Shown here one piece after another: positions 1 through 64,000 of a stretch of 64,000 nt of DNA. The notes beneath the pieces are model-generated. The model had not been told where the DNA came from. It did no database searches and saw nothing but the letters and a program-made list of their open reading frames with translations. The stretch lies in NCBI GenBank assembly GCA_030272155.1, contig CP126197.1, positions 868,001-932,000 of the forward strand, in the 5' to 3' direction. A program made the position numbers and the translations under genes. Numbering within the stretch: the first letter of the stretch is position 1; each line of letters starts with the position of its first letter. Origin of the DNA: Tetradesmus obliquus (taxonomy: Eukaryota; Chlorophyta; Chlorophyceae; Sphaeropleales; Scenedesmaceae).

Positions 1-110
1 AACATGTGTCATTTAGCACAGATACTTGTTGCTGGCATCCTGCAAGCACTTGCAGCAGCCATGCACGTTGATTGTGCGTCTGCCAAGTCAGCACAGTCTG
101 CAGAGCTCAC

Positions 111-519
111 TTGACGCAGCAACGCGCAGCTGCTGCTGTGCATCTGCAGTCAAAGCAGGTGTACTGCTTGGCAGCTTGGCTGCAGCAGCGAGGATCTCGC
201 AGATCATGCTTATGCAGCTCAGGTCCAAAGCTGGGGCTTGCATGATGCCCTGCTGCTGTTGCTGCAGATGCAGCAGAGCCGTGCCAGCGAAGCCTATAAA
301 CATGGAAACCGTGCCGTCGAACAGTCTAACAAACTGCGAGGGTTCCTTGGATGCGTCAGTAAAGGAAAACCCCGCAATTCTGCCAGTCAACAATTGGTTG
401 AGCTGCACGAACGCGGCACGGAACTGAGCCAGCTCGCAGAAGGCAGCATTGCGAAGCCCTCTCAGAGCTTCGAATGAGTTTATTAGGCTTTCCACCGGAT
501 TTGGAAGCGCGGCAGACAT
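111..519 (-). CDS. First exon of a MYND-family paralogue, cut by the window edge
   Basis: An ATG at 519 opens a reading frame whose first exon ends at a GTGAGC donor at 110; the rest lies beyond the left edge. The translated module (GLRNAAFCELAQFRAAFVQL, then a leucine-rich stretch, a short Gln run and GIMQAPALDLS) matches the first exons at 36541 (+) and 48358 (-): all share GL(R/G)(N/S)A(A/S)F, a HLQQQQ-type run, an I(L/M)QAPA motif and an ICE(S/I)L..AI.LPSS motif. The donor falls at the same place as in the 48358 copy. The module is predicted helical; I know no function for it. In the best preserved copy it lies upstream of a MYND zinc finger, so this is probably a third or fourth member of that local family. 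Whether a MYND exon follows cannot be seen. Confidence 0.6.
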
Positions 520-1828
520 TGCCGTGAGTTTGCAACGAGATTGTTCACTGTACAGGTGCTGACGGTCAAACAGTTTTCATGATCTTTTGCTTGAAGCGGG
601 ACATCTAGCAGCCCTCAAAAATGTGGCTTTTGTTGGCATCAGGTTCAACAATATTGCTGTGGACCCACTGTTAACACGGCGATATTGGCTTGTCACCATG
701 TGGTTCACATCAGGTCAAGGTCATTACATCAGTTGTCAGCTTTTGGCTGCTCAACTCTACAGAAGCGTTGAGAAAGGAGCAACTAGTAGCGATGACGATG
801 ATGAGGCAATGCCATGGCCCAAAAGATGGAACCTCGGACCCCAGCTTGATGTCCTGCAAGCGGCCTGAAGGCCATCTAGCTAGGTCTGTTGTTTCATTGC
901 CAGGTTCAGTATCAGTTTCTGTCCTTGACTGCTGATGCAACCGCGTGATATTGATCTAGCTTCCACAGGATGGCAGGGGACCTGACTTTCACTGACTTCC
1001 TGTCGCACACGCTGGCCACCTGGGTCTGGACCTTAATCCTGGATCTCGATCTCAATCTGACTCTCACACATCCTCCCCCCTCTTCTAGTTTACAATAGAG
1101 GCAATAACTGTTGCCAACATCTTTGCAAGTGTGCTCCAGAAGAGGCGTCTGGTAGATAATGGCGCTTGACAACATAGTTAAAGATGGTGCAGTACGCAGT
1201 TTCTTCATGCAAAACAAAGCATTGACCTGATTGTGTCCATTTTGCTCATGGTTGTTCAGCCTGTGCAGGCGGGCCTGGTGCAATGCAATGTGCACGTGAC
1301 TGCGGCGGCGAATCTGGCATAAGGTTTGCTCACAGCGCCTACGTTGATGCGGGCTGCCGATCGCAAGAGCGGTCCCTGCTGCGCAACAGATCAATCAACA
1401 AAGGGCGCACCAGCCGAGCGTTGGCGCAGCTCTTGTGCGTGCACATGGCAAGCAGACCTACTGCACAGGCAAGTATCCACGGCACCATCTGTTGTGACAG
1501 CAGTAACATCCACGCTAAAAGCATACACAGCAGCATGACCAACAGAGCCTCACACCCGAGCACCTGCTGTTCCTGCAGCTGCGTGTGCTACTGAATGTGA
1601 TGCTGCATGTACTGCTGTGTGTCCTGCAAGCACAAGGCCAGGCCGCCTCGCTAAGCACATGCAACCAGCAAAGTGACAACGAGGCAGGTGACAAAGAGAG
1701 AGCGGCAACAAACCCAGCAGCACCAACGCAGGGCAAAACGTAGCTGCTCACTGCACAAGGGGCTGTTCCAGTGCCAGCCGTACTGCCTGCTTGTACTGCC
1801 TCACTGTACTGCCTGCTTGTACCGCCTC
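520..1828. other. Intergenic, no gene recognised
   Basis: The stretch lies between the 5' end of the edge gene and the 3' end of the FtsH-like gene. Open frames here are short and uncharacteristic. It probably holds the promoter of the edge gene and the 3' UTR of the FtsH-like gene; a TGTAA word (the usual chlorophyte poly(A) signal) occurs on the minus strand near 1090. Confidence 0.4.
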
Positions 1829-4800
1829 TCACTGCACGTAGCGCTCCACCTCCTTCCTGAACAGGTCAGGCACGTCCCGCTTCACCCGGAACGGACTGTT
1901 CCAGTGCCAGCCGTACTCAAACTTGCCGTCTGCCTTGCGCGGCGCGTCAAACTCACTGCCAGCGTACCACGTCTTGGCTGCAGCACCTGCCAGCGCTAGC
2001 TCCTTCTCCTCACCCTCACCACCTGATGGCCCAGCATCTGGCCCCGCATCAGGCCCTGCTCCGCCACCGCCGCTGCCGCTGCTGCTGCCGCCGCCAGGGC
2101 TGTTGGGGCCCTCTGGCCGGGGCTTGAATGGGTACAGCAGGCTGCCGTCGTCCTCCCAGCCAAAGCCCACTGTGTAGGGGTCGGGGAAGTGGATGACGCC
2201 GTTGGTCTCCAGGATGTGAGCCACCTCCTTGCCCTGCAGCATCATCAGTCGCGAGCAAGAACAGTGTTAGCAGGATCATGACAGCTGAGAGTCACTGTGT
2301 AGGGGTCGGGGAAGTGGATGACGCCGTTGGTCTCCAGGACGTGTGCCACCTGCTTGCCCTGTAAAGCAGCACGCAGAAACACCAGTGCAGGTGAGCGCAG
2401 TGAAATGGTGTGCACGAACATGTACAAAGTAGCTGCATTGCTGTTTTCCCACCAAACGCAAGGCGCCGTGTGCAGCGCAGGAAGGGCAGCCCTGGAAAGC
2501 ACAAAGCAGACTGCATTCCAGACACAGCCGCCTAACCTGCAGCACGTGCCTCTGCAGCAGCGTCCACCAGCGCCTGCAGCATGCTGTACATCCACCCTGT
2601 ACTTATATGCAGGTTGCCTGCGCAGCAGGCTGTGTACACCCACCTGCAGCACGCCGCGCTGCAGCAGTGCGTCCACCAGGGCTTGCAGCGGCTTCCAGTT
2701 GATGGCCAGCCCGTACGCCGCCTTGGCCTCGGCAGCCTCCAGCAGCTCCAGCACATCGGAGAGAGCCACGCGCGCCTGCAGCAAGGCACAAGTGTAAATG
2801 ATTAGTAAGAAGAAGGCATCAGCATCATGCGGCCTTGGCCTCAGCAGCCTCAAGCAGCTCCAGCACATCAGACAGCGCCACGCGCGCCTACAACAAAACA
2901 GAGGGCGCAAACAGGGTCAGCATCAGTATCAGTACAAAGATCAGGAGCTTGCAGTAGCCTCTACTGGCTCAAGCGCATCAGAAAGCGCCAGGTGCGCCTG
3001 CAGGCAAGCACAGTTGTTAGTATTTGAATCAGCAGCAGCAGCAGCAGCAGCAGTTGTGGCCTCGGCAGCCAGCAGCTCAAGGACATCTGAGAGCACCATG
3101 CGCGGCTGCAGGAAACAGATGGCATGGGTCAAAGTGAGAGTCAGCAAGAGTCAGCAGCGGCAGCAGATCGCAACATTTTCCATTTTTTGCAGCCACCAGC
3201 AGCTTCAGCATAGCAAAATTCGCCACGGGAGCCTCTTCTGACATCTGTGGGCTCTAACCTGCACAGCAGGAACTGTGAGGTATGTAGCTTTCCATCGCTT
3301 TTGCAAAGCATGACAAATAAACTCACCATCTCTGTGGGCATGTCGCTTGCGTGGTAGTAGAACTCCTCCTCTGATGCGTCCTTGGGTTCCAGCGTGCGCA
3401 GCAGGTCGCCGCTGCTGTCCTCACTGGCCTTGGGGTGCAGGCTCATCAGGTCCATGGGACCTGCAAGACCAGGTGTTACAGCAGCATTTGGACATTGACA
3501 GTGTCTTTAGGTGACACCATTGGGTGCAGGCTCATCAGGTCCAGGGGCCTGGGTGGGCACGTGTTGTTATAGCAGTGTTGTGACATGTGTAATATTGTGT
3601 TATCGACAAACAGCAGGGATGCTGTGACGAAATGTGTGGTGATCCACACTGTGTTACGGTCTAACGCTCAGTTGCGTACTTCTGCTTCTGCTGCTGCTGC
3701 TGCTGCTGCTCCTGCCTCACCCACCTATCTTGCGGCCCATGCCAGCACTGAGCACCATCTCCCTCGCCACCATGTTGGCGTGGAACAAGTCAGGAGCACA
3801 CAGCCCAGTCATCTGCAGGCAAAGTGCAGAGCAGAAACGCAAGACATATCAGAAGATGCGGTGCGGCATATGTGGCATGGGAACAGGTGAAGAGCACACA
3901 GCCCTGTCACCTGCAGGCGTACGCAGAAGTAAACACCCAACAGACCCTGCATTTAACAGTTAGTTCTGCAATTTGTGCAACAGTTGGACCCAGATCACCC
4001 AAAAAAATTCTGAACACGCTCTGCCGCACCTCTGCCTCGCCCATGACCATCTTCTCTGCAGCGCGGCCCGCCAGGTGCACCACCATCACGCCTTCCATGT
4101 CGCCGCGAGACAGCAGCGCGTTCGCGCGCGCAGCCTCGTCCTCAACAAACAGCGTGTAGCCTGCGGCACATTCATGCAGAAACACATAACATTGTTGAAG
4201 CGATGATGATAAAAGAAAAATCACAAGACAGGCAGCGGTCTAAGCAGCGCATTAGCGCGCCGCCTCGTCCTCAACAAAGAGCGCGTAGCCTGCGGGGCCA
4301 TACATCTCAGTCAAATCATCTCACAACACGGTTTTCTGCAAATGCAACACCACCTGATTGACACATGGTCAACAATTTCACTCCACCCGTTGTGCGTAAC
4401 GCACCATGCCATGCTATTGGCACGCTATATATGCGTCATAACCCGACACCCGCTGCAGGTCTGCACAGACGCTGCCGGTCAAGATTTGAGGCCCCACCTG
4501 TGATCATGTTGTAGGGGCAGATGCTGACGCGTGCGATCTCATCATACTCGGGCGTGATGTACGCCACCAGCGCCTTGCCGGCCTCATACACTGCGATGGA
4601 CTTGCGCAGGCTGGCAGGGATGGGGTCAGGCAGGCCGCTGTAGCCGGGCTGCGGGGCGCCCGACAGCTCCTATATGTGCAGTGCAGCAGCAGTGAATCAG
4701 ATAACGCCATGTGTGTCAGTGAAGTGTTTTTAAAGGATGGACTTGCGCAGGCTTGCAGGAATAGGGTCAGGGAGGCCGCTGTAGCCCGGCTGGGGCGCGC

Positions 4801-7800
4801 CCAATAGCTCCTGCGGTGCAGTGGCAGCAGTTCAACAACACGTTTTAAAGGGAGTGAAAGGCATAACATGTGGCGTGGCCACAGCTATAACTCCAGACAG
4901 CACCTGCAGCAGCAATGAGGTTGATGTACGGTGGTTCGGAAACAGTTGTTGGTGAAGCATGCTTTTGCGCAGGACGGCCGGGATGGGGTAAGGAAGGCCG
5001 CTGTAGCCCAGCTGAGAGGCACCCGACAGCTCCTGCAAATGCGATGCAGCAAGAGGTTGTCAATTTGCTTAGTTGTGGGTGTTGGCAAGTCACGGAATGC
5101 GGTTGCAGCCCGGCTGGCAATGCGCCCGACAGCCCCTGTGGTCCTCACATGCCAACCTCACATGCTGCAAAGAACGTTTTCCCTGATGCTTACGTACTCC
5201 TTAATCACCTGGAAGGCCTCCATGGCCGCGTAGATGTCCTCCTCAATGATCGCATCCTTAACCCCGCATGCTTGCTGAACCCCACAAACACCTGATAACA
5301 AAAACCCTGAACCCCCAAGACCTAAGCCGCACCTGGAAGGCCTCCATGGCCTTGTTCTCCATGGCCGCGTAGATGTCCTCCTCACTGATCGCCTCCCGCC
5401 CCTGGCGCGCCGCCATGCGCGCAGCACGCGCCATCAGGCCCATGCAGTCGGCACCTGCAGCACAGCAGCAGCAACAACGCAACATTGAAGTTAATGTGAA
5501 GGGTACGTTGTTTCAGAAACAAAACAACGATAGCAGACAATGCAGCATGCACCCACACGCACAACACCGACACAGCCACTTGCGCAGCCCGCCCAGTGTA
5601 TTGCAGTGCCAAAACGAAGATCAGGAGGGCCTGGCGGTTGTGGTGTATCGTATGTGGTTGTACCGGCTGTTCTGTTGGGGCTGTCCCCAGAACATCCGAG
5701 TGTGCCAATTCAGCCTGACAGTTTTGTGCCAGAAGATGGCACGCTACATGCTGTTGAACCTAGCTCATGAGCGCGTCACGCACAGTAGGGTAGTTGTACT
5801 GTCCATTTGCTGCCAACTGCTGGACCTTGCCTTGGAAGCTGCTGCCCAACCCTTCTGGCTATTGATTTGCGACAACATGCTATCTGTTGGTGTGGTTTGC
5901 ACTTAGAGCAAGCTGCCGGTGAGGTGGGGTGCCGTTGCGCACCGCAGTAAGACGTCTCTGGATATAACATGAGAGATTTGGTGCTCAAGGGTGTGCAGTG
6001 TGTTTTACGGTGCTCACTCTCCTTTTGTGGTCTCAGACCTGTGTTCAACCTGTTGTGGCTCATACCTGCGGAGCTTATGTGCCACAACGTTTTGGTCATC
6101 CAAAATAGTGCCAGGACCCACATGTAACTATCCTCTGTCAAAAATTGAGATACATCAGCGTGCCTTGACACCTACCTGTGAAGCCGCTCATGGCGCGGGC
6201 CACCTCCTGCCAGTTGATGGTGGGGTCAACAGACTTGTTGCGCGCATGCACCTGGGGAGGGCAGCAGCAGCAGCGGCAGCGGCACATGCAGTGTCAGCAA
6301 GGAACCTACAAGCGGACGACACGGAGCGCCACTTGGCGTATTGCTTCTGTATGTTCACCTGGCAAAGTCGCTTGAGTGGCTGTCGCTCAAAATTCGCCGC
6401 CCTGTGCAGCTGCACCTTCAAGCTGCGGCGTGCTTGCAAGTTTGCCGTAAACCTCAAACCCCACCAAGCCTGCTGCAAACCTTGCTAGCATCTTATCTGG
6501 TGCAATGAGTTGCAAGGTAACAAGTACAAACAATGCTTACCTGCAGGATCTCTGCGCGTCCTTCTGCGTCAGGCAGCGGCATGTAGATGATGCGGTCGAA
6601 GCGCCCCGGCCTGATCAGCGCAGCATCAATGGCGCCCGGCCTGTTGGTTGCGCCCAGCACCACCAAGCCGCGGTTGTCCTCAAAGCCGTCCATCTGCGGC
6701 ACATTCAGGTTATACCATACTTGAGTGAACAGGGAGAACATGTTTGAGACAGTGGATTGTGCTTTTGCTTGCCCCTGTTGGTTGCGCCCAGCACCACAAG
6801 GCTGCGGTTGTCCTCAAAGCCGTCCATCTGCAGGCAAGAACAAACACAAAGGTGACTTGGACGTTTCGTCTGTTGCCTCACAGAGCTGATGCAGTAGTCC
6901 ACTCAGCTGCGGCCCAATGCTGGTTGGATGGCAGAAAGGCCATGAAAAACCTTCATTCTCTCATTTTGCCCCACATGCAGCAGCAGCTTGTTGAGCATGG
7001 AGGCGCCCAATCGCCCGCAGCAGCAGCAGCCACTGCAATGTTGGACAATACCTGTACGATGTACGGCTGCATTTGAAATCTAACAGAACATAATCAGCCC
7101 ACCTGCACCAGTAGCTCGTTGATGATGGAGGCGCTCTCATCGCCCGCAGCGGCAGCCACTGTGATGTTATAACAATGCCTGTACGATGTAGGGCTGCATA
7201 TGAACACCAACATAATCAGCCCACCTGCACCAGCAGCTCTTTGAGGATGGAGGCGCTCCCATCACCCGCAGCGGCAGTCACATTGATAATTCAAAACCAC
7301 CAGTACGATGTGCGCTACATAAAAAAACAGCAAAAACACATCAGCCCACCTGCACCAGCAGCTCGTTGATGATGGACGCGCTCTCATCACCCGCAGCGGC
7401 AGCACCACGTGCCGCACCCAGCGCATCAAACTCGTCCACAAACAGCACCAAGCACATAAAAAGCTTCCTGGCTCTTCTGGCAGAAACCAACTCGTTGACA
7501 GCTGACACAGATCTGTAACATGCAGCTCACATGCCAGCTGCTGATGGTTCTAAAGCACACCGCAACCGCTAAATAATGGTTTAAATTAATGCCCACCTGC
7601 ACCAGCAGCTCGTTGATGATGGACGCGCTCTCATCGCCCGCAGCGGCAGCGCCACGTGCCGCACCCAGCGCGTCAAACTCGTCCACAAACAGCACCGCGG
7701 GCGCAAAGTTGCGCAGCATCTCAAACGTCTCGCGGATGCGACGCGCGCCCACTCCGGTGTACACGTCGTAGAAGTCCGTGCCTGCAGGCAAAAAGCGACA

Positions 7801-8728
7801 AGGTCGCAGCAGCAGGTTTCAAGGCTTTGCACAACATGCAAGGGGTCAGGGATAATGCACATTGACGCCCGTGTACACATCATAGACGTCCGTGCCTGCG
7901 AGGTTCAGGGAGCACGGGGAAGCGTAAGAGACTTGACCGTTTTGCAGCAATTGACATATGGGGCCCTGTCAAGTACTGTGACTGCAGCTTACGCTTTACC
8001 CAACATGCCTACGGCAGCAGCAGCAGCAGCAGCAGCTCCGGGCTCACCGGAGCAGGTGAACATCTTGCCGCCGCTCTCCGATGTGATGGCCTTGGCCGGC
8101 AGCACAGCCAAAAGCTTGTAACACGCAGATTACAGTTACACAAACATGTGCAAAACACCGCTCACCTGAGCAGGTGAACATCTTGACGCCGCTCTCTGCT
8201 GCGATGGCCTTGGCCAGCAGCGTCTTGCCTGTGCCGGGGGCGCCCGCCAGCAGCACGCCACCGATGCGGCTCACACCACGCAGCCGCAGCAGCGCTGCAA
8301 TGAAAAAGGACAACAGCGACAGAGCAGAACACGATTTTATTGGGCTGTGTAAGGCCAAGCACAGCAGCAGCACGCCACCGATGCGGCTCACGCCACGCAG
8401 CCGCAGCAGGGCTGTGAACAGACAGATACATCACGACAGCAGCGACAGCGACACACATCTGTTGGGAGATATTCATTATACACTTCATGTAATGCGCAAA
8501 GCGTACCTGCAGCTGCACACACATTGAATATTCTCCGGTTGTGCGGCCCAGGTAACATGCAACAGTTGTTGGTCAACGGCCCTGTAGTTGTACCGCAGGG
8601 TTTTGCTCACCAGGGTTTTTGAGGTAGTCGATGATCTCCTCAATTTCCGCCTTGACCTCATCGATGCCGTTGATGTCGTCCCACCCAATGAACTCGGGCC
8701 CGCTGGTGTCGATGAACACCTGACACGC

Positions 8729-8759
<31 letters not shown>

Positions 8760-10318
8760 GCACGGTTACACACGTGTTGCAGGGTTGCTAGTGACAGCTG
8801 TGTCCGCATGATGCCCGGAGCTGGTGTCATCCCACCCAACGAACTCGAGCCCGCTGGTGTCGATGAACACCTGCATTGTGGGTGGCAGCAGAAAATGCAG
8901 CGATCGTACATGATCCAGAGGCGCGGTAACACGGCCTTCTGAGGCAGCAGCAGCCTTACAAGCACCATCGGTACGCTACGTGCTGACGACATCCCATCCA
9001 ATTGACACTGGACTGCTTGTGGACACTGGATACCTCGAGCAGCAAGCAGCGTAAGTGCAACCTGAGCAGCGAACAACTGGAGGTGCATACAGAACATGCT
9101 CACCTAGTGCTGCCATCCAGCTCACCTGGAGCGCAACATAAGGTTTAAGCTTTGAGCCCAGGAGCAGTTGCAAACCGAACAAAAGATACCAACATTATCA
9201 ATGTAACGTGTATGCAGCTCACCTGGCGTGCCGGGGACCTGAAGTTAAGCTTGGTGCCCAAGCGCAGGATCTGTCCGGGTAACTGCTTAGTCCCTGCCGT
9301 CCAAACAGCAGCTACATTTTGCAGAAGTATAAGAGCAACCGGCGGCTCCTAAGCTGCCCATCGCCCATCTTGCTCACCTGGCGCGCCGGCGACCTGAAGT
9401 TGAGTTTTGTGCCCACGTGCAGGATCTCCCGCCTGTAGCGGATGAACTCGCGCCGCCGGAACTTGTTGGGCACCGGGTCCAGGATCCAGGTGTGCAGCAG
9501 CCAGAAGATTGCGGAGATGGCCACAAAGGGCATCGTGTAGCGCGCGATCTGTATCAAGGCACATGGGAGAATACAGCACAAGTAGTCAGGCACCGGCATG
9601 CAACTGCTGAAGCACAGTTCGTGTAGCGCGCGATCTGCAGCGCAGCGTAGATTGTCACGCAAAACAGCTGGCAGTTAGGCATCCAGCGGTTGAAGTGTAT
9701 CGCGTAAATGCTGCTGGGCATAAAGGCAACCAACAAGAAGCAACCTTGCTTGTTCCTGCATGCGCTGCGCTGCCTGCATGAGGAAGGCTCCCTGCAGCCG
9801 GAACCATACAATACAATATGATATGATATAATATAATATAATATAATATTAGTAATATAATATAATATAATATTAGTAATATAATATAATATAATATAAT
9901 ATAATATAATATAAAAAGTAACAATATAATACATACTAATAATATACATATAACCTTTTGACCGTTCCTGCAAGCCCTGCCCTCACTTGTATGAGGAAGG
10001 CGTGCTGCAGCCTGTCTCCCTCATAGCTCGCAGCCCTATCAACCATTCCTGCAGATCCTATCCACCAAAACCCGGATCAGCTTGTGAGGTAAGCAGGTGC
10101 TGATTCAGCACGCACCTGTATGAGGATGGCGCCCTGCAGCCTATATGTCCCCTCAAATCGTCAAGGATATCACAATCAGATTCAAACAGCGCACCACGCT
10201 GAGCTCACCTGAATGAGGAATGCGCGCTGCAGCCTGTCTCCCTCGTAGCTTGTGTGAGTCAGCATTACGCCGTGCAGCAGCAGGTGCTCCGCCAGGTCGG
10301 GATCAGGCGCCAGCACCA

Positions 10319-10360
<42 letters not shown>

Positions 10361-13300
10361 CGCCAACTCTCAAACACAAACGTACACCTGTTGTTATCGT
10401 CTTGAACATATAGTGACCTGGACACAGCACCGCTGCCAGCAGGTGGCAGCATCACCGATCACCACATACAGTTGTTGCCTCTAGCAGGTGCAGGGAACTA
10501 GTACTGCCGAGCAGCACAGCAGCACAGCATGCACATGCGCCTCACCTTGCACTGGCGTGCGCCGCCTGGCGCGCTGGCCTTGAGCGTGACAATGGCTGCG
10601 CTCTGCTCGGGGCCGTACACGCGCAGCGCGTCAACATGACCCTCGCCCACCAGCGTCCTGCAAGTCAGAACAAGCAGCAAGGACCGCGGGAGTAAATCCA
10701 GAGCTCCATTGTAACGCAACGCTAGAGGTGCAGTGCATGGCCCTCGCCCACCAGCGTCCTGCAAGCCAGAACAAGCAGGGAAACAAAGGACGCAGCTGTG
10801 TACTTCAAGGAGTTGGGGCGTACACGCGCAGCGCGTCAACATGGCCCTTACCCACCACTGTCCTGCGAGCCAGAACAAGCAGAAATACACAAGTCACAGC
10901 CCTACAACTTGAAAAGGATCGACCCCATACACGCGCAGCGCGTCAACGTGGCCCTCGCCCACCAGCGTCCTGCAAGTCAGATCAGGCAGCAAGGACCACG
11001 GGAGTAACTTCAGAGCTCCATTGTAACGCAACGCAACGCTAGGGGTGCAGTGCATGGCCCTCGCCCACCAGCGCCCTGCGAGCAAAAACAAGCACAATCA
11101 TTATGAGCACAGCAGCTGAAAGTTCTGTACGACAAAACTCGGGGCCATACACGCGCAGCGCGTCAACGTGGCCCTCGCCACCCAGCATCCAGCGAGTCAG
11201 AACAAGCAGAATCAGACACAACTCACAGCCACATTGCGTGTTTCGAACCACTTGTCATGTGCAAATGTGCCGCAGAACATATTAACATCCGATGATGCAG
11301 GCGAGTTGTTGGAGCAACATAATTCCTTGGTTGCCGGCTACGTGGGCACATGGCGGCATTGCATTGCAGCTGGGAACAAGCACGGCCTCCAAGACACCTA
11401 GTAAGCAAAAAGCGGTTATTGGTTGTGCGTCCAATATTGTGCGTCCAATGTGGAGCGTCAACCCAGGTGTACCAGAAAGAGCAATCACAACACAAACTCG
11501 GCACATGTGTTGCCGTCGATCTGGTATGGGAAGTTAGCCTAGGTCATTCAAGAAAGTTGAGCTCAACTCAATTTCCTTGATGACCTAGGCTGGCCCCCAA
11601 ACCACATCAACGACATCACTTTTGCCGAGGGACATGCTATGATTCTATCTCAACAAATCCATGTAGGTTTCCGCCAGGCTGCCTCCACTCACGAGCTGCA
11701 AAAGCAGCATGGCAAGAATCAACGGGTGATTGGCAAGCAATGCCAGGGCGCTCAAAGACAAGACATGCATGCAGTTGTACATGCAGCTGAGTTGCTGGTC
11801 TAGCGCTGGTTGATCCTGGCGGCAGCTCACTCAAGTGCAATGGTCTGACAATATGCTAACAGAAACTGCTTCAGAGTGCGCCACCGCCAAGCTCAACCAG
11901 TGCTACACCGGCCCAACAACAACCCGACCACGGCCAAGCAGCTGGCTCTGCTGAAGCGCCTGGACTACTATGGACCCACACCCAAGTCACCCATCGATGC
12001 GCCCAAGGCAACCAACAGCCTGCTGCAGAAAAGCAGTGTAGCCACGCCAAAGCACTTATCATTCATCAACATGCTTACTCTGCTTGCAGGCACAAACACA
12101 GACCCAGCAAAGCTCACCAGCAAGCTGCGCCGCCAGCGCCGCCACCGTTGCCGCCGCCAGTGCGGTGCAGGTTTGCCTTGTACATGAACATCAGCAGCTT
12201 GCTGATTTCCAAGTACAAGACACACATGCACGGCACTGACGAGCGGCAACGGCGGCGGTGCTGACGGCAGGGGCTGTAGTTGGTGCCGTGGCAGGGCCAA
12301 CCGCCGTGGCAAAGGCAGGGGCGGGCGCCATCGATACCATCACCGTAAACAATGTGGTAATGCATGCACCCTGCAGCTGCCCTGCAAACAATATAAAAAC
12401 ATTCATACATTCAAAAACAACCCTCAGAACTCACCACAGCTGTGTGTAGCTCAGCTCCTGCAGGTGCTCCTGCACACGCCACGCGGTGCGCAGCGAGGCC
12501 TGCGGGCCCACCACCATAGCCGCCTCCTCCATCTTCTCGGTGGTGAAGGCATCTGTGCCGATGTCGCTGGAGCGCACCTGCAGGTGCGAAATGACATGAT
12601 ATTAACAATAAAGTAACAAGACTGCCAGGGGTCAACATCATGGCCACCGCCTTCATACCCTACCATGTCATGATTGGGCGCACCTGGATCACATCGAATC
12701 AAGTTGGTTTTATGTCTCCAAAGCCCACCTGGATCTTCTCGCCGTCCCCTTCATCGCCAACAGCTGCTCTGCCAGCTTCTCCTCAAACTCCTTGGCTGAC
12801 CATTGCCCAAACCTTTAGTCACATCAATCCAACAAACAACAAGGCCTTAGGCCCACCTGGATCTTCTCGCCGTCTCCCTCACCCGCAAAAGAGCTGCTCC
12901 GTCAGCTGCTTGTCAAAGTCCTTGGTGTCGCCTCTTTGACCAGACCACGCACAACACGGAAATGACAATAGTAACAGCGCATTAACGCTCACCTGGATCT
13001 TCTCGCCATCCCCTTCATCAGCGAAGAGCTGCTCCGCCAGCTTCTCCTCAAAGTCCTTGGCGTCACCTTTCTTGTCAAGGCCGTCCTCCATCTCCTGCTG
13101 GATGGCCTGCAGCAGCAATATTAACATATAACACAATTAAATAACATTTACTTCAATACAAGGCATGTCAGCAAGGTTGAACACTTGGTCAGGCAATCTT
13201 CTATCTCCTGCTGGATGGCCTGCCAGTAACAGTTTACACCACACAGCATGGACCAGCAAGAATCTGTCACACCACGTGCACAAGGCTTTGTCTTTCACAA

Positions 13301-15697
13301 AAGCTGCAACAGCTGACGTTAGCTGCAGCAGTTGAGTTGCAACATCTTCCTCCCCTGCCCGCACCTGCTCGATCATGAACTGCTTGATGCCCAGGTCGAA
13401 GTCCTCGTTGTCGTACTGGTTGAGCATGGCGTTGAGGAAGGTGTAGATCTGGCCGCGGTCCTTCCTGCAGGCAGCAGCAGCAGCAGCAGCAGCAGCCACG
13501 TTCAGCAGCAGCGAGCAGCAGCAGATACAGAAGTGATGTTGTACCAGCACACCAGCAGCAGCAGTTGCCTCCACGCCTCACTCGCCACTCCAGCACACCA
13601 ACAGCACCGCAACTTCAGCTGAAAGCTGCCTCAGCACTGGTCAGCAGCTGCCTCATCGCTGCTGCACGTCCCCTTGCGCACACACCATGGATGTGTTGGA
13701 AGTGCTTTGAAATCGAGCGGCACACCCAGCCTGCTGTGCAGCGCTGCCTTATACACGCCGCTGCCCCCATCAAGAACAAACGTGACAACAACTACAAGCG
13801 GCAACAGCAGCTGCCGCAGCACACGTCTCCGGCCCAAACGCCATCACAGCAGCTGCCAGTGACAACAGCTGCTGCCTTCACGCCCTCTGCACACGCTTCT
13901 CTCACCTCTCCTGCACGTCTCCCGGGGCGTACACCATGCTCGTATTCAGTGCCTCAAAATCGAGCGGCACGCCCAGCCTGCCGTGCAGCGCTGCTTCGTA
14001 CACGCCGCTGCCCGCCAGGTGGGGCCGGCTGTCGTACCAGGCGCGCTTGCGCGCAGCGATCAGCTTCTGCAGCTCAGGCGTGGACCTGCGGCGGAATGAT
14101 CAACATCCGTTTGATTAGTAACAGGAAAATGCACAGCCATCAGCAACTGCAGCTCGGGTGAGGAGCTGCAAGCCGTTTTGGGGGTTTGTTGACCGTACGT
14201 GTTAACAGTGGTGATGATGCATCAGTGAGAGTTGCAGCAGTGTTGCAGATGCCTGGATGCATGCGCATCTTGTAATGCGAGGGCTGTGTTAGGCTGCTGT
14301 GTGAGATGTTTTTGGCTTGGCTATCATCCAAGTTGTGGACTGTGTCGTAGCGCATTTTACACACTCCCTTGGGCACCAAGCAGGTGGTGTCCCAGTTGCG
14401 TTGCACTGCTGCAACCTCACAGCAACAACTCAGCGTCACTTCCAGCATCTGTTGCAGATGCCTGGCGGTGATGCGCTTCTGCCGCAAGTGCACAACTTAA
14501 CACAAGGTAATGCTCACATATTGCCTGCCTAAGCCCATGCAGCTAATCAATGTATGCATCTGCTGGGGCGTGCACTGCACAGTCGCCACTGCTGCTGTAC
14601 CCCAGCCCCATACTTTGGCAAGCTCCAGCTTTGCAATTCGCTTCAAAGGCACACACACAGGCTCTTGAACAATCAAAACATGTGAAGTGTGCAGCACATG
14701 CTGTGTATGAGCATATACACCCTCACCTGATAGCTGCGTCCACTTGCTGCTTGCTGGGCGCTGTGGCAGTGTCTGCATCAGCAACATCGCCAACGCCAGA
14801 CAGCCGCCAACTGCTGCTGCTGCTGCTATTGCTGCCTCTACTGCAGCTGCTTGGGCCGCTGCTGCGCTGCTGCACTTGTGTGGTGACCCTGTCAGAGCTG
14901 CAGCAGCAAGAGGAGCACGTGGCACACATGTGTCAGTGCGCCGGCTGCAGTTGTCATTGTTGAATTGCTTGATGCAGAACTGCACCAATCAAAATGGGTT
15001 GACATAAGAGCTGCGAAATCTAGCTACATAGCTTGTCACATTGGGAGCTGCAGACAGGAAACACTGCTGGTCCCGTTGCAGTCACGAGCTCAGGCACATC
15101 TGTGCATTGCACTTGCTGCAAACAAGGTTGTCATGCAGCCTGATGCAGGCAGACATGAACTGAAATGATGCGCCAAATTCGGCATAATGTAGGCAAAGGT
15201 ATTGCAGTAAGAGCCACAGCTGTCTTGCAAGTAAGCACCCACCTCAAGGGTGCGGCATAGCTGGGCCGTGCGCTCACGCCAGCTGCCACAACCAGCAGCG
15301 CCAGTGACCCCAGCATCCTGGAAGCAAACTGCAGCAGCCCTCTACTGCTGGCTTGCTGCTGCTGCTGCTGTTGCTGCTGCACCTGCTCTGCATGCTGCTG
15401 CCAGCGCTCCTGCTGCTGCTCCAGCGGCTGCTGCTGCTGCTGCTGCTCAGGCTGCTGCTGTGGGCCTTCACCGCTGCTTTGCTGGCTGTCATTGGTAGCG
15501 TATAGCCGGACATGTGGCCGTGATGGCGGAGCACGGCTGCTGTTCTGCTGTACGCCCGTGATCTGGGACTTGGCTGCTGCTCGCTGCTGTGGCAAGCTAC
15601 AGAGACCCAGTGGTATCCTGCAGCTGCCCGACAATGCAGACGAAGAGAGATACCCCTTACGGCATCCCGGCAGAGCCGCACGCTGCCCCAGCTGCAT
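1829..15697 (-). CDS. Plastid FtsH12/FtsHi-like AAA+ protein, protease site inactivated
   Basis: Exons by phase: 15697-15243, 14897-14727, 14085-13906, 13464-13365, 13106-12993, 12577-12435, an uncertain one from 12381, 11695-11655 (uncertain), 10657-10546, 10319-10209, 9548-9378, 8719-8611, 8294-8166, 7781-7597, 6693-6541, 6251-6176, 5454-5333, 4669-4498, 4160-4030, 3812-3725, 3460-3327, 2775-2644, 2233-1829; phases agree from 10657 to the stop. Total is about 1,150-1,200 residues. The N terminus looks like a plastid transit peptide followed by poly-Gln and a hydrophobic segment ending ARPSYA. A second membrane segment ([14 protein letters not shown]) precedes the AAA domain: Walker A GAPGTGKT (8221-8244), Walker [11 protein letters not shown] (about 7668-7697), arginine finger RPGRFDR (exon 6693). 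The zinc-protease motif HEAGH reads YEAGK (4573-4587), so proteolysis is not expected. In plants FtsH12 and the inactive FtsHi proteins form a motor with Ycf2 for import at the inner envelope; this role is inferred. Which subfamily it belongs to is unsettled. Confidence 0.8.
2290..2362 (-). repeat. Decayed copy of 5' edge of last FtsH-like exon
   Basis: This copy repeats the first codons of the exon that starts at 2233 (GK(E/Q)VAH(I/V)[15 protein letters not shown]), with its CTT-rich acceptor region, about 125 bp upstream. After PDPYTV the similarity stops and the frame closes. Confidence 0.85.
2837..3105 (-). repeat. Three decayed copies of the exon 2775-2644 5' edge
   Basis: The start of the real exon ([17 protein letters not shown]) recurs at about 2837-2889, 2959-3000 and 3054-3113, each followed upstream by a CTGCAG-like acceptor. 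Spacing is about 110 bp. The furthest copy still reads [14 protein letters not shown]; the middle one is the most degraded. None carries the downstream half of the exon. Confidence 0.8.
3210..3262 (-). repeat. Decayed copy of the 3460-3327 exon interior
   Basis: The minus-strand frame reads [18 protein letters not shown], a clear but mutated copy of [16 protein letters not shown] in the exon at 3460-3327. It lies downstream of the real exon within the following intron. Confidence 0.55.
3525..3556 (-). repeat. Copy of 5' edge of exon 3460-3327
   Basis: The start of the exon (PMDLMSLHP) and its acceptor recur about 85 bp upstream with a few substitutions. Confidence 0.6.
3880..3915 (-). repeat. 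Copy of 5' edge of exon 3812-3725
   Basis: The first codons of the exon (TGLC) and the CTGCAG acceptor recur about 95 bp upstream, with adjacent intron sequence also similar. Confidence 0.55.
4247..4300 (-). repeat. Copy of 5' edge of exon 4160-4030
   Basis: The sequence for [17 protein letters not shown] recurs about 135 bp upstream ([17 protein letters not shown]), including a CCGCAG acceptor. Confidence 0.75.
4725..5140 (-). repeat. Three decayed copies of the exon 4669-4498 5' edge
   Basis: The exon start ([20 protein letters not shown]) recurs at about 4725-4812 ([20 protein letters not shown]), 4970-5034 ([20 protein letters not shown]) and 5095-5137 (very degraded). Decay increases with distance from the real exon, as expected for serial duplication. 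Confidence 0.8.
5195..5262 (-). repeat. Decayed copy of 3' edge of exon 5454-5333
   Basis: The copy reads [16 protein letters not shown] followed by a GTGATT donor, against [20 protein letters not shown] in the real exon. It has lost the ENKAM codons, a deletion between two MEx repeats. It lies downstream of the exon. Confidence 0.8.
6775..6833 (-). repeat. Decayed copy of 5' edge of exon 6693-6541
   Basis: The copy reads [19 protein letters not shown] with the CTGCAG acceptor retained, about 140 bp upstream of the real exon ([20 protein letters not shown]). Confidence 0.85.
6970..7450 (-). repeat. Four serial copies of the 3' edge of exon 7781-7597
   Basis: The codons for [11 protein letters not shown] and the following donor recur with exon edges near 7350, 7225, 7103 and 6976 (real edge 7597). 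The 7350 copy is longest and reaches back to VLFVDEFD; its intron flank and those of the next two share a CAGTACGATGT-like word, so intron was duplicated with exon. The last three intervals are 122-127 bp. Confidence 0.85.
7862..7902 (-). repeat. Copy of 5' edge of exon 7781-7597
   Basis: The start [11 protein letters not shown] recurs as [11 protein letters not shown] about 120 bp upstream with a mutated acceptor. Confidence 0.75.
8046..8104 (-). repeat. Copy of 3' edge of the Walker A exon
   Basis: The codons for [15 protein letters not shown] and a donor recur about 115 bp downstream of the exon 8294-8166. Confidence 0.8.
8365..8416 (-). repeat. Copy of 5' edge of the Walker A exon
   Basis: The codons for [16 protein letters not shown] recur about 115 bp upstream of the exon 8294-8166, so this exon is flanked by a remnant on each side, each copying the nearer edge. 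Confidence 0.8.
8828..9040 (-). repeat. Two copies of the 5' edge of exon 8719-8611
   Basis: The start [16 protein letters not shown] recurs as [16 protein letters not shown] at 8828-8870 and in a degraded form ([14 protein letters not shown]) at about 8990-9033. Confidence 0.8.
9115..9278 (-). repeat. Two copies of the 3' edge of exon 9548-9378
   Basis: The codons for [18 protein letters not shown] and the GTGAG donor recur at about 9221-9276 and more weakly at 9119-9162. Confidence 0.75.
9617..9645 (-). repeat. Short copy of the 5' edge of exon 9548-9378
   Basis: The acceptor and the codons for IARYT recur about 85 bp upstream. Confidence 0.5.
9774..10155 (-). repeat. Three copies of the 3' edge of exon 10319-10209
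   Basis: The codons for [11 protein letters not shown] and the donor recur around 10109-10150, 9985-10030 and 9774-9800, downstream of the exon. The last copy abuts an AT-rich array. Confidence 0.7.
9805..9952. repeat. AT-only microsatellite in an FtsH-like intron
   Basis: About 145 bp of TAATA/ATAAT pentamers with two ATTAGTAAT interruptions lie in an otherwise GC-rich region. It falls between the exons at 10319-10209 and 9548-9378. Confidence 0.9.
10734..11196 (-). repeat. Five serial copies of the 5' edge of exon 10657-10546
   Basis: The codons for [15 protein letters not shown] and the acceptor recur with edges at about 10763, 10866, 10975, 11083 and 11195 (real edge 10657). Spacing is 103-112 bp. 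Remnant lengths vary from about 28 to 55 bp. The flanking intron words (CCAGAACAAGCAG) are repeated too. Confidence 0.9.
11536..11591. repeat. Near-perfect inverted repeat (foldback)
   Basis: The arms AGCCTAGGTCA and TGACCTAGGCT are perfect complements and continue inward with TCAAG/CTTGA and TTGAG/CTCAA, giving a stem of about 26 bp with a few bulges and almost no loop. It lies in an intron of the FtsH-like gene. Confidence 0.8.
12720..12937 (-). repeat. Two copies of the 3' edge of exon 13106-12993
   Basis: The codons for [12 protein letters not shown] and the donor recur at about 12857-12935 and 12726-12800, downstream of the exon. A short copy of the 5' edge (QQEIE-like) also occurs near 13196-13222. 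Confidence 0.75.
13680..13772 (-). repeat. Copy of the 3' half of exon 14085-13906
   Basis: The minus strand reads [20 protein letters not shown], a slightly mutated copy of [20 protein letters not shown], downstream of the real exon. Confidence 0.85.
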
Positions 15698-16935
15698 CCT
15701 GGGCGACTGTGCTGCTATGGCAAGTGCATGGGAACGCACGCAAGCCTAGTCTTGTGTCCGATCCCAATCTTTATAACAGATTATCAAGAATTGCAGTATA
15801 TAATAGCAACGTGCTTATCGATTCCCACGCAAGGTCCGAGATTGTCTCAGTCAGCAGCACTGAAGCAGACTCACATACGTAAGACACAAAACCAGACGAC
15901 TGCCGCTAGCGTTTTGCTTGCAACGCAGCCTTGAGCATACAGCCTCTGCGCAGACATGTACCATCATCGTGTTACACACCAGTTCGTCGCGCATTGGTGG
16001 CATGCGCTCTTCTCAACGTTTCTGTGCACAACTTGTGTTTCTTCCGGTTGCGATAGGTTGCTCGGCCTTGCTTGACGTACGTTTGACTGGTGTTTGACTA
16101 AGTGCAACTTCAAAAGCTTTCACCAGCCCACCAGCCCGCTGCTTCAAGCAGAAGGGACATCAACAGCGACAAACAGCAAAGATACTTGAACAAGATAAGC
16201 TTGTGTCGTAGCAACTCCTTTGGCAGCCTGGTAAGGACGCCATTTCCGGTGGCCACGTCTGGTACACTGCCTATAGGCAGGTAGCTACCTGCCAGGCTGG
16301 CAAGTTCACGCCCGGCTAGATGGTCCACAGTGCTTCTGGACTGGCCCCTGCTTGTGACACACAAGTGCAGCTGAGCATGTTGCATTCGAGTGCTGAATTG
16401 AAGGCAGGTTTGCATGGTAGCAGCCGTTATGAACTCCCACACTGTGACAGGTCCGCAGGCCCACCTCAGGTGACCCGGAAGGAGGCTCAATCATGTGCTT
16501 GCTCGGCAGCATTTCCTGCGCAGCAAATCTCACTTGCAGTTGCTTCTGCACACGCACTTGCAGGTTACAGCTCCAAGCAGCGGAAACCGCACCACACATC
16601 GAGCATCACCCCGATGACTGCCCTCAACCGTGCCAGCCTAGGTCAGGCTAGGGTTCTTTGTGTTTGTGTCACTCCCACCAGGGTCACTCTTGGCTGCTCA
16701 ACCCACCATCAAGTCCGGATGGTTTCACGATGCTATAAATCGTGCTTGTGGGTCTGAAGTTTCTCGTTAATGCCTGCCGTGCCAGCCTGCAGCCGCTGGT
16801 GCCAATTGCACAGCAGGCCAAGCCACGCATAGGCGTGTTCTCAAGATTGCAAACAGTATTTGAATATATCCGCTTAGTTTCTTGTTGTTGATTGCCTGCA
16901 CACGGCCCACCCCATGCAGCAGCTGCGTTTCAGCA
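15698..16935. other. Divergent intergenic region, probable promoters
   Basis: The region separates the FtsH-like gene (-) from the SAND-like gene (+), so it should hold both promoters. I recognise no coding sequence; frames up to 145 codons lack recognisable protein features. Confidence 0.4.
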
Positions 16936-17093
16936 ATGCCAGGAGGCCAGGGACCTTCGCAGACTCGTGAGAAACGCAAGCATCTCGAAACAGTCAGGCA
17001 CAGGTCATCAAAAAAACTTCGGGGAGACCTCTTGCCAAGTTCTAGGCAGGAGCAGCCGACCAGCAGTTCAGAGGATACGGAACATGACCAACG

Positions 17094-17127
<34 letters not shown>

Positions 17128-17466
17128 GCAGAGGCTGTACAGTGTAGGGCTAGGGACTCAGATCCAGAAAAGGTCTTACCTGCACGGCGGAGCAGTAGCA
17201 GAAAGCAGCGCAGCAGCAGCGGCCAGCCAGGTATCGCCAATGGAAGTGCAGTTCCTGCTGCAGCAGCAGCACCGGCAGCAGCAGCAGCGCCGCCGGCACC
17301 AGCTGCCGCTGACAACAGGCGTGCACGCAGCAGTGAAGGAGCAGTTGCTACGGCAGCAACCCTGGCTAACATGCGCAGACATGGCAGGACCGAGCAGCAG
17401 CAGAAGCAGTCGCAGCAGCAGACAACGACACAGGGCAAGAAACACAAACGGCGAACAGCAGCACTT

Positions 17467-17501
<35 letters not shown>

Positions 17502-17839
17502 ACAACAGCACCCACTGCTGCACCAGCGGCACCCACCTCAGGTCTTGCAGGAGCAAAGTGCACACCAGCAGATAGCAGCAGCAGCAGCAGCAGCTGGTGC
17601 TGGTGAGCCACCAGTGCCTGGCTGCAACAACCCAAGCAGAAGCAACAGCAGTCATGCAAGGAGTGGCAGCAGTAGCGGTGGCAGCAGCAGTAGTAGTAGT
17701 GATGCAGACGATGACGTAGACAGCAGCAGCAGCAGCAGCGGCGGCAGCGGTGGTGCAGGTGACTCTGACACCAGTGACTATCACCCTAGCACAGACCAAG
17801 AGCAAGAGCAAAATGAGGAAGAGGGACGTGCAGCCGCAG

Positions 17840-17898
<59 letters not shown>

Positions 17899-19328
17899 GA
17901 TGATAGCACTTGGGATGATGAGGTGGATGGTGGAACTCAATTGCAGCGCATCCCAAGCAGTGGCGGCCTCAATGCATTTGAGGCAAATGCTGCAGCTGCT
18001 GCCGCCGCCTTTGCAGCAGCTGCTGCTGCTGTAGGCATCAGTGACGGCAGCGGGCAGCAGCAGCAGCAGCTGCCTGTTGTGCCTGTGGTGTGTGGCAGCA
18101 AGCGTGGAACCTTCCACACTGCCAGCCTGACAGTGAGCTGCAGCTGCAGCAGCTGCACGCAGCAAGGTGAGATGAGGGGGCAGAATGCAGCAGCAATAGT
18201 TGATGATCTTCACAGCTCAGCATGCTCCGCTGCTTGCTGATTGTGTATGCACCTCTGCTCACCATGAATTGATGGTGCAAAACAGCTGTGTATGCACCTC
18301 TGCTCACCATGAATTGATGGTGCACAACAGCTGTGTATGCACCTCTGCTCACCATGAATTGATGGTGCACAACAGCTGTGTATGCACCTCTGCTCACCAT
18401 GAATTGATGGTGCAAAACAGCTGTGTATGCACCTCTGCTCACCATGAATTGATGGTGCACAACAGCTGTGTATGCACCTCTGCTCACCATGAATTGATGG
18501 TGCACAACAGCTGTGTATGCACCTCTGCTCACCATGAATTGATGGTGCAAAACAGCTGTGTATGCACCTCTGCTCACCATGAATTGATGGTGCAAAACAG
18601 CTGTGTATGCACCTCTGCTCACCATGAATTGATGGTGCAAAACAGCTGTGTATGCACCTCTGCTCACCATGAATTGATGGTGCAAAACAGCTGTGTATGC
18701 ACCTCTGCTCACCATGAATTGATGGTGCACAACAGCTGTGTATGCACCTCTGCTCACCATGAATTGATGGTGCAAAACAGCTGTGTATGCACCTCTGCTC
18801 ACCATGAATTGATGGTGCAAAACAGCTGTGTATGCACCTCTGCTCACCATGAATTGATGGTGCACAACAGCTGTGTATGCACCTCTGCTCACCATGAATT
18901 GATGGTGCAAAACAGCTGTGTATGCACCTCTGCTCACCATGAATTGATGGTGCAAAACAGCTGTGTATGCACCTCTGCTCACCATGAATTGATGGTGCAA
19001 AACAGCTGTGTATGCACCTCTGCTCACCATGAATTGATGGTGCACAACAGCTGTGTATGCACCTCTGCTCACCATGAATTGATGGTGCAAAACAGCTGTG
19101 TATGCACCTCTGCTCACCATGAATTGATGGTGCAAAACAGCTGTGTATGCACCTCTGCTCACCATGAATTGATGGTGCACAACAGCTGTGTATGCACCTC
19201 TGCTCACCATGAATTGATGGTGCAAAACAGCTGTCCAGCAGTTGACAGTGAGCTGTCCAGGTAACTGCATTGTGTGGTGCCACCATGCCTGCATGCTACA
19301 GCTGCTGATGCCATGTGCCATCACTACC

Positions 19329-19376
<48 letters not shown>

Positions 19377-20070
19377 CTGTCGTGTGCAGGTGCGGGGCGC
19401 ATGCTTGCTGTGGCCTTCCAGGCGCATGCAGGCCAGGCGGCAACCAAGAACTGGAAGCGCAGCATCAAAGTACAGGTGTGTGTTGTACGGTACAGCTGTG
19501 ATTATCAAGTAAGGGAGGAATCAAAGACGCTGTGGCAGTGCAGCCACCAGGAACTGGAAACGCAGCATCGAAGTGCAGGAGCGTCTTGTTTTACAGCCAA
19601 GTATGCTGTGGCAGTACAGCAGAATGAGGTCTGTGGGCAATGGCGTGCCTGCCACCACCCCTAGCATAGCAGCGCATTATTGCCAAACAGTCATTGCACA
19701 CCTACATCACATGTCGTCTGCTGCTTCACAGGCTGAGGAGGGCCTCAGTTGCAGCATGACATTGCCGGAAGTTACTCAAGCCACTTCTGTTTCTGTGGCC
19801 CGCTGTAATTTCCTTTGTCCTGCAGGCCGAAGAGGGCCTCAGTTGCAGCATCGGCTACTGGCTGCACCGTGCAGTGGATGAGCAGCAGCTGGCGCAGCTG
19901 CTGCAGCAGCACGGCAAGGCGGCAAACGCACAGCGGCCGCAGAATCAGGGCCTGCTACGACGGCGGCAGCGACAGCAGCAGCAGCAGCAGCAGCAGCAGC
20001 GCAGGCGGCAGCAGCAGGATGAGGATGGTGAGGCAGCAGCAGATGTTGAGGATTACCAGCAGCAAGATGG

Positions 20071-20102
<32 letters not shown>

Positions 20103-21955
20103 CAGGGTTCAGTCCCCAGGACATTCAGGGCTTGCAGCAGATGGCCAAGCTGCAGCAGCAGCAGCAGCAGCACAGGACTGGGCGGCAGCAGCAGCAGCAG
20201 CTGGTGTGTGTGCGCAGCAAGTGGCACGGCAGGGATTGCTACTTGGTGACAGACGGCAGCAGTAGCAGCAGTTCTGCTCAAGCCCAGCAGCAGCAGGAGG
20301 CTCCAGCAGCAGCAGCAGCAGCAGCAAGTGGTGCGGAGCAGCGCGAGTATCTCTACACGTCGTATCGAGATGACATCCACACCTGGCGGTCCTTTGTCAG
20401 CCTGCCAGCCGCCGTGCGGCGCATGCGGCCCACCACCCGCAGCAGCAGCAGCGGGGGCAGCGGCAGCGCAGCCGCCACGTTCACGGTCGGCAACTTGTAC
20501 ACCAGTGCTGCTGCTGCCGGCACTGCTGCTGACCTGGCGCAGCTAGCAATGCTGGGTGTGTGGGTGGGAATGCGGCTGAACTTCCCGCTGGAAAGTTACA
20601 CTGCAGAACAGCGGCGGCTGCGCAGCGGCGCAGATCTGCTGCAGTATCTGCAGCAGCTGCGGCGGGGGCACGTGTTAGGCCTCACCCCTGCTGCTGGGGA
20701 TAGGCCTGCTGGTGTGCGGAGGAGTGTCCGAGGTTGTGGAGGGGGTGGGGCTGCGGGTGGCGGCGGCGCTGCGCTGGCGCGGTGGCGTGCTGAGCGGGCG
20801 CAGCAGCGGCGCTGCGGGCTGTGCACTGGCTGCCTGTCTGGCCGCTGCTGCGTAGTGGCGGCATGGCGGCGGCAACAACAGCAGGTGCGTTGGTAGTGCA
20901 AATGGAATGGTATGGTTTGGGTAGAAGAGCCTTTGTGATAGCCGAGCGCTTGCTGCTGTTGTTGGGCTCTGCTGGCATGAACTGGCGGTGCATGCTCATG
21001 CAGGTGGGGCAACTTCAGTGAATCAGGCAGTTGGGCGGTCGTGTGAACCTTCAGTTCTTCCCGGTTTGTCTCGCATCTGAGCTTTGACACATTTGCTGCG
21101 CTGCTGGTGTGAACGCAGGCTGCTGCAGCAGCGGCGGCAGCTGGAGCCAGCAGCATCGCCCAAAGCAGCAGGGCAGCAGCAGCTGCAGCAGCTGCCATTG
21201 CTCCCAGGACAGGCCCAGCAGCAGCAGCAGCAGCAGCAGCAGTAGGCGGTGCACTGGCTGACCAAGCTAGCCAGGTGGATGCGGCACTGCAGGGGCAGCA
21301 CTGGCGGCTGCTGGCCCTGCAGCAGCCGGAGCAGCTGCGCCTAGTGACACCGCAGCAGCCAGCAGCAGCAGCACTGCAGCTGGCACCAGCAGCCGCTGCT
21401 GCTGCTGCTGCAGCAGCACCACCGCTGCAACCAGCAACAGCAGCAGGAGGTAGCAGTCAGCTGCCAAGACCTGAACCCTCTGCAGGAGCCCTGCTGGGGC
21501 AGTACGGCGGTTTACCGCTGCCAAAACCTGAAGACCCTAGGGTTCGCAGGAAGGTCCCCACAGCCCGGCCAGGGCTTAGGTTTCAGCAGCAGCTGGCTGC
21601 TGCAGGCGCCGCAGCAGCAGCAGGGCTAGGAGTCATGCAGCTGCAGCCAAATCATCAGCAGCAGCAGCCGTCATGTAGGACCTGCCTTTCTGCGCAGCAT
21701 GGTGCAGGTGGTGCGAAGCATTGCCCGCTGCACACGCTGCAGCTGCAGAGTGAGCAGGACCCTGGACATCAACCAGCAGCAGCAGCAGCGGACGAGCAAG
21801 AGACTGCTGGCGGCTGGGTTTCGGCGCTAGGGTTTGATGGGGTTCAGCTGGTTGGGGCTTTGCGGGGCTTAGCTGATGAGCTGCTTGGTGGTGAAGTGGA
21901 GCGGATAGACAGGGCTGCCCAGCTGAGGGCTGCGGCAGCCGCGCGAAAGCGGCGG

Positions 21956-22003
<48 letters not shown>

Positions 22004-22404
22004 GATGGTCAGCAGGACGGTGCAGAGGGGGCGGCTGACATGCAGGCGGCAGCTGCTGCTGCTGTGCCTGCTGCTGCTGCTGCTGCTGGTGATGCAGGTG
22101 CAGCAGCTGGGGCAGGCAGTGGTGCTGAGGTACAGGCTGAGCCAGCAATTGGCCGTAGCAGCAAGCGCACCAGAGTGAGGCGGAGCGGCAGCACTGCTGG
22201 ATTGGGAGCAGCAGCAGCAGATGCGGCGCGTGAGCTGGGAGCAGGTGCCGCGGCAGGCACATCAGCAGCAGCAGCAGCAGCAGCGGCAGCAGTAGCAGCA
22301 GGTGGGGTGTCGGGCAGGGTAGGTTTAGACCCCTGGTCGTTTGTGGCTGCTGCTGTGCTGCTGCAGGAGGTGGGGCGGGCAGTGCTGGAGGGGCATGCTG
22401 AGTA
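16936..22404 (+). CDS. Poly-Gln SAND-like putative transcription regulator
   Basis: Exon 1 runs from the ATG at 16936 to 18166, exon 2 19390-19475, exon 3 from 19826; an exon from 21119 runs to the stop at 22402-22404. The junction between the last two is unclear, because the best donor (20884) gives the wrong phase. Exon 1 opens with a basic segment (TREKRKHLETVRHRSSKKLR) that could be a nuclear signal, followed by Gln, Ser and acidic runs. The end of exon 1 with exons 2 and 3 encodes CGSKRGTF..CSCSSC, then FQAHAG.AATKNWKRSIKV, then GLSCSIGYWL. The KNWK-x-SI core and CxC cluster resemble SAND domains and the related Tify-binding domain of plant regulators; volvocine RegA-type VARL proteins also carry a SAND core. 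Function as a DNA-binding regulator is inferred from the fold. The C-terminal part is Ala/Gln-rich with a basic KRRK.. segment. Confidence 0.6.
17096..17126 (+). repeat. CAG run in exon 1 of the SAND-like gene
   Basis: About ten CAG codons encode poly-Gln. Similar runs occur at 17471-17502, 17842-17898 (the longest in this gene), 19976-20000 and 21958-22002. Confidence 0.9.
18241..19230. repeat. 45-bp minisatellite, 22 copies, in intron 1 of the SAND-like gene
   Basis: There are exactly 22 head-to-tail copies of a 45-bp unit starting CTGTGTATGCACC. The copies are almost identical except one position: the unit ends TGCAAAACAG (type A, 14 copies) or TGCACAACAG (type C, 8 copies). Each unit contains CACCATGAATTGATGGTG, a near-palindrome with one mismatched pair. 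Because 45 is a multiple of three, several frames stay open across the array on both strands, but it lies between a good donor (18167) and acceptor (19389). Confidence 0.95.
19329..19375 (+). repeat. CTG run before the exon 2 acceptor
   Basis: About 15 CTG triplets lie 15 bp before the acceptor at 19389, in the place of a polypyrimidine tract. Confidence 0.85.
19536..19775 (+). repeat. Pseudo-exon copies of exon 2 end and exon 3 start
   Basis: At 19541-19578 a copy of ACCAAGAACTGGAAGCGCAG and what follows (KNWKRSI.VQ) lies inside intron 2, about 100 bp after the original. At 19723-19765 a copy of the exon 3 acceptor and first codons (AEEGLSCS) lies about 95 bp before the real one. Each copy has lost its reading context. 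Confidence 0.8.
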
Positions 22405-23338
22405 GGCGGCAGCTGCAGGGCTGCACTGCAGTGTGCTGCAGCTGCAGGGCTGCACGTCAAAACCCTGGTGAAGCATCGTTGCAGTAGCACCCTCAGTGGG
22501 AGTCTTGTTTTGCTGCCACGTGTTTCAACTCAAGGAACAGTGGCAGATTATCCTTGATGACAGACGCTGCAGGTGGTTTGCTTCAACAAGTGTTTGATAA
22601 CAAAACGCGTGCGGGTGCAGAAATTTCTTTTGAAATTGAGCTAGACCGTTTATCCTGTGGTTCGCCTTTCATCCGGCTTCATGCAATGCTGTTCTCATGG
22701 TCAAGTTGAAGTCCACAAGTACTACTACCAGGGGTGACGCACAGCTCTGCCAGTGTGACCAGCACAGGATGACCTCCAGCTGTGTACCTGCAGTTGCGAT
22801 TTCTTGCATTCTGCAAGCATTCGTGTCGGTGAAAGCGTATGATTTATCGTTTAACTTGGTTTGACATGAGCGGTAAGCGACACCCACATGAGAACTGGCA
22901 GGAAGCAGCAAGTAGCCAGCGCCTCAAGTCTACAACCCTAAACACATACTACGCGTCTCTCCCGCCTTATAGCGTGCACGATTCCCTGGCCATCCAGCTT
23001 AAACGATCAAAACGCTACAACTCATTCTTCCTCACTCTAAGTTTGCAGCATCACGCTGAATCGCTTGAGGTCATCACCTCACCGGCTTGGGTGAGCGCAC
23101 ATTTTTCACGAGTCAACGGCGGCAGCAGTGGTTCGTGACATTGACAATGATTTTTGAGACATTCTAACGCTTCATGCGCTGCATTTAGCTGCAAGCACGC
23201 TGCCGCGTGTCTGCACGTGTGTGAAACCTCTCATCTAGCCAGCCTGACAGAAGCTGCTGTTGCTGCTGCTGCCCCTGTACAGGACAACGTCGTCGTCACT
23301 CCACCCCGCTACACGCCAAAAAGCAACAAAACCTTGAC
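22405..23338. other. Intergenic, no gene recognised
   Basis: The region is between two plus-strand genes. No open frame with recognisable features is seen. It should carry the 3' end of the SAND-like gene and the promoter of the Cys-rich gene. Confidence 0.4.
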
Positions 23339-25905
23339 ATGGCATCAGCAACTCGTTGGGCTCTGCTGCTGGCCCTGGCTGCCATTACTGTCAGCAGCAT
23401 CGCAACCCCTGCAGCAGCATACGACGATGACGACTGCCGTGGCTGTGCCCCTGGCAGCTGCGACAGGCTGCCTCGCGCTAATCGTGGTGGTGTCAACAAC
23501 GACGATTATGACAGGTACTACTACTCCTGCCGGCAGTGCCTGGCGGGTTACAGCCTGGTCAACGACACTGATGATGGTGGTGTGATATACGGAGAATGCG
23601 GTGAGTAGTGCATGTGGATTCAATGGTTGCCCAATGACCCTTCCAATGAGTGAAAATTTGGCAGTGCTTTCAGTATCTAAACTCTAAACTATGAGTGGAA
23701 ATATCCTGCCATGCTGCACTAACAGCCTCGACTGTGGCCACCCCGCATGCGCAGCCAATAACATGATGATGATGCGCAGCCAATACTGCCTGCTGTTGTG
23801 GCCCTTGCATCTTGTTTGGGTTTGCGACGCCGCGCAAGGCTTAGGGCCTGGCAGGTTGCCTCCCTCTTATTGTGTTAGCTGCCTTCATGCCTGGCCGTCT
23901 GCTCTGCGCAGCACTGCTGTTCCACTGTTTGTTGAGGTTTGCAAAGCCGCACAGGGCTTCGAGCCTGCCTGCCTGCCGCCCTCCTTGTGTGGGCCTTTTG
24001 ACCACTCGCCTGCCTGCCTGCACTGTTGCCTGTGCTGCTGCACCGCCCTTCCCTGTAGCCTGCAATGCCGCGCAAGGCTTCGAGCCTGCCTGCTTGCAGG
24101 CCTGTCTGTGCATGTCTGCTTTCCCCTGTGTATAGGTCACTGACTGCCTTGCCTGCCTGCCTGCCTGCCCACGCTGTTGTGCCGTCCTTTGCTGCAGTCC
24201 CCGCAGTCTGCAATGACGCACAGGGCTTCGAGCTTGTCTGCCTGCCGCCCTTCCTGTGTGGGTCACTGACCGCCTTGCCTGCCTGCCTGCCTGCGCTGAT
24301 GTGCCGTTGTTTTTTTGCATTTGCCGCAGTCTGCGATGCAGCGAAGGGCTTTGGCCGGCGCCGCGTCAACGGCCGCATCGCTTGCGCGCCCTGCCCAGCC
24401 AACACGCTGCCGCTGTCCTGCGGCGCTGGCCTGCTGGCTCGCTTTGATGCCAACACGCGTGCATGGACGCTGCGGCTGGGCAACGCCACATCCTGCAGGT
24501 GACTCTCTGGGCCTTATGCTCCTCCATTTCATGCGCGGCAGAGCTCAGTGCTGGCAGGTTTGTGGTCTTTCTGCAGCTAAACTAATGGTGGCAGCCGTCG
24601 AGAGGACATAGTAACACTGGTATGGACTTGTGCAGCCTGCCCACACTCACACACGAGATGATACGGCGTACAGTTTGCAAACTATCATCTGTGTCTCGGT
24701 TTGGCTGCCTGACAAACAGTGTTTGTCTGCTGCAGGGACTTTGACTGGGACGACTTCAGGCCTGAGTGGAAGCCAGAGGCCCTCACTTGAATTACACCTG
24801 CTTCTAACAAAGTAACGCGCCTTGCTTGTGCCCTGCAGGCACTTTGATTGGGACGACTTCAGGCCTTGCTTGTGCCCTGCAGGCACTTTGATTGGGACGA
24901 CTTCAGGCCCGAGTGGAAGCCGGAGGCAAATAGACTGAAGCAGGGATTGATGGGACTGCGTCGTCATCACAACTGTGTGCTCTGCAGGAATCACAGGCCT
25001 ATGAATGCTTCTGTAACTGTGTGCTCTGCAGGGACTTTGACTGGGACGACTTCAGGCCCGAATGGAAGCCTGAGGTGGTGCCACGCAGCACCAGGGTCCG
25101 TATGAGGGTGCCTGCCCCGAGGTTTGCAGAGTTCCAGTGCGTGGCCTGCAGCCAGGCGGGGAGGGCCAGACAGGTCGGCGGCCAGTGCGGTGAGTTTGTT
25201 GTTGACAGTGTGGATCAGTGAGATGTGATTGACAGGCCTCATTTGGTCTCGTATTGATGTGTTGCCTGCAGCCTGGCGGGGAGGGCCAAGCAGGCCGGCG
25301 GCCAGTGCGGTGAGTGGTGCATCGGCTGCTGGCAGCAGTATGTGTGGCCTTATATAAATGCCTTCATCGTGTTGTTAGTCATCAGCCTTGGTGCTAGGAC
25401 CCACGTGCAGCAGTTGTGTATTGTGGAAAGCAGGGTTGGCGTGAAGCTGCTTTGTTGGTGTTGGCTTGATGTGGGTGATTGCTGTGAGGGTTTGCTGAGT
25501 TCCAGTGCGTTGCGTGCAGCCAGGCAGGGAGGGGCAAATAGGCCGGCGGCCAGTGTGGTGAGTCCGCGCTGCTTTGCGATTTACATCGAATGAGTCGCTA
25601 ATAAGTGACCTGCTGTGCTTGGTGCCGTGATGATGTGTTGCTGGCTCCGCTACCACTAGCAGCAGCGGCAGCAGTGGCACTACTAGTGCAGTAGTACTGC
25701 AGCCATGCGTCTCCCTGTTTCCAAAAAAAGCCCTTGACACCTTATCTTTTGTGCCTGCTGGCGTCTGTGCTGTCTCTGCAGTGGCGGCATGAACACAGTG
25801 TGCGCACATGGCACATCAGGCCTTGGGCGGGCTGGCAACAGCGAGGAAGATGCCTTCAATTTCTGGATCCCGGATATGGCGTATGTCCGTGCCAAGCAGC
25901 GTGTA
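23339..25905 (+). CDS. Secreted Cys-rich protein of unknown function
   Basis: The ATG at 23339 starts a clear signal peptide (MASATRWALLLALAAITVSS, likely cut after ATPAAA). Exons: 23339-23600, 24330-24498, 25032-25189, in consistent phase. The mature part begins YDDDDCRGCAPGSCDRLPRA and has Cys pairs of the CxxC type (CRQC, CAPC, CVAC), a DFDWDDFRPEWKPE motif and a final QAGRARQVGGQC. This looks like an extracellular disulphide-rich or EGF-like protein, but I cannot name a family. A further exon from about 25790 (GGMNTVCAHGTSGLGRAGNS) is plausible but does not fit the phase of the preceding donor, so the C-terminus is uncertain; in the phase-correct frame a stop follows within three codons. 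Introns are packed with exon-edge copies. Confidence 0.6.
23818..24245 (+). repeat. Four serial copies of the 5' edge of exon 24330-24498
   Basis: The acceptor plus VC(D/N)(A/D)A.GF recurs at about 23820, 23935, 24055 and 24198 before the real exon. Spacing is 113-145 bp. Intron words between copies (CCTGCCTGCCTGC and the TTGTGTGGG(C/T) word) are repeated as well. Confidence 0.85.
24730..24930 (+). repeat. Three copies of the 5' edge of exon 25032-25189
   Basis: The acceptor CTGCAG and DFDWDDFRPEWKPE recur at 24735-24780, 24836-24866 (truncated after FRP) and 24879-24930. Confidence 0.9.
25264..25566 (+). repeat. Two copies of the 3' edge of exon 25032-25189
   Basis: The codons for VACSQAGRA..VGGQC and a GTGAGT donor recur at 25266-25316 and 25494-25564, downstream of the exon. 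Confidence 0.85.
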
Positions 25906-28577
25906 GGACCTGCCCTACCTCCAGATGCATGGCCGGCCATGTGTGATTGTGTTGCGTGGCACGTTCAGGCCTTGATTTGCGACGCACAATGTGAGGAACG
26001 TGTGCTGTTCCGTATCCACAGTGAGATGCACAGTCCAATCACGCATATCTGATCCACTGATCTGGCATCGCTGTTAAGTATGGACGATATAGACTGATGA
26101 TGCGTGTTGCATCCTAGCAATATTTGTATGTACAAGCACGTCAGTGCTTGCTGAACACTGCCAGGACAGTTCATCACTGATGCGGCATCAGCCTCTTACG
26201 TGCATGGGTGCGGGATTGTGCAGCACAACATCAACATTGGGCTGTGGTGCGGCATTTGCATGGACCAGTCCTCTCTAATATTTGGAACTTGTGCGCATTG
26301 TTGAACCCAACATGTTGCCATCGTCAGATTGTGGGCGCAGCTGCGGTATGTGAGGTCTACACACGCGATGTATAGTCTATATAGCATGCTGACTTCTGCC
26401 CTGGGAGATGGCTGCGTTGCATCACACCCTGCAGCATGATACTATGAAGTGATCTTTTCGAACGCGATGGTTCCAATCTGACAGAGGATAGCAAAACCCA
26501 CATTTCGTGCTTGCATCACTTTGAACACAACCCGAGCATGGACGTGATGGACTTGCCGTCTGCAATGGCTGCTCTTGCTGCAAATGCAGCGCACGGCACT
26601 GCAGATCTGCAAAAACGCTTTGCATGGTATGCTGCTGGGTGCTGCAGCCAACAGAAGTTGAGTTTGGGCTTGTAGGTACTGCATGTACGCATGTCTGAGA
26701 ACATGTGTGGGCTTTTGCATGAAGCCTTTTATTTTTCAAACCCCATCCTTGGCACAGAGTGGCATCGCTGCCACGTTGAGTTCGGCATGTCTGTTTTGTG
26801 TTGGCATGTGCACGCACTACACCCTTACTGGCGCAAGCACACCTGTGCAGTGCTCCTCTGCTGTGACTTCAAACATTACTACACTGCAGGGAGGAGATGA
26901 ATGGGAGAGCGTACTGTATCGGAGGTCTGCGCCATAGCAGCTCTGGCCTAAATGTTTGCTAGTAGTACTGTATGTGAGCTGTGGCACGTGCGCCTGCTTC
27001 AGCAGATGGTGCGCACTGACGTGCGCCATAGATAAGCAGGCAGCAGGGAGGCCATGCATATTGTATTATATCGTGTTTGGCAGTCTGCTGAACCAAGCAA
27101 GCGACAAGCGGGCAAAGGTCCCTCTGAGCCCCTGGCTGGTGCGGGCCAGGAGGCCAGGAGTCCTGGCTAGGTGTTGATTGGATACCACCCGGCGGCTGGT
27201 TTGGTGCTGGTTTTAGGTCCTGCCAGGACCAGTGGTTGGGTGCTGGTTGGGTGCTGTACACTGTCACGGTGGCAGCTGTGTGCAAGGGTCGCAGCAGGAG
27301 AGGTCTGCTGGCCATTTCCTCCAGAGACTTGCCACTGCTTCTCACAATTGATTCGGGGCGCGTGGCCACTGATCGCATGCTCTGGGCTATGTAGCCGCGT
27401 ACGTTACTTACGTTTGTGTGCACTTGAAGTGGCCACTGGCCATGTCTCGTGCCGCTGGTGGCAGCAGGCTGGTGCACAGTGACCGCCAGCCGGCGCGCCG
27501 CTCCTACCAGTGAAGGCAATATTGTAACTTGTCTGGCGCCTTAGTGGGTGGGCCTGAGGCCCTACTTCGGTAATTGATAATTGGGAATTGGTAGCACCAA
27601 TAACATATCAGGCAGGTGCTGCAGCACCATGAAACAGTTTTGCTTATGCAAGCAGGCTTACATCATACTGGCAGCCGGCCTTGCAGCGTGGCGCCACGCA
27701 TACGCCTGGGCCGGCGACCAGACAACCCTCAGGCTGTGGAAGTACAGGGAGTAATGCCATTACGGTAACGGCATGAGCCTTTTGCAACGAGGCAGCACGT
27801 ATAGCTAACAACAGACAATTGGCTGCAGCCTGATCATCACAAGTGCTGCTGCAAGCTGTAGCGAGGCTCTGCCTTGAGGCAGGCGGATGGGGTTGAGGTG
27901 TAAGCATAAGAATGCTTGTTACATTTGGTGTCAAGCAAAGACGTTTGCAAAGTGCAATGCAAGGCCACCACCAGAAGTAGAGGATGCCTATCGACTTGAA
28001 ACAGCAAAGCGCCTGAAGTCCCGACAAGACGCACCTGAAGGGTAGTATCGGAGAGAGCAGAACAGCCAGCATGGAAGAGCAGAATTGTTAGCAGCTGCAT
28101 GCAAGGTAATGGCAGCTACCAACAAACTCTGCGCAGGGACATATGTAGTTGCTGCTGCTGCGCTGCTGCACTGACAGCTGTAGAAAACCCTGAACCATAG
28201 CAGAGGACTGCGTGCGACTCGGATGCAATAAATTATATGATGCAAGGATGAATATAAACATCAAAGCACAGGCACGAAGTGCATGTGCATAGATGATGAT
28301 AAGCAACAAGCACAAGGGTCCGGTGTTGTGGTTGTTAGTGACATGCCACATGACATGACACACCCAGGACTGCCTGGGGCCATGCAAATCACAACAACAG
28401 CTTTATAAACACTAGCAGACTGCGTGAACAGCTGTCCTGTGAGAGCAACAGGCGTTTGTCCCAGAGCAGCTGTCTGCATGTCATCACGCTTCACCAGCAG
28501 CTGATCTTGCTGGTTTTTGCGTTTGAACGCTCCGTTTAGCATGTCTCCAATTTTGAAAGCTCAAGTTTCGGGCTTGG
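25906..28577. other. Long intergenic region, no gene recognised
   Basis: About 2.7 kb with only short, low-quality frames on both strands. A weak exon of the preceding gene may extend to about 25905. No repeat array or RNA gene is seen. Confidence 0.4.
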
Positions 28578-30352
28578 ATGGCGCCCACAGGCAATCAGCT
28601 CGCGTGCCCGCAGCAAAACGCCCACGCCATAGACCACACCCGTCCTTGTCTCGCAGCACCTCTCTGTGGTAAGGCCAAAGCTTACACGTCAAGAAATATT
28701 GTGCTTTTAGTTTACTTTCCGCTTTGTGCCAATGAGCAGCAAATATGTACGTCCAGGGCTGGGAGTGTTCAAACAACGTGTGTGCCCCTTCATATCTGCA
28801 GGCTCACAACCGAGTCAAGACAGCAGGAGCGCAGATCACGACGCTATGCCATCCTCTGTGCGGCTGTGGTGCCGTTTGCAGCAGCCACAGCAGTGCAGCC
28901 TGCTGCCACAGCAGCAGCAACAACAGCAGCAGCAGTAGCAACATCGTCATGGCCAGCAGTCATCCTCAGCTGCGGAGTGTTCATCCTGTGCTGTGCTGCA
29001 GCAGCGATGCTGCTATCTGCTATCCCACTGCTGTGGTCTATGACCAAGACAACAAACCGCATGGAGAGTATGCTGCAGGTGCGCCGCACTCCATGCCAGG
29101 CCAGCCTGCCTCTTGCCAACCCTCAGCAGCAGCACTTCCATCTGTCCTATGTCAGACTTGGACGCTCTTTGCATGACTCAGCAACGGTGCATTCCAGATC
29201 CAGCAAGACACAGCGGTTGTGCAGCCCACACATATAGTGTCTGCCGCAGCATCACATACGCGCCTCACCAGCACACAAACAACCCTCTTCTTGCAGGCGC
29301 TAGATACGGAGCTGCCTGACACAGAAGCCAGCATGCAGCTTCAACCTAAAGCAGCAGCACTGTTCACTGTTCACTGCGCAGGGATGACGTGAACGCGCAG
29401 TTGGCGTCCTAGTAGTGCAACAGCAGTACAGTGTGCAAGCATCCTCCTGTGTGCATTGTCTACGCTGAATATCCACACGTGCGCCTTGCCGGATCTCTCC
29501 TGCAGACCCTTGAAACGGAGCTGCCAGACACTGCAGCCAGCATGCGGCTGTCATCCTTGGAGCTTTCAGACTGCCTGGCGGAGATGGGCGCACTCGGCAG
29601 CGACCTCAGCTCAGGGCTGAGGGCCTCAGCTCGGCTCGCGAGTGCGGCTGAGTTGGGTGTGCGGCAGGGCGCGCTGCTGCTGGGGGCGGGGGTGGTGCCT
29701 GTGCTGGCACGCAAGGAGACGCAGCTGCGAGGTGCGTGAATTCCTCACCGGGTTGATTTGTGGTGATCCATTTCATAGCAGGTGGTCCAGCATGTTATGT
29801 TTGCGCAAGGTTATGGGCCAGCAGCTGATGCCGAGGATCGATGCGTATTCCTGCACGCAGGTTCTGTATGCACAAGCAAACGTGCCAATTGCTTGCAGGG
29901 CGCTGAGCGTGCAGCACATGCAGGCATGTGTTGCTGTGCGACAGGACTCCTGTTGCTAGCCCCCGAGACCTTGCCTTCTGTGCGTGCCTGTTGCAACTGC
30001 TGCAACTGCAGATGTGGTGGAGGCGGCTCTCAAAGCACGAGTTGAGTTAGAGCCTGAAGTGCGCAAGGCACGGGCAGCAGTGCTGGGTGCAACTTCAAAC
30101 GCAAGGCGTGCTCGTGGCGCGCTGCTGCTGGCGCGGCTTGCAGGAACAGCAGTGAACCTGGGCAGAGCAGTCAGGGGCAGCCTTGCTGCAGCAGCAGCGC
30201 AGCGCATTGCAGAGCAGGAGGCAGCAGCAGTGATGGAGTCTGCGGCACTGCGGCGCTGGCAGCAGCAGCAGCAGAGGTCACGCGGCAGCAGCCCCAGCAG
30301 GAACAGCAGCAGCAACAGCAGCAGCAGTCAACCGCGTGCCAAGCCAGCTTGA
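28578..30352 (+). CDS. Probable plastid membrane protein (plant DELPDT-motif family)
   Basis: Confident exons are 28802-29078, 29506-29731 and 30012-30352, in phase. A candidate first exon with ATG at 28578 ends at a GTAAGG donor at 28669 but does not join in phase, so the start is uncertain. The N-terminal part is Arg/Ala-rich like a transit peptide, followed by a long hydrophobic segment (VILSCGVFILCCAAAAMLLS). Next come T(L/V)ETELPDT.ASMRLSSLELSD, a stretch matching the ELPDTMAA(V/I)RLS-type motif I recall from plant plastid transmembrane proteins (DUF948-like), then a helical region. The C-terminal exon is predicted helical (DVVEAALKARVELEPEVRKA) and ends in a Gln/Ser-rich basic tail. Function is unknown in the plant homologues as far as I know. 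Confidence 0.6.
29290..29342 (+). repeat. Copy of the 5' edge of exon 29506-29731
   Basis: An acceptor followed by LDTELPDTEASMQL lies about 210 bp upstream of the real TLETELPDTAASMRL. The frame closes soon after. Confidence 0.85.
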
Positions 30353-31020
30353 GGTGCCTCTCAGGGTGATGCAGATGGTTGACCTGGGTGATTTTAACTC
30401 AGCAAGCACATAATCCTGTGCCTTATGATGACAATGAAGCAGGCAATGCTGACAACGACTGACGAGGTTTGATCTGGCAGAGCTCAGTGAGCCAAGCAGG
30501 AGCTGCAGCAGGCACTGCAGCAGTGCTGTGCAGCTGTGTTGGAAGGCAGGGACGCTCCTGCAATGCGTGGCGTGGGGTATCCAAGGCACAGGCAAGCGCA
30601 TCTGCAGTCACAACTTTCCGGTGTACACGTGTGCTGCGTTTTATGCCGCCAGCATGTGCTGTTGTGAGTAGGCGCGTATATGTGCGTCTTACATGGCATG
30701 CAGCATGCTGCGCAGTGCGCAGCAGTGCAGCAGACAGGATGTCCTCAGACAGCCCTCTCGCAAGCCCTCTTTTCGATACATGTGCCAACAGCTGGTATGT
30801 TCTGAATCTGGGTATGTCGCAATGTCAACGCCGGGCTGTGAGCATGTCGTTTCAAACTGCCGGAGAGGGTTGTAGTGGCTGTAGTCGCTACACGCAAGTG
30901 ATGACAACTGCATATCAGGTTGTGTTGCATCTGCCTAAATGAAAGTGCTGTGTTTTACTGTACTGTCGTCGTCTAAGGTTCCTGACATAACTAGCTGGCA
31001 CAGTTGGCGCGAAAGCAACA
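30353..31020. other. Intergenic, no gene recognised
   Basis: The region is between two plus-strand genes and should contain the promoter of the coiled-coil gene. No supported coding sequence. Confidence 0.4.
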
Positions 31021-33882
31021 ATGTCGAGGCCTGGAAGCAAGGGCCTTGGTGCTCTTTCAGTAAATGGCAGCACACCACCTACGCGTTCTGGAGTTCGGAC
31101 TAGCACAGCATCGAAAACGGTAGGGGTGAGCGGGCTGGCCCTGTAGTGACATCTACCTGGCACTTGAGCAGCAGCTCACAGGCATTTCGCTTGTGCACAC
31201 AGGCAAAAGCAGCAGAGAGCCCTTTAGAGGCTCTGACACACGCGTTAATAAAGAAGATGCGGGAACGCTTTGGGGTGAGCTCAACAGCGATGTGCATGCC
31301 TATGTAACTTGGCCTGCACATGCGCAGCACCCACTTGCTGCCTTGTGCTGCTCAGCAGCAGTAACGCATGCAGCCTGAGGACCTTGCACGTGCCTGCATG
31401 TTACAGGAGGTCAGCAATGACGTGGCTTCACAAGAAATCATCGCCAAGGAGGTGACAGAGTTCATGCTTACAGCAGGCAGCGTACGGGTGAGTACAAACT
31501 ACTGCTGGGTGGTGCGACAAGGCACAGCAGCACAGCAGCAGCTGCTCCCTTGCTCTGGGATGCCCGCAAGTAGCATCTGCATGAGGCAGTTGTACCGTTA
31601 CACTGTACTGGTGATATCAGCCGGCTGATTGGAGGTCACACTGCTTTCATCAGCAGCACCAGCCAGCAATGGCAGCACACCTTGCGTATCGCCCAGAACC
31701 AGCAGTTCATGCGTCCTCACCGTGTGCATGCATCCACTCGTCTCAACAATATACCCTGTGCCAGTTCAGCTGCAGATGTATGCAAGCCATCTGCGCTGCC
31801 TGTACATGCCTGCATCTGCTTTGCATGTTGCCGCGCGCTGATGCTGCTGTGCAATGCTGCTTGCAGGAGGAGGACCTGTCGCACCTGGAGGATAAGATCA
31901 GGGCACGGCTAACAGGCGAGACGCCAAAGTGAGCAGCAGCAACAGAAGCAGCAGCAGCAATCTCAACTGCATCAGGTACTGCAGCACCAGGAGTGCAGCA
32001 CAAAATGACCAAAGTCTGGCAAACAGCAGCAGCTCTTGGCAGAGCAGCAGCAGGGCAACAACCAGTGCCGCCAGCTTCCTTTCTTGAAGCGAAGCGACGG
32101 CAGTGCTAGGCAGCACGGCACGCACTGCATAAATGAGCAAACCACTTTCACACCCTCAATTGCATGCTGTGCACGCACTCACCACCTGCTGTCGACGTCA
32201 CTGCTGTCCACTGCCCCCTGCAGCCGCAACACGCTGGCCAGCCTGAAGCGTGCGCAGCAGCAGGGCGATGAGTGGGCCAAGATCTACGCGCTGCACATCA
32301 AGGAGGGCCGCGAGCTGGACGAGAAAGCAAAGCAGGCGGCAGCGGCAAAGGCAGCAGCATTAAAGCAGGTGCGGGCGGAGCTGCAGCATGCAGAGCAAGG
32401 GCTGTAGCAGCAGCAGTAGCAGCAAGGTTGCTGTGCATGCCATGGGACGGTAACAGCCAGGCTGTGGAGGTCAGCAGCAGGTGCACAGGAGCTGCAGCAG
32501 CACATGTCAGGCGACAGCAGCTGGCGTAGTTAGTAAAACTAGCACACATACGTCGCACCTTGCAGCAAGCTGTCAGCTTGCACTGTTCTGTCGTGACTGC
32601 ACCTATGCTTGCCGTGTCTTGTTCTTCATTTTGAAGCCGCCACACCATGCTTGACAGTAGCAAGCTCCCAATGCCTCTTCTGCTCACATCCCGATTGTAC
32701 TTGTGTGCTGCTGCGCCAGGTGCTGGCGGGCCAGGTGGCTGACCGCGCAGCCAAGGAGCAGCACGAGAAGCAGGAGGAGCTTGAGTATGCAGCACAGGAG
32801 CAGGTGGGGCGGCATTGCAGGAACTACCAGCAGATGCTTCCAGTGCTGCAGGCAGCTGGCAGCAGTCACAGGCAGCAGGCAGCACATGAGGCGGTGATAT
32901 GCCGGGGTGGACACCCGGCATCAGCAGCATGTGCGCTGGTGTGCAGCACGCATATGCTTGGCCTAATCATTGACAGCTGCTACTTCAACAGCAGTGTGTA
33001 TACAGATGTGAGGAGGGAGGTTTGTGCTGGAGCCATCCTGTACCACGGTGGCACTAGTGTTCTTCATGCTTGCTGCAGGCTCAGCTGCGTGAGTGGGAGG
33101 CTGCTGAGGCCGCCAAGCGCGCAGCGGAGCGGGAGGCTGCACTGAGGCTCAAGGGCGACAGGGCAGCACAGCTGGCAGACAGAAACATGGTGAGCAGGGC
33201 GGGATGCGGCTCAGGAGTGTGACTCTAGGTGGCTGTTGACCTGGTTGCTATTTTGCTGCCTGCAATGGGACTTCGCGGCAACTAGATGGATTCGTCAGTG
33301 CTGCACCACCTTATGTGCTGCTGCACTCAACGAATGTTCATCGGTGCCGCACTGCGGCTGCTGCTGCTGCTGGCTGCAGCGCAAGCGGCTGGCTGACGAG
33401 AAGCGCGCGGCTGAGGAGGCTGAGCTGGCGGCGCGGCTGGCGTACGAGGCGCGCGCCGAGGCTGAGGCGGAGGAGGCGGAGCGCAAGGCGGCCAAGGAGG
33501 CGCTGAAGGCCTTCCTGCTCAAGTGAGTGTAGAGAGGTTATCTGTGAAGCTATTCAAATGCAGATTGCTGGGCTCTGCTGTCCCAGCTATGCTGGTGTGC
33601 TGTGTGGTGTCAGAGGAGGCGGAGCGCAAGGCGGCCAAGGAGGCGCTAAAGGCCTTCCTGCTCAAGTGGGTGTTGAGGGTGGTGACACATACAACTGTAT
33701 GCAATGGCAGCAGCTGTGCCTTTTTGTGCTGAGCTATCCTTGCTAGCATTTTTGTGCGATGACAGCTGACTGCGTTCGGACCACTTCAATCGGCAGCAGT
33801 ACTCCTGTTCGGCCCAGCAGGCAGGCGTGTCCGTTGGCCGTCAATCCGCTGAGACACAGTGGCTGTTCCTCACGTGCAACAT

Positions 33883-33928
<46 letters not shown>

Positions 33929-36038
33929 ACTCTGCCTCCACTGCAGCAACGAGAGCCTGAAGGCCATCAAGGAGGCGGCCAAGCAGCAGGAGTGGGCGGC
34001 CGACAAGGCCATCATGGAGGAGTACGCGGCGCAGATGGAGAAGCAGGAGGCGGCGCGCAAGGCGCAGGTGCGCGGCAGGCAGGCCTATGCGCGGCAGCTG
34101 TTGGTTGGTGCTGTTTGCTGTACATGTCAACTTGGAAAGCCTGCAATGCAAGCCTGTGGTCCCTCAGGCCGTTAGTATGTGCAGCAAGTATTGGTTCAGT
34201 TGTCTGGTGTGAGTTACTGTCTGAGTGAACCCAGACGCACCAAGTTTGATCATCTGCTGCTGCTGGTGCTTGTCCCTGCAGGTTGACAAGCTCAAGGCGT
34301 GGCAGGCAGCGCAGGAGCGGGAGGCGGCTGTGCGGCCAGAGGCCAAGCGCTGGATAGACCCAGCCATAGTGGAGCGGTGCGTGTGTCCTGCAGGACTGCT
34401 ACAGTGTCCTGTGACGTAATGTAATGGTGTCTGCGTCATTGCAGCGCTGCTGTGCCCTCCAGCATGGATGCTGTACCACAGCCGGGGCCGGGCACTGCTG
34501 GGTGGCTGATCACGTGGTGCCACAGTCAGTAGCGGCAGCAGTCGCAGTTGCAGTTGCATGCCACAGATGCAGCAGCTGTCCATCTTGCCGACTTCAGCAC
34601 GATTCTTGGGTGCCACGTGCGTCAGAGTGCAAGGGACGCTGTGTCCACCATCATGGTGCCAACCTTCCTCGGTCCTGTGTGTCGGCTGCGTGCCGTTCAG
34701 GTACACGCGTGAGGCTGAGGCTGCTGCTGCCGCTGAGGATGAGCGGCGCAAGGCTGCTGTCAAGGCCAGCAGCAAGGTGCTGGCGGCCAGCCTGGCTGAG
34801 CAGCTGGTGCTCAAGGAGAGCCTGAAGCACGCGCACGACGGCGAGGAGCAGGTGAGCCTTTTCTGCAGGCTCTCCCTGTGCTGTAATACGTATGTTGTGT
34901 GGTGGTGATGGCTTGTGGCTGCCTGCTGCCTGCAGGCTGCCAGCTGTGCTGCTTGAGGAGGCTGCGTAGGCGGCACAGCCGCTGTCGGCTGCTGCAAGCT
35001 CTTCTTGACTGCTGCCTTTTGCATGTTTGCCTGCCGCCGTATTCCTGCAGGCTGCCATCCCTGCGCTGAAAGAGGGTGTGGCTGCGGAAGCGTCGCTGTC
35101 ACTGTTGGCTCCTGCAAACGCATCTCACCTGGTGTCTTTTGCATGTTTGCCTGCCGCCGTGTTCCTGCAGGCTGCCATCCGTGCGCTGAAAGAGGGCGTG
35201 GCTGCGGAGGCATCGCGGCGTGCTGCCGAGAAGGCCGCGGAGGAGGCCAAGAAGGTGGCGCTGAAGGCGGCACTGGAGCAGCAGATGAAGCTGAATGCGA
35301 CTCGCAGGTGCGCTGCGCTGCCAGCGGGTGGATGGTCTGCGTCGCTTGTATGTGGCTGTTCAGGGGCGTTGTGTGTGGCGTTGTGTGTGGTGCTGGAAGC
35401 GGCGCTGAAGGAGCAGATGAAGCTGGAGGTGGCACACAGGTGGGGCCTGATGAAGTGCAGTCGGTTTCATCTCATGTCTGTTGTGTGTCACGTGACACTT
35501 GGCTGCGCAGGTGGAGAGCTGCGCACCCTTGTATGATCCCGTGGGCACCACGACGGTATGCACTTTGCCATGCACAGTGCTGGGGGACCTGCTGTATTTT
35601 TTGCTACCAGGGGGGACGCAATCCTACTGGCTCGCTACCACAGCACAATTGGGCAAGCCCAATTGCCAGGAGCGGGAGGCAGTGCCTCACCAGCAGAACA
35701 CGTCACAACCTGCTGTACTTGATACTTCGCTGTGCTGGGGGACTGCTGCCCTGCAGGTTTGTGGCGCCCATGAGTGAGACCGAGAGGCTGACCATTGCTG
35801 GTTCAAAGTTTACATGTACAACTGCCACGATTTGCTAAATGAAGCTGTTGGGTTGCTGCTGTGCTGCAGGATTGTGGCGCCCATGAGTGAGACCGAGAAG
35901 CTGATCAACACGCAGCTGCTGGAGAAGGTGGCACAGGCAGGGCTCGGGCAGCTGGGGGCAGCAGCGGCAGCAGCAGGGCCCGTGGTGCGCACCAAGACAG
36001 CGCAGCAGCAGGCGGCAGCAAAGTCGGGCCGGGTATAA
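31021..36038 (+). CDS. Charged coiled-coil protein, possible flagellar (TPH-like) protein
   Basis: Thirteen exons join in phase to 489 codons including the stop: 31021-31119 (or -31125), 31203-31274, 31407-31487, 31867-31928, 32224-32368, 32720-32803, 33079-33189, 33380-33522, 33947-34067, 34282-34376, 34701-34851, 35171-35307, 35870-36038. The start MSRPGSKGLGALSVNGSTPP is short and basic. From exon 2 the protein is almost entirely Ala/Glu/Lys/Arg-rich helix with heptad character, e.g. RLADEKRAAEEAELAARLAY and YAAQMEKQEAARKAQ, with invariant-looking RWIDPAI and a C-terminal PMSETEKLINTQLLEKV. This composition and the closing motif resemble trichohyalin/plectin-homology proteins of ciliary doublet microtubules, but I cannot assign a specific FAP/CFAP. 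No membrane segment or signal. Confidence 0.7.
33608..33668 (+). repeat. Copy of the 3' edge of exon 33380-33522
   Basis: EEAERKAAKEALKAFLLK and a GTGGGT donor recur about 145 bp downstream of the exon with one silent change. Confidence 0.9.
35045..35103 (+). repeat. Copy of the 5' edge of exon 35171-35307
   Basis: The acceptor and AAIPALKEGVAAEAS recur about 120 bp upstream; the preceding intron (TTGCATGTTTGCCTGCCGCC) is duplicated exactly. Confidence 0.9.
35392..35443 (+). repeat. Copy of the 3' edge of exon 35171-35307
   Basis: LEAALKEQMKLEVAHR with donor recurs about 130 bp downstream of ALEQQMKLNATR. Confidence 0.8.
35750..35803 (+). repeat. Copy of the 5' edge of the last coiled-coil exon
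   Basis: The acceptor CTGCAG and FVAPMSETERL recur about 115 bp before IVAPMSETEKL. The copy is in the right phase to be spliced in, but would end the protein at a stop 20 codons later (35837). Confidence 0.9.
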
Positions 36039-36540
36039 GGATCTGTGTTGAGATCAGAGTTGTTTAGTGCGTAATGGGAGCTATGTGATAAGTCTGTGAG
36101 CCGTGGAAAGGTTGTTTATGCGGTCTTACACCGGTAAATGTACATGTGAAACCAGTTTTTCATGGTATTGCTCTGTCTGCAAAGGGTCCGGGGTTTTGGC
36201 GCTGCGATGCTTCTGCAGCAGTCTGTGAAGGGTGAAGCTGTTCCAACAGACACAATACTTGCATTCAAGATGATTGTGGCAATGCAGAGTTCTGCCACGA
36301 TCTAGCAGTATGCCAGGCTTTCACCTGCTGTCAAGACAGATCATGATGTTACGACCCCAACGGCGAGCACCCGCACAGTCTGCTGACCTTACAACATGAT
36401 CAATGTCAGCCACGACATCAGAGTTGCTGCAAAACCCACGTTTTCCTGTTTGACTGCGAGAGAGACACGGTGGACCGTTCCGTGCAGGCTGTGTACAAAC
36501 AGCAGACATCCGAAAAGAACCCTGCCTTTGATCACCGCAG
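36039..36540. other. Intergenic, no gene recognised
   Basis: The region holds the 3' end of the coiled-coil gene and the presumed promoter of the MYND-less paralogue. Confidence 0.4.
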
Positions 36541-37363
36541 CATGTCCTCAATGGGTGATAAACCTTTTCAAAGGACGATGGCAGCGCTACAGGTGCTGAA
36601 AGGGCTCGGCAGCGCCAGCTTTCGCGAGTTGGCCCAGTCCCCTGCAGCCTTCAGGCAGATGCACCTCATCCTGACTGGCAGCTACTCTGCGGTGTCTGCG
36701 GGCCAAGGATCAGCGCAACACACGCGAGCATACGAATCATGGAACGCGTTGCCCATGTACCTGGGCTTTGCTGGCACAGCTCTGCAGTACCTACAGCAGC
36801 AACAGCAGCAGCAGGTCTCAGCAGGGCATCCTGCAAGCACCAGCTGATGACCTGAGCTTAGTGGGTATCATCTGCGAAAGCCTGGCGTCCGCAATCCATC
36901 TGCCAAGCAGCACCCCAGCCAAGGCGAACGAGGTTAGGAAGCTGCTGCGCAATGCTGTACCCGGTGAGTGTTCCAGATTCTACAGCAGTGACAAGACGGG
37001 CAAATGTGCCGGGCTCAGGCTCCCCACACCATTTGCTGCTCAAAGCACCCCCAACATGCTTGCTGCTGCCAGTTCTGACAGCCTGCCAGTACCACCAGCA
37101 ACTCTGAACATGACGCTGCATGGGTTGTGTCAATGATCCGTGCCCTCTCTTGCTCATCCTGCACCAAGGGCCTGAACGCTCACCAGGACAGCACCCAGCC
37201 TGCAATGCTGCCCTGCTGACGCCACAGCTGCATAACACCCTGCCTGGGCAAGCTGCACAAGCTGATACACCATGGTTACGTACTGCCTGCCGCTGCTGCA
37301 GACCTGTTGAAGCCGCTGGCCAAGGCCTGTGCTGCCCTAGCAGATGAGCTGCAGCAGGCCCTG

Positions 37364-37422
<59 letters not shown>

Positions 37423-37512
37423 AAGACCACCACAGCAGCAGCAGCCTCCAAAGGGCATGCGCAGCGGCTTTCTTGGCAGCAGCCCACGCCAGCAGCAACC
37501 CGCGCAGGCTGT

Positions 37513-37558
<46 letters not shown>

Positions 37559-37745
37559 GAGTCACACCTTGAAGAGGGCTTGGCTGCTGCCAGGGGGCTG
37601 CAAATGCTGTGGATGGCCCTTACACTACGAGAGCCCACCCCGGCATTCAGTGTAGCTCTGTTTGGCGATGCAGCGCTGCGTGCATCGCTGCTACCAGCAG
37701 TCAAACTCATCCTGGTCACGCTGCAGGCGCAGGGCCGCCCTGCAG

Positions 37746-37789
<44 letters not shown>

Positions 37790-38254
37790 GCTGATGAGCG
37801 CTGGATGCAGATGCAGAACACCCTGGCCCATGCAGTGAACATTGCACAAGCTATATATCAAGGGCCTGTCGAGCATTTTGAGCTTCGGCTGCAACCGGCG
37901 GTGCAGGAGCTGCTGGCAGCTCTTGAGCTGCAGCAGCTGCTGTTTGCGGCCGCAGCCTGGCTGACGGGGCTGCTGCACCAGCAGAAGCAGGGCAGGCTAG
38001 CTGTGGATGCAGCGGACGTGGTGCGTAGCCTGAGCAACAGCAGTGCAGCAGCAACGTACACCTTGGGCAAGAGCAGCAGCAGCAGCAGTGGCAGCAGCAG
38101 CAGCAGCTGTGGCATGGTGCAGCCTCATCACTCCAGGGTTCTGGATCTGCTAGGGATGGCAGCCGTGGACCCTTGCCGAAGCAGCTGGCTGGCTGGTGCT
38201 GTTGAGAAGAGTGACCTAGTAGGGCTGCTCGCGGGCCACCTGAGCCTCAGCTGA
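36541..38254 (+). pseudogene. MYND-family relative without a MYND finger, frameshifted
   Basis: Starts MSSMGDKPFQRTMAALQVLK with the shared N-terminal module (GLGSASFRELAQSPAAF). After the Gln run a 10-bp insertion (36815-36824) shifts the frame: upstream is one frame, the ICESLA.AIHLPSSTPA part is another. A GTGAGT donor near 36963 and a CTGCAG acceptor near 37300 lead to the second module (ACAALADELQQALKQQ), with CAG runs at 37367-37420, 37517-37556 and 37750-37788. The second exon ends GMAAVDP, then continues directly into GAVEKSDLVGLLAGHLSLS. In the 44285-48358 locus AVDP and GAVEKSDL are about 2.5 kb apart with the MYND finger between them, so a large internal deletion has fused the ends. 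The exon from 37300 to the stop at 38254 is otherwise open, so an expressed short protein is possible. Confidence 0.7.
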
Positions 38255-38739
38255 ACATTTATTATCAGTGTATGCTTCCTCACTTGAATCGTGGTGTACT
38301 ATTGCTGTATGTAGCAAGTCAGCCGCAACGTCTGCTTGAGGCGTTGCAGTATCCTGATGCTCGGCCACAGATGCTGAGCCTTTGGCAGCGCTGAAGGCGG
38401 TCGTAGCAGGTGATGCTACAGCCTGGCAGAAACCCTTGGGATGTTTCGAGTCTTGTGCGTTCAGCAATATAACCTGTTTGTATATATATGTATCGCTGGT
38501 TGCTTCACCATAGCTGAGCGCCATGTTTGCTGGAAGGGCGCCAAGTTGAAGAGCGAAGCGTCCAGTGCGTGATGCTTCAGCAGACTTCTCGTTTATTACT
38601 ATTACCTACGACATGTAACTAAATATAGACTCGCACGCACGTTCTGTGCAGCAGCTCGTCAGCAAAACTGAAGTTGAGCAGCACAAGTTGGAGGCACAAA
38701 AGGCCCCTGTGAACGAGTTGAAAACTGTTTAAAGTCACC
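38255..38739. other. Intergenic, no gene recognised
   Basis: Short space between two plus-strand genes. No supported coding sequence. Confidence 0.4.
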
Positions 38740-39403
38740 ATGGAGCTCAACGGGGCGGCAGCCATGCGTCGAAGCAGTGGCAGCCCCGTGCAGGAAAGCC
38801 ATGCACAGCACAGTACAACCTGGCGAAGCAGCAGTAGCGCCAGTGGCGCAGCAGGCAGCCTGAGCACCCTGAGCAGCAGCTCAGGTGGTACAGCAAGGCT
38901 CTCTTCTGCCTCTGGGATGTCTGGAAGCACAGCAGCAGCATGGAAGCGGCTGAGCATGACAGACAGCAACAGGCCACCCCCTTCTGCAGTTGCACCTTAC
39001 CTGGCAGGTAGGTGTGTATGTGGAAGAGCACATCAACCACACATTGGCATGCAGCTGATGAGAAACGGATATGAGGCCAGGTTGAGGCTCAGGCTGGCAG
39101 AAACCTCAACTTGCTGTGTGATTCAAGAACTTCCAGCTGCTCGGCTGAAGTACAGATGCATCTGCAGCCAGGCATACATAGCCTGCCTGTGCCTCAAGCA
39201 CAACACAGGTGAACGTGCCACCTCAGCTACCTTTCCTGCTTTCACTCCTTCCCTCCACATTCATCTTGTTGCTGCTGCTGCTGCTGCTGCCGCCATGCAG
39301 GCCCAGCTGTGGCGTCATTCGTGGCCAAGCGCACCACCCAGAAGGCTGAGCTGGTGCAGTACTATGAGGCCCACAGCTTGTGCTGCCTCCTCACACACTC
39401 GTC

Positions 39404-39475
<72 letters not shown>

Positions 39476-42400
39476 CCATGCAGGCCCAGCCGTGGCGTCC
39501 TTTGTGGCCAAGCGCACCACACAGAAAGCTGAGCTGGTGCAGTACTATACGGCCCACAGCTTGTGCTGCCTCCTCACACACTCGTCTTGCTGCTGCTGCT
39601 GCTGCTGCTGCTGCGGCTGCTGCTGTTGCTGCTGCTGCTGCTGCCGCCATGCAGGCCCAGCCGTTGCCTCATTTGTGGCCAAGCGCAGCACCCAGAAGGC
39701 TGAGCTGGTGCAGTACCTGGAGGCCCACAGCGGCTCAGTCAGGGCCATACTCAACAGCGGGGACGGCACCACAGCAGATGCAGCACAACAGCAGCAGCTG
39801 CAGCAGGCTGGAACAGATGAGTGCTGGTATGGTAACGCAGAGCTGCCGCTGCGTGGCAGCGACGCATGTGTGTCGCCATGTGCTGTTGTCAACAGTACTG
39901 CTGGCATGGATGCCTTGTTCAACAGCAGCGGCACCTACCGCCGCTCTAGCCAGGTGGCTAGTCCCACAGCAGCTTCTCCTGGCAGTACTGGCAGCGTGTC
40001 TCCTAGCAGTGCAGCAGCCCGCAGAGCCTCAGTCAGCGCTTACCCGCAGCGGCAGCAGGACCTAGCCACCACTGTCAGCACTGGCGTGCCCTATCTAGAC
40101 AGCACAGGCAGCAGCCCCAGATCTCCAAAGCTGCTGCGTGCTTCTGATGCAGCAGCAGGCGGTGGTGGTGCGGGTCAGCCTGTGGCTAGTAACAGCAGCA
40201 GCAGCAGGCACACTGTGATCAAGGAGGCACTGGCTGCACGGCTGAGCGATGCAGCTGAGGCACGGCCTGGCTGGGCAGGTGCAGAGTGGGGGAAGCTTGC
40301 AGGAGGACGCTGGCTGAAACAGTTTTGCAACATGTGTTTTGAATGCACATCAAATGCGGTATCAAACACTTAACTTTGTGGTGTTTTGTTAGCTGCGGCA
40401 GATCGTCTGACACGGGCATGCCAAGATGTGCTTCACGCTGCCGCTGCTGCTGCCACCGCAGCTGCGCAGGCCAGCTACACAGGCCCTGGCGGCAGCTGGC
40501 CCCGCATGCATGATCAGGTGTCAGGCGTCATCATGCTGCTGCACTTGACCCTGCTGCTGCTGCTGATGCCGCACCTGCCTTTTTGTTCCTGCTGCTGCAG
40601 CGGCGCGGGCTAGCTATGCAGGCCCTGGCAGCAGCTCGCCCCGCATGCACGACGAAGTCTCTGGCATCCGCCAGAGCCTGCTGGCAGAAGGGCGTGCTCG
40701 CAGGGCCTCCACCACTGCAGTTGCCGGCAGCAGCAACTCAGCTAGCCAGGCTGCTGCGATGATCGCGCGCAGGCTGAGCAATGCAGCGATCTACCCTGGC
40801 GCTTACGATGCGACTGCTGCACTTGGCATTTGTGGAAGCAACTATGACAGCCAGCAGCAGAGCTGGGAGGCAGCCAACCTTGGGAGCTTTGCTAGGGATG
40901 AGCAGGGCAGGGTGAAGGTTGGAGACTATGGCAGCATGGGCTCGCTAAACAGCAGCATGGCTGCAGCTGGGCAGGGCTTTGCAGGAAACTTTGCAGGAAA
41001 CTTTGCAGGACAGCAGGGTACGGCCGGCGGCAGGATGGTGGTTGGTGATGGAGGTGGTGGCAGCGGCGGTGTGTGGGGCGGCGACAGCAGCGGCAGGAGG
41101 AGCAGCGGCAGCAGCAACAGCAGGTCAAGCAGCGATGATAGTGAGGGTGACAGCGAGTCATCCAGTGACGAGGATGACGCAACAGCAGGTGCAGGTGCGA
41201 CCGGGTGGAGCGCAGGGCGGCAGAAGCCTAGAGTGAGTAGCAGGCGAGGTGGCTGGAGGGTGAATGAGAGGGCAGCTGCCAAAGCAAGGGCCTCGATCAG
41301 CAGCAGCAGCGGCAGCGGTGGCACTGCTGCTGCTGCTAGAGCTAGCATGATGACCGGCAGAGCCTCGCGGCGGTCCCTGCTACAGCAGCCGCAGACGACT
41401 CGCGCTGTCAGGAAGCCGGAGCGGCAGGCAGCTGCGAGCTTGGCAAGAGCAGCTGCTGCCAGGCGCAGTAGCATTGGTGCTAGCCAGCAGGCCCTAGCTG
41501 CTGCTGGGCACGGTAGACAGCATGCTACTGGCAGGTTGTCCATCAGGCGTGGCGCTGGCGGTCGTGCTAGCAGCAGCAGTGGCAGCAGCAGGCGCAGCAG
41601 CGGCAGCAGCAGCGACGCCAAGACAGACATATTTGAGCTGACGGTGCGGCGCAGGAGCAGCATCACCACTGGCAAAGGGTTCCTAGGTGAGTCCTTCTCG
41701 CTGACCAGAGAGTGAAGCAGAGGAACCCATGTTGATGTTCAAGGCTTTGGGCAGTTGCATATTGGTTGTCTGCTGCTACTGGCTGCGCCAGCTCAACTGT
41801 TTTACTTTGCTAGTTTTCGCATGTACTCCTGCAGCCCTTCGTACATGCCAGCGAAGCGCGTCCAAATGGGCCTAAGTTGCTCTTGTATTCATATACTTGC
41901 CACCTGTTGCTGCTGCGCAGGGTCACTTCCAGCCAAGAACAGGGCCAGCAGCAGTGACAGCAGCAGCAGCGACAGCAGCCATGGCAGCGACAGTGACCAT
42001 GACGACAGCACCAGCCGCCGCCCCGCCAGACGCCCTTCGCTGCCACTGCGGCGCCGCAGCAGTGGCAATGCAGCAGCATCTGGTACTGCTGCTGGCCGCA
42101 AGTCTCAAGTCATCCGCCGCCGGCTGCTGCTGCGACTGCGCAATGCGCACAGCAGCAGCAGCAGTGGTGGCGGCAGTGGCAGCAGCAGTGGCAGGAGCAG
42201 CACAAGCAATGGTGAGGCTGGGGGTGGCCGCCGCAGGCTAGTGAAGCAGCGCAGCAGCATCAAGTATGGGGGAGCCAGGTACAACAGGGCCTCAAGCATC
42301 AAGCGACAGTCAGCTGCCCATACTGCTGCTGCCGGTGGTGTCAGGCGCAGCAGCGTCAATGCAGCTGCAGCAGCAGCGAGCCGCGCGAGTGCATTCGGCA

Positions 42401-43041
42401 TGGGCATGCGTCACAGCGCGCGCATCTCAGCTGCTGCCAGGCTGCGTGCTGCTGCCAGCAGCAGCGGCGGCAGCACTGGCAGCAGCAGCAGCGGCGGCCG
42501 GCGGCTGAGCAATGCACTTGAGGTGTTCCTGAACCCTGATGACAAACCCTCACACCGGCTGAGCTGCAGTGCTGGCGATGCTGCTGCTGTTGTGATGGGA
42601 CCAGCAGATGATGCAAACAGCAACAACAGTGATGAGGACGGCCGCATCCTGCCAGCAGCCAAGAGCAGCAGGAGCAGCCGAGCCATGCAACAGGGGCATC
42701 AGCAGGGTGGTGGTGAAGTTGGCAACCGGCCAGGGCTGCGTAAGTCGTGGTCCAAGGTGTACAGAGCAGCAGCCAGGAGCAGCGTCGCAGCAGCAGCTGC
42801 CCCGCGTGCATCTACCAGGCAGCAGCAGCGTGCGTCTGGCGCCATGGTGAACGGGGCCAGCCTGCGCAGGGGCTCTGCGGTTGCTGCGCGGCGTTCTAGC
42901 AGTGGGGGGCTTGGCGTTCAGGGCAGTGGAGGCATTAGTGCTGCTGCTGCTGGGCGTGGTGAGGCTGGCAGGGAGGCGAGCTGGGTGGCGAGTGTTGTGC
43001 GGCGGCTGTCCGGCGTGGCGCCTGGTGGCATGGGCATGTGA
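38740..43041 (+). CDS. Ser/Arg/Ala-rich disordered protein with many basophilic kinase-like sites
   Basis: The ATG at 38740 is in CACCATGG context. Exons: 38740-39007, 39655-40278, about 40393-40517, about 40610-41686, 41921-43041; the third-fourth join is ambiguous because the exon edge ASY(T/A)GPG.S.PRMHD(Q/E)VSG exists twice. Exon 2 starts PAVASFVAKRSTQKAELVQY, the only part that looks like a folded helix. The rest is low complexity: Ser runs, acidic stretches (SDDSEGDSESSSDEDDA), and more than a dozen R-R-x-S or R-x-S motifs (RRSSI, RRLSN, KRQS, RRRSS). These match the consensus for AGC-type kinases, but this is only a motif count. No family is recognised; a nuclear or cytoskeletal scaffold is possible. 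Ends RRLSGVAPGGMGM. Confidence 0.55.
39297..39552 (+). repeat. Two copies of the 5' edge of exon 39655-40278, each after a CTG run
   Basis: AVASFVAKRTTQKAELVQYY occurs at 39301-39366 and 39485-39550 before the real AVASFVAKRSTQKAELVQYL. Each of the three is preceded by a CTG run (39270-39290, 39406-39472, 39588-39645) and an ATGCAG acceptor. Period is 170-185 bp, set mainly by the CTG run lengths. Confidence 0.9.
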
Positions 43042-43213
43042 GGGCACTTCATGCCTTTTCTTTATTATGGAGCGCCTGCTCAGGGCCAAGCAGAAGCCAC
43101 CAACTGGCTGGCAGGCTGGAAGCGTCAGCGCTTTGCAGGAGAACGCTGCTGCTGCTGCCAGGCGGTCAAGCAGTGGTGCCAGGCTGGGTCACATCAGCAT
43201 TGGTAGTGTTGGG

Positions 43214-43278
43214 GAATGGTGAGGCTGGCAGGGAGGCGAGCTGGGTGGTGAGTGGTGTGGGGTGGCTGTCTGACTGGG
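43214..43278 (+). repeat. Copy of the coding 3' end beyond the stop codon
   Basis: The sequence for GEAGREASWVASVVRRLSG (42957-43014) recurs about 255 bp downstream, after the stop, with mutations that close the frame. The same type of duplication therefore also occurs outside introns. Confidence 0.75.
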
Positions 43279-44194
43279 CGCGATTGGCGGCATTGGCAGG
43301 TGAAAGGGCCCCTCCCTCCCTGGCTGTGACGCAACAAAGCCGGGTTGGAATCAAACCCAGCCGCAAGCAGACAGTTTGCAAGTTGAGCTGGCTTTGCTTG
43401 CCTGCGAAGTGCGAGCTGGTTGGAAAGAGGATTCTTTGCCTGGCAGCAGAGAGCTTGAAAGTATGGTTGTGGCCGGCAGATCTGCTGGAGACAACGGTAC
43501 GATGTTCAATGAAGCGTGGCGGCAGCAGCTTATAGTACGGCTTACAAGACATTGACTATCATGTGCATGATCTGGGTCTGTGACGGGGCACGCTACGGCT
43601 GCCAGTTGTGGTGAATGCATTGCATACTACTGGTACTAATGTGCTACTGTGTGGCGGCCGCAGTCAGCCGTCTGCATTGCAGTTGAGTTGAAGTTTGCCC
43701 ATGTTTGTACATGTTCAGCATGCCCGTACTGGGTACGGTGCTGGGAGTTTCCTTGGTTATGCAGGCATGCTGTTTGCAGCGTTGCTGTGGGGAATCAGGC
43801 CTGAAAGGGCTTCGTTGGGCTGGGGCTGTATTGGCATGCCTTCAAGGCAAGCATGACCTCGTTAAAAGAGTAGTCTATCATCCCTACACATAATGCTCGC
43901 CGTTCAGGTCAAGCTTTGATGAAATGTCACGATGAAGAGTTACTCTTGAGCTGAACTGGGTCCAAACAACCGCCCCTGCACAGCCGTCCTTGTGCCAACA
44001 GTGCAACTCATATCATGTGCTTTGTCTGCACCGCAGCGGTCACAATAGATGTGTTATGTTAACAGACGACCTGCAGCTGAAGAATGAACAACCAAAACAA
44101 AAAGGAAAGGCATGCCATAGGTTTCTGTACAGGCCAAGACAGTCAACTTATTATGCGGCACAACGCCAGCATGGAACGGGCAATAAGAAACTGA
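43279..44194. other. Convergent intergenic region
   Basis: The 3' ends of the Ser/Arg-rich gene (+) and the MYND locus (-) face each other here. No supported coding sequence. Confidence 0.4.
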
Positions 44195-44313
44195 TCAGCT
44201 GAGGCCCATGTGCCCCACCATCAATCAGCTGAGGCCCATGTGCCCCACCATCAATCAGCTGAGGCCCATGTGCCCCACCATCAATCAGCTGAGGCCCATG
44301 TGCCCCACCAGCA
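44195..44313. repeat. 30-bp tandem repeat, four copies, spanning a stop codon
   Basis: Units start at 44195, 44225, 44255 and 44285. Each unit contains the reverse complement of the last codons and stop of the MYND gene (GHMGLS, TGA). The unit at 44285 is the real C-terminus; the other three lie in the 3' UTR. Confidence 0.95.
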
Positions 44314-45604
44314 GCGCCACAAGGTCGCTCTTCTCAACAGCACCAGCCATCCCAGCCACACCCAGGCCAGCCAGCAGCGCCTTCAGCTGGCGCACAGGCA
44401 GCGCAGCAGCAGCAGTGGCACTGCCAGGCAGCTCAAGCAAAGCTGCTGCAGCAGCAACACCTGCTGCGCTGCTGCTGATGCTGCCGCCGCCAGAGTCATT
44501 GCTGCAAGTAGCAGCAGCACTATCACTGCTTGCTGCAGTGCTGCTACCTTCCCCTGCTGCTGCCGCTGCCGCCAGCTTCTTGCAGACCAGCTTGTGTCCC
44601 GCCTTCCAGTGCTGCTTCTGGCACTCCGCGCTGCACATGCGCACCTGCCTGCAGCCACCGCACACCTTGGCCCTGCCGTACACCAGCTGCAGCTCACTCA
44701 GCTTGCCCAGGTTGGTGCAGGCAGCGTTGTTGCAAGCCCAGCCAACAGGCAGCGCAGCCGCCACTGCTGCACCAAACGCCCTCAGCTGTCCTGGCAGTGC
44801 ATCACCCCACACGCGCTGCACTAGAGAAGCAGCTGCACTGTTCACGTCATGCTCTGCTGCTCCTGACAGCCCTGAAACAGGACAACGCTGCACTGCTTCA
44901 TACAAGCCTGCCTGCAGCTGCGCATGCTGCTGCAGCAGCTGCGTCAGCAGCGGCATGCTCGCAGCGACGCCTTCAGCACTGCCGCTGCTGCTGGCCAGTG
45001 TTGGTGCCTCATCGCCTGGCAGCTGCATGTGGCACAGCTGGGAGCCCAGCCACTCAACACATGCGTATGCCATCTCAAGCAGGCTGATGAGAAGCCCCTC
45101 ATCCATCTGCTGCTGGTTGTTTAGGGGCGCTACTACTGCAATCCCACTGCTGCTGCTGCTGCTGGTCATCAGCAGCAGCTCGCTGAGCAGCTGCCCTATT
45201 AGACACATGCTGCGCGCCGCAACAGTCAGCCAGGTAGTCATGGTGAATGCCAACTGCTCAGTGTACCAAGAAACACTGCTGCTGGTGGTGCTGCTGCTGT
45301 CTGCTCTCCCCCCTGGCCGGAAGGTCACCAGGGGGCCTGCTGCAATGACAGCTGCTTCTGCCCCGCGCCCGATGCCCCTGCCTGTTGGAAGCATCTCATC
45401 TTCATGCGCACCCTCACCTGCCGATGATGTCACCTGCATGCGTGCGGTGGCAGGCGAGCAGCGCCCGACAGTCGCTGCCATGTCGAGTGCGTCCTTGGGG
45501 CATGCTGCGCGCAGCGCGGCCGCACACTTCTGAGCGGTCAGCAGAAGCGACACCACAAACGGCACATGCTGTAGGTCCGCCAGCCCCGTCCCTTGTGCGT
45601 TCCA

Positions 45605-45647
<43 letters not shown>

Positions 45648-45700
45648 GTTGCTGATGCCTGCGCTGCCATCGCCAGCTTTGTGGATTGCAATACAGCCAT
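44285..45700 (-). CDS. MYND zinc-finger protein with C-terminal SAP-like motif
   Basis: The frame is open from the ATG at 45700 (MAVLQSTKLAMAAQ) to the TGA at 44285, 471 residues. An Ala/Ser-rich helical region is followed by the MYND finger at about residues 321-376: CNNAAC, CGGC, CSAEC and HKLVC supply the seven Cys and one His ligands; the first pair is spaced by four residues, an algal variant. The last 35 residues (PVRQLKALLAGLGV..GAVEKSDLVALL) resemble a SAP-like helix-turn-helix. MYND fingers bind proline-rich partners, so a protein-interaction role is likely; partner unknown. Upstream helical modules (45701-48358) may be part of the same protein, but the frame changes just before this ATG, at the same place as in the neighbouring paralogue. 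Confidence 0.75.
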
Positions 45701-46432
45701 AGCTGACGTGGTGATCGGTCCACCAGGGTCAGCAGGGCCCTGGGTGGAAGTCCAGCTTTGACCTCCATCGGCAGCGGCGACAGCAGTGAAGCTGCACTCT
45801 CTGTGCTTAAAGCTGCTGTGGAGCTGCGCACGCACACCCCAGCGCACAGCACGCGCATTGCTGCGCACAGCGAGACTGCAAAGGCCTCTGGGCACTGCTT
45901 GATGGCTGCTGCTAGGAGCTGGTGGTCAGCTGCAGGGCAGTTGGAAATGAGGGGTGCAGCAAGGCATTGCGAGTGCTTCAGGAGCTCGACTAATACTTTG
46001 CAACGACACATGATCAGGTGAACTGCGTGATACAGAAACAGCCATCCGCTTGCAAAAGATTATGACTATACTGCAGCAACAGCAGCAATGCAGCCTCATC
46101 CTATGACAGCACGGTAGGAACAGCTGTCACAAGGTTATGTCTGTTTCGTTTTGCTTACCGTAAGCTTCCGTGGCTCAGCAATACGACGCAAGTATGGCTT
46201 GGCCATTTTCAAAGGACATTTTCATAATTTCAAGCAACTGCTGCCAGACAAGTGAGCCATTGCATGCTGCAGGGTGGTTGCTGCTGCTGCTGTCGCCAAC
46301 CTGCAGCTGCACGACAGCTGCTGCTGCTGCTGCTGCTGCCACCATGCTCCTGCTGCAACCCACCTACACCAACTGCGTTCGCCGCCGCTGTAGCCCAGTT
46401 CCACAGCGCATACTGGCTGTACATGGCGTCCA

Positions 46433-46476
<44 letters not shown>

Positions 46477-48358
46477 CCTGCATGGAGCACAGCAGGCCCC
46501 ATCTGCAGCACCAGCTCAGCTACAGCAGCAGCACCCGCCGCCTGCTGATACACTTCCACATCCTGCCGAATAGTTGCCATCACAGCAGCCGCTGCCGCGC
46601 TGCAGGCATCTGGTTTCGGCCCCAGCTGCACCGCCTGCACCAGCGTGCACATCAGCGCCGGCAGCAGCTGCGCCCAGGTGCTGCTGCCACTACTGCGGCT
46701 GTACGCTATCTCGTACATGTAGCTAGAGACAGAGGTGTTGCCGCTACCAACAGCAGCAGGGCTCTGCGGAGGGCAACGCAGAGGGCTGCCCGCTGCACTG
46801 ATCTCCAGGCAGAACCCACTGCCTTAAGCACTGCAGGAAAGACGATGTTGAACATTGCCGGCTGCAGCATCTTGTCAGAAAAAGCTCTTGTTTTCCGGCT
46901 GCTGGCAGGCCCGCCGGTGCTGAGGGGGTCCACTGCTGACACCCCTAGCAGCTGCAGCACGCGCGAGTGGTGAGGCGGCACGGAGGCGCCTGTGGTGCTG
47001 CTGCTGCTGCCAGTGTAGCTGCTGCGGCTGTCCAGCGCGTACATTGCTGCTGCGCTGCTGTTGCTCAGGCTGCGCACCACACCCGCTGCATCCACAGCTG
47101 CCCTCCCCTGCTTCTGCTGGTGCAGCAGCCCCGTCAGCCAGGCTGCTGACAGCAGCAGCAGCTGGTGCAGCTCGGGCGCTGCCAGCAGCTGCTGCACAGC
47201 CGGCTGCAGCCGCAGCTCAAGGTGCGCGTACGGTCCTTCAGAGATGGCTTGTGCAATGTCTGATGCAGTGGCCAGCAGATTCTGCAACTGCTCCCAAGCC
47301 TGATCAGCATCAGCGCTGCTGCTGCTCCTGCTGCTGCCGCTGCTCCTGCTGCTGCCGCTACTGCCGCTGCTCCTGCTGCTTCTGCTGTTGCTGCTGCTGC
47401 TGCTGCTGCTGCTAGCTACAGGGCAGCGCTGCGCTCGCAGCACAACCAGCAGGAGCTGCATCGCTGGCAGGCAGGAGCCGCGCTTAGCTGCGTCATCAAA
47501 CAGAGCAACACTGGATGTCTTGGTGAGGTTGGGTAGTGCTAGAGTCTGCCACATGATCAGCAGCGACCTGGCAAGCTGCAGACCACCTTCCACTTTTGCA
47601 GCATGCTGCTGCTGCTGCTGCTGCTGGTTCAGGGCCTGCTGCAGTTCATCTGCCAGTGCTTTGCAGGCACTGCCCAGGAGCTGCAGTAAGCCTGCAGAAA
47701 GACACAGCAAGGAGGTATGGAATGTTTGTCTGGAAGGCTTGCTGCAAGGAGAGGCGTACTGTTCTTGCGAAGCAAAAAGCAGCAGAGCAGCCAAGTAAAG
47801 TTCAAGGAGAGCGGCCAGGGAGTTTGCAGGAGGTGATGGTGAGAGTGCCACACCAGAGCTATGGCCATGGATGAAGTTACTGGTAACTGGAGGTGTGATA
47901 AACGATCACAGTAGCGCTGATCATATCATGCGATATGTGCAGAGCACTCTGCCAGGGCACTCCATGAGCCTGCACTGCTCACCTTGAGCAGCAGCGAGCA
48001 TCTGCTGCTGTGCATTATGCCTTAGGGCAGGTGCACTGCTCGGCAGGCAAATTGCACCAGACAAGCTTTCGCAGATCATGCCACTCAGGGCCAGGTCATC
48101 AGCTGGGGCTTGCAGGATGCACTGCTGCTGCTGCAGGTGCTGCAGAGCGGTGGCAGCGGCGCCCAGCAACAGGGGCACCGCGTCCACGGCATCGGAGAGC
48201 ATGGTCGTTCGCGCGTGTGCTGCTGAAACGCTGCTTTGGGGCACCACAGAGTGGCTGTCAAGAATGAAGAGGTGCAGCTGCGACAAGGCCGCACGGGACT
48301 GGTACAACTCGCGAAAGCTGGCATTGCGGAGCCCGCTCAGCACCGGAAGCGCGTTCAT
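45701..48358 (-). CDS. Upstream helical modules of the MYND locus, gene structure uncertain
   Basis: Starting MNALPVLSGLRNASFREL at 48358, exon 1 ends at a GTGAGC donor at 47983. Exon 2 begins at 47691 (LLQLLGSACKALADELQQAL) and includes Gln and Ser runs, LLSAAWLTGLLHQQKQGRAA and VLQLLGVSAVDP. Next comes a part reading YMYEIAYSRSSGSSTWAQLL and QYALWNWATAAANA, probably from about 46780, and one containing LLAAAIKQCPEAFAVSLCAA around 46011-45700. The pattern of Leu-rich helices suggests an armadillo-like or other helical repeat, but I recognise no family. These modules may form one protein with the MYND ORF through introns I could not place. Parts correspond to 36541-38254 (+), 111-519 (-) and 50561-52016 (-). 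Confidence 0.5.
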
Positions 48359-48895
48359 CAACTCCAAACCAGTGAACTGTATACCGCGGACATGCGGTGG
48401 TGGTGATAAGGGCAACCCTGCCGAGGAATGCTGCCTGCACAGCCTTCAGTGTTCAGGCATGGCCAGGCTGCCTGACATGGTCCCCGTCTGATGACGATGA
48501 ATCACCTGTTATTGCGACAGCTTGACTACGGTCATGCAATCGTGTGGCGAGGGCAGCTATGGCTTTCCACTGCGGGGACCAAGTCATAACCATGTTGACA
48601 TCTAACAGTCTCCACTGCACCATGCAGCTGTAGGGGACTGGTGCAAGCACTACCTACCACCCTCGGTTGCCAATGCCTAGCAAGTATATGCTTCAGAACA
48701 GCCATACCAGTCAATTCTCCGGATTCAGCAGGAAAACCTACAGCCTTGGACTTCGAGCACAATATAGCAGAAACCTTGGACGAACTGCAAAGGCCGTAGC
48801 AGATGTATGCGGTACAGCACGATTAGGAGGACGGAACGTAACACATCGTGCCTGGCGTTTCGTGGTGGTCTTAAGCACACCAGCTGGTCATCCAA

Positions 48896-50560
48896 TCAGC
48901 TGAGGCCCAGGTGCCCCACCAGCAGCGCCACCAGGTCAGCCTTCTCAACAGCACCAGCAACACACGACACACCACGACCAGCCAGCAGCGCCTTCAGCTG
49001 GCGCACAGGCAGCGCAGCAGCAGCAGCGGCGCTGACAGGCAGCTCATGGCCGGCTGCTGCTGCAGCACCACCTGCCGCGCTGCTGCCGCTGCTGCTGCCG
49101 TAAGCGCCGTTGCTGCAAGTAGCAGCAGCACTGTCACTGCTGGCTGCAGCACTCACGCCTTCCCCTGCTGCTGCTGCTGCTGCTGCTGCCGCCAGCTTCT
49201 TGCAGACCAGCTTGTGCCCTGCCTTCCAGTGCTGCTTCTGGCACTCCGCGCTGCACATGCGCACCTGCCTGCAGCCGCCGCACACCTTGCCCCTGCCTGA
49301 CACCAGCTGCAGCTCACTCAGCTTGCCCAGGTTGGTGCAGGCAGCGTTGTTGCAGGCCCAGCCAACGGGCAGCGCAGCCGCCACTGCTGCACCAAACGCC
49401 CTTAGCTGGTCCGGCAGTTCACCACCCCACACACGCTGCCAACGTGCTGCTGCTGCTGCATTCTGCGCACCACGTTGCGCGCTTGAAGGCCCTGCAGCAC
49501 AGCGCTGCACTGCCCTGTATAAGGCTGTCTGCAGCTGCGCATGCTGCTGCAGCAGCTGTGTCAGCAGGGGCATGCGTGCAGCAATTTCCTCAGGACTGCT
49601 GCTGCTGCTGCTGCTGCTGGCCAGCGTTGGCGCCTCATTGCCTGGCAGCTGCATGTGGCACAGCTGCGAGCCCAACCACTCAACAGACGCATACACCATC
49701 TCAAAACGGCTGATGAAGTACTCCTCATCCATCTGCTCCGCATCTGTTGAAGGCACTCCTGCAGCATTGCTGCTGCTGCTGCCGCTGCCGCTGCTGGCTT
49801 GCTGCAGCTCACTCAGCAGCTGCCCTATCAGCCACACGCTGCGCGCTGCAACCGTCAGCCAGGGCGTCATTGTGCAGCTCATCTGCTCACTGTACCACGC
49901 AACACTGCTGCTGCTGCTGCTGTTGATACCGCCTGGCCTGAAAGTTCACAGTGGCCCCGCTGCAGTCACCGCTGCTTTCCCCCACCGCCCAATGCGCCTG
50001 CCTGTTGGCAGCACATCCTCTGGTACTGCTGCTGCTGCGCCTGCTGCCTCGCCTGCCGGCTGCCAAACCACAAGATCCCGCAGCAACTCAATTTTCCGAC
50101 CCTTCAGCATTTCCAGCAGCTCGCTGTGGCTAGCAGCTGATATCTCGGCTTCAAATGCCCTGCGCATTAGCTCACTCCTAGCTGTCTTGATGGTGCTCGC
50201 AGAAGCAGCAGCAACGCTGCGCATCCTCACACGCAGCTCATCAGCGCTTAGTTGTGCGCACAGCGCCCGAAGCTCTGCTGCTGACATGCGGCTGGCTTGC
50301 TGCTCTAGCCATGCAGCGTGCTGTGCACGCACGGAGCACTCAAGGCGGTGCCGGCCGGCGTTTGCTGCAACATCTAATGCGTCCCTGGGGCACACGCCGC
50401 GCAGTGCAGAGGCGCACTTTTGGGATGTCAGCAGCAGCGACACCACAAACGGCACGTGCTGCTGGCCCGCAAGCCTGACATCTGCGCTGCTGCTGCTGCT
50501 GCCATTAGCTGCAGCTGATGACGCCGCAGCTCCAAACTTTGTAAGGTTTGTGACAGCCAT
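48896..50560 (-). pseudogene. Second MYND zinc-finger ORF with in-frame stop
   Basis: The ATG at 50560 (MAVTNLTKFGAAASS) matches the start of the neighbouring MYND ORF. The frame holds to 49946, where TGA interrupts GPL-TFRPGG; the paralogue reads GPLVTFRPGG there. The same frame then continues through WLTVAARSVWLIGQLLSEL, the MYND finger (CNNAAC, CGGC, CSAEC, HKLVC, all ligands intact) and the SAP-like end (GAVEKADLVALLVGHLGLS) to the stop at 48896. One deletion and one nearby insertion relative to the paralogue explain the TGA. Compared with the neighbour it has an extra Ala/Glu-rich helical insert (ECSVRAQHAAWLEQQASRMS). Either a recent pseudogene, a base-call error, or a gene making two polypeptides. 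Confidence 0.7.
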
Positions 50561-51240
50561 GGCTTTTTGTGACCTGCTGCACTGTGGTGAGCAGCAGCCC
50601 CGGTGGCATTGCAGTCGTGAGCTCAAGCGGCAGCAGCGACAGCAGCGCTGCAGTGCTGTCGCTGCCTGCTACTGCTGCTGCTGGAGAAGCACGGCTGCAA
50701 CTGACAGAGCACAGCACGCGCATTGCTGCACACAGCGACACTGTAAAGACGTCTGGGCAATGCTTTATGGCTGCTGCCAGGTGCTCTGTGCTGGCTGCAG
50801 AGGGAGAAAGGTTTGACAGTGCAGGCAGTATGAAGATGAACAGTAGATGTCAGTGAATACGTGTTGTCCGTATCATCAATGTCGGTGTTGGTACAATACA
50901 GAAGTTTGGCATGAGTGCAGCTATGCAGTCGCCTGCTGCACAGGATGCCAGCAACAGTGCAAACATTTGATGTATTGATCAAAGCATCCTTTGGGCGGCA
51001 GAGTGCTGCAAACAAAGGACATGGCTATGTCCATACACCCATCATGCCGCACGCATCACATGCACACATCGTGTGGCATGCAAATGCTGCCACTGTGATG
51101 CTTCAAAGCACGCAAGTGCTGCTGCTGCCACTAGAAGGCCACTGCATCTGCAGCAGCAGGATCCCACCTACGACAGTCGCATTCGCTGCTGCCGTCGCCC
51201 AGTGCCACAGCGCATACTGACAGCCCCTGGCATCCTCCTC

Positions 51241-51296
<56 letters not shown>

Positions 51297-51343
51297 GTCG
51301 CCCAGTGCCACAGCGCATACTGACAGCCCCTGGCATCCTCCTC

Positions 51344-51423
<80 letters not shown>

Positions 51424-51470
51424 GTCGCCCAGTGCCACAGCGCATACTGACAGCCCCTGGCATCCTCCTC

Positions 51471-51501
<31 letters not shown>

Positions 51502-51549
51502 CGTCGCCCAGTGCCACAGCGCATACTGACAGCCCCTGGCATCCTCCTC

Positions 51550-51593
<44 letters not shown>

Positions 51594-51640
51594 GTCGCCC
51601 AGTGCCACAGCGCATACTGACAGCACCTGGCATCCTCCTC

Positions 51641-51671
<31 letters not shown>

Positions 51672-51719
51672 CGTCGCCCAGTGCCACAGCGCATACTGAC
51701 AGCCCCTGGCATCCTCCTC

Positions 51720-51750
<31 letters not shown>

Positions 51751-52016
51751 CGTCGCCCAGTGCCACAGCGCATACTGACAGCCCCTGGCATCCTCCTCCT
51801 CCTGCTGCTGTGCTGCTGCTGCTGCTGCGCTGCATGCAGCACAGCAGATCCCATCTGCACCACCAGCTCGCCCACTGCAGCAGCACCCGCCGGCTGCCGC
51901 CACACTGCTACATCCTGCCGAACAAGTGGCATTGCCGCCGCTGCTGCTGCTGCACACGCCTGGGGCTGCGCCCCCAGCTGCACTACTTCAACCAGCATCT
52001 GCATGCAGCCAAGCAT
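50561..52016 (-). CDS. Upstream part of the second MYND locus, with repeat-expanded exon
   Basis: The ATG at 52016 gives MLGCMQMLVEVVQLGAQPQA, corresponding to LMCTLVQAVQLGPKPDA in the neighbour; the two N-terminal modules found there are absent here. The exon continues VRQDVAVWRQPAGAAAVGELVVQ and then enters the frame-cycling minisatellite at 51192-51815. A second exon around 50805-50578 (LAAAIKHCPDVFTVSLCAAM) matches the neighbour. How it connects to the MYND ORF is unclear, since the frame changes at the same spot as in the paralogue. Confidence 0.45.
51192..51815 (-). repeat. Coding minisatellite of seven 52-bp cores separated by CTG runs
   Basis: Cores starting CCGTCGCCCAGTGCC lie at 51192, 51295, 51422, 51501, 51592, 51671 and 51750. 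Intervals are 103, 127, 79, 91, 79 and 79 bp, each equal to 1 modulo 3. On the minus strand one continuous frame therefore runs through three peptides in turn: a Gln run and EEEDARGCQYALWHWAT, an Ala run and GGGGCQGLSVCAVALGDG, a Ser run and RRRRMPGAVSMRCGTGRR. The neighbouring locus has a single copy (QYALWNWATAAANA). Confidence 0.95.
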
Positions 52017-52679
52017 TGTGTGTGAAACACAACTGAGGCATGACAGAACACCCAGTTGCTTGCTTGCAGATTGACCAATTGGTCCACACCACGGTTGCTA
52101 GGTTGCATGGTTGCAAGCCCAGAAAAGACATTGCTCTCAACCATACAAGTGTATCCAAGGCACTGGTCATCTTGCTTTCAGGCCTAGGGTAAGCAGATGC
52201 TACTGCCATAACTGCTGGTAAAAGAGCCTCAGCCAGTTCAAGCACAGCTGATCACCTGCCATAGCAACCCCATATCACACCAATATCATCATGTCGCTGT
52301 AGAGATGACGGTGGCTCCCGAGTTATAATTATAATTCCAGTGCCGGCGCATGGCATTGCCAGCCAGCCAACCGGATACATAGCCCAAAAACTTTGAAGCG
52401 GCGCAAACCAGCCAACGTCCTTGCTGTGTTTGCTACAGCTGGCGCTGCCATGCTAGTGCATAGCTCTTTCCTGGGAAAAGAATCAAAGGAATGTGGTGTT
52501 CTGTCCCAGCTGGTGTTCCAGCATGTTCGACACCCCAAACAGAGCAAGCACAGAGTAGGACAGAGCACAGAGGCATAGCATCCCACTCAAACATACAGTG
52601 CTCTGACACTCACGCCCGCATCGGCCCGTATGCTAAGGCAACGGCTCATAAGCGCACTGGCTCATAAGGCATAACATAT

Positions 52680-53000
52680 ACTCAAACCAAATGCTGTGGC
52701 AAGTCCTCGAACCGTATGCCGTGGCATTGGCACAAACCAAATGCTGTGGCAGATCTCCACAACCATATGCTACAGCAGACACTCAAGCTGTGTGCTGTGA
52801 CTCAGCCTTACACCCTATGCCAAGACAGATCCTCGAACCATAGGATGAGTGTGAACTTCAAACCATGTGCTGCGACAGAACCGCAAAGCGTGTGCTGTGT
52901 CACACCTGTCAAGCGTATGCTATGGCACATACTCTGAGCATATGCAGCATGCATCTTCAAGCTGTTTGATTGACAGATCCTCAAACTGCATGTTGTGGCA
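52680..53000. repeat. Degenerate 25-bp tandem array, about 13 units
   Basis: A word like ATGCTGTGGCA recurs at 52691, 52716, 52741, 52767, 52792, 52817, (52843), 52867, 52892, 52917, 52942 and near 52990. The spacing is 25 bp with only one-base slips although the sequence has diverged strongly. Confidence 0.75.
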
Positions 53001-53210
53001 CAACCCCGCAACCAGCAAATCCGCCACACATGCACCGCACAGGCAGCAGGAAGCGGCTTACATTCAGTACAACGAGCTGAAGCAAGGTACAGAGGCTTGG
53101 TGACGGAACGCTGCCCTGGCCAAGAGCCAGTGATGTGTGTCCATGCAGGTGGCAACCATGAAGAATGGCTCATTATTTTGTGCAAATAGTTCCAATAGAG
53201 AGCGTAAAGT

Positions 53211-53219
53211 CATAATTAT

Positions 53220-53254
<35 letters not shown>

Positions 53255-53268
53255 TGCTGCTGCTGCTG
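53211..53268. repeat. CATAATTATG palindrome followed by a (CAG)11(CTG)5 hairpin
   Basis: The 10-bp palindrome at 53211-53220 directly abuts 11 CAG (53221-53253) and 5 CTG (53254-53268), which can pair with each other. Confidence 0.9.
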
Positions 53269-53531
53269 CACCATGCTTTGCAGCACCGTGCTGGACAATA
53301 GTCATCCTTGCTTGTGTACTGGGCGTCGCTGTAGGAGCCTCGACAGCTGATGAATCAGCAAATGCTCATGATCACCCGGAATCCTTGCTCTCTCACTCTC
53401 TTTTCAAATGTCTCGTGACAGTCAATGACAGAAGGAGCCCAGCACCACCGCAAGCTGTGCCGGACTGCTGACTGATTACACAAACATTGACGAAGCTTTG
53501 TGTTGTGTTGTTGTTACAACGTTGCAGCTGC

Positions 53532-54057
53532 TCAACAGTCGCTGCCAGTGGAGCTGCGGTAGTCACTGCAGCTAGACAGCCGCAGAATGTCAGCCTGCCT
53601 CACCTTGCTGGCAGCAGCAGCAGCAGCATTGCCGCACCCTGCCCCAGCCAACTCATCGTGTGTCACTCCAAAGTAGCTGCCGCCGCTGCTGCTGCTGCCG
53701 CCTGCTGCTGCTGCTGCAGCCACAGGGCTGTATGCACCCTCCCATGGCTGGTGCTGTAGCAGCATCTCTGCGTGCCACGCCTGCTGCTGCGCCGCGCGCA
53801 GGCGCTGCATCTGCTGCCGCTGCTGCTGCAGGGCGGCAGGAACCAGCGACACACCTGCCGCTGCCGTCACCTCCTCTGCTGTAGCACCAATGGCTGTACA
53901 GCCATCCTCAGCGGCATTGCTATTGCCCAGGCCAAGTCCTAACCCAGATTCATGGCTGCCACAATGCACAGGCTGGAAGTATCCCGAATCAACCATTTGC
54001 CGCTGCTGATGAAGATTGTGAAGGTGATGGTGAAGTTCGCCTCCAAAGCTGCCCCTG

Positions 54058-54089
<32 letters not shown>

Positions 54090-54321
54090 AGCCAACGCCA
54101 GCCAGGAGGGAGAGTTAGCAGCCGAGGAGCCGCATGACGACCTGCCACAAAACACAATGCGCTGCCGGCGAGCTGGTGCAGCAAGCTCGGGAGTGCCAGC
54201 CCCTGCAGCTGCTGCTGCTGCTGCTTGGCCCGCTGCCTCCCCTGCCTGCACCCAACTCTTGTCACCGTCTGCGTGCCAGCTGCTCTGCTGCATGCATGAG
54301 CTGAAATCACTTTCCTCATAG

Positions 54322-54355
<34 letters not shown>

Positions 54356-54517
54356 GCAGCTCTTGCACGAGTTCAGCATCATCTGGTGTCAGCAGCCCCT
54401 GCACCAGCGCCACCAGCACCTCCACCAGCTCTGACAGCCCCAGCTCAGCAACCAGCACCCCAGCATGCTGACCTTGCTGCTGCTGGCTCTGACCACTGCT
54501 GCCAGCCTCATGATTAG

Positions 54518-54559
<42 letters not shown>

Positions 54560-57500
54560 ACTGTATTGCTGCCAGCTGCAGCCCCAGGTGCTGCTGCCTC
54601 ACCAGACATGTCAGCCAGCCCAGCAGCCGCATATCAGCCAGACCCAATGACGCTACCAGCTGCTTGCACAGCAGCCGCACACCAGCCACCACCGGCAGCT
54701 TCACCCCCTGCTCACTCCACACTTCTGTTGCTGCTGCTGCAGTGTGGCAAGCGGCCTGCTGCCAGGCTTCCTGCAGCCTTGCAAATGCCTCTGCATTGCT
54801 GGTCACTTCGTCTGCCAGGTCAACCACCAGCTGCTGCACTGCTGCAGGCAGCTCGCCTGCCGCTGCCGCGGCCTCTGTTGCTGCTGCAGAGACGATCGTC
54901 GCCGCGAGCTCGGCATACATCAAGTCTGTCGGCGCCGGCGCATCACCCACTGCTGCTGCTGCCACCCCACCATTGCTGCCAGCAGACAGCATGCTGCCAC
55001 AGCTGTGAAATGGGCTGCTGCTGTTGTTAGTATCAGCAGCTTTTGGTGTGTCTATGCAGAAGGCTGTGACGATGTTCAGGTGGCATCGGATTTGCAGCGC
55101 TGCGTTGCTCACATCAGCACCACCCCAGCCAGGCATCGCAGCAGCCAGCAGCTGCGGCAGCGCAGCAATGGGCACCAAGCTGTAGCGCTGCTGCTGCTGG
55201 GCTGGCAGCTGCTGCAGCATCTGCAGGCTGCTGCTGCCGTCTTCAGTTGGTTGGTGAGGCTGTGGCTGGTCCGCGTGCTGGCTGCTGCTGCTGCTGCTGC
55301 TGCAGGCTGCAGCGGTGTGCATGAAAGCCAGCTGCATTGCCACAGGGTTGCTTGCAAGGACCGCCGCCAGCTCCTGCACACGAGCCAGCCACAAGCATAC
55401 GACAACACACAGTTTAATCAGCAGTCCAGAACAGACTGAGGTGTAATAGGTTATCTGGCATGGTCACATGAATATGGACGAGTACTTTGGAATCAAGTTT
55501 CACCACCATCAACATCACCTGCAGTAGCCACACCAAGCACTCTTGTCAAGCACAACAGCACAGATTCCACAAATGCACCATGGCTGATCTGCTCAACAGT
55601 TGGCTGCGCCTTACCCCTCACCTGCATTGGCCACAGCACTGGCAGCACCAGCTGCTGTGGGCATTCGGTTGGTACTGCTCCAGCGCTGCTGCTGCTAGCG
55701 CCGCAACGGCTGCTGCTGTCGAGCCGCGGCTGACTCTGCACCCTCACAGGCGCCGGACCAGGCGGCAGCTGCCATGCAGCAGAGGGATTCTCAGTTACCG
55801 CACCTGCTGCTGCTGGTGCTGCGTGTTCTGGTGCTGCTCCTGCTTCTGTGCTGAGGCCATCTCCTGCATGCTGGCTGTCACTTATCGTCAAGTGCTGCAG
55901 CAGCTGCTGGGCCTGCTGCTCAACCTGCAGCCGCTGGACGCCCTCCTGCAGGATCTTCTGCAGAAGCTGCTGCTGCTGCTGCTGCTGCTGGTCCTGCTGA
56001 CCTTCCTGCTGCTGCTGGACACCCTCCTGCAGGATCTTCTGCAACAGCTGCTGATGCAGATCCTGCTGTCCTTCCTGCAGCTGGTGCTGACCATCCTGCT
56101 GCTGCTGCTGCCCCGGGCCTACAGGTGTGAAAGGCCCCCTAGGAGAGCTCGCTGCAGACAAGCTGTCATCACTGTCAGCGATGGACCTCCGCCGCCTGGA
56201 CACTGGCAGCGCCGACAGGCTGCTGCAGCTGCTGCTCTGCGAGACGCTCCTGCTGCTGCCACGACTGGCAGCCCAGCCACTGCCACCTCCGCTGTGCAAA
56301 GCCTCCCAGGCTGGTGGTGGTGGTGGGGAAGCTGCAGATGCTGCAGGTGCTGCAGGCCCTGAAGTAATGCTATTGTGTGGTTGCACAAGCATGTCGGCTG
56401 AGGCGGCTTCAGCTGACGCTTGATGCATCGTGCCAACATCCGTGGCAAGAGTTGCTGCAGATAGACTATGCTGCTGCTGCTGCTGCTGTGGTGCCACTGA
56501 CAGCGGTACTGCCTCATCCCACCATCCAGCCTCGCCAGCACCTGTACTGCCTGGCTGCTGTAGTGCTTGCAGTGTGTGATGTACAGGCTGCAGTGCTGCC
56601 AGCAGCTGCTTTAGGCTGACCTGCCCTGTCCCCTCTGGATCCAGCTCTGACATGTGGGAGCACATGAACCTGCAGCAAAGCAACACACACTGTCTGTAAG
56701 CAACACACGTGGTGGCAGCGTTTGATGGTCGAGCACAGAACAGAGTCAGCGCAGCAAATGCCAGGTTATCTCCCGCAGAAATTCTCATGCACGGCAGTAT
56801 GAGATGCGCGCGCTGAAGCAGCAGTACTGACGTGATGCCCCGCTGCTGCAGCCCAGGCAACAAACGCCGCAGATATTGCTGTGCATGCTGCGCGTCATTG
56901 TTATTGTTATGGCAACATGGCATACAGCCACAACAGCAACGTGTAAACTCACGTGATGTCCCGCTGCTGCAGCCCAGGCAGCGCCCGCCTGAACAGCCGC
57001 GCCAGCTCAGCAGGCCCCAGCCTGCCACTGCCGCCCTCATCAAGGCAGCCCTGGAACAGCAGCCGCGCCTGCGCAGAGCAGCAGCGGGGCAGCAGCAGCA
57101 GGTTCAAATGATAAATCAGGCAACCTCACGGCTGTGCATAGCACAACAGTACATGCATCGGTGGCATTTGGGATTCAGCTTTCTCAGCCAGCAAGTGCCC
57201 GTATCATGATCCATGAATCAATTCATGCATGCCAAACACACCCCTGCAGGCTGCGCTTACCAAGCTCACAAAGTTGTGCCTGTGCTTGGGGGACACCTGC
57301 CCGCACTGCTGCTGCTGCTCCTGCTCTCGCTCCTGCTGCTGCAGCTGCAGCACCAGCTGCAGCAGCACATCGTTCACATCTACCCTCGGCTTGGGGCAGA
57401 TGCCTGCCTGCCAGCGCACTGCGGTGGCTGCTGCTGCCAGCAGGTCAGGTGCACTGACTGCGCCACAGCCAGACCTGTCCAGCAACATCTGCATGATGCG

Positions 57501-58886
57501 GTAGGGAGCGGCAGCAGTAGCAGGCAGCATTGAGCAAGATTTGCTACGACTGGTGACACAGGCAGGCACCTCCGATTAAACCTTATCGCAAGTCGTCCAC
57601 AGGTCAAGTAGATCAAGTCATGTTGTGGTGCTTAGGAAAGCACCATCCCCGCTGCACTGCACTGCATTGCACTGCAGTGCTGTGGAGAGTCACTGCAATC
57701 AAAAGCTGGCAAGCATGTGCCTCACACCCCTCACCTGGCAGTAGCGCGCCTCCTCCTTGCCTGCCATGCCTGGAGGCAGCACCTGGCCCAGCATGCCCCG
57801 CAGCTCGGCCGCATCCAGCAACCCATTGCCATCCACATCCCAGCCGGCAAACGCCTGCGCAAACTGCTGCTGCAAGCAGCTGTGCACTGCTGCTGCTGCC
57901 ACAGGCTCTGGCGCACCTGCTGCTGTTGTGTCTGTTGAGGGTGAGGTTACAGCAGCAGCGACGGCTGCTGATACAGCAGGTGATGCTGCTAGGTGGGCAT
58001 GGATGGCTGATAGCACCTCAAACGGCTTCCACTGCTGCTGCTGCTGCTGCTGCTCTAGGTCTGGGCTGCTGCGTCCCGAGCTGACCTTGCACCCTGCAGC
58101 ACTACTGCTGCCGCTGCCGCCGCTGCTGCTGCTGTTGTAGCCAGGTAAAGTGGGCGAGGGAGAGCGCCGCCCTGCTTTGCTGAGAGCTATGGTGCTCCTG
58201 CAAGCACTTATGCTTCCGTTTGTTCTGCAGACGTCAGTGTATCTGACACCTGCTGCGTTGGCATATGCCATCTTGTGCGGCCAGTGCCAGCTCGCGGGCC
58301 ATGGCAGCTGCTGAGTGGCTGCAAGAGCTGCCAAGTAGCCTTTGCTGTTGTTGATGTCATTGCTGCTGCTGCTGCAGCTTCCTGCTGGGTTCCATGACAT
58401 TTCAGCATGGTGTACCTTCCGCGGTGAATTGACGGCGCCATCTGCTGCTGCCATGTCTGCTGGTGCCATGTGTCCAGTGGCCACTGCCGCTGCCACTCGT
58501 ACACAACCCGGGTTCACGCACAGCATTGTGCTGGCGAGGTCTGTGCAGCAGGCACTGATCTGAGCCACCTCTTGCAATCCTGCAAGCTGCTGCTGCTCCG
58601 CGCACCCGCGGGGCTCCTGCAGCTGCTCTGCGCTGCATGGTGCCTCCAGCCTTTCCATGTGTGTAGCTGCACATGCTGAGTCAGCAAGCAACTTTAGAAA
58701 GTCATCTGCTTGCTGTTCAGGCATGCTTGCAGGAGTGCTCATGCGGCGTAGCCTGCTGGGGTGGGTCCCGCCTTTGGCGCTGTGAGCATGTGTAGCAGCA
58801 GAGCTGCTCACATGGCTGACCACGCCAGCAGGGTGGCTGACAGCTGCAGCAGACGCACCAGCTGATGAGCCTGCAACGCCGTCCAT
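53532..58886 (-). CDS. Four-EF-hand calcium-binding protein with long low-complexity tail
   Basis: Five exons join in phase: 58886-57735, 57488-57261, 57068-56953, 56669-55622, 55373-53532, giving about 1,461 residues. EF-hand loops are at 350-361 (DVDGNGLLDAAE, canonical), 388-399 (degenerate, DRSGCGAVSAPD), 470-481 (DEGGSGRLGPAE) and 509-520 (DPEGTGQVSLKQ, lacks the final acidic residue). The 38-39 residue spacing within each pair is that of true EF-hand pairs. The N-terminal 340 residues and the C-terminal 900 are Ser, Ala and Gln-rich, with some Leu-rich helical stretches (LGLADMRLLGWLTCLVRQQH). No kinase or membrane domain is seen, so it may be a calcium sensor or scaffold; the specific family is unknown. 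A pseudo-copy of the third exon's end (LRRLLPGLQQRGIT) lies at about 56835-56880. Confidence 0.75.
56832..56882 (-). repeat. Copy of the 3' edge of exon 57068-56953
   Basis: LRRLLPGLQQRGIT and an ACGTCAGT-like donor recur about 120 bp downstream of LFRRALPGLQQRDIT. Confidence 0.85.
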
Positions 58887-60551
58887 TCTCGCAATAGCCT
58901 ATTCCTGTTGGTTTAGCTTACGAACAGCTGCTAATACTGCCTCTGGACGAGCATCATTGCTGCTCAACTCCTGTGCCCATCTGTTCTTGACTCGCCAACC
59001 AAGCGCACGGTGAACAGCCGCTGAGCAATCTGGACATCTGTTTGACTCAACAATACTTTTGTTTCAGCTGTTTTATGCGCTAGAGGGGGTATAGTGCTCC
59101 GACGAGAGGAGCACGACAGCACACAGCTGCCTTACATCCGCCTAGAAGCTGTCTTCAGAACAAAAATACTGATACAGCGTTTCGATTTAATTCAAGCAAT
59201 GTTGTGTGGGCCTGGACTTCTTCACGTGGGGAACGCGGCACGACGCGGGAACCACAGCAGTACACATCAAGACACGAGTCTTGGACGGTGACAAGAGAAC
59301 CAGTCGAATCGGTGTCCAATACAACGATGGCATATCATCTGTACTTGAAGTATAGCAGGACAGCTGGGCTGCTGCATGAATGACCACTATGCCTTGCGTC
59401 CTGGGCACTGGTGCTGAGGCGCTACTCACTGAAATGCAGCCAATGGCCAAGCAGCCGGATGAATCCATCCGCTTGAAACATCCATGTTACTGATGCACAA
59501 ATGAGACGGCCAGGTTAAGCTTAGGCCATCTTTATCATCTGCATCTTGCCATCTGCTGCTGCTGTTGAGAGCCTGAGCCTGAGGCCTGTACAGTGTGGCC
59601 ACATATCAGCATTGGCAGCTGACAGCCTGGCAGGCCGCATGCAGCTACACAACAGCATCATCATGCAGAACATAACTTTGTCTGGCCTTGTTACAATTAC
59701 TTCCTCGCTGCGTGTACAAAGCTGGTCATGTGCGACTGGTGCATGCACAAGAGAAAGGGCAGACCAGCGCATACTCAAATGCTAATGGTCCCTGTGCAGT
59801 GCAACAGCAGCTGCTGCGAACAGGTGCTTGCCTGAGTATCGCACCCAGCTTGCAACGGCGCATTTGTCGCAGCATCAAGCTTTGCTGCATTTTAAACTGT
59901 TGACGCCACCGACACAGCTCGCCATACAGAAGCAGCAGTGCCGAAAGGCAAGCACTGTGTGCTTCACATGGTGACGCACACACTGGTGAGCTCATAACAC
60001 AGTGCCATGATTGTCTGTTGACGGAGCAAGCGTGTAACAAGCAGACATAAAACACAACAGCCATTTCAATGGTAGCTGCCGGGTGAACTATCAAGCGATG
60101 AAAAGCAAGGGAAAAATCACAATCTGGCTACACAACAGCAACTACCTGGTAAAGAGCAGCACCTAGCATGCTTCAGAAGCCTGCCGACAGACACTTTCAG
60201 AGGAGGACACGATGCAAAAGCACACACACGCTGAGCTGTCAACGCAGTGCAGGGCATGAGGGATAGCCGCAGCTGCGTTGCAGCAGCCAGGCACACCCAA
60301 GTAAGAGGTACATGCTGTATGTTGTTGATCGCTGATGATGGCACACAGGTGCACAACATGCTTGGTCGAGCAAGGTTCTGCCTTGGACAAACCCCCTGCA
60401 AACCTGCAGACTTCATAACAGGGGTGAAGCGGCTGCTGATGGAGCAGCCCCAACACACACAGTGTCCAGCTGTGGACTTTATGCAGGGCACAAGGTAAGG
60501 CCCATGTGCCAGAACGTAATGCAGAGATGACCACCACAGGCAATGCAACAC

Positions 60552-60575
60552 GGGGTCCCTGGCTGCAGGGACCCC
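60552..60575. other. Perfect 10-bp stem with GCTG loop
   Basis: GGGGTCCCTG and CAGGGACCCC pair exactly around GCTG. Possible structured RNA or 3'-end element; no other evidence. Confidence 0.7.
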
Positions 60576-60827
60576 ATCATTGCCTGCAAGTAACATAAGG
60601 AATGCATATGTATAACTACTTATTAGATAGCACCCGCCATGTCACGCGCCACTCGGCTTGTGACAGCTGTAGAGCAGCTGCTATCAGCACCAGCCTGCTT
60701 CAGCCCAGCCCCACACAGCAGCTACTCAACGTGAGGGTGTCATTGCGTGCTGTACATCAAGCTTGTCTGAACCCCATCCAACTTCCTTGCCCAAGCCAAG
60801 AAGCCTGCTTGAGCTTGCTGATGGTTC

Positions 60828-60853
60828 CGGCAGAGCATGGTTATGCTCTGCCG
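60828..60853. other. Perfect 11-bp stem with GGTT loop
   Basis: CGGCAGAGCAT and ATGCTCTGCCG pair exactly around GGTT. It lies 250 bp from a similar hairpin. Confidence 0.7.
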
Positions 60854-61443
60854 CCCAAGCCATGCTGCCCACACAACATGCAGCAGCTGCTGTCACAAAG
60901 CAGCTGCATGATTCTGCACACCCAAAGGTTTGATAACTTGGAGCTGTGCAGCATTTGACAGACGTGTGCGCCTGCTACTCAGCTTTACAGCGATATCGAC
61001 GGAAGTCGATGCAGTCACCACAGCTGCGTTGTTTGGTAGCGCACCAGGCAAAGCCATAAAATAGATGGATGGATCGAAGCAAATGCAAGACTGTGAGGTG
61101 GTGCGGCAGCGGCAGCTGCTGCAGCGCAGCACGTGCATCACAGCAGCACACATATGCGTCTGCACGCCTGAGGCAGCCCCAGCATGTCACAGCCAGGAGC
61201 CGCTCACTGAAGCAGCTGCCTGCACCTGCCCACACCACACGCAACAACATTCAGCTCTCACTCCTAGCAACAACAACTTGTGCCAGACACGGATGCGCGT
61301 CAAAATTGGCATGATAGGCCAACACGTAGTCGGGCGTTGTTATAACCCACACTCCATGCTCCTCTCATGCATCACATACAGCACGCAAAGCTGTATGCAG
61401 CACCCTACCTAATCGCCAAACAACACTCCCAGTTGTACAGTCC

Positions 61444-63537
61444 TTACAGCACGCCACCCTTTTCCCGCCCTTCCCACTCCCTGATCTTGGCTAGCACACG
61501 TCTGCTGAGCGTAGTGAATTCATTCACCTGCTCGTCCACCAGACCACGCACATGCACGCCCCTGATGTAGTAGTTATCGTCCCAGAAGGAGCTGCCCGAC
61601 TGACCCATGTATGTGTCGCACTTGTGCCGAGTCGACTCGCGCTGGCAGTCGAAGCGCACCGTGCACTGTGTGGTCATGCACTCGCCCTCCTGCTGGTCCG
61701 AGGGGTAGCCGGCAGTGGTGACCTGCACGCTGTCATTGTCAACGCAGTTGGCACGCAGGCCTAGGGTTCCTGCAGCCTTGGGCGCAGGGTCTGCCAGCTG
61801 CACCACTGCGATGTCGCCCTGCGTCTCATCCGAGGTGAGGTAGTTCTTCATCAGCGTGGCGTGCGCCCACTTGAACACGCCGTAGGGGTTGACCATCTTG
61901 CCGCCAGCACCCCTACAGCAGCAGCAGCAGCAGACACAAGGGTTCAGCTGGCTGCAGGAAACTCCTGCCTAGGTCACCACATAGACGCTGCATGTTCAGC
62001 ATGACATGGCAAGGGTCCCGGCCAAACATGCGTTGCTCTGCACACAGCACTTTCCTGCAAGCCGCAACCACTGTCATGTCAACCACTGCAACCCACCTGA
62101 AGCGGCCGGGGGCAAAGCTGAGCACGTCCACAAAGGACTGCGAGTCCACGTCCCACACGCAGTGCGCGGCCGTCAGCACGCGCCGCTGGCTGATGAGAGT
62201 GCCAGAGCAGATGTAGGGCGTGCCGCCCTCCTCAAAATCGATCTGGCCAATGGCAGAGAAGGGGTAGGTAGGGCCCAGCGGGCACACCTTGCGCTCATCC
62301 GCCCCCACCATGATGTTCAGGTGGCGGCCCTTCTGCTGCAAGCTGCCTGCTGCTGCTCCTGCAGGACCGAGGCGGTTGCTGCTGCTACTGCTGCTGGCTG
62401 CTAGCCGCCGGCGCGCTGCCGCTGCAGGCACCTGCGGCTGTATGCTGGGGTCAGCGGCACCTGCTGTTTGCTGCTGCTGCTGCTCTTGGCTGTCCTGCTC
62501 CTTGGCCACATAGATGTGGCCCTGCGGGGTGAAGCGCACCGCTGACACCCAGCTTGGCAGCACCTTGCCTAAGCTGAATGAACCCAGCTCCTGCTGGCCT
62601 CCGCTGCTGCTGCTGTTTTGGCTGCTTTCTTTGCTGCCTATGCTGCTGCTGCTGCTGTTGCCGTCTGCTGGATGCTGTGTGTGTGGCCGGGGCGCTAGCT
62701 GCGCCCTGCCGACGTACACGAAGCCGTCGGATGTGTATGCATTTATGAGGTCTGCTGACAACTGCGACACTGCACGCTCCTTAGGTGCCATCCTGCGGGG
62801 CCTTGCAGGTGCAGCTTCTAGCCGAATCTTGATCTTGGGGCTGCTGAACTGAAAGAAAGCACCTGCAGGAATGGCAGCGTTGCATGGATGAGTGGACAGC
62901 AGCGCGTGAAAGGCTGATATTTGCAGTGCTTAATGTAAGCCATTACCGCATCTATTACTGCTGATGTTGGGTGTCCTGTTTCTTTTCTCTGTGCTTGTCT
63001 GTGCTGCAGGTTTTGCTTCATGCTGCGTCAACACCAGAATTCCTGGGAACATGCTATGAGCCGCACCTTCACAGTATCCTTCATGCGAGACCTCGACACC
63101 TTGGAACTGTGCGAGACACTTATTGTAGTAGCTGAGGCCGTCTTTCCCACACACTGGCTCGGCCTGCTCGGGGCAGCTGACTGCTTGTTGTGAGGCAGCT
63201 GCAGCAACCATGTCTGCAGCAGCAAGAGGGGCAGAAAATCACACATTGGCTTCTACACATTCAATAATGAATAATGATGAGTGCGAAAGCAAGCATCAGC
63301 TTCGCGTTTTGAATACCGCTGCATTCTGGCGCCATTATCGTTATCGTCAGTACGCCAGGCTCTATAAACTGCTCTGGCTCCAATTGCACAGCAAATTCTT
63401 TTTATACCACATTTATAATGTTGCTTTCTCTCAAGTGGTCACTCCCAAGTCAGCGTACCTGCTGCTGCCAACAAGTACACCAGCCAGATGCCGCTGACAG
63501 CCTGAGCAAGAAGCCTTTCGCCTTTGCGTGCAGCCAT
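61444..63537 (-). CDS. Secreted protein with Kazal-like inhibitor and V8-like serine protease domains
   Basis: Exons 63537-63459, 63213-63067, 62862-62097 and 61912-61444 join in phase to 486 residues. Residues 1-26 form a signal peptide (SGIWLVYLLAAA). Residues 40-74 form a Kazal-like domain with CPEQAEPVCGKDG, YNKC and GYC; it has four of the six usual Cys, missing exactly the first and fifth, which normally pair. A low-complexity linker follows, then a trypsin-fold domain: LTAAHC (His309), GDIAVVQL (Asp364), GQSGSS (Ser436). His451 in GVHVRG is spaced from the catalytic Ser as is the His that binds Glu in staphylococcal V8-type enzymes, so cleavage after Glu is inferred. The stop TAA overlaps a TGTAA word. 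Probably an extracellular or vacuolar protease; its target is unknown. Confidence 0.85.
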
Positions 63538-64000
63538 CCTTCAGCTACTTTATGAGCAGGCTAACTACAGCTCCGGCATGCCCCTAGTGCGTGGGTGCTG
63601 TCGGTCACTTCAGCACAGGCTAAACAGTCCTCAACTTGCAGTGTTTCAACTCAACTTGCTACGATAAACTTACAGTCAGTCGGAAAGGTGGCTTATATAC
63701 CGTCTGGCTGCCGTTCAGCAAGTGAGGTAGGGTTGTGTTAGACGCGGCCCGCTTGAAAATGAGGGACAAAAACGTCATGCTTCGCAGCCCTGCAAACTAC
63801 TGTAAACGAACAAAGAGCTACAAATAGAAGGATCTGCGCAGAGGACAACACCATGGGTAGACAAGCAGCTCATACGTGGCAGCTGCTGGTCCGGTGCAGT
63901 ACACGGCCCTGCACACACCACGATCCCGCTTCTTCCAGGTGCACATGATCTTGTAGCAAACCCGAATCCGCATACTCTCCTGCACATTACGTACCCTGGC
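63538..64000. other. Upstream region of the protease gene, no gene recognised
   Basis: The remaining sequence should contain the promoter of the protease gene. No supported coding sequence. Confidence 0.4.

Follow-up and report, generated by a model that had tools for sequence, protein, structure and literature searches.

Exon-edge copies in the introns of the green alga Tetradesmus obliquus

Described routes to new and longer introns

Introner elements are copies of one element. They resemble the sequences described here in that many introns of one genome are affected, but here each copy comes from its own exon. A multi-copy family of near-identical sequences was not encountered when two of the spacers that separate copy and exon were searched against the genome (simple repeats and common words skipped), since each matched only itself.

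Intron gain has also been described by tandem duplication of coding sequence carrying a proto-splice (AGGT) site (PMC2891723). In the cases set out in that source, local tandem duplication repeats the splice signals and leaves the mRNA unchanged, as here, but the duplicated stretch is internal to an exon and gives rise to a new intron, whereas in T. obliquus it crosses a junction already present and makes the intron longer repeatedly, at many edges. The copies are not wholly exonic units with acceptor and donor ends: 38 of 40 reach within 5 nt of the exon edge, and their inner ends, judged by eye, have no consistent AG or GT partner splice site.

In Daphnia, neointrons have been attributed to staggered double-strand breaks, with exon-edge repeats of 4-12 bp (PMC4202315). 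As that source describes them, they share with our copies a direct exon-edge repeat at the far end of the intronic sequence and a lengthening of introns by repeated events; all 40 copies have a spacer between copy and exon. Their repeats are of a few bp, however, whereas ours are exon parts of 21-110 nt. Direct repeats of 4-30 bp (mean 11.4 bp) near intron borders are reported across life and tied to intron insertion (PMC11782384). These also lie at or near exon-intron borders but are, by that account, short and insertion-linked, while the copies here are serial and one-sided. Nor do the copies have the form of tandem or mutually exclusive exons, complete with both splice sites: at least 90% of the exon is covered by none of 38 copies in the window and by 4 of 50 at the sampled loci (exons under 40 nt, introns under 60 nt and scores under 40 dropped and CAG/CTG runs masked, which kept 38 of the 40 window copies). 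A search for a published description of this exon-edge-copy pattern found none.

Position and structure of the copies

In the window, a 64,000-nucleotide stretch of contig CP126197.1, five genes on both strands with 37 introns were modelled, three of them in part (Table 1), and 20 loci of 10 kb were sampled. The models of two genes, FtsHi and g4, were checked against homologues. P0002, the FtsHi homologue, carries Pfam AAA and Peptidase_M41 domains. A Pfam search of g2 and g3 gave no match, a homologue search with g5 returned nothing at 1e-40, and no protein named as T. obliquus was among the matches listed for g4. A g4 exon at 35511-35555 (plus strand) was rejected as a pseudo-exon, as the homologues P0121-P0124 join exon 12 directly to the exon at 35870; being 45 nt long, it leaves the reading frames unaffected. 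It is still included in several statistics, and the edge totals are 76 and 66 with it and 74 and 64 without. Of 86 manually placed edges, 75 were also predicted by a gene finder whose training drew in part on the manual exons.

The presence of exon-edge copies in introns is confirmed. At a Smith-Waterman score of at least 36, 40 copies lie in 21 of the 37 introns of the five genes. A reading made from the sequence only had claimed the pattern for at least six genes, which overstates the five modelled, and had placed copies of 5' edges always upstream of the exon and copies of 3' edges always downstream. This sidedness was upheld on both strands: at a score of at least 40, the predicted side holds a copy at 25 of 74 window edges and the wrong side at 0 of 64 (Fisher p 1.8e-8), with no reverse-strand copy at any window edge. 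Mid-exon probes match in 2 of 19 cases, both in FtsHi exons (3 and 12) whose edges have long copies. In 20 shuffles per probe, score 40 was never reached in any category (g4 model including the pseudo-exon). The real exon remains single and in frame. At the sampled loci, where exons and introns under 40 nt were left out, the corresponding figures are 31 of 239 edges for the predicted side and 5 of 185 for the wrong side, and the pattern is thus widespread.

Table 1. Gene models, exon-edge copies and associated features in the window
Gene	Positions	Strand	Feature	Source or remark
FtsHi	15697..1829	-	AAA+ ATPase / M41-like gene, 21 coding exons	exon-by-exon match with P0002; GT-AG at every junction
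FtsHi	13659..13769	-	exon 3 3' edge copy	Ser in common with P0001 copy
FtsHi	13184..13219	-	exon 5 5' edge copy	
FtsHi	12857..12946	-	exon 5 3' edge copy	
FtsHi	12729..12804	-	exon 5 3' edge copy	
FtsHi	11138..11189	-	exon 7 5' edge copy	Val401
FtsHi	11053..11073	-	exon 7 5' edge copy	
FtsHi	10925..10969	-	exon 7 5' edge copy	full 312-bp unit; Val401
FtsHi	10815..10857	-	exon 7 5' edge copy	Val401
FtsHi	10736..10758	-	exon 7 5' edge copy	
FtsHi	9988..10028	-	exon 8 3' edge copy	
FtsHi	9223..9272	-	exon 9 3' edge copy	
FtsHi	8801..8870	-	exon 10 5' edge copy	
FtsHi	8365..8409	-	exon 11 5' edge copy	98%
FtsHi	8050..8103	-	exon 11 3' edge copy	
FtsHi	7865..7895	-	exon 12 5' edge copy	
FtsHi	7350..7449	-	exon 12 3' edge copy	97% over 100 nt
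FtsHi	7225..7277	-	exon 12 3' edge copy	122-bp array
FtsHi	7103..7156	-	exon 12 3' edge copy	122-bp array
FtsHi	6976..7036	-	exon 12 3' edge copy	122-bp array
FtsHi	6774..6827	-	exon 13 5' edge copy	
FtsHi	5218..5257	-	exon 15 3' region copy	stops 24 nt before edge
FtsHi	4965..5032	-	exon 16 5' edge copy	
FtsHi	4736..4810	-	exon 16 5' edge copy	
FtsHi	4243..4289	-	exon 17 5' edge copy	
FtsHi	3870..3909	-	exon 18 5' edge copy	
FtsHi	3522..3547	-	exon 19 5' edge copy	
FtsHi	3057..3104	-	exon 20 5' edge copy	
FtsHi	2829..2887	-	exon 20 5' edge copy	
FtsHi	2537..2580	-	exon 20 3' edge copy	
FtsHi	2293..2358	-	exon 21 5' edge copy	95%
FtsHi	1757..1784	-	CDS-end copy past stop codon	source 1890-1917
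g2	23339..25189	+	first three exons	open frames and GT-AG only
g2	24736..24779	+	exon 3 5' edge copy	source 25032-25075
g2	24819..24909	+	44-bp tandem duplication, very young (2.1 copies at 100%)	spans splice junction of a copy
g2	24841..24865	+	exon 3 5' edge copy	
g2	24885..24926	+	exon 3 5' edge copy	
g2	25258..25315	+	exon 3 3' edge copy, downstream	source 25138-25195
g2	25469..25555	+	exon 3 3' edge, second downstream copy	source 25102-25187
g3	28803..30352	+	last three exons	open frames and GT-AG only
g3	29300..29347	+	exon 5' edge copy	source 29509-29557
g4	31021..36038	+	coiled-coil protein gene, 13 exons	homologue comparison
g4	33613..33665	+	exon 8 3' edge copy	source 33470-33522; 98%
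g4	35051..35096	+	exon 12 5' edge copy	source 35171-35216; intron flank similar (full unit)
g4	35387..35425	+	exon 12 3' edge copy	source 35255-35293; Glu for exon Gln
g4	35759..35794	+	last exon 5' edge copy	source 35872-35907
g5	38740..40278	+	first two exons	open frames and GT-AG only
g5	39301..39377	+	exon 2 5' edge copy	source 39655-39731; array of unit 183
g5	39484..39560	+	exon 2 5' edge copy	full unit similar
g5	43217..43303	+	CDS-end copy past stop codon	source 42957-43041; last exon set by open frame only

The exon parts of the copies have a mean identity of 91%, and frame-shifting gaps occur in 11 of the 40. Among the 40, 37 have an intact splice dinucleotide, two of these by projection because the match stops 14 or 24 nt before the edge, and the proposal that decoy splice sites are left in the introns is supported. 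That the copies also carry some intron is true to a lesser extent, since most share little beyond the splice signal: they cease to match at the splice site even where the exon part is 93-100% identical. Similarity of the intron flank is significant in 13 of 40 copies (p<0.05, gaps allowed) and reaches p<0.5 in 32 of 40, a sign that the duplication took in the flank as well. Copying from RNA with exon precision was set aside as the main cause because this weak in-register homology exists. The outer ends are not random but concentrated at the splice site. The inner breakpoints are clean, and no similarity persists beyond them (p 0.73 for the 39 of 40 copies that could be tested); patching of old copies by gene conversion was rejected on these inner ends. 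In two genes, FtsHi and g5, copies also lie beyond the stop codon, and a splice site is therefore not essential.

Origin of the copies

Local direct duplications are common in the window and the sampled loci, where 198 direct repeats within 450 bp stand against 3 inverted ones (simple repeats excluded; some of those classed as intergenic are probably unpredicted exons). On balance, we consider it probable that the copies result from recurrent local duplication, and that most of the visible ones are old or, the species being diploid, come from an allele that has diverged. The duplications that survive at exon edges and stop codons keep a single coding edge intact. The second edge remains behind in the intron, where it is a decoy that in most cases retains the splice dinucleotide, the intron grows, and repetition at the same edge gives a series of copies, which splicing would normally remove. 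We infer that most surviving copies do not stem from recent duplication of an identical molecule. Their source would be old duplications, or joints between two diverged alleles that differ in introns and not in exons, and this would explain both the match that ends at the splice site and the coding-like differences. Fresh whole-unit copies, about as similar in the intron as in the exon, would form an intramolecular class.

For recurrent duplication with old or allelic copies we counted the sidedness, the spacing (a nearest-copy distance of 89-155 bp for 50 of 61 edges in the window and sampled loci), the clean inner breakpoints, the arrays, the residual flank homology, the copies beyond stop codons, the coding-like differences, also among changes private to the nearest copies, and the g4 homologues. 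The arrays include full-unit ones in predicted noncoding DNA (for example 129 bp at 97.5% in L020 and 137 bp at 81% in L012) and the identical 44-bp unit across a decoy junction. Against it count the whole-unit pairs, in which intron and exon are about equally diverged, so that introns do not simply change faster, and the codon-position ratio at the sampled loci, which asks for nothing beyond neutral decay.

The sequence-only reading had held that tandem duplication across the junction gives exactly this pattern, which we take as simple duplication after which the decoy merely decays neutrally. This reading is partly supported. The sidedness, the clean inner breakpoints and the young full-unit cases agree with it, and the exactness is not supported. 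Among pairs with an exon identity of at least 0.93, the intron match is lost in 10 of 15, against 3-20% in simulations of duplication and neutral decay, and flanks are significantly similar in only the 13 copies mentioned. Differences between copy and exon at codon positions 1, 2 and 3 are 0.061, 0.061 and 0.178 in the window (26 edges), a third-position ratio of 2.94 when one copy is taken per edge (bootstrap 2.06-4.31), where by our estimate neutral copy decay should yield at most about 1.8. Only 1 of 85 nonsynonymous differences is a stop. The ratio of 1.82 at the sampled loci (1.2-2.91, 35 edges), in contrast, could come from neutral decay alone. A growth of decay with distance, also claimed, is not general: identity and distance are unrelated (rho -0.08, p 0.62), and the farthest copy is less similar than the nearest in 4 of 7 series. 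We rate simple duplication followed by neutral decay alone as unlikely.

The copies differ in age, which we counted in favour of old or allelic duplication. Three FtsHi exon 7 copies carry Val401, probably a derived residue; the exon 3 copy has a Ser in common with a copy in P0001, another T. obliquus FtsHi gene model; and the Glu in the copy of the g4 exon 12 3' edge, where the exon has Gln, is also found in three of four homologues. Of 69 nonsynonymous codon differences in FtsHi and g4, 65 occur in the copy alone, so the protein data are compatible with an allelic origin or with its absence.

T. obliquus is described as diploid with extensive heterozygosity (PMC12636532), and a draft assembly of 208 Mb compares with 109 Mb for UTEX 393 (PMC5552973). 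FtsHi proteins of T. obliquus are very similar (two differing residues between 212 and 1000), which suggests a silent allele divergence well below the third-position difference of about 18% between copy and exon, and living alleles alone would then not be a sufficient source. Homology of 21-110 nt is, moreover, a poor recombination substrate, which counts against allelic joints. It is possible, though we hold it doubtful, that exon edges are hot spots: since alleles match in exons and not in introns, repair between homologous chromosomes might stall at the border and make a joint displaced by about 125 bp, so that the exon edge of the second allele ends up in the intron. On this view, introns would preserve a record of recombination between alleles.

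A Daphnia-like origin, in which staggered breaks are filled in with unrelated filler and the exon edge is duplicated around the insert, would fit the spacers of 46-105 bp in 22 of 38 window copies and the two spacers without a second genomic match, and has the precedent cited above (PMC4202315). It would need much longer overhangs than the 4-12 bp repeats described there, and we regard it as quite improbable given the weak flank homology in register and the outer ends at the splice site. The searched spacers revealed no source of filler, and foreign filler was rejected on the same result.

Selection for the copies as alternative or regulatory splice elements is, in our judgement, very doubtful. 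The intact dinucleotides, the scarcity of stops and the third-position bias among changes private to the nearest copies (5, 3 and 15 at positions 1, 2 and 3) speak for it, as does P0001, with three in-frame copies of one exon tail. The inner ends without a consistent partner splice site, the frame-shifted copies, those beyond stop codons, which have no splice role, and the lack of copies in the g4 homologues speak against it. Protein models differ on inclusion of copies: the P0001 model has its triple exon tail, and the g4 homologues compared (P0121-P0124, including P0122) are without the copies.

An assembly artefact might be suspected in a diploid and heterozygous species (PMC12636532). It is extremely unlikely, because some series run to four or five copies, some copies are frameshifted or truncated, and another deposited T. 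obliquus protein has tandem copies of the exon 3 tail.

Intron growth and annotation

Intron lengthening has so far mostly been inferred from dead sequence, and the pattern suggests how introns can lengthen repeatedly while the gene keeps working. That the process lengthens introns is supported by a rise in copy number with intron length in the window (Spearman 0.56), although longer introns also offer more search space. That it is still active is borne out by the identical 44-bp unit, the Val401 copies and the extra copies in P0001. Because readable one-sided copies in 21 of 37 introns are tied to a fixed exon reference, the size, rate and tolerance of local duplications could be quantified. 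Introns in T. obliquus are reported to average 462 bp, compared with 230-302 bp in four other green algae (PMC5966456), and exon-edge copying is a candidate cause of this length. Errors of annotation are a further predicted consequence of the decoys; the g4 pseudo-exon is one example, and the triple exon tail in P0001 may be another.

Exon-edge copies, their sidedness and their anatomy

The window (G000:C7:868001-932000) lies in a genome of 104.66 Mb on 17 contigs, and a protein search returned T. obliquus proteins 99-100% identical to the FtsHi protein put together from window exons. Window counts were made after the gene models had been built and corrected; the comparison sample consists of 20 loci of 10 kb at fixed positions across the 17 contigs, with exons predicted by a self-trained gene finder.

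The claim of the sequence-only reading that introns carry copies of the adjoining exon's edge, 5' edges upstream and 3' edges downstream, holds. In total, 40 copies are found in 21 of the 37 window introns. Of 74 window edges, 25 have a copy on the predicted side, versus 0 of 64 with one on the wrong side. The sampled loci gave 31 of 239 versus 5 of 185; predicted exons 57-72 nt long account for four of these five wrong-side cases, and a single exon for two of the four. A further 50 copies were gathered outside the window, from 11 of the 20 loci. The same edge scan detected no reversed exon-edge copies in the window (corrected models) or in the 20 loci, and self-comparison of the window gave 93 direct and no inverted repeat pairs with starts at most 3 kb apart (one 45-bp minisatellite included).

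The exon part of a window copy measures 21-110 nt. It extends to within 5 nt of the exon edge in 38 of 40 copies, and the splice dinucleotide is retained in 37, its position being projected in two of them. Copies break off sharply at the inner end: past it, similarity to the exon is no higher than in mispaired controls in the 39 testable copies. For 50 of 61 edges, the distance from exon to nearest copy is 89-155 bp (median 132). In the window, copy-bearing introns exceed the others in length (median 427 bp versus 292 bp, p 0.008). Copies also occur past the stop codons of FtsHi and g5 (the last g5 exon being placed by open frame only); downstream of the g4 and g3 gene ends in the window, scores of 21 and 34 were under threshold. 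This anatomy shows local duplication with preferred spacing.

Splicing and gene models

The contig that encodes the g4 homologue P0122 (427 aa) is 1,625 nt long, but the matching g4 stretch exceeds 4 kb, so P0122 probably represents spliced RNA. It connects genuine g4 exons, and the copies are absent. P0001, an FtsHi homologue and a deposited model, is a counter-case, since it contains copies. Decoys can lead gene models astray, as the pseudo-exon in the table illustrates. Active proteases of the M41 type carry HEXXH; because this motif is replaced in its M41 region, the window protein looks like an inactive FtsHi.

Repeats and other features in the window and one sampled locus
Position	Feature	Details
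4498-4669	FtsHi M41 region	11-residue stretch without HEXXH
6970-7403	122-bp whole-unit array	tandem repeat
9806-9914	AT-rich repeat, ATAAT type	within FtsHi intron
18242-19234	45-bp minisatellite	22 copies, 98%; both strands have long open frames
35511-35555	pseudo-exon	GT-AG and open frame; absent from homologues
39266-39731	183-bp whole-unit array	tandem repeat
44194-44310	30-bp unit	3.9 copies, 100% identity
51185-51833	CTG-rich tandem array	79-170 bp
L022:1-3959	long array	274-bp shift, 95% identity

Tandem duplication and neutral decay

Tandem duplication across the junction followed by decay, as first proposed, accounts for part of the evidence. Whole-unit repeats exist: besides the tabulated arrays, a 44-bp unit is repeated in the window at 100% identity and FtsHi exon 7 has a 312-bp repeat. 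Such arrays also occur in predicted noncoding DNA outside the window, some of it possibly unpredicted exons.

However, the flanks mostly do not align. The exon parts of window copies average 91% identity, yet in an unanchored flank comparison only 5 of 40 copies score above the 99% level set by mispaired controls, and 13 of 40 pass the 5% level in an anchored, gapped one. A flank match of at least 20 nt was found at 6 of 39 well-defined edges (window and sampled loci). In simulated neutral decay, with a match counted as lost at 8 nt or less, loss is expected in 3-20% of pairs at exon identity of at least 0.93 and in 13-30% at 0.89-0.93; the observed values are 10 of 15 pairs and 60% of 15.

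Differences between copy and exon also favour third codon positions. Over 26 window edges they are 0.061/0.061/0.178 at positions 1/2/3 (ratio 2.94, bootstrap 2.06-4.31), and over 35 sampled-locus edges 0.068/0.055/0.113 (1.82, 1.2-2.91). Taken alone, the latter ratio would be compatible with neutral decay; it is 2.80 (1.53-5.23) for the 21 sampled-locus edges where the edge is reached and the site intact. In seven multi-copy series, with small numbers, private changes by codon position are 5/3/15 in the nearest copy, 1/1/3 in middle copies, 9/6/14 in the farthest and 0/1/7 in the exon.

Formation and age of the copies

Tolerance of duplications solely where one coding edge remains whole accounts for the sidedness. 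Yeast flap-processing mutants make errors of like size that have short repeats on their flanks. A further step beyond local duplication is required for the exon-limited match and the coding-like differences: copies might descend from diverged alleles or have persisted long, a reading preferred with moderate confidence, although T. obliquus FtsHi proteins show only slight differences, which speaks against diverged alleles. No description of the pattern was found in the open-access literature (subscription journals being mostly uncovered), where related ideas exist; this silence is weak evidence that none exists.

Among FtsHi homologues, P0001 and P0002 presumably come from UTEX 393 and P0003 from UTEX 3031. 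PMC12636532 cites a phased diploid genome for UTEX 3031. Three of the five FtsHi exon-7 copies span codon 401, all with Val, as in the window exon and P0003; P0001, P0002 and P0004 have Leu. If Leu401 is ancestral, these three copies are younger than the Leu to Val change. The exon-3 copy has a Ser in common with a copy within P0001, and so may be older than the split of the two strains; the exon-3 tail occurs three times in frame in P0001, and once, plus one decayed copy, in the window. At one position, a g4 copy shares Glu with the homologues P0121, P0123 and P0124; the exon and P0122 carry Gln there. From these three patterns, the making of copies seems to have been spread over a long period.
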